Of a stretch of 35,399 nucleotides of DNA, positions 1-35,399 are shown one piece after another. This DNA is from an uncultured Bacteroidales bacterium (lineage in GTDB: Bacteria > Bacteroidota > Bacteroidia > Bacteroidales > Bacteroidaceae): positions 1 to 35,399 of the forward strand of contig CACZCX010000014.1 of NCBI GenBank assembly GCA_902779875.1, written 5' to 3'. The stretch's first letter is position 1. Every line of letters begins with the position of its first letter. A program made the translations under genes and the position numbers. The notes beneath the pieces were generated by a model that saw nothing but the letters and a program-made list of their open reading frames with translations, did not search any database and was not told the DNA's origin.

Positions 1-1350
1 GTATTCGGCATCGAGGCCTTCCTCCCCGGCTCACAGATCGATGTAAAGCCCATCCGCGACTACGATGTATTCGTTGGCAAGACCATGGAGTTCAAGGTTA
101 TCAAGATCAACCAGGAATACCGCAACGTAGTTGTTTCACACAAGGCTCTTATCGAAGAGGAGCTTGAGCAGCAGAAGAAAGACATCATCAGCAAGCTCGA
201 GAAGGGTCAGGTACTTGAGGGTACCGTTAAGAACATCACCTCTTACGGTGTATTCATCGACCTGGGCGGTGTTGACGGTCTTATCCATATCACAGACCTC
301 AGCTGGGGCCGCGTAAGCGATCCTAAGGAGATCGTTGAGCTCGACCAGAAGATCAACGTCGTTATCCTTGACTTCGATGACGAGAAGAAGCGTATCGCTC
401 TCGGTCTCAAGCAGCTCACTCCCCATCCCTGGGATTCACTCGATCCCAACCTCAAGGTTGGCGACGTTGTCAAGGGTAAGGTTGTCGTTATGGCCGACTA
501 CGGTGCATTCATCGAGATTGCTCCGGGCGTAGAGGGTCTGATCCACGTATCAGAGATGTCATGGAGCCAGCACCTGCGTTCAGCTCAGGACTTCATCAAG
601 GTTGGTGACGAGGTTGAGGCAGTTATCCTGACTCTCGACCGCGCAGAGCGCAAGATGTCTCTCGGTATCAAGCAGCTCAAGCAGGATCCCTGGGAGAACA
701 TCGAGGAGAAGTATCCCGTTGGTTCAAAGCACACCGCTACAGTTCGCAACTTCACCAACTTCGGTATCTTTGTTGAGATCGAGGAGGGCGTTGACGGCCT
801 GATCCACATCAGCGACCTGAGCTGGACCAAGAAGGTTAAGCATCCTTCAGAGTTCACCACCATCGGTGCTCCCATCGATGTACTGGTACTTGAGATAGAT
901 AAGGAGAACCGTCGTCTCAGCCTGGGTCACAAGCAGCTCGAGGACAATCCTTGGGACGCTTACGAGAACATCTACACCGTTGATTCTATCCACGAGGGAA
1001 AGATCACCGAGATGATGGACAAGGGCGCAGTAATCTCACTCGCAGAGGGTGTTGAGGGCTTCGCTACTCCCAAGCACCTCGTTAAGGAGGATGGCTCACA
1101 GGCTCAGCAGGGTGAGACTCTCCAGTTCAAGGTAATTGAGTTCAACAAGGATTCCAAGAGAATCATCCTTTCTCACAGCCGCATATTCGAGGATATCGCA
1201 AAGGCTGAGGCTAAGGCTGAGAAGAAGGCTGCCCGCAAGGCCAGCCCCAAGAAGGAGGAGCCCGTTATCCAGAACCAGGCAGCTTCAACAACTCTTGGTG
1301 ACATCGACGCTCTTGCAGCACTCAAGGAGCAGCTTGAAGGTAACAAGTAA
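1..1350 (+). CDS. rpsA: 30S ribosomal protein S1, 5'-truncated by window edge
   Basis: The reading frame is open from base 1, so the gene starts upstream of the window; about 449 C-terminal residues are present. S1 binds mRNA on the 30S subunit and helps initiation, which matters in Bacteroidetes because their genes mostly lack Shine-Dalgarno sequences. The visible part ends one S1/OB-fold repeat and then has four more. Each has the S1 pattern of a G-V/A-F-I/V core followed by GLIH(I/V)S/T-(D/E)-(L/M)SW, for example YGVFIDLGGVDGLIHITDLSW and YGAFIEIAPGVEGLIHVSEM. The last repeat is degenerate (GFATPKHLV), as is common for the final domain. The C-terminus is a Lys/Ala/Glu-rich tail (KAEAKAEKKAARKA). 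Codon choice is visibly more restricted than in the neighbours, as expected for a highly expressed gene. An intrinsic terminator follows the stop. Identification is firm. Confidence 0.96.
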   Translation, partial: VFGIEAFLPGSQIDVKPIRDYDVFVGKTMEFKVIKINQEYRNVVVSHKALIEEELEQQKKDIISKLEKGQVLEGTVKNITSYGVFIDLGGVDGLIHITDLSWGRVSDPKEIVELDQKINVVILDFDDEKKRIALGLKQLTPHPWDSLDPNLKVGDVVKGKVVVMADYGAFIEIAPGVEGLIHVSEMSWSQHLRSAQDFIKVGDEVEAVILTLDRAERKMSLGIKQLKQDPWENIEEKYPVGSKHTATVRNFTNFGIFVEIEEGVDGLIHISDLSWTKKVKHPSEFTTIGAPIDVLVLEIDKENRRLSLGHKQLEDNPWDAYENIYTVDSIHEGKITEMMDKGAVISLAEGVEGFATPKHLVKEDGSQAQQGETLQFKVIEFNKDSKRIILSHSRIFEDIAKAEAKAEKKAARKASPKKEEPVIQNQAASTTLGDIDALAALKEQLEGNK

Positions 1351-1372
1351 TCACTGAATTACAATATTTAAG

Positions 1373-1403
1373 AAAAGGACCGCGCGCGTGTGCGGTCCTT
1401 TTT
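1373..1403 (+). terminator. Intrinsic terminator after rpsA
   Basis: An 11-bp perfect stem (AAAAGGACCGC at 1373-1383 pairing with GCGGTCCTTTT at 1392-1402), an 8-nt loop, and a run of T that overlaps the 3' arm. It starts 22 nt after the rpsA stop and ends just before the rnz promoter. Confidence 0.9.
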
Positions 1404-1404
1404 G

Positions 1405-1412
1405 TATTTTTG
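1405..1412 (+). promoter_or_regulatory. -7 box of the rnz promoter
   Basis: TATTTTTG matches the Bacteroidetes -7 consensus TAnnTTTG. It lies 9 nt before the ATG at 1422, so the transcript would begin at or almost at the start codon. No TTTG is seen at the -33 position, which is occupied by the rpsA terminator, so this is a one-box prediction. Confidence 0.5.
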
Positions 1413-1421
1413 GCCCTCAAT

Positions 1422-2336
1422 ATGGAAAAGTTCGAGATCACCATATTGGGTTGCGGCTCCGCCACACCCAGTCCCAAACACTACACGTCATCGCAGGTAG
1501 TTGAGGTACGCGGCAAACTGTTCATGGTAGATTGCGGCGAGGGTACCCAGATACAGCTGCGACGTTCGCGTGTGGCGTTTGCCAGGATCAACCACATTTT
1601 CATATCTCACCTTCACGGCGACCACTGTTTCGGACTGCTGGGTATGATCTCATCATTCGGACTGCTGGGCCGTACCGCACCTCTTTATATACACGCGCCT
1701 CAGGACCTGGGTCCCATCCTCTCGCAGGAGCTCGATTTCTACTGCCGTGACCTTGAGTTCAGCGTGGAGTTCCAGGGATTCGATCCCGCGCAGTCACAGA
1801 CGGTCTATGAGGACCGCTCACTCACCGTCACCACATTCCCTCTGCGCCATCGCGTCCCCTGTTCCGGTTTCCTGTTCCGTGAGAACCCCACAGCCGACCA
1901 TCTGGACCGTGCCGCCGCCGATTTCTACGGCGTTCCCCAGTGGGACTACGCCCGCATAAAGGAGGGAGGTGATTTCACTACCGCCGACGGCAGTATCATA
2001 CCGCATGACAGACTCACTGTTCCGGCCGACCCCGCCCGCAGCTATGCTTACTGCTGCGACACCGCCTACAATCCTTCCATGATTCCGGCCATCAAGGGGG
2101 CCGACCTCATCTACCATGACTGCACCTATGCCGGCCAGGATGCCGACAGGGCCAAGAAACATTTCCACAGCACCGCAACCGATGCTGCCCGTACCGCTCT
2201 TGAGGCCGGAGCCCGTCGCCTCATGCTCGGCCATTTCTCGGCCCGTTACACCGATGAGACCATACTTCTTGATGAGGCCCGCGCCATATTCAAGGATACC
2301 ATACTGGCTAAAGAAAACCTCACTGTAAATATCTGA
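1422..2336 (+). CDS. rnz: Ribonuclease Z (tRNA 3'-endonuclease)
   Basis: A 304-aa metallo-beta-lactamase-fold nuclease that removes 3' trailers from tRNA precursors. The metal-binding motif HLHGDH is at residues 63-68, preceded by ILGCGSATPSP at 8-18 and VDCGEGTQ at 36-43, both typical of the RNase Z short form. Later ligands are visible as CCDTAY and the C-terminal GHFSARY motif. The start is set at ATG 1422. A TTG twelve bases upstream would add MALN, but it lies inside the -7 box and is unlikely. The stop is followed after 2 nt by the ATG of the sigma factor gene, so the two are probably cotranscribed. Length and motifs are those of the family. Confidence 0.95.
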   Translation: MEKFEITILGCGSATPSPKHYTSSQVVEVRGKLFMVDCGEGTQIQLRRSRVAFARINHIFISHLHGDHCFGLLGMISSFGLLGRTAPLYIHAPQDLGPILSQELDFYCRDLEFSVEFQGFDPAQSQTVYEDRSLTVTTFPLRHRVPCSGFLFRENPTADHLDRAAADFYGVPQWDYARIKEGGDFTTADGSIIPHDRLTVPADPARSYAYCCDTAYNPSMIPAIKGADLIYHDCTYAGQDADRAKKHFHSTATDAARTALEAGARRLMLGHFSARYTDETILLDEARAIFKDTILAKENLTVNI

Positions 2337-2338
2337 CC

Positions 2339-2902
2339 ATGGCAATGATGGCATATGACGAACAGAGGATACTGGAGATGCTCCATGAGGATGAGGTCTC
2401 CCGTCATCGTGCCTTTGAATGCATAGTCCGTAATTTCAGCGAGCAGCTCTACTGGCAGATACGTCATATGGTACTCTCCCATGACGATGCCAATGACATT
2501 CTTCAGAACACCTTCATGAAAGCCTGGATCAATCTGGACTCGTTCATGGGCTATTCCAAGATATCCACCTGGATATACCGCATAGCCATAAACGAGACCC
2601 TCTCTTTCCTGAACCGCCAGAAATCCACGGTACCCCTTGATACCGGCAGTGATGACGAGCTCAGCATAGCAGACCAGCTGGAGAGCGATCCCTATTTTGA
2701 CGGCGACCTGACCGAGCGTCAGCTCCAGGAGGCCATAGCCACCCTGCCCGACAAGCAGCGCATGGTATTCAACATGAAGTATTTCAACGAGATGAAATAT
2801 GAAGAGATATCTGAGGTGCTTGGTACCAGCGTAGGAGCCCTCAAGGCATCATTTCACATAGCTGTAAGGAAAATTGAAGAGTATTTCAACAATATTGATT
2901 AA
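2339..2902 (+). CDS. ECF-type RNA polymerase sigma factor
   Basis: A 187-aa sigma-70 family protein. Region 2 is at about residues 20-90, with DDANDILQNTFMKAWINLDSF and the promoter-melting segment STWIYRIAINETLSFLNRQ. Region 4 is at about 120-180, with TLPDKQRMVFNMKYFNEMKYEEISEVLG and a helix-turn-helix ending SVGALKASFHIAVRKI. The linker is acidic (GSDDELSIADQLESDP). It starts 2 nt after rnz and is followed by a small membrane protein and a secreted protein, which is the usual Bacteroidetes order of sigma factor, membrane partner and exported component. The ATG at 2339 is followed by another at 2348; the first is preferred for its position next to the rnz stop. Target genes cannot be read from the sequence. 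Confidence 0.93.
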   Translation: MAMMAYDEQRILEMLHEDEVSRHRAFECIVRNFSEQLYWQIRHMVLSHDDANDILQNTFMKAWINLDSFMGYSKISTWIYRIAINETLSFLNRQKSTVPLDTGSDDELSIADQLESDPYFDGDLTERQLQEAIATLPDKQRMVFNMKYFNEMKYEEISEVLGTSVGALKASFHIAVRKIEEYFNNID

Positions 2903-2934
2903 ACCATTTTAAAATAAGTGAGTCAAACCAACGA

Positions 2935-3306
2935 ATGAAAAAGGGAATAAAATACAATTTCGATGAGCGCGAGCCCCGCAGGCCGTTCACTGTTCCGGAA
3001 GGTTACTTTGAGAACCTTACGGGCAGAATCATGGCCTCACTGCCCGAGCAGGAATCGGTCTGGTCCACCACGATTACCGTGACTCCGTGGATGCGCATAA
3101 GACCGTACCTCTATGCAGCTGCTGCGTTTATGGGTATTTTCTTCTGCATCAAGGCCGCTGTAGGTATCACCTCAAGTGAGAACGCACAGATGGCCGACAT
3201 TCAGGAGACAACCATTTATTCCGATGAGTATATAGACTCTTTCCTGGAGACAGCCATGATTGATGACTATACACTCTATTCTTCACTGGTTGAGACTGTA
3301 TACTAA
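2935..3306 (+). CDS. Small single-pass membrane protein, likely sigma-factor partner (anti-sigma-like)
   Basis: 123 aa with an N-terminal cytoplasmic stretch that includes FTVPEGYFENLTGRIMASLP (residues 18-37), one membrane segment at about 58-78 (YLYAAAAFMGIFFCIKAAVG) and an acidic C-terminus with several DD/DE/DDY patches. The VPEGYFE motif is common at the N-terminus of small membrane proteins encoded next to Bacteroidetes ECF sigma factors. It lacks the HxxxCxxC motif of zinc anti-sigma factors. The function is inferred from position and layout: it would hold the upstream sigma factor at the membrane. It follows the sigma gene by 32 nt of A-rich leader and precedes the next gene by 6 nt, so the three form one operon. 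Confidence 0.72.
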   Translation: MKKGIKYNFDEREPRRPFTVPEGYFENLTGRIMASLPEQESVWSTTITVTPWMRIRPYLYAAAAFMGIFFCIKAAVGITSSENAQMADIQETTIYSDEYIDSFLETAMIDDYTLYSSLVETVY

Positions 3307-3312
3307 CGGCGT

Positions 3313-3981
3313 ATGAAACAGATAGCAACTATTGTATGCCTCATGCTGACCCTGTCAGTATCAGCCACCAACCAGCAGCCGGGCCAGCAGTCCCCTCAGG
3401 TGCAGCAACCCGCTCAGGTGCAGCGTTTCACCATGCAGCAGAGACAGGCATGGGGTCAGTGGCAGAACAGGAACCGCCAGCAGAACCAGCCGCAGCCCAA
3501 CCGCAGCGGACAGTTCTCACCTGCCGAATACTGGAAACAGCAGAAAGAGTTCTTCACGCAGAGAGCTGGTCTTACCGAGGAGGAGGCCAACGCCTTCTTC
3601 CCGCTTTACAACGAACTTCAGCAGAAGAAACGTGAGCTTAACCATGAGATCCGCACCGCCATGCGTCCTGATATGGGCGCCCAGCCGTCGGAGGAACAGA
3701 GCCTCAAGGCGATTGATGCCATGGCCGATGTCAACATCAGGATAGCCGAGCTCGAGAAAGAGTACCTGCAGAAATTCAAGAAGGTTCTGCCTGCATCCAA
3801 GATCCTTAAGGTCCAGATTGCAGAGGAGCAGTTCAACAGTCAGATACTCAAGGATATACAGCAGTCACGCGGGCATCAGTTCCAACAGGCTCAGCCTTTT
3901 AACCAACAGGCCCCGTCAAATAACGGTCAACGTGGAAATCAATTCGGAATGCCGCAGCAGAATAACGGCAATCCAAGATAA
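3313..3981 (+). CDS. Secreted Gln-rich Spy/CpxP-like protein (ECF sensor type)
   Basis: 222 aa with a signal peptide at about 1-18 (MKQIATIVCLMLTLSVSA). The next 60 residues and the last 50 are rich in Gln, Pro and Asn and probably disordered. The middle (about 75-175) is alpha-helical and carries FFTQRAGLTEEEANAFFPLYNE followed by charged helices and EKEYLQKFKKVLPASKILKVQIAEEQF. The pattern 'LTxEEAxxFxPLYNE' is shared with Spy/CpxP-like periplasmic proteins that Bacteroidetes encode beside ECF sigma factors. Known relatives are periplasmic chaperones or envelope-stress sensors; a sensing role here is inference. It is the last gene of the rnz-sigma operon and ends at a bidirectional terminator shared with nrdG. 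Confidence 0.7.
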   Translation: MKQIATIVCLMLTLSVSATNQQPGQQSPQVQQPAQVQRFTMQQRQAWGQWQNRNRQQNQPQPNRSGQFSPAEYWKQQKEFFTQRAGLTEEEANAFFPLYNELQQKKRELNHEIRTAMRPDMGAQPSEEQSLKAIDAMADVNIRIAELEKEYLQKFKKVLPASKILKVQIAEEQFNSQILKDIQQSRGHQFQQAQPFNQQAPSNNGQRGNQFGMPQQNNGNPR

Positions 3982-4001
3982 ATAGGGTTAATTTAATAAG
4001 G

Positions 4002-4034
4002 AAAAAAGGAGTAGGTCAACCTACTCCTTTTTTT
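4002..4034. terminator. Bidirectional terminator between the sigma operon and nrdG
   Basis: A 14-bp perfect stem (AAAAAAGGAGTAGG with CCTACTCCTTTTTT), a 4-nt loop TCAA at 4016-4019, and T runs on both strands. The nrdG stop codon (complement of 4016-4018) lies in the loop, and the preceding KKGVG codons lie in the stem. Confidence 0.93.
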
Positions 4035-4480
4035 CTGAAACAGATCGTGATGTCTTTCAGTTCTCCGTTTTCAATCCTGTACATACGTTGGTTTGTATCG
4101 GGACTCGGAAGCGGACCTTTGCTCTCTATGTAGGGACCAACCTTGACGTAGTCCAGCGCATCGGCCCTGAAACAGTCAGGCAGTTCCTGCCTTCCTGAAT
4201 ACCATGCTGTCTTAAGTCCCACGGCATGTACACGGTCGGCAAGCCGCATTACCTCCCCTGGCTCGCGGTCGCCGCCCATGAAACACACACATGTCACATC
4301 ATGTCCATATTTTTCCAGCAAATCGTCAAGAAGGTCATCTGTTAGCGGGAAGCCTATGTCTTCCTGAAGCTGCGGGCTATGACAGCCTTTGCAACGGTTC
4401 GGACACTGGGAGAGGTTAAGTGAGAGCGTAACCTCTCCCGGTACATCCTGGAAAACTATGTCATATGATGCTATTTTCAT
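4016..4480 (-). CDS. nrdG: Anaerobic ribonucleotide reductase activating protein
   Basis: A 154-aa radical SAM enzyme that generates the glycyl radical on NrdD from S-adenosylmethionine. The [4Fe-4S] cluster motif CxxxCxxC is at C26, C30 and C33 (CPNRCKGCHSPQ). The downstream VCFMGGDREPGEV matches the GGE-like SAM-binding segment of the family. The start ATG directly abuts the nrdD stop codon with no intergenic base, so the two are translationally coupled. The stop codon falls inside the loop of the bidirectional terminator at 4002-4034, so the last five residues (KKGVG) are encoded by a terminator arm. Length is typical. Confidence 0.95.
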   Translation of the reverse strand: MKIASYDIVFQDVPGEVTLSLNLSQCPNRCKGCHSPQLQEDIGFPLTDDLLDDLLEKYGHDVTCVCFMGGDREPGEVMRLADRVHAVGLKTAWYSGRQELPDCFRADALDYVKVGPYIESKGPLPSPDTNQRMYRIENGELKDITICFRKKGVG

Positions 4481-6562
4481 TTAGAGTGTCGCGTAATAAC
4501 GCTTGCTTGCCTCTACCTGACGGGCGGCTGAGAAGTTGCTTACGCGCTTCATGTAACCGATTATACGTGTCAGATAATCCACATTGGTTGAATGGCAGTG
4601 CGGACACTCCTTAAGATAACGCTTGTCAATGGTACCACACTCGTTGCAGATGGTGTTGGGTATATTGAAGGTGAAGTAGTTGCAACCCTCCTGTGCAGCC
4701 ACCTTAAGCAGCTGGCGGTACTGAGCCTTGGAGAGATGCTCCTCAAGGTTGCAGTGAAGTGCAGAACCACCGGTCAGGTGCTCGATGTACTTGACACCGT
4801 GCAGACGGAATCGGTCAATTACGTTCAGTGTAGTATCCTCAACCTTGTAGAAGTAGCTGTTGTAGCAGTCACGGGGAACTACATAACCGTCCTCCTTATC
4901 CCACTTGGCGTTCTTTACACCTACGTTCTCGGCAGGAATCATTTCACAGTTGAACATGACACCCTTGCCACGATACTGCTTGTTGAGTTTCTCCACAATT
5001 CCTAGTACGGTCTGTACATACTCTGTATAACGCGGGTTGTCACTGATTTCAATACCCAGGAACTCGGCTGACTCAACAAGACCGTTTACGCCGATAGTAA
5101 GGTACTGGCGGCCTATGTTGATGTAACCGGAATCGAACAGCGGGAGCATACCCTTGCTCTGGAGCTCCTTGAGGTTCTCGTTATAAGCCATCTGAACCTT
5201 ATGCATAAGGTCAACCACCTCCTCAATGTAATTCTGATAAGGAATTCCCATACGCTGAGCATACTGTACGCAACGGTTCAGGTTGATGGTGAGCACGCTC
5301 TTGGAACCGGTACTTACGCCGCCGGCACCCAGTGTGTATGAGAATCCGTTATCGGTAATCTGGTTACGCAGACGGCAGCAGCTTGACAGTGAGTCGGCGT
5401 TGTCGCTTACATAGGTAAAGAATGAGTGACCCTCAGCATACATCTCAGCTGTGAAGTCGCCGTACTCCTTGTCCTTAACATCGCCGTTCTCGGTAAGAAG
5501 AGCCATGGTCTCGACAGGGAATGTGAGCACGCAGCGCAGACGCTCCTGGTTGAACCACTTCATGAAACGCTTCTGCAGCCATGAGAGAGACTCCCAATGG
5601 GGCTTCTCGCCGTCCGGGAAGCGGAACTCGCCGAACAGTGACTCAAAATAGAAGCGGTCATAGTAGCTTATGTTCCAGAATACCGACTGGAAGTTACGTG
5701 CACCGGTAGGCTGGTTGATTGAGTAAACCACCTGCTGGAAGCAGTCGGTGATGATCTTGTCAATTGTACGATGCTTGAGGCTCAGGTCTACGACCTCATC
5801 GGCACGCTTGTAGTAATCCTCACCGAATTCCTTCTCAATGAAGTAGTTCATGTACATGAGGAACTCAGGGGTAGCGCAGGCGCCGGAGAGCATGGACGAT
5901 ACCATGAATACCATGTTTATGAAACCACCGCAGAATGACTTGAGGTTGGTCGGCTGGGTAGCGTTACCACCTATAGACTTTGTTCCGCCCAGAAGCCACG
6001 GATACATGGTGATACTTGCGCAGTAGTTGGCCAGGTTGGTCTCGTCATTCTTGTAGATGAAGTGTTGGTGAAGGAGACTCAGATATTTGTCGGCAACCTC
6101 CTTGCCGTACATTGAGCGGATGCGGTCGCAGAGGAGACGGCGGTTGAGTCGGATGAAACCCTTCTTGGGGAGCTCTCCGATCAATGTGGCGATGTTCTTG
6201 TTCTCCACATTGGCGTTTGCATCAAACTTACTGCCCTCAGCGGCATTTGCAGCCTGACAATAACCCATAAGAAACTCAAGTTTAGACTTGGTCTCGCGGT
6301 CCTCAGCGTGACGGTTGCGGTACAGCATGTACGTCTTGGCAACCTGATAATAGCCCTCGGCCATGAGCGCAACCTCAACCTGGTTCTGGATCTCCTCCAC
6401 GCTGATGCCACTCTGAATGTTCAGATGGCTCAGGATGCCTGTCATGGCCTCCTGTGTGGCGAAAGCTCCCGATGCCAGGAAAGACTTGGCAATAGCGGCC
6501 TTAATTTTGTCAATGGTAAACACCTCGTGTTTGCCATCACGTTTTACTATATATGTCTCCAT
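4481..6562 (-). CDS. nrdD: Anaerobic ribonucleoside-triphosphate reductase (class III)
   Basis: A 693-aa glycyl-radical enzyme that makes dNTPs without oxygen. An ATP-cone allosteric domain occupies about residues 1-95 (VKRDGKHEVFTIDKIKAAI... and MLYRNRHAEDRE). The catalytic barrel follows. The zinc site near the C-terminus has C639, C642, C653 and C656 (CNECGT...CPHCHS). The glycyl-radical segment is RIIGYM with G669 as the radical residue; many relatives read RVCGYL or RVTGYL. Metal and radical residues are all present. The divergent NikR-like gene lies 308 bp away across a repeat-bearing intergenic region. A one-box promoter is at 6582-6589. Identification is firm and indicates anaerobic growth. 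Confidence 0.97.
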   Translation of the reverse strand: METYIVKRDGKHEVFTIDKIKAAIAKSFLASGAFATQEAMTGILSHLNIQSGISVEEIQNQVEVALMAEGYYQVAKTYMLYRNRHAEDRETKSKLEFLMGYCQAANAAEGSKFDANANVENKNIATLIGELPKKGFIRLNRRLLCDRIRSMYGKEVADKYLSLLHQHFIYKNDETNLANYCASITMYPWLLGGTKSIGGNATQPTNLKSFCGGFINMVFMVSSMLSGACATPEFLMYMNYFIEKEFGEDYYKRADEVVDLSLKHRTIDKIITDCFQQVVYSINQPTGARNFQSVFWNISYYDRFYFESLFGEFRFPDGEKPHWESLSWLQKRFMKWFNQERLRCVLTFPVETMALLTENGDVKDKEYGDFTAEMYAEGHSFFTYVSDNADSLSSCCRLRNQITDNGFSYTLGAGGVSTGSKSVLTINLNRCVQYAQRMGIPYQNYIEEVVDLMHKVQMAYNENLKELQSKGMLPLFDSGYINIGRQYLTIGVNGLVESAEFLGIEISDNPRYTEYVQTVLGIVEKLNKQYRGKGVMFNCEMIPAENVGVKNAKWDKEDGYVVPRDCYNSYFYKVEDTTLNVIDRFRLHGVKYIEHLTGGSALHCNLEEHLSKAQYRQLLKVAAQEGCNYFTFNIPNTICNECGTIDKRYLKECPHCHSTNVDYLTRIIGYMKRVSNFSAARQVEASKRYYATL

Positions 6563-6581
6563 AAAAAATCAATGACGCTAG

Positions 6582-6589
6582 CAAAGTTA
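6582..6589 (-). promoter_or_regulatory. -7 box of the nrdDG promoter
   Basis: On the minus strand this reads TAACTTTG (TAnnTTTG), 19 nt upstream of the nrdD ATG. There is no good TTTG at the -33 distance, so an activator might be needed or the call could be wrong. Confidence 0.45.
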
Positions 6590-6658
6590 TTATAAAAAAG
6601 ATAAGATGGTACGGGTTGTTAATAACTTCCCGAGGCTTTGAAAAGAGAAGTTTTCAAC

Positions 6659-6821
6659 AGCTGTTTCATCACAGAAAAATTCCGGAGTGTCTATATCTGA
6701 AACTACGCGCTTCGCGCTATCCCTCCCACTCCTTCGGAGCGGGCCCCTCCCGTTCACAAGCCCACGGGCGGCCATGGTTTCCGATACAGACACTCCGGAA
6801 TTTTCCTATGATGAAACAGCT
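6659..6821. repeat. 163-bp palindromic element with 45-bp inverted arms
   Basis: Arms at 6659-6703 and 6777-6821 are inverted copies matching at 41 of 45 positions. The 73-bp centre (6704-6776) holds smaller potential hairpins: GCGC-TTC-GCGC, CTCC-TTC-GGAG, and CCCG...CGGG. Bases 6740-6787 recur exactly, inverted, at 35331-35378 near the window end, so this is a dispersed repeat rather than a single-copy regulatory hairpin. It occupies more than half of the 308-bp nrdD-nikR intergenic region. The rest of that region holds only the two predicted promoters and AT-rich spacer. A short open frame through it (6590-6793, minus) is judged non-coding. It may be a MITE-like element or a structured RNA; no transposase is nearby. 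Confidence 0.85.
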
Positions 6822-6855
6822 CGGCTCACTTAGCCGACCTTTCCGGTTTTTTGAT

Positions 6856-6863
6856 TAGATTTG
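6856..6863 (+). promoter_or_regulatory. -7 box of the nikR-like gene
   Basis: TAGATTTG matches TAnnTTTG and lies 7 nt before the ATG at 6871, which would give a leaderless or nearly leaderless mRNA. No clear -33 TTTG. Confidence 0.45.
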
Positions 6864-6870
6864 CGATGTA

Positions 6871-7272
6871 ATGGCATTGAAGAGATTCGGAGTATCGCTG
6901 GAGGACGAGCTGCTGGAGCAGTTGGACTCACTGGTTAAGGAGGATGGTTTCGCTAACCGTTCGCAGGCCATACGTTTCCTGGTCGAGAAGAACGTGGCCG
7001 AGAAGAAGTGGCAGTGCAACCACATTGTGGCCGGCACCATATTCATCATATACGACCAGCAGCGGACCGATATATCCGCTCGCATATCGGATATACAGAT
7101 CCGCCACCGCAATCTTGTGCTTTCATCACAGCAGCACTACATAAGTGAGGGCACCTGTCTGCACGTGTGCACCGTTATGGGTGAGGCCCGCCTGCTTACC
7201 GCGCTGGCCGATGAGATGACATCAATCAAGGGCATCCGCCACGGCAAGCTGCTCATGAGCCGCGCTGATTAA
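6871..7272 (+). CDS. nikR: NikR-like ribbon-helix-helix/ACT regulator with altered metal site
   Basis: 133 aa. Residues 1-45 are a ribbon-helix-helix DNA-binding domain (LKRFGVSLEDELLEQLDSLV...FANRSQAIRFLV), and 50-130 are an ACT-like metal-binding domain ending GIRHGKL, the conserved NikR C-terminal motif. Overall layout and length match NikR, the nickel-responsive repressor. By hand alignment to E. coli NikR, however, the three histidine ligands of the high-affinity site are replaced: H76 by Q63, H87 by Q88 and H89 by Y90. Only the cysteine (C95, here C96) remains. H89 here lies between the two lost positions. The fold call is strong, but nickel as effector is uncertain. No nickel transporter or urease gene is in the window. 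Its stop overlaps the convergent lipoprotein stop through a shared TTAA. Confidence 0.85.
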   Translation: MALKRFGVSLEDELLEQLDSLVKEDGFANRSQAIRFLVEKNVAEKKWQCNHIVAGTIFIIYDQQRTDISARISDIQIRHRNLVLSSQQHYISEGTCLHVCTVMGEARLLTALADEMTSIKGIRHGKLLMSRAD

Positions 7273-8294
7273 CGCTTTATAAAGAAACTTCCCACTGCAA
7301 TTACCAGGATCAGGCCGGAGAGCAGGAACGCCCACACGTTCACGCATCTGGATGTTGCCGTGAAGGTATAATCACCCACTGTGAGGTAATCTGCACCAAA
7401 ACGATACTGTATCACGCCATCCTCGACCTGGCCTCGGCCGGCATCAATGACCTTGCCGGGCATTCTCAGGTTATATGAAACCTTCAGGCCGCCCAGACCT
7501 ACACTCTGATACCATAGGGCTTCACTATAAGAATCCGCTTCCGGTATTTCGGTCTCAGTAAAGACATCTGTATTAAAGAATCTGTCCAGGTATTTCAGGG
7601 CATTGTTTTCGCCTACGCCGCTCCAGAATTCAAGTCCTTCCTGATATGCGGAGTTCATGACCGAGTCACGCATGGAAAGGAATGTTTCACGATCCACCGG
7701 CGGGTTCCCTATCTGATCGTAATACCTGGCAATTGTATTGAAGTAGATATCCCACACTACGTCAAAGGCCCAATGTTCCGCATTGCATGATATATCGGCC
7801 AGATAGTCAAGTTCCTTACCTGTAATTCCCTTGGGGAGTTCAGGGTAACCGGTAAACCAGAAAGAGGCTTCATCCTGACTCATATAATCCGTCACAGGGA
7901 TATTGAATGAGTCTTCCCATCCCCGGAATGTCTCCGTAAATGTATAATCGGTATAAAACCATTTGAAACCCCTGTCAATAGTTGACTCTGACTTTACGGG
8001 CTTTCCGTATATCTGCAGGGCCGGGAAGCCGTTCATATCCTCCACCTTGTCAAACTTCCGGCTTATAGTTACAGCCTTTATCTTGTCTTCAGTGAAATCA
8101 CGGACAGAGTCTTTGGTTTCCAGCACGACCCATCCTTCGTCTTCAGCAAGGCAACCGTCGTTGTCTGTTCTGACCGTACGCACACACGATCCGTCGCGCA
8201 TGACCTGAGTGTCCATCCGGACATTCCATTCTTCACAGGAGGCCAATGCCAACGCTGTGAGAGCAAATAATATCCTAAAAATCGGAGTTCGCAT
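7269..8294 (-). CDS. Putative lipoprotein with C-terminal membrane segment, sigma operon product
   Basis: 341 aa, not recognised as a named family. The N-terminus is a lipoprotein signal with lipobox LASC, lipidated cysteine at C20 (LFALTALALASCEEW). The body is a soluble, beta-rich, acidic and aromatic domain with no clear motif. The C-terminus has a hydrophobic segment WAFLLSGLILVIAVGSFF followed by KR. A lipid anchor plus a C-terminal membrane helix is unusual and suggests a protein held in the inner membrane with its body in the periplasm. It is the third gene of the sigma operon and overlaps the upstream gene by 20 bp, so it is probably the exported part of that signalling unit. The stop overlaps the nikR stop by 3 nt. 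Confidence 0.75.
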   Translation of the reverse strand: MRTPIFRILFALTALALASCEEWNVRMDTQVMRDGSCVRTVRTDNDGCLAEDEGWVVLETKDSVRDFTEDKIKAVTISRKFDKVEDMNGFPALQIYGKPVKSESTIDRGFKWFYTDYTFTETFRGWEDSFNIPVTDYMSQDEASFWFTGYPELPKGITGKELDYLADISCNAEHWAFDVVWDIYFNTIARYYDQIGNPPVDRETFLSMRDSVMNSAYQEGLEFWSGVGENNALKYLDRFFNTDVFTETEIPEADSYSEALWYQSVGLGGLKVSYNLRMPGKVIDAGRGQVEDGVIQYRFGADYLTVGDYTFTATSRCVNVWAFLLSGLILVIAVGSFFIKR

Positions 8295-8655
8295 AATATT
8301 TCTCTTTAAGGACTTTACGTCTGTTCATTAATTTCATTTTCTCAATTCTCATATTATATCTCTCGGCCGGAGTACAATCTTTACACTCATCAATGACAAT
8401 CTCAAGATAGGATGTCTCAGCATTATCATCCCGGAATGTGATCTCACCTTTAAGTCGCACAAAGAGCACCATAAGCACCACTGCAGCCACCGATGAAACG
8501 GTCCTGAGCACGGATATCCACATAGGAACCACAACCGGTTTACTCGCTTCGGTCTCCTCTATGGCCGCCATGATGCTGTCGGTCAGTGCATCGGCACCGG
8601 GGACCTCAGGCATCTGCCCTTTGAGGCGTTCAAGCATATCATCAATCCTTTCCAT
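8275..8655 (-). CDS. Small single-pass membrane protein, likely anti-sigma partner
   Basis: 126 aa. A short cytoplasmic N-terminus (MERIDDMLERLKGQMPEVPG...IMAAIEETE) is followed by one membrane segment at about 45-67 (MWISVLRTVSSVAAVVLMVLFV) and a charged C-terminus containing CKDC and basic helices (MRIEKMKLMNRRKVLKEKYY). It overlaps the sigma gene upstream by 14 bp and the lipoprotein gene downstream by 20 bp, so the three are translationally coupled. By position and shape it is the counterpart of the membrane protein at 2935-3306, with a similar VP...IMA segment before the membrane helix. An anti-sigma role is inferred, not shown; no zinc-anti-sigma motif is present. Confidence 0.72.
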   Translation of the reverse strand: MERIDDMLERLKGQMPEVPGADALTDSIMAAIEETEASKPVVVPMWISVLRTVSSVAAVVLMVLFVRLKGEITFRDDNAETSYLEIVIDECKDCTPAERYNMRIEKMKLMNRRKVLKEKYYANSDF

Positions 8656-9199
8656 ATCCCATCTTTATCAAACGTTCACGAATATTCTTCTTGGCCGCAT
8701 ACAGATTGCTCTTTATCTGATCTGCATCCAGGCCTGTAATCTCAATTATCTGAGCGGTATCAAGCCCCTCAAGCTGGCTGAGCGTAAACACCAGTTTCTG
8801 TTTTCCGCTAAGTTCATCGGCCAATACCTTTATGACCGATACCCACTCGCGGCTTTCCAGCTCCCGCTCAGGATCCGTATCATCGGCAACAGTCTCAAAG
8901 ACACGCTCGTCATTATCGGTCGGGCCGATGGGCCTTACCTTACGCAGACGGTCCAGACACAGACGCGACGCTATCGTGTACACCCAGGTATTGAATGCAA
9001 AACGTTCATCATAACTGTTCAGGTTCTGCCACACCTTTATAAATGTATCCTGCACCACGTCCTTGGCCTCCTCAACATCGGCAAGCATCTTGAGTGAGAG
9101 CGAATATACCATACCCTGGCAATTCTGCACCACTATGCGGAATGCGGATCTGTCACCCGCCTTGCATCTGTTTATGAGTTCAATGTCTGTCTGTTGCAT
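8642..9199 (-). CDS. ECF-type RNA polymerase sigma factor
   Basis: 185 aa. Region 2 is at about 10-90: AFRIVVQNCQGMVYSLSLKML, then DVEEAKDVVQDTFIKVWQNL and FNTWVYTIASRLCLDRLRK. An acidic linker (DNDERVFETVADDTDPERELESRE) leads to region 4 at about 125-180 (LSGKQKLVFTLSQLEGLDTAQI...LDADQIKSNLYAAKKNIRERL). The QDTFIKVW and FNTWVYTIA motifs are diagnostic. It heads a three-gene operon whose ends all overlap. The divergent TonB-dependent receptor starts 152 bp away, so control of that receptor by this sigma factor is possible but unproven. Confidence 0.94.
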   Translation of the reverse strand: MQQTDIELINRCKAGDRSAFRIVVQNCQGMVYSLSLKMLADVEEAKDVVQDTFIKVWQNLNSYDERFAFNTWVYTIASRLCLDRLRKVRPIGPTDNDERVFETVADDTDPERELESREWVSVIKVLADELSGKQKLVFTLSQLEGLDTAQIIEITGLDADQIKSNLYAAKKNIRERLIKMGYGKD

Positions 9200-9233
9200 C
9201 TCACTTTATTATACGAACCCGGAGTTCAAAAGT

Positions 9234-9241
9234 CAAAAATA
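9234..9241 (-). promoter_or_regulatory. -7 box of the second sigma operon
   Basis: Minus-strand TATTTTTG, 34 nt upstream of the sigma ATG. A partial -33 box (TTCG at 9261-9264) has 19-nt spacing. It faces the TonB-receptor promoter in the 152-bp divergent region 9200-9351, where I see nothing else. Confidence 0.5.
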
Positions 9242-9293
9242 GTTCATTGGGGCCACAACCCGAACTATATATTATAAAAAAGGCGTGTTACGA

Positions 9294-9325
9294 TTTCCGC
9301 AATTCGTGTCACTTTGCTATATTTG
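9294..9325 (+). promoter_or_regulatory. Promoter of the TonB-dependent receptor
   Basis: TTTC at 9294-9297 (3 of 4 to TTTG), 20 nt, then TATATTTG at 9318-9325. The ATG at 9352 is 26 nt further on. Confidence 0.6.
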
Positions 9326-9351
9326 CCGCTGCAACTAACCAACCCTGTTCA

Positions 9352-11244
9352 ATGAAACAAATTGCTTTAATTCTTGCAGCTGCCGCCGTTTCCTTAGGCA
9401 CAGCCCGGGCAGAAATCTCAGACACACTTATTCAGGAAGTCGTAATAACCGGTACACGTGCCGCTACCGATGTCCGCCATCTGTCACAGACGGTGAATGT
9501 TATTGACCGCAGCGCCATTGAGGAGACCAACCGCGCGTCACTCCTGCCACTCCTGGCAGAGCAAGTCCCGGGACTCTTCATAACACAGCGCGGATACGCC
9601 GGCTACGGAGTATCTGACGGTGCTGCAGGTATCATATCCATGCGCGGCATGACCGGATCAGGAACTGCCGTCCGGACACTTGTCCTCATTGACGGTCATC
9701 CGAACTATGCCGGAATATTCGGGCATCCCATAGCCGACTCATACCAGTCACTTATGACGGAGAGAGTCGAGGTACTTCGCGGACCGGCATCAATGCTTTA
9801 TGGTTCATATGCCATGTCAGGTGTAATCAACATAGTAACCAAAAAACCTCAGGACGGCACCCATGCCAACATACATGCCGGTTACGGATCATTCAACACT
9901 GCAGAGACCGAATTCTCAGTCAACACTCAGCAGGGAAAGCTCAGTGCAGTCGCATCAGGTTCATATAACCGCACCGACGGTCACCGTGACAACCTTGATT
10001 TTGAGCAGTATGCGGGTTATACCAAACTGGGATATGAGATTTCAAAGAACTGGAACACGTCGGCCAACGTTGACGTGACACGTTTCAAGGCCTCATATCC
10101 GGGTCCCGAGTCCGCTCCCCTTACTGACGCCGACCAGGATATCACACGAGGAACGACAGCTCTGTTCATTGAAAACAAATACGCCAGGACATCAGGTGCA
10201 GCCAGTGTCTACTACAGTTGGGGTGACCACTGGATCAATGACGGATACAAGCAAGGAGAGAATCCCAAGCAGTTCCGTTTTACATCATATGATGATATGC
10301 TGGGTGCATCGGCCTGGCAGAGCGTAAGCCTGTTTGACGGCAACCGCATTACACTTGGAGTGGATTATTACAGATACGGAGGTAAGGTCACATATGACTC
10401 TATAGGAAACCGCAGAGACAGTCTATTCATTGACAAGCGCGAGCATGAACTGGCCGGATACGTTGAAGTTCGTCAGGAGATCGGATCATGGCTCACCTTG
10501 AATGCCGGTCTGCGTGCTGACCATCATTTCTCAATCGGCACGGAACTTGTACCACAGGCCGGTATCTCATTCCACTTACCCGCGAACGCCGAAATCAAAC
10601 TATCGGCAGCCAAGGGATTCCGTTATCCCACGTTTAAGGACAACTTCCTGTTCCAGCCCCAGAACCCCGATCTGGACCCGGAATCACTATGGAATTACGA
10701 ACTGTCATTCTCACAGACCCTGCTCTCCGGAAGGTTATATTACGGAATCAATCTGTTCCACATGGATGTGGAGAACACCATACAGGCCATAATCCAGCCT
10801 GGAATAGGTCCAAAGAACCAGAACACAGGAGAACTTAAGAACTCAGGTGTTGAGGTTGAGGCCTCATACCTTATATCAAAGGCTTTTTCTGTAAACGGAA
10901 ACTACAGCTATCTTAAGATGGAAACACCCGTAGTAGGAGCACCTAAGCATAAAGCTTATCTGGGTGGTTCATTCAGCAGCAACGGATGGCACGTCAGCAC
11001 AGGACTGCAATACGTCAATACGCTTTACTCCACGCCAAAGACGCTAAAACCCGCTACTGTTCTGGCTAATACCGGAATAAAGGAGGACTTCCTGCTCTGG
11101 AACGCCCGAGTATCATACCAGCTGACTGATATGATTCAGCTCTGGGTAAACGGCGATAACCTGCTTAACACCGAATATCAGATAAATGACGGATACCCAA
11201 TGCCCGGCATTGCATTCATGACCGGTTTCAATCTGAAACTCTGA
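9352..11244 (+). CDS. TonB-dependent outer-membrane receptor
   Basis: 630 aa. The signal peptide is residues 1-20 (MKQIALILAAAAVSLGTARA). A plug domain follows at about 28-150, with EVVITGTRA near the N-terminus and the plug hallmarks GIISMRGMTG, VLIDGHP, ERVEVLRGPASMLYGSYAMSGVINIVTKKP. The remaining 480 residues are beta-barrel, ending NTEYQINDGYPMPGIAFMTG. It lacks the N-terminal carboxypeptidase-like domain of SusC proteins, so it resembles BtuB/siderophore/heme receptors that import metal complexes. The substrate cannot be named, and there is no neighbouring SusD or periplasmic binding protein. The ATG at 9352 is chosen over an in-frame upstream start at 9247, which lies ahead of the predicted promoter and has no signal sequence. 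An intrinsic terminator follows. Confidence 0.93.
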   Translation: MKQIALILAAAAVSLGTARAEISDTLIQEVVITGTRAATDVRHLSQTVNVIDRSAIEETNRASLLPLLAEQVPGLFITQRGYAGYGVSDGAAGIISMRGMTGSGTAVRTLVLIDGHPNYAGIFGHPIADSYQSLMTERVEVLRGPASMLYGSYAMSGVINIVTKKPQDGTHANIHAGYGSFNTAETEFSVNTQQGKLSAVASGSYNRTDGHRDNLDFEQYAGYTKLGYEISKNWNTSANVDVTRFKASYPGPESAPLTDADQDITRGTTALFIENKYARTSGAASVYYSWGDHWINDGYKQGENPKQFRFTSYDDMLGASAWQSVSLFDGNRITLGVDYYRYGGKVTYDSIGNRRDSLFIDKREHELAGYVEVRQEIGSWLTLNAGLRADHHFSIGTELVPQAGISFHLPANAEIKLSAAKGFRYPTFKDNFLFQPQNPDLDPESLWNYELSFSQTLLSGRLYYGINLFHMDVENTIQAIIQPGIGPKNQNTGELKNSGVEVEASYLISKAFSVNGNYSYLKMETPVVGAPKHKAYLGGSFSSNGWHVSTGLQYVNTLYSTPKTLKPATVLANTGIKEDFLLWNARVSYQLTDMIQLWVNGDNLLNTEYQINDGYPMPGIAFMTGFNLKL

Positions 11245-11271
11245 TTCATCTCCGTATTTGCGTTTTTTCCG

Positions 11272-11304
11272 GCGCCTCTTCATCATGAAGGGGCGCTTTT
11301 TTTT
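11272..11304 (+). terminator. Intrinsic terminator after the TonB-dependent receptor
   Basis: Stem GCGCCTCTTCAT with ATGAAGGGGCGC (12 complementary positions, one G-T pair; the innermost would open to form the loop) followed by eight T. It separates the receptor from the tolC promoter region. Confidence 0.88.
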
Positions 11305-11311
11305 ATGCGGC

Positions 11312-11334
11312 AGTGTCAAATATTTGGACGTTTT
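11312..11334 (+). promoter_or_regulatory. Shared 23-bp regulatory motif, copy 1 (tolC-hlyD promoter)
   Basis: Reads AGTGT, ten variable bases (CAAATATTTG, a perfect palindrome), then GACGTTTT (the last variable base is shifted by one G). It matches 18 of 23 positions of the copy at 28692-28714. It ends 31 nt before the -33 box and 56 nt before the -7 box of the tolC promoter, the same distance to the -7 box as in the two other copies. Probably an activator site; the likely binder is the response regulator at 15137-15721. Confidence 0.8.
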
Positions 11335-11365
11335 AAGGCGCCAAAACACGATTCCGGATATATTG

Positions 11366-11398
11366 TTTGCAGTGACCGGCGGTATGGCGGTACTTTTG
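11366..11398 (+). promoter_or_regulatory. Promoter of tolC-hlyD
   Basis: A full Bacteroidetes promoter: TTTG at 11366-11369, 21 nt, TACTTTTG at 11391-11398. The tolC-family ATG is at 11420. Confidence 0.82.
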
Positions 11399-11419
11399 GA
11401 CCATCAACAAAAAGCCGAT

Positions 11420-12901
11420 ATGAAGAAGTGTCTGAAAATACCAATCTTCCTTGTATTGCTGGTCGTATCCACCGCCGGTTATGCCGGTGGTGGTGATACG
11501 ATTCACCTTACCATGTCCGATGTCATACGCCTGGCCCAGGAGTCATCACCCCAGGCCGTACAGGCGCGTAACACATTCGAGTCAGCATGGCTGAGTTACC
11601 GCAGCTTCAAAGCCGAGATGCTGCCTACTCTCTCACTCTCTTCTTCACCGTCGCTCAACCGTAGTACCAACTACGTAACCCTGCCGGACGGCTCAGAGCA
11701 CTATGCCCGTACCAACAGCATGCGCAACAACCTCTCGCTTGACCTTACACAGAACGTATGGTTCACAGGCGGAACCATCTCGCTGTCGGGCAGTCTGAGC
11801 CGTCTGGACCAGCTGGGTTCCAACCCGTCACACACCTACTTTGCCCAGCCGCTGCAACTCAGCTTCTCGCAGAGCCTTAACGGATACAACTCATACAGAT
11901 GGAGCCGTAAGACCGAGCCCATTGAGTATAGGATGGCCCGCAAACAGTATGCCGAGACCATGGAACTGGTGGCATCGCAGGCTGCATCGGTTTTCTTTGG
12001 TCTGGTATCGGCACAGACGGACCTGGAGATTGCCCGGCTCAACTATGCAGCCGTCGACACCCTCTACACCTATGGACTGGGCCGATACAACATCGGCACC
12101 ATAACGGAGAACGAACTGCTCCAGCTGGAGCTCAACCGACTGAACGGCGAGACCAGCATCATAAACTCACAGATGTCATATGATGATGCACAGGACCAGC
12201 TCCGCAACTTCCTGAACCTCTCATCCGACACCCGTATCGAGGTTATAACCGATGACAGCATACCTCATTTCAGCGTACCTCTGGAACAGGCCATGGAACT
12301 GGCCAGGAAGAACAGCCCCGATATAGAGAGCATGGAACTCAGCAGGCTCAACAGCGAGAGCAATCTGGCATATTACAAGTCACAGGCCGGATTCAAGGCA
12401 TCGGTCTATCTCAGCCTGGGACTGGCACAGACGGCCGACGAGCTGCCGGAGAGTTTCCGTAACCTCAATGACGAGCAGTCCGTCAGGGTGACGGTGAGCA
12501 TACCTATCCTGGATTGGGGACGTGCCAAAGGACGTGTAAGGATTGCACAGAACAACCTTCAGCTCACACAGCTGCGTATTGAACAGAACGAGGTGAACTT
12601 TGAGAAGACGGTGACACGTACCGTCGCCCAGTTCAACCTCCAGGAGAGACAGGTCGACATTGCACGCCGTGCCATGCAGACTGCCCAGCACCGTTATGAG
12701 GTGGCACGTCACCTCTATATGAACGGTAACTCCACCATACTTGACCTGAACACCGCCATAACATCCAAGGACTCCGCTTACAGAGGGTATGTATCGGCCC
12801 TGAGCCGTTACTGGCAGCTTTATTATACCATACGCAGCCTTACCGCGTATGACTTTATGAATAACGAACTCATAGAACAACAGATAGAATATGGATATTA
12901 A
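11420..12901 (+). CDS. TolC-family outer-membrane efflux protein
   Basis: 493 aa. The signal peptide is at about 1-22 (MKKCLKIPIFLVLLVVSTAGYA). The mature protein has two OEP repeats (about 30-230 and 255-480), each with long amphipathic helices and a beta hairpin: MSDVIRLAQESSPQAVQARNTFE starts the first and LEQAMELARKNSPDIESMELS the second, the familiar pseudo-duplicated TolC pattern. TolC trimers form the outer-membrane channel for tripartite exporters. Start ATG 11420 is used because the longer frame from 11258 runs through the regulatory motif and promoter and has no signal peptide. The gene overlaps the downstream adaptor gene by 11 bp. Context links it to the ABC permeases at 15.8-28.6 kb rather than to an RND pump, since none is present. 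Confidence 0.92.
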   Translation: MKKCLKIPIFLVLLVVSTAGYAGGGDTIHLTMSDVIRLAQESSPQAVQARNTFESAWLSYRSFKAEMLPTLSLSSSPSLNRSTNYVTLPDGSEHYARTNSMRNNLSLDLTQNVWFTGGTISLSGSLSRLDQLGSNPSHTYFAQPLQLSFSQSLNGYNSYRWSRKTEPIEYRMARKQYAETMELVASQAASVFFGLVSAQTDLEIARLNYAAVDTLYTYGLGRYNIGTITENELLQLELNRLNGETSIINSQMSYDDAQDQLRNFLNLSSDTRIEVITDDSIPHFSVPLEQAMELARKNSPDIESMELSRLNSESNLAYYKSQAGFKASVYLSLGLAQTADELPESFRNLNDEQSVRVTVSIPILDWGRAKGRVRIAQNNLQLTQLRIEQNEVNFEKTVTRTVAQFNLQERQVDIARRAMQTAQHRYEVARHLYMNGNSTILDLNTAITSKDSAYRGYVSALSRYWQLYYTIRSLTAYDFMNNELIEQQIEYGY

Positions 12902-14141
12902 GTTACCGCCCAAGAAATGGTATGTCAGATACCGTCTTCATATACTTGCCGGCATAATGGCCGTCGGACTTATAGCACTGCTCATCAAGGTATCGATAGG
13001 GCCCAGGGTCATAAGGATAAACGCAGACAGCGTGCAGATCGCGCAGGTGGTGGCCGGAGAGTTCTCGGAGTATGTGAACGCCGAGGGCACGCTGCAGCCC
13101 ATACAGACCGTCAAGGTCTATACACGCGAAGGAGGATTCGTGGAGAGCATGCCCTTGCAGGACGGTGCCCTGGTACGTAAAGGCGATACCATCATGATAC
13201 TCAGCGATCCGGAGCTGCTGCGTACCATCGAGACGGCCCGTGAGAACTGGCGCAAGCAGAACCGCAACTTCCGCACGAGCATGATTGAGATGGAACAGCG
13301 CCGTATCACCCTGGCTCAGAACATTCTCCAGACCAAATACGAGCTTAAGCGTCTTGAAAAAGAGCATAGCCTGGCCCTGGAAGAATACAGGATGGGTATC
13401 AGAAGCCGTGCTCAGCTTGAGGTGGCCGATGAGGAGTACAACTACAAGATGGAGACAGTGAGGCTTCAGCTGGAGAGCCGCCGTCAGGACTCCATTCTCA
13501 ACACCATCCGCATGGAGTCACTTGAGGATGAGCTTGAGGAGTCCCGCCGTCAGCTCGTAAACACCGAAGCCCGTCTGAGCGACCTTATAGTCACTGCCCC
13601 TGCCGACGGACAGCTCAGCGGACTCTCCCTGGAGCCCAGCCAGCACATCACGGCGGGCACATCGATCGCCGACATCAAACGCATGGACCAGTTCCGCATG
13701 CGTCTGAGCATCAACGAGTTCTACATAGACAAGATAACCGTAGGCCAGCCGGCCACCATCACATATGAGAAGAAGAACTTCCCCATGAAGATATCGGGCG
13801 TGGTACCTGAGATCAAAGGGGGCTCGTTCGATGTGTTCCTGGTATTCACCGACTCCATGCCCGACAACGCCCGCATAGGCAAGAGCTATCAGGCACGTAT
13901 AGAGTTGGGAGGACAGGCACAGTCAACGATTGTACAGAAGGGTAACTTCTATAATTATACTCACGGCAGTTGGGTGTTCAAGGTCAACGAGTCACACACC
14001 CATGCGGTACGTGTTCCTGTGAGCATAGGACGCCAGAACCCGCGACATTTCGAGATAATTGAAGGACTCGCTCCCGGTGATGAGATAATTATAACCGGGT
14101 ACGAACGGATTTCCGATGCCGATGAGGTGGTTCTTAACTGA
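12891..14141 (+). CDS. HlyD/MacA-family periplasmic adaptor (membrane fusion protein)
   Basis: 416 aa. An N-terminal membrane anchor is at about 15-33 (LHILAGIMAVGLIALLIKVS), then a first half lipoyl/beta-barrel segment (GTLQPIQTVKVYTREGGFVESM...LVRKGDTIMILSDPE, about 60-108). A long coiled-coil hairpin runs from about 109 to 232 and is rich in Glu/Arg/Leu. The second lipoyl half is VTAPADGQLSGLSLEPSQHITAGTSIADI, followed by beta-barrel and membrane-proximal domains ending in PGDEIIITGYE. It links an inner-membrane transporter to TolC. It overlaps tolC by 11 bp (translational coupling), and its stop overlaps the convergent histidine-kinase stop by 8 bp. Its partner is probably the MacB-like permease set next door. 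Confidence 0.92.
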   Translation: MDIKLPPKKWYVRYRLHILAGIMAVGLIALLIKVSIGPRVIRINADSVQIAQVVAGEFSEYVNAEGTLQPIQTVKVYTREGGFVESMPLQDGALVRKGDTIMILSDPELLRTIETARENWRKQNRNFRTSMIEMEQRRITLAQNILQTKYELKRLEKEHSLALEEYRMGIRSRAQLEVADEEYNYKMETVRLQLESRRQDSILNTIRMESLEDELEESRRQLVNTEARLSDLIVTAPADGQLSGLSLEPSQHITAGTSIADIKRMDQFRMRLSINEFYIDKITVGQPATITYEKKNFPMKISGVVPEIKGGSFDVFLVFTDSMPDNARIGKSYQARIELGGQAQSTIVQKGNFYNYTHGSWVFKVNESHTHAVRVPVSIGRQNPRHFEIIEGLAPGDEIIITGYERISDADEVVLN

Positions 14142-15150
14142 ACTGAAGCGTGAAAGTGGTGTAAGGATAATGTGACGAGCAGGTCAGGGTCCCTTCATGG
14201 AGCTGCATTATCTGCCTTGAGAGCGCCAGTCCTATACCACTTCCGCTACCCTTCTTCTTGGTCGAATAGAACGGCATGAATATATCCTCTATACGACTCT
14301 CCGGAATCTCCGGTCCGTTGTTTGTCACAGTGATGCAGGGTTTGCCTCCGGGGGCCGATGCCAACACCGTTATCTGGCCGTCCGGCACCTCATCGGTCGC
14401 CTGGATGGCATTACGGATTATGTTGATCAGGGCAAGCGGCAGCAGGCTTGCATCGGCGTGTATCACCACATCGCCCGCAGTCTCAAAATGGACACGGTCC
14501 GCGCCCGGCTCGGCGCTCAGGAGCGTTCCCAGCTGGCTGAATATGCGCGATGCGGGGATATCGGTCATGGAGGGCTGTGCCAGCACCGTGAGCTGACGGT
14601 AAGACTCCAGGAACGAGCATACGTTATGGGCCTGGGCGTTTATGATCCCTATGGCCTCACGGCGGTCCTCCTCAGTCTGGGCCTCGGGGTTCTCAATCAT
14701 GAAATCGGTCAGGGATACTATGGGAGTGACCGTGTTGCGCAACTCATGCGTCATGACACGCAGTATGCGGTCATAGTAGTTCTTGCGGGTCTCCAGTTCG
14801 TTCTGGTCCTTGCGGTACGAGAGCAGTATGCGGTTCATATCGGCCGATGCCTCACGCAGGAGTATGTCATCGGTCTCAGGGATATGCAGCATCAGGTCGT
14901 TGTTCTTTATGGCACGGGCCATCATCTCGGTCTGCGATATGGGATAACGCAGCAGCCTTATAAGACGGAAAACGGCGGTCAGGGTCAGAACACCCAGCAG
15001 CACGGCCAACGGGACGCCCGCCGTCCCCAGCCATGGCAGTGAGGGGTTACGGCTCTCCATGACAAGCCAGACAGCGGCAGAGGGAAGCAGAATCAGCATA
15101 ACCACTGCCACCGCCACGCGTGCGGTGTAATGATGGCTATACGATGCCAT
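14134..15150 (-). CDS. Sensor histidine kinase (two-component system)
   Basis: 338 aa. Two membrane helices at about 10-31 and 43-64 enclose only a short periplasmic loop (about 12 residues), so there is no large extracellular sensor and the signal is likely sensed in the membrane or cytoplasm. A HAMP-like linker follows. The H-box is RVMTHELRNTVTPIVSL with phospho-acceptor H135. The ATP-binding lobe has NIIRNAIQA (N247), NNGPEIP, FYSTKKKGSGSGIGLALSRQ. The layout resembles NtrY-type kinases. The start overlaps the response-regulator gene by 14 bp, so they are coupled. Its 3' end overlaps hlyD on the other strand by 8 bp. Confidence 0.94.
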   Translation of the reverse strand: MASYSHHYTARVAVAVVMLILLPSAAVWLVMESRNPSLPWLGTAGVPLAVLLGVLTLTAVFRLIRLLRYPISQTEMMARAIKNNDLMLHIPETDDILLREASADMNRILLSYRKDQNELETRKNYYDRILRVMTHELRNTVTPIVSLTDFMIENPEAQTEEDRREAIGIINAQAHNVCSFLESYRQLTVLAQPSMTDIPASRIFSQLGTLLSAEPGADRVHFETAGDVVIHADASLLPLALINIIRNAIQATDEVPDGQITVLASAPGGKPCITVTNNGPEIPESRIEDIFMPFYSTKKKGSGSGIGLALSRQIMQLHEGTLTCSSHYPYTTFTLQFS

Positions 15151-15721
15151 GATGCTTTATCTTGTTGTACAGTGTCTGACGGCTTATTCCTAGTTTCTCG
15201 GCGGCTGTAGTGAGGTTGTGGCCGCAGGTATCCAGCACTCTGATGATAGTCTGTCGCTCTATCTCCTCCAGGTTGAGCGGAAGCTCCTCACGCTCCTCCT
15301 CTTCGGGCTGCGGCTTGGCGTTACGCTCGTCACGCTTTATGATTGCCTCCTGCAGCTTGCGAATCAGGTCATTGTTGTCCCACGGCTTCTGGATAAAATC
15401 CAGGGCACCCTTCTTGAGCGATGTCACGGCCAGCCCCACGTCACCGAACGCAGTGATCATGACCACTGCCGGCGGGTTCTCCAGTCCGCTGCGGTTCATG
15501 ATACGGTCCAGCCAGAACAGGCCGTCCTGCCCGTCGAGCTTATCGGACCCGAAATTCATATCCAGGAGTACCGCATCCACATCGCCGGCACTTATGAGAG
15601 CCGGTATGAGCTGAGGGTCGCTCACAGCCACGACGGTGCGGAACACGCTCTTAAGCACCAGCCTGAGCGTACTCAGTACGGCCGTGTTGTCATCAATAAC
15701 AAGAATCTTGGCGTCAGTCAT
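15137..15721 (-). CDS. Response regulator, receiver plus Fis-type HTH (no AAA+ domain)
   Basis: 194 aa. The receiver domain (1-125) has acidic pocket D10-D11, phospho-acceptor D54 (VLLDMNFG), T90 and K112 (FIQKPW). A charged linker with an EEEREE run follows, then a Fis-family helix-turn-helix at 155-194 (RQTIIRVLDTCGHNLTTAAEKLGISRQTLYNKIKHHGIV, the NtrC C-terminal type). The central sigma-54 AAA+ module of NtrC is absent, so it should act with the housekeeping sigma factor, as do PrrA/RegA-like regulators. The start at 15721 is chosen because the longer frame to 15826 would translate the REP hairpin and promoter. It is the best candidate for binding the 23-bp motif upstream of the three export promoters. 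Confidence 0.94.
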   Translation of the reverse strand: MTDAKILVIDDNTAVLSTLRLVLKSVFRTVVAVSDPQLIPALISAGDVDAVLLDMNFGSDKLDGQDGLFWLDRIMNRSGLENPPAVVMITAFGDVGLAVTSLKKGALDFIQKPWDNNDLIRKLQEAIIKRDERNAKPQPEEEEREELPLNLEEIERQTIIRVLDTCGHNLTTAAEKLGISRQTLYNKIKHHGIV

Positions 15722-15725
15722 ACTA

Positions 15726-15757
15726 CAAATATAGCTCTTTTTGGAAAGGGGGCCAAA
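15726..15757 (-). promoter_or_regulatory. Promoter of the response regulator-kinase operon
   Basis: Minus strand: TTTG (complement of 15754-15757), 20 nt, TATATTTG (complement of 15726-15733), a full consensus. The -7 box ends 4 nt before the ATG at 15721, so the mRNA should be leaderless. The -33 TTTG lies inside the stem of the adjacent REP hairpin. Confidence 0.78.
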
Positions 15758-15823
15758 GGGGACGGTTCTATTTGGCTCCCTTCTGCAAAAAGGGGCCAAA
15801 CAGAACCGTCCCCTTTGGCCCCT
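15746..15823. repeat. REP/BIME-like pair of inverted hairpins
   Basis: Two hairpins in inverted orientation: 15746-15782 (12-bp stem with one G-T pair, loop around GGGACGGTTCTA) and 15791-15823 (10-bp perfect stem AGGGGCCAAA/TTTGGCCCCT, loop the complement of the same core). The two halves are also near-complementary to each other over about 34 bp, with 19 contiguous pairs, so the whole can fold as one long hairpin. It ends on the stop codon of the permease gene at 15823 and overlaps the -33 box of the response-regulator promoter. The related single hairpin at 35256-35290 shares the core. This resembles REP elements mobilised by REP-associated transposases; none is in the window. Confidence 0.85.
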
Positions 15824-18171
15824 CACTCGGTGCAGAGGTAATCGATCGGGTTGAGTTTCATCATTTTCCTTATGTTACCCCATACGGTAACGGTAATGAC
15901 TGACAGCATGAATATGACTCCCCCACCCACTGAGAGCCAGGCCGATACATCCTGAGCCGTAAGGTCTCCGTCGGACATCTGTATGACTGCGGAGTTGAAC
16001 AGTATGGAGACGGGCAGTGATACCGATATGCTTATAACCGCAAGCGCAATGTACAGACGGCCGAACATCATGGCCACGTCAAACCTGCCGGCACCGTTCA
16101 CCTTTCTGACGGCGACCTCCTTGCGGCGGGCGCGTATGCTCAAGAGCAGAGTGCTGTAAAGACTCATGGCGCAGATGACAAGACATATGCCCGACAATAT
16201 AAGCGAGCCTCCTCTCATGGCGTCAAGGATGGTGACCTCCGTCCCCACCTTGTCCCGCAGATTGAACACGCTGGGATCAACGGCCTCCGGACTGAGACGG
16301 CTCACCACATCCCTGGCATAAGACGAGAGAGCCTGATACTTACCCTTGCCGGGTGTAAGTATGTAATAATCATAGGTACGGTCATCGCCCGGCGTTATCA
16401 CCGCCTTGCTTATCTTTTCCGACCTGAGTCTTGAATAGGGTTTGGTACTGTATGTTCCCAGGACAGGCAGCAGGCGGCCATCGGAGGTACCGGTCATATC
16501 GGGCTCCCGTGCATCGGCCTGAGCGTAAAGGTCACTGTATCCCTCACTCAGAAGGACATAGCTCTCACCCGGCTCCGGCATCCTTTTCCAACTGATATGC
16601 ATGCCATAGAATCCGAACAGTGCCGTATCGGGCATGTGATAGTTCCGGATGGAATTAAGGCGCAGGTCATCAAGCAACCCGCCCACAGGGTCATAGGATT
16701 CATAGTTACGGTTCTCAAAGTTCTCACTGTAAGGTATCACCTTATCAGCAAGCGTGCACTCCAGCAGGTCCCTCTTCAATGCAGTCTTGTCATTTATCAT
16801 ATAAGACTGCACCAGGACGCATTGCCTGTAGTACCGGTCATTGTCAGGAATGTTATTCAGCCTTGACTCCCCCGCTACGAACTGCAGCAGTGAGAACGTG
16901 CCGCTTATGAATACCATACAGATCACGGTCTGCAGCACCAGCATGGTCTTGCGCATCACGCCACCGGTTCCACGGATTCGATCATTCAGCGCATAACCGC
17001 CCCTGACAGCACCTCTCACCTCAAGACCGATGACAGCGGCGCATACGGCAAGCATGGCCGCACCGGTCAGGAGTATGCTCCTTTCAATTCCTTTCCAGCT
17101 CCAGTTCCAGTCATTCAGGAATCCCGTCAGGCGGCTGTCGGCGAATCCTATAAGCAGTCTGGTCAGGATAAGTGAAAGCAGGGTGCAGAGCAGCACAGTA
17201 ACGGCATACTCCACCAAAAGCATCATGAACAGTTCCAAGGCCGATGCCCCGTTAACCCTGCGTAGCGCAAACTCGCGGCCACGCATGCGTAGCAGCTGCA
17301 CCTGCATCCTCAGAAAACTTATAAGAGCGGAGAGCAGTATCAGTGAGCCGCCAAGCCATATCACGCCACGTGTCATGTCCGATATGGAATTACCGCTCTC
17401 TTTCAGGGACTCGACCCTGACCGTAAAGCCGCTGGGCTTGAGTCGTGCATCGGCCTCAGCCTTGAGCTGATCCGGGGTGCATCCCTCCTTGAGTATGACC
17501 TCGCAGTACGGTATCCATGCGGCATTCCAGTCAAAGCCGTCATAGTCATAGAAACTGAGCAGCAGATGATGGTTCTCAGACTCCGTAAGGGGAACGTCCT
17601 CAAACACATCGGCCAGGACAAAGTCACGGGCCTCATAAAGGAACCAGAATGAGAGCGTTGAACCTACGGGATTACGGTCACCGAACACCTCGCGGGCCAT
17701 GGACTCGCTGAGCAGCACCTCGTCTTTATTCAGCACGGGAACCGTCTGACCGGTAATGGCGGAGCGCAACCTGCGGTAATTGGGATAGTCATTCTGTACA
17801 AGCACAAGATCCAGCGGTTTACGTCGGTACGAGCCGTCATCCAGTAGGAAATTCACGTAACCGCTCTCAAATGAGCCGTTCACAGGGAACAGTCTCTCCA
17901 CACAGGCCATACCTCCGTTTTCCAGCAGCAGATTCGCCTCTGTCTGGGTAAAATCGAATATCTCACCCTCCTGTCCGCTCTCCAGACGTATGGTGTAGCA
18001 TCGGTCCGCATAAGGCTCTGAATAGACCGCCGGCTTACGGATAAGGAACAGCAGGCACTGTATTACCGCAAGCACGGTCATGCCCACAGCAAGTGATACG
18101 ATGCTTATTATGGTCTGCGTCCTGTATTTGGCCAGATTGCGCAGTGCAATCTTGATATAATGTCTGAACAT
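15823..18171 (-). CDS. FtsX/MacB-type ABC transporter permease (permease 5 of the locus)
   Basis: 782 aa, membrane protein. It starts MFRHYIKIALRNLAKYRTQTIISIVSLAVGM, the entry helix typical of MacB-like permeases. A large periplasmic domain (about 45-265) follows, then a three-helix FtsX block (about 270-385), another helix (about 410-430), a second periplasmic domain, and a final three-helix block (about 660-770) with the motif RRKEVAVRKVNGA. It ends NPIDYLCTE. So it carries two MacB_PCD-FtsX units in one chain. It is the last gene of the ATPase operon, 31 nt after the gene upstream. It is the most divergent of the five permeases, lacking the usual VIKSE-type ending. MacB-like proteins use ATP to drive periplasmic conformational change; the substrate here is unknown. 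Confidence 0.9.
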   Translation of the reverse strand: MFRHYIKIALRNLAKYRTQTIISIVSLAVGMTVLAVIQCLLFLIRKPAVYSEPYADRCYTIRLESGQEGEIFDFTQTEANLLLENGGMACVERLFPVNGSFESGYVNFLLDDGSYRRKPLDLVLVQNDYPNYRRLRSAITGQTVPVLNKDEVLLSESMAREVFGDRNPVGSTLSFWFLYEARDFVLADVFEDVPLTESENHHLLLSFYDYDGFDWNAAWIPYCEVILKEGCTPDQLKAEADARLKPSGFTVRVESLKESGNSISDMTRGVIWLGGSLILLSALISFLRMQVQLLRMRGREFALRRVNGASALELFMMLLVEYAVTVLLCTLLSLILTRLLIGFADSRLTGFLNDWNWSWKGIERSILLTGAAMLAVCAAVIGLEVRGAVRGGYALNDRIRGTGGVMRKTMLVLQTVICMVFISGTFSLLQFVAGESRLNNIPDNDRYYRQCVLVQSYMINDKTALKRDLLECTLADKVIPYSENFENRNYESYDPVGGLLDDLRLNSIRNYHMPDTALFGFYGMHISWKRMPEPGESYVLLSEGYSDLYAQADAREPDMTGTSDGRLLPVLGTYSTKPYSRLRSEKISKAVITPGDDRTYDYYILTPGKGKYQALSSYARDVVSRLSPEAVDPSVFNLRDKVGTEVTILDAMRGGSLILSGICLVICAMSLYSTLLLSIRARRKEVAVRKVNGAGRFDVAMMFGRLYIALAVISISVSLPVSILFNSAVIQMSDGDLTAQDVSAWLSVGGGVIFMLSVITVTVWGNIRKMMKLNPIDYLCTE

Positions 18172-18202
18172 AGATTCTGTTACTCGCTATAAATCAATAT
18201 AA

Positions 18203-20554
18203 TCAATCATTCTTTATAACATCTGCCGGATTTGTGTGCATGATCTTTCGCAGCCTGCGTATGGCGGTCAGGATAATTACGACGGCAGTGATGAGCAGCG
18301 TGGCAGGCAGCCGCCAGGTAAGTATCGGCTCATCGGCCAGTCCGGGAAGGAACCTGGAACAGGGATATCCCATACAGAATGAGATGATCAGGACCCATAG
18401 GTACGGAAGCATGAACAGACGTGCTATATCGCCCGATTTAGCCCCATGGATCTTTCTCAGTGCCACCTCCTTGCGGCGGGCAACGGTATCGGCCGATATT
18501 ATGGATATGATGCTGAACAGGACCATGAGCATGCCGGCAAGGGCGGCAGAGAGCAGCATTGCCATCGTTAGGCGTGCGTCCCGGCTCGTGCCCAGCCATT
18601 TTCCGCCCATGGTACCTATATTGCCGCTGTTCATGTTTCCGGTCTCAACTTCACATATATCTTCAATCAACGACCTCATCTCCTTCATATCGGTCCCCTT
18701 CCTGAACTTTATGAAAAGATACTGTCCGGGATGCATCTCATTGATCGGTCCGAGCAGATAATCTTCATATTCATCAGGCGCTCCCATAGGATTCGGGAAC
18801 ACGCCTGCAACCCTGTACGGTAAGATGGGCGCCATTTCAGGCATCCAATCATTCACCACCCTTATATCCAGCTCTCCGCGGATGCTGTCAGCCATACTCT
18901 GCCACAGGCTCTCCGAGACATAAACACTCTGTCCGGAACGGTCGTTCAGGACCTGTTCAACCGGTATCCTGAAAAAACTGAGATAGTTGCTGTCTGCACA
19001 GATAAACTGAGGATAACGGCTGTATGACCAGTAGCCGGCAAACTCGTCAAACCAGCGGAACTGCTCTACTCTTGCCTGGTCGAACCCCCTCCCTTCAGGA
19101 TGAAGCGGTTTCTCCGTAACCAGCACCTCCTCAACATCGGGTATGGCCTTGACCTTTTGGGTTATTATATCTCTTGACTGACCAAAAGCACCGTTTCGCA
19201 TATCGAGAGTAAGGATACGGCTCAGTTCATGACGCGATAACGGACAATAAGGCCTTGGCATGGTCGCAATCATGGAGAGCGAACCGCCCAGCGCCATTAC
19301 GGACAGAGCTATCTCAACCGACAGGAGCGCATACTTCAGTATGTTCCTTTCACGGTGCGACAGGCCGTTCTGTCTGTCGGTAACACTGACGCCCGCATAT
19401 CGGATTACAGCGATTACGACTATTGAGCAGAGCAGCAGTACAGCTACCGTCACCGCCACTTCAAGCATAATGACATATGGCAGATGATAGTATACCACAA
19501 CCGTGTCAAGGCTGTTGAGCAGCGGTATGAGCAGCAGGGCCGATACGACCGCCAGCACCGCAGCAGGAAAGAGAGTGGTAAGGATACGGCATATGAGCAT
19601 CCAACCGAGCCCCAGCCTGGTTGAGCCGAGGCATAGCCTTAACCTGTTCCCGGCCCAGCGTCGGCTGAATGAAGATACAAGATTGCCAAGATAGCATATC
19701 GTACCAATTATAAGTGCCAGGACCGACAGCAGGCGTTTCCAGATGTAGCTCCGGTCTTGCATGGGCGGCTCCAGGGCCCGCACCTGCGGAGTGAGCATTC
19801 TGGGACCTCTTGTAAAGCTGTTGCTTTCCAGCATCCTGTTGGCCATGTCCATATCGACACCTTGGGCAAGCACTGCATATACTTTGCGGTTATCCTGGTC
19901 GAACATAAAGATATCGGCCTTAATACGACGGCTCCATTTATCGTCCTTGATCACATTTACGATACGGCATTCCGTACCGTGTATTATCGAGCCGTCCGGG
20001 GCCGATGGCTCCAGGACATAACCCCCTATATCACCATTTAGGGACAGTCTCTTGAGCAGGGACTCCTTGACGATTATCTCCCGGCGGTTCATGGGCACAC
20101 GGTCTCCGTACAGCAATGTCAGGCCTCTGGTTTTATAGTAACCTGACATGACATTGTCAAAGGAGCCCGTTACAGCGACCGATGAACCTTCGGGGTCAGT
20201 GAGCACCATCTCAGCATGAGCTGTAATCCCTTCTTCGTAGGCCTCTCCGTACTTACGGTCAAAACTGCTTCCTGACACAAGTTCAATACCGGAAGTCTCA
20301 AAATGGTGCTGTTCCAGTATCTCAAAAGGCGCTATGGTATCGGGCCTTCCGTCATCAAAATGCTCCACATAGACGGCCTCGACGATGCGGTCATTCCAAG
20401 GCAGCCTACGGTCAAACAGCATATCGTTGTCCAGATCATATTCCAGGACGGCAAAGATCAGAGTTCCGACAGCCAGACAGACCACCGATATGATATTATA
20501 TACCGGATTGCCTTTGAACTCCCTGAGAGCTGTCTTGATATAATGTCTGAACAT
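18203..20554 (-). CDS. FtsX/MacB-type ABC transporter permease (permease 4 of the locus)
   Basis: 783 aa. Same double layout: N-terminal helix (MFRHYIKTALREFKGNPVYNIISVVCLAVGTLIFAVLEY), periplasmic domain with DDKWSRRIKADIFMFD, three-helix block near 270-385, central helix, second periplasmic domain, and a C-terminal block with RRKEVALRKIHGAKSGDIARLF, ending NPADVIKND. The shared features DDKW, 'LLYGDRVP', 'SLLKR' and the PRPYxPLSR segment make it a close paralogue of the permease at 20564-22864, so these two probably arose by tandem duplication. It lies 9 nt downstream of that gene in the ATPase operon. Substrate unknown. Confidence 0.91.
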   Translation of the reverse strand: MFRHYIKTALREFKGNPVYNIISVVCLAVGTLIFAVLEYDLDNDMLFDRRLPWNDRIVEAVYVEHFDDGRPDTIAPFEILEQHHFETSGIELVSGSSFDRKYGEAYEEGITAHAEMVLTDPEGSSVAVTGSFDNVMSGYYKTRGLTLLYGDRVPMNRREIIVKESLLKRLSLNGDIGGYVLEPSAPDGSIIHGTECRIVNVIKDDKWSRRIKADIFMFDQDNRKVYAVLAQGVDMDMANRMLESNSFTRGPRMLTPQVRALEPPMQDRSYIWKRLLSVLALIIGTICYLGNLVSSFSRRWAGNRLRLCLGSTRLGLGWMLICRILTTLFPAAVLAVVSALLLIPLLNSLDTVVVYYHLPYVIMLEVAVTVAVLLLCSIVVIAVIRYAGVSVTDRQNGLSHRERNILKYALLSVEIALSVMALGGSLSMIATMPRPYCPLSRHELSRILTLDMRNGAFGQSRDIITQKVKAIPDVEEVLVTEKPLHPEGRGFDQARVEQFRWFDEFAGYWSYSRYPQFICADSNYLSFFRIPVEQVLNDRSGQSVYVSESLWQSMADSIRGELDIRVVNDWMPEMAPILPYRVAGVFPNPMGAPDEYEDYLLGPINEMHPGQYLFIKFRKGTDMKEMRSLIEDICEVETGNMNSGNIGTMGGKWLGTSRDARLTMAMLLSAALAGMLMVLFSIISIISADTVARRKEVALRKIHGAKSGDIARLFMLPYLWVLIISFCMGYPCSRFLPGLADEPILTWRLPATLLITAVVIILTAIRRLRKIMHTNPADVIKND

Positions 20555-20563
20555 AGATTCCTT

Positions 20564-22864
20564 TTACTCGCTTTTAATCACACCGGCAGGATTGGTGCGC
20601 ATGATGGCGCGGATCCTGCTGAACACGGAAAGTGTCACGATCAGTGCCATTACAAACAACGTTACAGGTGCAATCCAGAGGTATGTAAGTTCCTGACTCT
20701 TACCTATCAGCGCCCATGATGCAAGGACTCCTATCGGGAAGGCCACAGCCAGGATTATGCAGTATGGCTTGATGAACAGAGCCATTATATTCCGGGCTTT
20801 GGCACCGTTGATCTTGCGCAGAGCCACCTCCTTGCGGCGTTTGTTTGTCTCGGCCGATATGGACGATGTCACGCTCAGGATTACCAGCAATATGCAGACA
20901 ATTCCTCCCACCTGGAATCCCAATGCCGCGAACCTGTATTCATCATCGTTATATTTGGGTATGGATATTACCTTGATATCCTCCATCGATGACGGATTGA
21001 CCGTATTCCAGGCATTACGCAGAAGGGCCTCTGCCTGAGACTTTGATACCCCCTTGCGAAATCTCACAAAAAAGTTCGTATTGTAGTCCGATATGGGATT
21101 ATACCAGAACAGTCCGCCTACATCATCACCGCCGATAACATACGGATTACCCAACATATATTCTTCATACACTCCGCATATATGGACTGGGGTAACAGTG
21201 TTGTAGCTCGTTTCCGATATGCTGTTCAGATCCACACCATCTCTCAGATACCTTTCATAAGTACGCCTGTCAATCAGGCACCCGCTTGACGGATGCGAAG
21301 GATCCAGCCATTCAATAGGGATATTGAAGAACTCGAAATAACGGATATCATTACCTTTTCCGAACAGCCATTCAGTCCTGTCCTGAACAGTGTATCTGGT
21401 TGCATGTGCCCCGTTCCAGTCTCTCTCGGACGATACCATATCCTCAACCTCCGGCAACTGACTGACCATCCTGCAGAACTCGCGCTGGTTATCCGTATAC
21501 GAATCGCCCTCCTCGGTCTCCACAAAATAGGTCCTGCGGCTTTCTGACCTGGATAACGGGTTATATGGCCTTGGTGCTGTAAATACTATATCTATGACCG
21601 ATGCCAATGCCAGTACGGCTACCGTCGCCTCTATTCCTATGATAATGTATTTGAGTGCCCTGCTTTCACGTTTGAAAACATCAATCCTCTTTTGGAGGGC
21701 CTTGTTCTGTCCGTATACAGCCACGCGGCATACGCCCATACTTATCACTGCGACCGACGCTAAAGCCCATGTGTTCAGGCGGAACAGGTCTGCCATATGG
21801 AAATACTGCTCTCCCATATATACAGACTGGTTTATCCAGGTGCAGACAAGGAACGTTATATACAGGGCTAAGGCATACGATATGAGAAGTACTATAAGGA
21901 CCTCGGTTATCAGCATAAGCGCAAGACTGCCCTGCCCGGCACCCAGGCTATATCGGATGATATTGGCCCGGCTGCGCTGTTTGAGCACCATAACGATATG
22001 CTTGAGGTAATTCGTAACAGCTATAATGAGAACCAGGATGCTCAATATGCTCAGCAGCGCTTTCCCCAGTTTCTCATTTGGTTTCTCCTCAAAGCGGGCC
22101 AGTTGCAGTATCTCTTTGTTTCCTTCATCATCATCTACTACGGTAACGCTCAGCTTATGGTTCGTATCATCTATGTCGGCCCCCTCCTTAAGTATGACAT
22201 CGGCATCGTAAAAGGGAATTTCCAGGACTTTCCAGTCATCAAGGCTCAAAAAGACGTCCAGGCCAAGACTGCGGCACCATTTGTCGTCGCGTACAACATT
22301 CACTATCTGATATTCCCGTCCCACCCTGTACGTCTCGGTCCTGACAAGACATTGGCTTATATCCTTGTCATAACCCATGCGTTTAAGGAGGGATTCCGAT
22401 ACCACGATCTCATTCTCATTACGGGGTACTCTGTCACCATACAGTAAAGAGAGATTCCTGAATCTGAAATAATCGCCGTCAACATAAACTCCCTGTACCG
22501 GTCCCTTTCCGTAAACCTTGACAGAATCGGCAAAAGAAAGATGTACGGTCATTCTGCCGGATACCGACACAGATTCTATTTCCGGTATATCCAACAGAGT
22601 CTTGTAATCATGGTATGGCAACTGCTGGCGGTATATCCGTTCCGGCTGTTCTTCCTGATTAAGGTTTCCCGGCGATGTCATGTAGACAAAACAGCTTCGT
22701 CTATGGCCGGGCAGTCTGTTCTTGAAGAAGTCATCATAGTTGATGCCGTAGAACAGCACGGAGAACATAGCCGCGCCAATGGCAAGGCAGCAAACGCTGA
22801 GCAGGCTGTATACCCAGTAGCTGCGGATATTCCGCCAGGCGGTTTTAAGATAATGGTATAGCAT
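20564..22864 (-). CDS. FtsX/MacB-type ABC transporter permease (permease 3 of the locus)
   Basis: 766 aa. It starts [40 protein letters not shown]. The first periplasmic domain has LLYGDRVPRNENEIVVSESL and RDDKWCRSLGLDVFLSLDD; the central part has the PRPYNPLSRSE segment; and the C-terminal block has RRKEVALRKINGAKARNIMALF, ending NPAGVIKSE. It is paralogous to the downstream permease (18203-20554). Its ATG overlaps the ATPase stop by one base (TAATG), so it is the direct translational partner of the ATPase. The double MacB_PCD-FtsX layout suggests that one polypeptide could provide both permease halves of a MacB-type dimer, which is inference. Confidence 0.91.
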   Translation of the reverse strand: MLYHYLKTAWRNIRSYWVYSLLSVCCLAIGAAMFSVLFYGINYDDFFKNRLPGHRRSCFVYMTSPGNLNQEEQPERIYRQQLPYHDYKTLLDIPEIESVSVSGRMTVHLSFADSVKVYGKGPVQGVYVDGDYFRFRNLSLLYGDRVPRNENEIVVSESLLKRMGYDKDISQCLVRTETYRVGREYQIVNVVRDDKWCRSLGLDVFLSLDDWKVLEIPFYDADVILKEGADIDDTNHKLSVTVVDDDEGNKEILQLARFEEKPNEKLGKALLSILSILVLIIAVTNYLKHIVMVLKQRSRANIIRYSLGAGQGSLALMLITEVLIVLLISYALALYITFLVCTWINQSVYMGEQYFHMADLFRLNTWALASVAVISMGVCRVAVYGQNKALQKRIDVFKRESRALKYIIIGIEATVAVLALASVIDIVFTAPRPYNPLSRSESRRTYFVETEEGDSYTDNQREFCRMVSQLPEVEDMVSSERDWNGAHATRYTVQDRTEWLFGKGNDIRYFEFFNIPIEWLDPSHPSSGCLIDRRTYERYLRDGVDLNSISETSYNTVTPVHICGVYEEYMLGNPYVIGGDDVGGLFWYNPISDYNTNFFVRFRKGVSKSQAEALLRNAWNTVNPSSMEDIKVISIPKYNDDEYRFAALGFQVGGIVCILLVILSVTSSISAETNKRRKEVALRKINGAKARNIMALFIKPYCIILAVAFPIGVLASWALIGKSQELTYLWIAPVTLFVMALIVTLSVFSRIRAIMRTNPAGVIKSE

Positions 22865-23538
22865 TACAGCGGGAGTTCCTTTACTATGCTTCCGTCAAAC
22901 AGGTTGATTATGCGGTTGGCGTATGATGCATCGTGACGGCTGTGGGTTACCATAACGATGGTCGTACCCTGCTGGTTGAGTTCCTTGAGCAGGTTCATGA
23001 CCTCCTGACCGTTCACTGAATCCAGGTTACCGGTGGGCTCATCGGCCAGGATCAGTTTGGGGTTCGCTATCACGGCACGGGCTATAGCCACACGCTGCTG
23101 CTGACCGCCGCTGAGCTGTCCGGGGAAATGTTTCTCGCGGTGAGATATGTTCATGCGCTCCATCACCTCCTCGGCACGACGGCGACGCTCCTTGGCCGGT
23201 ACGCCCATATAGAGCAGCGGCAGCTCAATGTTCTCGCGCACGTTCAGCTCATCAATAAGGTTAAAGCTCTGGAACACGAAACCTATCACACCCTTACGGA
23301 GGTCTGTGCGATGGTTCTCATCAAGTGTGGCAACCTCTGTACCCTGCAGCTTGTAACTGCCTTTGGTGGGGTTGTCCAGCAAACCAAGGATATTGAGCAG
23401 AGTTGACTTTCCGCAACCTGAGGGGCCCATAATGGCTACGAACTCACCGTCGGCCACGTTGAACGAAACATCATTCAGTGCCCATGTCTCAACCTCTTCC
23501 GTACGGAAGATCTTCTGTAAATTGTTAACTTCAATCAT
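22864..23538 (-). CDS. ABC transporter ATP-binding protein, LolD/MacB family
   Basis: 224 aa, the only ATPase of the locus. Walker A is GPSGCGKST at 38-46, the Q-loop is [17 protein letters not shown], the signature is LSGGQQQR at 142-149, Walker B is LILADEP at 162-168, and the switch histidine is H199 ([14 protein letters not shown]). This is the LolD/FtsE/MacB class, which energises FtsX-type permeases without carrying substrate through the membrane. It starts an operon with three permeases, reading straight into the first by a TAATG overlap. It probably also serves the two permeases of the operon upstream, since these have no ATPase of their own. A consensus promoter and the shared 23-bp motif precede it. 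I assign no gene symbol because lolD, macB and ftsE cannot be told apart safely. Confidence 0.95.
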
Positions 23539-23571
23539 AACTATATAAAGGTTTAATTACTTTTTCCGATT

Positions 23572-23603
23572 CAAACTTATGCTCTTGAATCAACTAATTC
23601 AAA
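23572..23603 (-). promoter_or_regulatory. Promoter of the ATPase-permease operon
   Basis: Minus strand: TTTG (complement of 23600-23603), 20 nt, TAAGTTTG (complement of 23572-23579), then 33 nt to the ATG at 23538. A TATTTTTG at 23600-23607 also fits the -7 consensus but lacks a -33 box. The distance to the motif copy favours the TAAGTTTG reading. Confidence 0.75.
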
Positions 23604-23635
23604 AATAAAAGCGATAAACGTATGAAAGGAACTCA

Positions 23636-23658
23636 AAAACGTCTACTTTTTTTACACT
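23636..23658 (-). promoter_or_regulatory. Shared 23-bp regulatory motif, copy 2 (ATPase operon promoter)
   Basis: Minus strand AGTGT, an A-tract, GTA, GACGTTTT. It matches copy 3 at 22 of 23 positions (24 of 25 with flanks). It ends 32 nt before the -33 and 56 nt before the -7 box. It lies between the stop of the permease at 23668 and the ATPase promoter, implying that the ATPase operon has its own regulated promoter. Confidence 0.8.
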
Positions 23659-23667
23659 CCGACCGTT

Positions 23668-26184
23668 TCACTCACTCTTGATCACATCGGCAGGGTTCTC
23701 ACGAGCGGTCCTGAGCACACGGTGTCCTACGGTCAGGCAGATGACTAACGCCATTGATGCGAATATGACTGCATATATCCACCAGCTGATTGTAGCCTGG
23801 AAACGGAACTGCTGCTGCCACACCTTTACTACGGGATATCCCGTCATGAATGCCGGTATGGAAGATACCAGGAACAGTATTCCGTAATTGCGTACAAATA
23901 TGGAGAGTATGTCGCTCACCCTCGCCCCATGAACCTTGCGCACGGCAATCTCACGTCTCTTCTCCTGGCATGAGAGCGCCAATATGGAGTATATACCGGC
24001 AAGTGATATTATCAGGCAGATTATGCCAAGCGTCTCGATCAATGCGGCAAGATGACGGTCATTGGTGAGTGTCTCATAGAAATAGTCCTCCGAAAACTTA
24101 AGCTCATATTCCAATCCCGTCCCCTTCATTATCTCTGCAATCCTTACTCCCAGTTCCTTACTTGTACCGTGCTTGTATGTCAGGGTTATCAGAGCCTCGG
24201 ACCATCCCAATGACACGCCGATGATCTTAGAATTACCGGGTGCACAGAGTATATAACTTTCCGGTTCCATATTGAACTCTGTCAGATACAGGTCACTTAC
24301 TATGGCCAATATCCTGTATGTGTAAGTCACATCCCTTAATTCACCATCCAGAATAGTCGGTACGCCATTGTCCCATACGAACTGTGACGGTGTACGGTAC
24401 TGCCTTCGGATGGTTATAACAGGCTCATCGGCTATATCACCGAGCCCCAGCTCGCGCTGCAGGTTCCGGGTGATCACTATCTCGTCATCCCTGAGCGGCC
24501 TGTCCGGGATTGCTCCGTCCAGGACATCAAGGGAGAGGAATTTCATAAGGGTGGTATCAATAATGGCCAGGATATTTGTCCTTACGTTATCATCACCGTT
24601 TATCCATGCGCCATCCTGCTTCCATACTGTATGGACTGCCTGGTATATGTTATTCACATCACCTATACCCGTGTAAACATCATCAACACAAGGAATACCC
24701 TTTAGTTTTGATGTCAGCCCATATAAACCGTCAATCCGGTCCATATAATCTGCACCATTCTCATAACCCATTGGCATAAAGGGGCCTTCTTCGGCAAAGG
24801 CGTAACCTTGAAAACCGTCATACATGTTATTCGGATTTAATACGGTCAGTACTGCCGTATCATTCACCCTTATGCCCCAGTTGTTGTTCCTAAGGAACCG
24901 GAACTGATGCAGGAATGCAAAGACCACATACGCGAACAGCACGCTTACAAATATCTGGATTCCCATGCTTATGCCACGGAACGTCTTACCCGTCTTGCTT
25001 ACCAGCGTGCTCTGCATGGTCCTGTGTCTAACCATGCCTACCGATATGATGCTAACTGCCATAGAAACGGCAAAGGCTATCGCTATCACAGCCAGACTTC
25101 CCCACATCACATATCCGCCGCTCATACCTATATCCGCCATTCTGCGGAAAGGCTCCTTAAGGATCAGGACCAAAATGAATCCCAGGACCGATGCCACCCC
25201 AAGAACAATACCTGACTCAACCGCCATCATACCTATGACAGACCTCGGAGTCGCTCCATGGACAATCCTGAGCACCATCTCATGCTCCCTGTTCCTTACC
25301 CTGTTCAGGTTAAAGAGCAGGTAATTGACCAGGGCGCACAGCGTGAGCAGAAGGCTGGCCCAGGCAAACATTCCGGCATGTTCATATCCTATATACATCT
25401 CACGGGCGACAACCATCTTATGAGCCTGGCTGATCGGGAGCAGTCTGTATTTGAATTTGTCGTGATCGAATTGTGTATCCCTGTTCCTGGATGCGGTGTA
25501 CAAATCAGAGAGCCTATCCGGATCCGTTCCGATGTGTATCTTGAAAAAGACGTTGGGGCATCTGTCCAAGTCATCATAACTAACCCACTTGGACAAAACG
25601 CCCCACACGGCCAATACGCCCGGTTTAATCTCAGGAAAGATGTGTAATGAGATCATATCGAACTTAAGATATGACGGCCCGCGGAACGGAGATATTACAG
25701 CACATACGGTCTTTCCGAACAGTTCCTGTCCTATAGGGTCCGTACCGGGGAACCTCTCTTGGGCGAACGATTGTGATATGGCCACGTAATTGCTGTCACG
25801 CATAAAGCTGCGGTTGCCACTGGCCAGCCCCAGGTCAAAGTATTCAAAGAACATGGAATCGGCTATCAGTTCCTCTACATCGCCATGATAGCGGTAGTTC
25901 CATTTGGTATATGACTCCACCTCACTGAACTCAAGCAACGGGTCCAACGTTTCCGGATCGAACTGGGGTATATAAGGCACAGGATTATAGGGAGATTCCG
26001 CCGATAATGTATATATCCGGTCCGAATCCTTATGGAACGTATCGAATGACTCCTCAAAACGGATCCACAAAGCGGAAAAGCTCAGACAAACAAGGCCCGC
26101 AGCAAGGCCCAACACGCAGACTGTGTTCTGCAAGGCATACTTTCGTATGTTGCGCAGCGCGTTTATAAGATAATGGACTAGCAT
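23668..26184 (-). CDS. FtsX/MacB-type ABC transporter permease (permease 2 of the locus)
   Basis: 838 aa, the longest of the five. It starts MLVHYLINALRNIRKYALQNTVCVLGLAAGLVCLSFSALW and continues WIRFEESFDTFHKDSDRIYTLSAE, a segment shared with the permease at 26210-28603 and seen in many Bacteroidetes MacB-like permeases. A three-helix block is at about 275-390, a second helix at 410-425, a second periplasmic domain, and the C-terminal block has RREIAVRKVHGARVSDILSIF, ending NPADVIKSE. It follows the upstream permease by 25 nt, in an operon without an ATPase gene. It is more like 26210-28603 than the three permeases downstream. Confidence 0.91.
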   Translation of the reverse strand: MLVHYLINALRNIRKYALQNTVCVLGLAAGLVCLSFSALWIRFEESFDTFHKDSDRIYTLSAESPYNPVPYIPQFDPETLDPLLEFSEVESYTKWNYRYHGDVEELIADSMFFEYFDLGLASGNRSFMRDSNYVAISQSFAQERFPGTDPIGQELFGKTVCAVISPFRGPSYLKFDMISLHIFPEIKPGVLAVWGVLSKWVSYDDLDRCPNVFFKIHIGTDPDRLSDLYTASRNRDTQFDHDKFKYRLLPISQAHKMVVAREMYIGYEHAGMFAWASLLLTLCALVNYLLFNLNRVRNREHEMVLRIVHGATPRSVIGMMAVESGIVLGVASVLGFILVLILKEPFRRMADIGMSGGYVMWGSLAVIAIAFAVSMAVSIISVGMVRHRTMQSTLVSKTGKTFRGISMGIQIFVSVLFAYVVFAFLHQFRFLRNNNWGIRVNDTAVLTVLNPNNMYDGFQGYAFAEEGPFMPMGYENGADYMDRIDGLYGLTSKLKGIPCVDDVYTGIGDVNNIYQAVHTVWKQDGAWINGDDNVRTNILAIIDTTLMKFLSLDVLDGAIPDRPLRDDEIVITRNLQRELGLGDIADEPVITIRRQYRTPSQFVWDNGVPTILDGELRDVTYTYRILAIVSDLYLTEFNMEPESYILCAPGNSKIIGVSLGWSEALITLTYKHGTSKELGVRIAEIMKGTGLEYELKFSEDYFYETLTNDRHLAALIETLGIICLIISLAGIYSILALSCQEKRREIAVRKVHGARVSDILSIFVRNYGILFLVSSIPAFMTGYPVVKVWQQQFRFQATISWWIYAVIFASMALVICLTVGHRVLRTARENPADVIKSE

Positions 26185-26209
26185 AACAGGATTATTGAGT
26201 TATTAAGGA

Positions 26210-28603
26210 CTACTCGCTCTTGATCACATCGATGGGATTCTGTGATGATGCCCTACGGATGTTGTTGAATATAATCAGGCCTATGAACAGTATCATCCCG
26301 GCCAGAACCAGCAGATAAGTCCATACCCCTATCGGAGCCTGACGGATATAAGCAGACTGCCAGCCGTGCATGATGAGTGTGCCTACGGGGAATGCCACCA
26401 CTGCTGCAGCTACGATTACCGGCACATAGTCCTTGAGGAACAGACGCAGTACATCCGAACGTTTGGCTCCGTTTATCTTACGCACCGCAATCTCACGGCG
26501 GCGGCGCTCACATGAGAGTGACACTATGCTGAACACACCGCTTACTGCTATGATTATGCAGACTATGGTAATTATGAGCAGGAACTTACCCAATGCCAGC
26601 TCGGATTTGATGTAGTTGTTTATATAATCATCCTCCATGTTCCTGATCACATGATATATTCCCGGATGGACATTCTCAAAGACCTGGGTAATCTTATTCC
26701 TGAGCGAGCTCCAGTCAGTACCCTCCCTGAACCTGAACATAAACAGATTGGGCCTGTTCACTCCCGATATGCTGTTCTCGCGCTCATACTCGTAAACCAA
26801 CGGTATGGTGGCAGCCTTGGGACTTGTATAGCAGACATCCCTTATTACACCTTTCACGACATAAGGCTGGTAATAGCTGAATATGGTCTTGCCTACTATC
26901 TGTTCCGGACCTCCCAGCAGGTTGGCAAGCGTCTCGCTTATGACAACCGCATTCTCCTGCTCGTTCTCCCAGCTGAACAGCTCGCCGGCTATGGGCTGGA
27001 TCTCTATCATATCAAGATATTCGCGATTCGCCTTAATGTAAATGACACGGATATCATTATCAGCGATTAAGCTCTCGAACGTAGTATCCGTGGTAACAGC
27101 CGAACTGGTGTGGTACTGGAAATATGAGTCATAGCCATACACAACCTTATCTATCTCAGGCAGCTGTTTAAGCTGTTCCCTTACCGCATCCACCTCGGTC
27201 TCATTCAGTCCGTATTGGTATATGGAACCAATATTGTGCTTGACATATCCCATATCCCTGGAGCCAATCAGGTAGTTGATCTGTCTCTGCATCACGACCG
27301 TGCAGAATATGGCGCACAGGCTTATGGCCAGCTGGAATCCTATGCTCATCTTATAGCCTGATATGGCACTGCCGCGGCTCATGGAACGGCCAAGATAAAG
27401 CGAGAGCTGTCTTTTGCTTACGGCCGATGATATGACGGATGCTATCAGGACCGATATGACACCTATCACCACAGCATACAGTACATATCCGCGTATAAAA
27501 AAGCTGAAAGGTTCGTCGATTGTACTGAATCGTGTAAAGTACGGCAGTGAGAGTATGCATATTACAGCACCGGTTACGATTGCCGCAATCAGCACGACCG
27601 ATATCTCCACGACAAACAGGCCAAGTATCTGAATAGGCGTGGCACCGTTTGCATACCGCAGTGATATCTCACGCATCCTTATGCCGATTCGGGTTACCAG
27701 CATGGTAAAATAGTTTGTCAGAGAGCAGACTATCATGACCAATCCCAGAATCAGCAGTACTATGATGTATCGGATGTTAAGGTTCATGACGGAAAGCGCC
27801 TCCTCCTGGCGGAGTTTGGTCATGGGTACCAGTTTATAGCTGTGGGCATCCACCATCGTATATGTCACCACCTGTCCGTCCTCATCGGTAAAGCTCTGGG
27901 GTGTAAACAGTGTGTCATTGGCAATCATACCGGCCAGATAATCAGCGTTGTCCTTGCGTACCCGTACAAAGTCCAGTGATGAAAGGACATACCTGGTGTC
28001 ATATCTGTTCAAATCATACCCCCTAAGGAAATCATAATATATCGATGTAGGTTCCATAGGGTCGGCTATGACGGAAATGACTATCATCTGTCCCTGGTCC
28101 GTATAGAGAGTCTTGCCTATGGCATCGCCGCCAAAAAGCATGTCGGCGTTCTTTTGGGTTATGGCAGCTTCAGAATAGGAAAGGTTAAGGATACTCTCCC
28201 CTTCCAGCACCTTGACATCAAAAAAGTTCTGGAAACGGTCGTCAATGACAACTCCTTTCAGGGTGTATTCCGGTTTGCCGTCACGCATTATCTTATAGTC
28301 ATTCGGTATCTCGCATCGGGTCCACTCCTCTATCTGGGGATATTTTCCGGCCAGATAATCACCCTCGGGATATGATGTATAGGGGCGGAATTCATTATCG
28401 GCGGCATTGGAGTTCCTGCCCATTACCAGATAGATATCATCGGCATCACGGTGGAACCTGTCAAAACTGTGCTCATACCTTATCCAGATATACGTAAGTG
28501 AGCAGAATACCATACCAAGTGCAACGGAGAGGACACCTATTGTTGACTGCAGTCTGTACTTAGCCAGATTGCGGAGTGCCATTTTAAGATTGTGACTGAA
28601 CAT
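26210..28603 (-). CDS. FtsX/MacB-type ABC transporter permease (permease 1 of the locus)
   Basis: 797 aa from ATG 28603. It starts MFSHNLKMALRNLAKYRLQSTIGVLSVALGMVFCSLTYIW, then IRYEHSFDRFHRDADDIYLVMGRN. Three helices lie at about 285-405, a central helix at about 420-445, and the C-terminal block has RRREIAVRKINGAKRSDVLRLF, ending NPIDVIKSE. The open frame extends 23 residues further upstream, but that part crosses the predicted -33/-7 promoter, so the internal ATG, which aligns with the N-termini of the other four permeases, is preferred. It heads the two-permease operon and has a full consensus promoter plus the shared motif. Confidence 0.91.
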   Translation of the reverse strand: MFSHNLKMALRNLAKYRLQSTIGVLSVALGMVFCSLTYIWIRYEHSFDRFHRDADDIYLVMGRNSNAADNEFRPYTSYPEGDYLAGKYPQIEEWTRCEIPNDYKIMRDGKPEYTLKGVVIDDRFQNFFDVKVLEGESILNLSYSEAAITQKNADMLFGGDAIGKTLYTDQGQMIVISVIADPMEPTSIYYDFLRGYDLNRYDTRYVLSSLDFVRVRKDNADYLAGMIANDTLFTPQSFTDEDGQVVTYTMVDAHSYKLVPMTKLRQEEALSVMNLNIRYIIVLLILGLVMIVCSLTNYFTMLVTRIGIRMREISLRYANGATPIQILGLFVVEISVVLIAAIVTGAVICILSLPYFTRFSTIDEPFSFFIRGYVLYAVVIGVISVLIASVISSAVSKRQLSLYLGRSMSRGSAISGYKMSIGFQLAISLCAIFCTVVMQRQINYLIGSRDMGYVKHNIGSIYQYGLNETEVDAVREQLKQLPEIDKVVYGYDSYFQYHTSSAVTTDTTFESLIADNDIRVIYIKANREYLDMIEIQPIAGELFSWENEQENAVVISETLANLLGGPEQIVGKTIFSYYQPYVVKGVIRDVCYTSPKAATIPLVYEYERENSISGVNRPNLFMFRFREGTDWSSLRNKITQVFENVHPGIYHVIRNMEDDYINNYIKSELALGKFLLIITIVCIIIAVSGVFSIVSLSCERRRREIAVRKINGAKRSDVLRLFLKDYVPVIVAAAVVAFPVGTLIMHGWQSAYIRQAPIGVWTYLLVLAGMILFIGLIIFNNIRRASSQNPIDVIKSE

Positions 28604-28627
28604 CTGTAACGGTTTTTGTTTATGCTC

Positions 28628-28660
28628 CAAAAATACCCTGCCTACTCTCCACATGCCAAA
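28628..28660 (-). promoter_or_regulatory. Promoter of the two-permease operon
   Basis: Minus strand: TTTG (complement of 28657-28660), 21 nt, TATTTTTG (complement of 28628-28635), then 24 nt to the ATG at 28603. Full consensus. Confidence 0.82.
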
Positions 28661-28661
28661 G

Positions 28662-28690
28662 AAAAAGGGCAAAATCAGTGATTCCGCCCT
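28662..28690 (-). terminator. Intrinsic terminator of the valS-helicase operon
   Basis: Minus strand: AGGGCGGAAT, loop CACTG, ATTTTGCCCT, then T's; a 10-bp stem with two G-T pairs. It fills almost exactly the 31-nt gap between the 23-bp motif and the -33 box of the permease promoter. Weaker than the other terminators. Confidence 0.6.
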
Positions 28691-28691
28691 A

Positions 28692-28714
28692 AAAACGTCT
28701 ATTTTTTTTACACT
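28692..28714 (-). promoter_or_regulatory. Shared 23-bp regulatory motif, copy 3 (two-permease operon promoter)
   Basis: Minus strand AGTGT, an A-tract, TA, GACGTTTT. It ends 31 nt before the -33 TTTG and 56 nt before the -7 box, identical to the tolC promoter. It lies 21 nt past the helicase stop codon and is separated from its promoter by the helicase-operon terminator. Confidence 0.82.
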
Positions 28715-28735
28715 CAGCCGGCTTCCGCCCTGTTC

Positions 28736-30775
28736 TTATCGGCGGGATTTCCTTGAGGGTTTGGTACGGGCGGCCTTGCGACCGTTGACCTTCTCCTTGC
28801 GTGAGGGTTTCTCCTTATGGGCCGATGCCTTCTTCCTGGACTTGCCGGCGTTTTCACCGCGGAAGAACTGACGCCAGTCGCCGTCCTCAAAATCGCGCCA
28901 GAAATCATCATCCTGGGCTATCTGGACCTGCGGGGCACGCTGAGGATTATGACGCTCTGTCTTTCCCGATGACTTGGGTCTCTCCTCACGGCGGGAGGTC
29001 TCCTGACGTGAAGACCTCTTCTCTTTGGCGGGGCGTTCCTCACGGCGGGGCTTCTCCTCACGGGCAGGCCTCTCCTCACGGCGGGGCTTACGTTCGGCGC
29101 GGGGCTTGCGTTCACGAGCCGGTGCTGCATCGGCCTCCTGACCATCCTCCGTGCGTGTCTCGGCGACCTCCACATGAACCTCGCGGCCCTTGTACTTGAT
29201 GCCGTCCATGCCGTTGAGAATCTCCTCGGTATACTCCTCGGGGCACTCAAAGAATGAGAAGTTCTGCATGAGGTCTATACGGCCCACATCCACGCGGCCG
29301 GCCACGTTGCGGTTGAGCATCTCAATCACATGGACGGGCTGTACATGGTCCTTGCGGCCTATGTTTATGAAGAAGCGGGTGTAACCCTTCTGTGCGCGGT
29401 GACGGTCCTTTTTCTTACGTTTCTCCTCATCGGCCTCCTTACGGGTCACCTCCTCAAGTTCGGGAGCATCCTTATAGTAACGGACAAACCTGCCGAACTC
29501 ACGGGTCACTATGCGCTTGATGATATCGTTCTTGTCCATCCAGTCAAGACGACGGAATATCTCAGGCAGGAATCCCTCAATCTGCTCCTCGTTGACCTCT
29601 ATACGCTCCAGGTCATCAATCACCTTATAGAGCTGTTTCTCGCATATCTGGGTGCCGGTAGGCATCTCGCCCTGTACGAACTGCTTGCCTATGGCCTTCT
29701 CTATGAAACGTATCTTGCCTTTCTCGCGCAGGTTCACGATCGATATCGATGTACCTGTCTTGCCGGCACGACCGGTACGGCCGCTGCGATGGGTGTAGTT
29801 CTCTATGTCATCGGGCAGGCCGAAGTTGATCACATGCGTGAGGTTATCCACGTCAAGTCCGCGGGCTGCCACATCGGTAGCCACCAGCAACTGGAGCTGA
29901 TGTTTGCGGAACTTGTTCATGGTCAGGTCACGCTGTGCCTGCGACAGGTCGCCGTGAAGGGCATCGGCGTTATAGCCGTCCTGCATGAGTTTGTCCGATA
30001 TCTCCTGAGTCTCCAGGCGGGTACGGCAGAATATGATGGCGTATATGGAGGGATAATAGTCCACGATACGCTTGAGTGCCAGGTACTTGTCCTTGGCATG
30101 CACCATATAGTAGACGTGGTTCACGTTCTCGGCGCCCTCGTTACGGGTTCCGACCACGATCTCACGTGCGTTGTGCAGATATTTCTTTGATATGGACTGG
30201 ATTTCCTTGCTCATGGTAGCCGAGAACATAAGCATCTTACGCTCCTCGGGCACCTGTGAGAGGATGCTCTCAAGAGCCTCCGAGAAACCCATGTTGAGCA
30301 TCTCATCGGCCTCGTCAAGTATTACCGTGCGGATTGTATCCAGACTTACCACGCCGCGCTCCATAAGGTCTATGAGACGACCCGGAGTTGCCACTATGAT
30401 ATGTGCGCCGCGTTTGAAGTTACGTATCTGGTTCTCTATCGATGAGCCACCGTACATGGGAATGACATGCAGTCCCTCTATGTAGTGCGAGAAGTCGGCC
30501 AGGTCACTGGCTATCTGCACGCACAGCTCACGGGTGGGGCTGAGGATAAGGAATTGAGCCTCACGGCTCTCTACATCGGTCCTCTGGATGGCCGGGATTC
30601 CGTAGGCGGCTGTCTTGCCGGTGCCGGTCTGTGCCAGAGCCACCACATCGCCGCTTCCCTCCTCGAGGAGATAGGGTATCACTGCTTCCTGGACCGGCAT
30701 GGGGTGCTCGAATCCAAGCTCTTCGATCGCTTTGAGTATCGGGCCCGACACTCCCAGTTCCTGGAATGAACTCAT
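28736..30775 (-). CDS. DEAD-box RNA helicase with DbpA-type RNA-binding domain
   Basis: 679 aa. The RecA-1 domain has the Q motif (FEHPMPVQ), Walker A AQTGTGKT at 48-55, SPTRELCVQ, ILDEADEML and SAT. The RecA-2 domain has IFCRTRLETQEI, VATDVAARGLDVD and HRSGRTGRAGKTG. Residues of about 440-535 form a DbpA/CsdA-like RNA-binding domain (GYTRFFINIGRKDHVQP...VGRIDLMQNFSFFECP). The last 145 residues are a disordered, highly charged tail with repeated REERP/REEKP units and a basic Lys/Arg end. This matches the DeaD/CsdA class that unwinds rRNA and mRNA structure and works in ribosome assembly and cold adaptation. It is the third gene of the valS operon, 15 nt after its neighbour. A specific symbol (deaD or rhlE) is not assigned. 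Confidence 0.94.
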   Translation of the reverse strand: MSSFQELGVSGPILKAIEELGFEHPMPVQEAVIPYLLEEGSGDVVALAQTGTGKTAAYGIPAIQRTDVESREAQFLILSPTRELCVQIASDLADFSHYIEGLHVIPMYGGSSIENQIRNFKRGAHIIVATPGRLIDLMERGVVSLDTIRTVILDEADEMLNMGFSEALESILSQVPEERKMLMFSATMSKEIQSISKKYLHNAREIVVGTRNEGAENVNHVYYMVHAKDKYLALKRIVDYYPSIYAIIFCRTRLETQEISDKLMQDGYNADALHGDLSQAQRDLTMNKFRKHQLQLLVATDVAARGLDVDNLTHVINFGLPDDIENYTHRSGRTGRAGKTGTSISIVNLREKGKIRFIEKAIGKQFVQGEMPTGTQICEKQLYKVIDDLERIEVNEEQIEGFLPEIFRRLDWMDKNDIIKRIVTREFGRFVRYYKDAPELEEVTRKEADEEKRKKKDRHRAQKGYTRFFINIGRKDHVQPVHVIEMLNRNVAGRVDVGRIDLMQNFSFFECPEEYTEEILNGMDGIKYKGREVHVEVAETRTEDGQEADAAPARERKPRAERKPRREERPAREEKPRREERPAKEKRSSRQETSRREERPKSSGKTERHNPQRAPQVQIAQDDDFWRDFEDGDWRQFFRGENAGKSRKKASAHKEKPSRKEKVNGRKAARTKPSRKSRR

Positions 30776-30790
30776 CAGATTTTCAGGGTA

Positions 30791-31696
30791 TTAGTTAAGT
30801 GTGATGCTCTGCTCGCCTATCATCACGCCATCCACAAAGAGATAGGCGTTGTAGGTGCCTGAGCTGAGATATTCCTCCACATCCCAGTACATGGTAACCT
30901 CCTGCTGCTCGCCGTCGTATTCTATGTACTTCTTTGCAGAGTATTCCAACGGAACGTTCTCATAACGGAACGTGTTGGAGGGATCCTTTACGAGGGGCTC
31001 CCCGTCGGGTTTGGTAATACGCAGATATACGGTCTTCTCACCTGTCTGGACAGTGATGTTCTTGACTATGGTGAAGTTCACCGCAAACTGTGTGACATTC
31101 TTTACCTTACGTTCCTCCTTGCCGCGTTTGTTACGGGCGGAGATGGTGATGGCGGCGGCATCAAGCTGAGAGGCAAGCGCCACCTTCTCCTCGGCCTTCT
31201 GTTTGTCGACAGTCAGTTTCTCGACCACCTTGGTCTGCTCCTGATACTGCTGACGCACACGTGTATTCTCCCTGGCCAGCTGCTTGTTCACCTGGTCCAG
31301 TGAATCGATCTGCCTTACGTAGGAACGCATGACCTCACGCACGGTGGCAAGCTCCTTCTTGAGTCGCTTGATCTCGGCTGCGTTGGTAGCCTTGGTCTGA
31401 CGCAGCTCCTCCAGCAACTGCTGTGTACGCTGCTTCTCCCTGTCCAGCTGGCGTATAAGGGAGTCGTTTGAGATATGAATCTTCATCTCGTCATACTGAG
31501 TGGCGAATCCTGAATATTCATTCTCCATCTCCTCCTTCTCAATCTCAAAGAGTTGAGTCATATCCTCTATCTCCTGATCCTTGTTCTTGCCGTCAAGGTA
31601 GAGATAGACAACGGCGCACAGCAACATTACCATTGCAATGATGGCTACGACCATCAGTGCCACGCCATTCTTTTGGGTCTTTGTCTCGTTCTCCAT
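30791..31696 (-). CDS. Membrane-anchored coiled-coil protein of unknown function
   Basis: 301 aa, not recognised. A short polar N-terminus is followed by a membrane helix at 11-34 (GVALMVVAIIAMVMLLCAVVYLYL). A long Glu/Gln/Lys/Arg-rich coiled coil spans about 38-190 (for example LRQTKATNAAEIKRLKKEL). A compact C-terminal domain of about 110 residues is beta-rich (FAVNFTIVKNITVQTGEKTVYLRI...YLFVDGVMIGEQSITLN). With an inside-out orientation the coiled coil and the C-terminal domain would be periplasmic. Its ATG directly abuts the valS stop, and it precedes the helicase by 15 nt, so it is cotranscribed with translation genes. A role in envelope structure or division is possible, but nothing in the sequence fixes it. 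Confidence 0.75.
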   Translation of the reverse strand: MENETKTQKNGVALMVVAIIAMVMLLCAVVYLYLDGKNKDQEIEDMTQLFEIEKEEMENEYSGFATQYDEMKIHISNDSLIRQLDREKQRTQQLLEELRQTKATNAAEIKRLKKELATVREVMRSYVRQIDSLDQVNKQLARENTRVRQQYQEQTKVVEKLTVDKQKAEEKVALASQLDAAAITISARNKRGKEERKVKNVTQFAVNFTIVKNITVQTGEKTVYLRITKPDGEPLVKDPSNTFRYENVPLEYSAKKYIEYDGEQQEVTMYWDVEEYLSSGTYNAYLFVDGVMIGEQSITLN

Positions 31697-34387
31697 TTAT
31701 TTTCTGAGAGCGGCCATGCTCTCCTTTATGGTTGCAATCTTCTGAGTGGCATCGGCCTGTTTCTTACGCTCGTTCTCAACGACGGCGGCAGGTGCGTGTG
31801 CCACAAAGTTCTCATTCTGCAGCTTGGCGTTCACACCCTTGAGGAATCCCTCCAGGTGCTCCAGCTCGGCCTGCATCTTCTTAAGTTCAGCCTCTACATC
31901 TATATGTCCGCCCAGACGTACGGCGAATTCCTGAGTTCCGATCATGAACGCAGCGGAGCCCTCGCTCTTGGCATCGGCAATCACGATTTCGTCAAGTCCG
32001 GCCATCTTGATGATGACACTGTTCAGGGCCGATAAGGGGTTGCTGCCTACAGCCTCGACTGTGAGCGGCTCACGGGGTCCTATGTTCTTGCTCTTACGGA
32101 TGGAGCGGATCTCGGTCACTACCTGCTTGGCCTCCTCAAAACGGGCGAGCAGAGCCTCATCGGCCTTGGCGCTTACCAGGTCAAGGATGGTCTCGTTCAT
32201 GATGCTCACGCCGGCCTTACGCTCACGTACGTTCTGCCAGAGTTCCTCTGTGATGAACGGCATGAAGGGGTGCAGGAGCTTGAGCAGCTGCTCGAACATG
32301 ACAAGTGTAGCCTCATATGTCTTGGAGTCGATCGGCTGGCCGTATGCGGGCTTGATGATCTCCAGATACCAGCTTGCGAACTCATCCCAGAACAGTTTGT
32401 AGACAGCCATCAGGGCCTCGCTGATACGGTACTTGGTCATGAGGTCATCCATCTCGGCTGCAGTAGCGTTGAGCTTGCTGCGGAACCAGTCAACTGCAAT
32501 CTTTGAGCTCTCGGGCTGCTCTATGTCACTTACAGTCCAACCCTGAGTCAGACGGAAGGCGTTCCATATCTTGTTGTTGAAGTTACGTCCCTGCTCGCAG
32601 ATGGCCTCATCGAAAGGTATATCGTTACCTGCAGGTGCAGAGAGCATAAGTCCCATACGTACGCCGTCAGCGCCGTACTTCTCGATCAGACCTATGGGAT
32701 CAGGTGAGTTACCGAGTGACTTACTCATCTTGCGACCCAGCTTGTCACGTACAATACCGGTAAAGTATACGTTGCGGAAAGGCATATCGTGTCTGTACTC
32801 GTAACCTGACATGATCATACGTGCCACCCAGAAGAATATGATATCCGGACCGGTTACCAGGTCGTTTGTGGGATAGTAGTACTTGATCTCCTCGTTGTCG
32901 GGGTTGTTGATGCCGTCAAAGAGGCTGATAGGCCAGAGCCATGAGCTGAACCATGTATCGAGCACATCCTCATCCTGACGCAGGTCGGCAGCTGTAAGGC
33001 TGTTGTCACCGCTCTTGGCGCGTGCCAGCTCCACAGCCTTGTCGATGGTCTCGGCAACTACAAAACCGCCCTTGGGCATGAAGTAAGCCGGGATACGGTG
33101 TCCCCACCAGAGCTGACGGCTTATGCACCAGTCCTTGATGTTCTCCAGCCAGTTGCGGTAGGTGTTCTTGTACTTGGGCGGGTAGAACTTGAGCTCATCG
33201 TTCATGACAGGAGGCAGAGCCATATCGGCAAAATGCTGCATCTTGAGGAACCACTGCATTGAGAGCTTGGGCTCGATGACAGTGTCCGGATTACGCTCAC
33301 TGTAGCCTACCTTGTTGGTGTAGTCCTCCATCTTCTCGAGCAGGCCTGCATCCTCCAGGTCTATTGCAATCTGCTTCTTTACGGCAAAGCGGTCCATGCC
33401 TACATAAAGGCCGGCCTTCTCGCTCAGTGTACCGTTGTCATTGAATATGTCAATAGTCTCCAGATTGTATTTCTCACCCAGCATATAGTCATTGACATCA
33501 TGTGCGGGAGTTACCTTAAGGCAGCCGGTACCGAACTCGATGTCAACATAATCGTCTTCAATTACGGGAATCACGCGGTTTACCAGAGGTACTATCACCT
33601 TGTGACCCTTGAGCCAGCCGTTCTTGGGATCGGCGGGGTTGATGCACATTGCGGTATCACCCATGATGGTCTCGGGACGTGTGGTGGCGACTACGGCGTA
33701 GTAGCCTTTGGCATCCTTATGTACAACCTCACCCTCGGCTCCTGTGGTCTTGACAGGGTTCTCGGCGGCATCGGCCACATAATATCTCAGGTAGTAGAGC
33801 TTGCTGTGCTCCTCCTTGTAAACCACCTCCTCGTCACTCAGCGCTGTCTGTGCCTTGGGGTCCCAGTTAACCATACGTACGCCGCGGTATATCAGGCCCT
33901 TGTTGTAGAGGTCCACGAACACCTTGATAACGCTCTCCGAGCGCAGGTCATCCATGGTGAATGCGGTGCGGTCCCAGTCGCAGCTGCAACCCAGACGGCG
34001 GAGCTGCTTGAGGATTATGCCTCCGTGTTCCTCCTTCCACTCCCAGGCATGCTTAAGGAACTCCTCACGGGTAAGGTCGGTCTTCTTGATTCCCTGTGCT
34101 GCAAGCTTACCTACAACCTTGGCCTCGGTAGCGATTGATGCGTGGTCGGTACCGGGTACCCAGAGTGCGTTCTTACCCATCATACGGGCACGACGTACAA
34201 GGATATCCTGAATGGTGTTGTTGAGCATATGACCCATGTGAAGCACACCGGTCACATTGGGTGGCGGAATGACTATCGTATAAGGCTCACGGCCGTCAGG
34301 CTCCGAGTGAAAAAACTTGCCATCCTCCCAATACTTGTACCATTTACCCTCCACATCGGCAGGGTTGTATTTACTTGCTAATTCCAT
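31697..34387 (-). CDS. valS: Valyl-tRNA synthetase
   Basis: 896-aa class I synthetase that charges tRNA-Val. The HIGH motif is HMGH at residues 50-53 within [15 protein letters not shown]. The KMSKS motif is within [14 protein letters not shown] near residue 540. The editing (CP1) domain lies between, with [17 protein letters not shown] and the [16 protein letters not shown] segment. The anticodon-binding domain has [11 protein letters not shown]. The last 60 residues form the C-terminal coiled coil typical of ValRS ([20 protein letters not shown]). Length is normal. A -7 box for its promoter lies 29 nt upstream, divergent from mazG. It heads an operon with the coiled-coil protein and the helicase. 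Confidence 0.97.
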
Positions 34388-34416
34388 AAAGAATACCTCT
34401 GTTTCTAAATTGGGTG

Positions 34417-34424
34417 CAAAGGTA
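34417..34424 (-). promoter_or_regulatory. -7 box of the valS operon promoter
   Basis: Minus strand TACCTTTG (TAnnTTTG), 29 nt from the valS ATG. The -33 box is not recognisable. It is divergent from and close to the mazG -7 box. Confidence 0.5.
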
Positions 34425-34437
34425 CTGAATTAATGTG

Positions 34438-34445
34438 TAATTTTG
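34438..34445 (+). promoter_or_regulatory. -7 box of the mazG promoter
   Basis: TAATTTTG (TAnnTTTG), 17 nt before ATG 34463. It decides the start: the longer frame from 34433 would begin upstream of the -7 box and so could not be in the transcript. Confidence 0.55.
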
Positions 34446-34462
34446 CGCTAAAATATAATAAT

Positions 34463-35248
34463 ATGCATACACGCGAGGAAAAGATGCAGGCATTCGGACG
34501 CCTGCTTGACATAATGGATGAGTTAAGGGAAAAGTGTCCCTGGGACAGTGTACAGACCAATGACTCACTCCGCCAGAATACCATTGAGGAGGTTTATGAG
34601 CTTTGTGACGCCATCATGAAGGACAGCAAGGCCGATATCTGCAAGGAGCTGGGCGATGTCCTGCTGCATGTGGTGTTCTACGCCAAGATTGGCAGCGAGA
34701 CAGGCGATTACGATATCAAGGATGTTTGTGACAAACTGTGTGACAAGCTGATCTACCGCCATCCGCACATATACGGCACCACCAATGTGGACGGTCAGGA
34801 GCAGGTGCTTCAGAACTGGGAGCAGCTCAAACTCAAGGAAAAAGGCGGCAACAAGCGTGTGCTGGCCGGTGTGCCCGATGCCCTGCCATCGACCATCAAG
34901 GCTTTCCGCATCCAGGAAAAGGCAGCTCATGTGGGTTTTGACTGGGATACTCCCGAAGGTGCTCTTGACAAAGTCAAGGAGGAGTATGCCGAACTCAAGC
35001 AGGAGATATCGGCCCACGACAAGGAGAAAGCCGAGAGCGAACTTGGTGACCTGCTGTTCTCAATCATCAACGTGGCCCGCCTCTACAAGATCCATCCCGA
35101 TGATGCCCTGGAGCGCACCAACAAGAAGTTCATACGCCGTTTCAACTACGTTGAGGAGGCTGCGCTGGCCGGTAACCGCCAGCTCAAGGACATGACCCTG
35201 GAGGAGATGGACTCCCTCTGGAACGAAGCCAAATCCAAAGGCCTCTAA
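34463..35248 (+). CDS. mazG: Nucleoside triphosphate pyrophosphohydrolase MazG
   Basis: 261 aa with two MazG domains. The first (about 10-120) has CPWDSVQTNDSLRQNTIEEVYEL and KELGDVLLHVVFYAKI; the second (about 150-250) has GFDWDTPEGALDKVKEEYAELK and SELGDLLFSIINVARL. The EExxE and ExxD acidic motifs bind magnesium and cleave NTPs to NMPs and pyrophosphate. In known bacteria MazG hydrolyses damaged nucleotides and lowers (p)ppGpp. Start ATG 34463 is chosen over the in-frame 34433 because of the -7 box. It is divergent from valS. A REP hairpin starts 7 nt after the stop and probably folds at the mRNA 3' end. Confidence 0.95.
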   Translation: MHTREEKMQAFGRLLDIMDELREKCPWDSVQTNDSLRQNTIEEVYELCDAIMKDSKADICKELGDVLLHVVFYAKIGSETGDYDIKDVCDKLCDKLIYRHPHIYGTTNVDGQEQVLQNWEQLKLKEKGGNKRVLAGVPDALPSTIKAFRIQEKAAHVGFDWDTPEGALDKVKEEYAELKQEISAHDKEKAESELGDLLFSIINVARLYKIHPDDALERTNKKFIRRFNYVEEAALAGNRQLKDMTLEEMDSLWNEAKSKGL

Positions 35249-35255
35249 CCGCACT

Positions 35256-35290
35256 AGGGGCACAATAGGGACGGTTCTATCTGTGCCCTT
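35256..35290. repeat. REP-like hairpin after mazG
   Basis: Stem AGGGGCACA (35256-35264) with TGTGCCCTT (35282-35290), one G-T pair, enclosing the core GGGACGGTTCTAT. The core is shared with 15759-15771, while the stem bases differ but still pair. It occurs as a single hairpin here rather than an inverted pair. Confidence 0.8.
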
Positions 35291-35330
35291 GTGAAAATAC
35301 TCCAAGGTGTACAGAACTTTTGGGGTATCG

Positions 35331-35378
35331 GTATCGGAAACCATGGCCGCCCGTGGGCTTGTGAACGGGAGGGGCCCG
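35331..35378. repeat. 48-bp inverted copy of the 6740-6787 repeat
   Basis: An exact 48-base reverse-complement match to the inner right arm and part of the centre of the palindromic element at 6659-6821. The flank at about 35315-35330 is a weaker match to the rest of that arm (about 10 of 16), and the copy runs off the window. It sits 40 nt past the REP hairpin, so two repeat families are stacked downstream of mazG. Confidence 0.9.
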
Positions 35379-35399
35379 TGCCTAAGAAAATGCTCTGGA

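Follow-up and report, generated by a model that had tools for sequence, protein, structure and literature searches.

The window analyzed here, i.e., the whole stretch of 35,399 nucleotides from an uncultured Bacteroidales bacterium, encodes an export gene cluster together with a response regulator (RR) and a sensor histidine kinase:

11420-12901, + strand: tolC-like outer-membrane efflux protein (OEP)
12891-14141, + strand: HlyD-like adaptor
14134-15150, - strand: sensor histidine kinase, 338 aa (HATPase_c)
15137-15721, - strand: RR, 194 aa, receiver plus Fis-type HTH_8 without an AAA+ domain, the proposed binder of the sites below
15823-22864, - strand: three FtsX/MacB-type permeases (20564-22864, 18203-20554, and 15823-18171)
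22864-23538, - strand: ABC ATPase of the MacB/LolD type, 224 aa
23668-28603, - strand: two FtsX/MacB-type permeases (26210-28603 and 23668-26184)

The regulator and kinase genes lie on the same strand as the ATPase and the three permeases, 3' of them. For the first of the two other permeases, the sequence favors ATG 28603 as the start codon over the listed TTG 28672, and the start was reassigned. The export proteins matched the Pfam domains ABC_tran, FtsX, MacB_PCD, HlyD_3, and OEP. TolC, adaptor, ATPase, and FtsX-type permeases are components in common with MacAB-TolC, the darobactin exporters DarBCD, and the duplicated permeases ADOP, and DarD, DarC, and ADOP were the top-ranked NCBIfam models for the exporter proteins of the window. 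However, all scores were below the curated cutoffs (294.7 bits versus 375 for DarD, the best model for the ATPase; 137.7 versus 450 for DarC, the best for the adaptor; 154.5 versus 622.3 for ADOP), and none of the window proteins reached the equivalog cutoffs of DarD, DarC, or MacB. Besides, unlike these systems, the cluster has five permease genes per single ATPase gene.

Three export promoters of the Bacteroidetes -33/-7 type are each preceded by a candidate operator:

11311-11333, + strand: candidate operator 1, 15 of 18 positions of the palindrome, 5' of tolC-hlyD
11366-11398, + strand: promoter 1, -33 TTTG at 11366-11369, -7 TACTTTTG at 11391-11398
23637-23659, - strand: candidate operator 2, 13 of 18 positions, 5' of the ATPase gene
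23572-23603, - strand: promoter 2, -33 TTTG at 23603-23600, -7 TAAGTTTG at 23579-23572
28693-28715, - strand: candidate operator 3, 13 of 18 positions, 5' of the two permeases
28628-28660, - strand: promoter 3, -33 TTTG at 28660-28657, -7 TATTTTTG at 28635-28628

An earlier note on this DNA had described these sites as three copies of a 23-bp motif (11312-11334, 23636-23658, and 28692-28714), and they are indeed found there with 0 mismatches to AGTGT-N10-GACGTTTT. Copies 2 and 3 agree at 22 of 23 positions and copies 1 and 3 at 18 of 23 (counted by eye), and the end of the motif is 56 nt from TAnnTTTG in all three cases (31+4+21, 32+4+20, and 31+4+21), all of which are recovered by a fixed-N56 pattern. 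Although the copies and their spacing were exact, the 23-bp form turned out to be a decayed version of a palindrome, AAGTGTCnAAnnnTTnGACACTT, represented here as AAGTGTC-N9-GACACTT, with a matrix built from 56 unique sites. There was no operator upstream of the window's own RR gene, and no known RNA element reached the gathering threshold between positions 9000 and 30000.

The bare motif was not enriched in the window when up to 3 mismatches were allowed (9 occurrences versus 7.09 expected in shuffles), and with up to 1 mismatch, it gave 4 matches in the genome of origin versus 2 in the reversed control. When palindrome and promoter were combined, the excess was clear. The genome of origin had 4 matches versus 0 in the controls, the 56-nt spacing pattern gave 123 matches in 25 of the 37 genomes of the genus (at least 7 palindromes being entered twice, in both directions) versus 1 in the reversed control, and a stricter version gave 36 versus 0 among the 151 genomes of the family. 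The earlier note had held that the arrangement was hard to explain by chance, which stands for palindrome and promoter together; a similar density elsewhere was not seen once the promoter was included, while the bare motif alone was no commoner than in shuffles. A chance product of AT-rich intergenic DNA, compatible with that frequency of the bare motif in the window, is refuted by the control counts of the combined patterns and can be practically excluded.

The three promoters of the window share the site, as proposed for a local regulon, but the regulon is not only local, since a fourth site is located on another contig of the same genome (C17, 8741-8828, - strand), 88 nt before the gene of an 811-aa FtsX-type permease. 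Conservation upstream of orthologous operons was borne out among the named loci and the window, where the palindrome with an in-phase box directly preceded 13 of the 15 tolC genes whose start was intact and 12 of the 20 ATPase genes; of the remaining 8 ATPase genes, that of L053 had the palindrome only and 7 had another cluster gene of the same strand just upstream. These locus counts are not independent because the loci are related. In relatives, the RR genes themselves are among the targets (e.g., L044, L045, L046, and L047), and in 9 of the 11 regions fetched around remote sites, the site was followed by an FtsX, TolC, or ATPase gene. An intergenic palindrome at threshold was missing from 13 of 66 loci with a short RR (i.e., lacking the AAA+ domain), and in 30 of the 41 short-RR genomes of the family outside the genus, the 53- to 58-nt pattern had no match.

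The distance from the palindrome to TAnnTTTG was 55 to 57 nt in the RR clade of the window and mostly 44 to 45 or 66 to 68 nt in the sister clade (clades according to a quick tree). The resulting peaks at 45, 56, and 67 to 68 nt also appeared in an unselected scan of 40 to 70 nt, and in 14 cases, a single palindrome had an in-phase box on either side. No TAnnTTTG box was present at 20 to 85 nt for 10 of 70 and 7 of 30 unique palindromes. The spacing classes are about one helical turn apart, which would fit an activator touching the polymerase from one face of the DNA. The suggestion of an activator site near -80 agrees with the center of the palindrome, at ca. -81 in the clade of the window. 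In class I activation, CRP sites are located at about -62, -72, -82, and -93, and the same one-turn steps 5' of the core promoter are seen here; however, the promoter is of the -33/-7 type, the protein belongs to another family, and a contact with the alpha-subunit C-terminal domain of the polymerase, as made by class I activators, is a prediction here.

The central AAA+ domain (Sigma54_activat, PF00158) had no Pfam match in the RR of the window, while it was found in the three full-length relatives scanned (3/3). With its NtrC-like receiver and Fis-type HTH, the regulator is an NtrC-like RR minus the AAA+ domain. The Fis-type HTH fold binds inverted repeats, and a receiver plus a Fis-type HTH without AAA+ is also the architecture of the ActR/PrrA/RegA family. 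The likeness is one of architecture only; the operator and target genes differ, and membership was rejected by score (NCBIfam NF033791, ActR_PrrA, 54 bits versus a cutoff of 250). An ordinary direct-repeat operator (LytTR-like) was dropped because the RR is not of the LytTR family. Within the genus, the RR was present in 21 of 37 genomes, and sites were found in 21/21 genomes with the RR versus 4/16 without it (Fisher's test, 9.8e-7, kinship of the genomes ignored); across the family, a short RR is present in 11 of the 12 genomes that matched the stricter pattern. The RR had been named as the natural candidate binder, and the sites do track it within the genus, its binding being a prediction.

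Given the sequence, spacing, conservation, co-occurrence, and domain make-up, all of them directly seen, we consider it likely that the palindrome is the operator of the cluster-encoded RR, a class I-type activator of the export promoters via the main sigma factor. The neighboring kinase would phosphorylate the RR, which would then bind AAGTGTC-N9-GACACTT as a dimer on one helix face, centered at ca. -81 in the clade of the window and at ca. -70 or -92 in the sister clade, and recruit the main-sigma RNA polymerase to the -33/-7 promoters in a class I manner. The predicted regulon would be an export system in which TolC, the adaptor, and a single ATPase are joined by several FtsX-type permeases, with one or more of the permeases encoded outside the window. 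A published description of this operator or regulon was not found in the literature searched, at the abstract level, which also contained little on the working of activators at -33/-7 promoters. Operator, spacing rule, regulator, and targets together provide a computed regulon for an uncharacterized export system of rumen and gut Bacteroidales.

Another DNA-binding protein might occupy the palindrome, the RR being a mere neighbor, given that genes for a NikR-like protein (6871-7272) and for two sigma factors of the ECF-like kind (2339-2902 and 8642-9199) are also present in the window and that four of the 16 RR-less genomes of the genus possess sites. We regard this as improbable, since at the named loci annotated with the window proteins, the regulators next to the sites are the RR and the kinase, every RR-bearing genome of the genus has sites, and the palindrome recurs in other lineages 5' of full-length RR genes. 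Among the four RR-less genomes with sites, G024 has its kinase gene cut by a contig end, and G153, G161, and G164 are probably incomplete. It is very improbable that the RR binds but chiefly represses or has a dual action, e.g., by looping between sites. There are multiple sites per cluster, in the sister clade even in tandem 23 nt apart, but positions of ca. -70 to -92 in one-turn steps fit polymerase contact and leave the -33/-7 boxes uncovered.

The full-length relatives of the RR offer a comparison. These RRs of the NtrC type, a type known for sigma54 activators, have the receiver and the Fis-type HTH in common with the RR of the window, but keep the AAA+ domain that the latter lacks, and they belong to a similar cluster (kinase, ATPase 62 to 77% identical, HlyD, and FtsX genes) with the same palindrome nearby. 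A sigma54-like TTGGCAY was found within 160 nt, at preferred distances, in 42 of the 60 palindrome-bearing full-length-RR loci versus 4 of 53 short-RR loci, while in-phase main-sigma boxes were found in 45 of 53 short-RR loci versus 1 of 60 full-length-RR loci. Near-consensus sigma54 elements accompany the full-length form, e.g., TTGGCACGATATTTGCA at L232, and no strict element was found within 200 nt of the 98 palindromes of short-RR loci. As a bolder reading, we lean toward an export regulon that swapped its polymerase and kept its operator: the full-length AAA+ RR would act at sigma54-type promoters, and in a Bacteroidales lineage, the RR would have lost the entire AAA+ domain, with its sites now phased to main-sigma promoters and a single palindrome occasionally shared by a divergent promoter pair. 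An explanation of the short RR by loss of rpoN was rejected, as sigma54 is present in 149 of the 151 family genomes, including the genome of origin.

It is possible, if rather doubtful, that the full-length relatives work without sigma54, TTGGCAY being something else and both RR forms acting at main-sigma promoters with no switch. GxFTDA was found in 72 of 73 full-length RRs and GxFTGA in none (0/73), and one study reports a pull-down of a GAFTDA protein in which no RpoN was found (PMC10714721). Along similar lines, the -12 part is often TAGT or TAGC in the Flavobacteriaceae set, and inspection by eye showed TAGTTTT boxes at a distance of ca. 25 nt from palindromes located 5' of RR genes. This reading is countered by the preferred distances of TTGGCAY and its rarity at short-RR loci, by near-consensus elements such as that of L232, and by two reports: GAFTDA is among the variants retaining activity (PMC4641369), and the predicted sigma54 targets of Bacteroidia show an enrichment of FtsX-type permeases (COG0577; PMC12316311). 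Given that PMC4641369 and PMC10714721 differ, GxFTDA was not adopted as proof that full-length RRs are sigma54 independent.

Should the polymerase have been swapped, the short and full-length RRs with their common operator would represent a natural experiment in the conversion of a sigma54 enhancer-binding protein into a main-sigma activator. NtrC-type regulators have moved to sigma70 promoters in Rhodobacter capsulatus and Caulobacter, according to PMC10274813. These proteins kept AAA+ and lost the GAFTGA loop, while in the RR of the window, the entire AAA+ domain is absent.

The AGTGT-N10-GACGTTTT motif is present in the window in three copies, and their positions and promoter spacings, as claimed in the earlier note, are as good as certain. 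The features concerned (operators given in the palindrome register, one position off the note's motif), and other regulatory genes of the window, are the following.

11311-11333 (+), operator copy 1, before tolC-hlyD
23637-23659 (-), operator copy 2, before the ABC ATPase gene
28693-28715 (-), operator copy 3, before two permease genes
15137-15721 (-), response regulator (RR) gene
2339-2902, ECF-like gene with sigma-70 region 2 and region 4 domains
8642-9199, second ECF-like gene with sigma-70 region 2 and region 4 domains, adjoining a TonB-dependent receptor gene (9247-11244)
6871-7272, NikR-like nickel regulator gene

The own assembly (2,136,222 bases in 74 contigs; completeness, 86.5%) holds no exact copies besides these three. 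A fourth copy with one mismatch lies on contig C17, 88 nt upstream of an FtsX-type permease of 811 aa, with the TAnnTTTG box (-7) exactly 56 nt downstream, as in the window. Since the reversed control of the bare motif gave two matches at ≤1 mismatch, that motif alone is weak evidence. A matrix from 56 unique sites (found jointly with the promoter, near-copies kept) has two arms that form the palindrome AAGTGTC-N9-GACACTT, of which the promoter-proximal arm has decayed in the window copies (GACGTTTT). The fuller pattern of palindrome plus promoter gave four matches in the own genome versus no controls.

The earlier note had tied its proposal to conservation in relatives, and this was borne out. 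Using a fixed N56 and ≤3 mismatches, we found 123 matches in 25 of 37 genus genomes versus one control, a count in which at least seven palindromes appear twice, once per direction. The window was also compared with 27 named loci carrying RR orthologues (L035 to L061, mostly from rumen, horse, and gut Bacteroidales), listing palindromes at ≥13 of 18 positions with their downstream genes. A palindrome and an in-phase box stand directly upstream of 13 of the 15 orthologous tolC genes with intact starts (L059 has the palindrome only and L052 neither). The same holds for 12 of 20 ATPase genes; of the remaining eight, L053 has the palindrome only and seven have a same-strand cluster gene just upstream. 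Some lower-scoring palindromes are intragenic or have no recognized gene behind them. Among 11 remote-site regions, the site precedes an FtsX, TolC, or ATPase gene in 9, the exceptions being loci L218 and L224.

The spacing follows the helical repeat. When TAnnTTTG was sought at 40 to 70 nt from 98 intergenic palindromes of 66 loci with a short RR (one lacking the AAA+ domain), without selection for spacing, boxes lay at 43 (2), 44 (1), and 45 (11) nt; at 55 (9), 56 (54), 57 (5), and 58 (1) nt; and at 66 (2), 67 (5), 68 (7), and 70 (1) nt, with peaks ca. 11 nt, or one helical turn, apart. We split these by RR clade, assigned per locus after a quick RR tree and with identical contexts removed (L057, L181, and L214 were absent from the tree, and the threshold for L214 was lowered to 12 to admit the own fourth site). 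The first clade (70 palindromes) had 67 boxes at 55 to 57 nt and 4 elsewhere, 10 palindromes being boxless at 20 to 85 nt. The second (30 palindromes, 7 boxless) had 12 boxes at 44 to 45 nt, 13 at 66 to 68 nt, 2 at 56 to 57 nt, and 8 elsewhere; tandem palindromes 23 nt apart in several of its loci account for part of the 66- to 68-nt class. Fourteen palindromes are flanked on both sides by an in-phase box.

Among 72 promoters of ≤75% spacer identity, preselected for a spacing of 55 to 57 nt (13 at 55, 50 at 56, and 9 at 57 nt), the spacers share an A-tract at ca. +8 to +11 and a T-tract preceding a CTTGG-like -33 box. An ACGWTTTT-like element is also conserved at ca. +14 to +21 after the operator (e.g., window 11348-11355) and resembles a putative additional half-site two turns downstream. 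The -7 box is placed at -12 to -5 in PMC9723704, and on that placement sites would center at ca. -81 in the window and at ca. -70 and -92 in the other classes. A dimer bound at the operator, on one face of the DNA, and touching polymerase, a contact that we infer, would be the simplest mechanism. All three centers come near those from which CRP acts as a class I activator.

The sites also co-occur with the RR. In the genus, an RR (E ≤ 1e-30) was found in 21 of 37 genomes, all 21 with sites, while 12 of the 16 RR-less genomes had none (Fisher p = 9.8e-7, treating genomes that are kin as independent). Of the four RR-less genomes with sites, G024 has a kinase gene interrupted by a contig end, so its RR probably falls in an assembly gap; a gap also fits G161 and G164, whose HlyD-TolC genes, next to the kinase at several loci, are close to the start of a contig. 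The contigs that bear the G153 sites are 3.7 to 10.8 kb long. The strict pattern (spacing, 53 to 58 nt), applied to 151 family genomes, gave 36 matches in 12 of them and no controls, 11 of the 12 having a short RR and G024 having no RR match of that quality. The converse is weaker: among the RR matches listed, 41 family genomes have a short RR, and 30 of these have no match to this pattern. Many use other spacings, and some of those fetched have no palindrome whatever.

The window RR has 194 aa from the ATG at 15721, with a receiver (5.9e-16) and a Fis-type HTH_8 domain (1.1e-13) and no AAA+ match in the domain scan, which was run on the longer reading frame, with 35 additional residues at the N terminus. 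The 137 RRs that we collected comprise 64 short ones and 73 full-length ones, the latter having a Walker A motif. Full-length clusters contain kinase, ATPase, HlyD-like adaptor, and FtsX genes, the ATPase being 62 to 77% identical to that of the window (where a close one was found) and the adaptor ca. 30%. A quick tree built from 105 RRs over 183 columns of receiver and HTH requires one change of the short/full label; with a support of 53 for the deciding branch and no fixed root, a single AAA+ loss is a possible reading. The direction from full-length to short is likewise putative, based on the full-length form being more widespread. Separately, the RR gene is split across two reading frames in L057 (10001-10578) and in contig C21 of G168 (44418-44992), with nearby operators intact, through either mutation or assembly error.

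Loci of the two RR forms share the palindrome and differ in the promoter-like elements beside it. We found 91 intergenic palindromes in 60 of 73 full-length loci and 98 in 53 of 66 short-RR loci. The sigma54-like TTGGCAY lies ≤160 nt from the palindrome, mostly at 58, 79 to 82, or 103 to 104 nt in the full-length set, in 42/60 full-length versus 4/53 short-RR loci (Fisher, 2.9e-12), and TAnnTTTG at 44 to 46, 55 to 57, or 66 to 68 nt in 1/60 versus 45/53 (4.8e-22); these p-values overstate independence, the loci being related. Strict sigma54 matches lie ≤200 nt from 19 of 91 full-length versus 0 of 98 short-RR palindromes. Within the window's own family, just 6 of 20 full-length loci carry TTGGCAY at the aligned distances, though near consensus. 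In the Flavobacteriaceae-rich set (L062 to L114), sites were selected for an exact -24 part, and their -12 part often reads TAGC or TAGT, which fits less well. By eye, many RR genes of this set have a TAGTTTT box ca. 25 nt past the palindrome, so that the full-length RR may also work near a main-sigma promoter. Full-length RRs carry G(A/S)FTDA in 72 of 73 cases and GxFTGA in none (L062 to L114 and L225 to L244); PMC4641369 and PMC10714721 disagree on whether GAFTDA supports sigma54. Sigma54 is encoded in 149 of 151 family genomes, including the own genome. The proposed sigma54-type full-length state agrees with the enrichment of COG0577 permeases among predicted sigma54 targets in Bacteroidia, as given in the PMC12316311 survey.

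We predict with high confidence that the RR binds the palindrome and, a little less firmly, that it activates through the main sigma factor; retention of the operator while the AAA+ domain was lost and main sigma took the place of sigma54 is somewhat favored. Short Fis-type RRs, NtrC-type regulators at sigma70 promoters, and class I phasing are each already known; their combination was not found in the literature searched. The predicted regulon comprises TolC, the adaptor, the ATPase, and FtsX permeases, for which the best NCBIfam models, all under the cutoff, are DarD and DarC of the darobactin exporter and ADOP permeases. It can extend past transporters: at L218 (genome G137), sites at 6251, 8394, and 14729 with the 56-nt spacing precede large proteins (621 to 722 aa) whose starts are signal-like, two of them having thioredoxin-like CxxC motifs (by eye).

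The window ATPase (22864-23538) is 97 to 99% identical in many genus genomes, its adjoining permeases often only 20 to 80%, as if one conserved motor served changing permeases. Finally, the stretch separating the RR gene from the last permease gene holds an inverted pair of GGGGCCAAAGGGGACGGTTC (15749-15822); with 71 matches at ≤2 mismatches in the own genome versus no controls, many paired ca. 54 nt apart, it is a dispersed, REPIN-like element.
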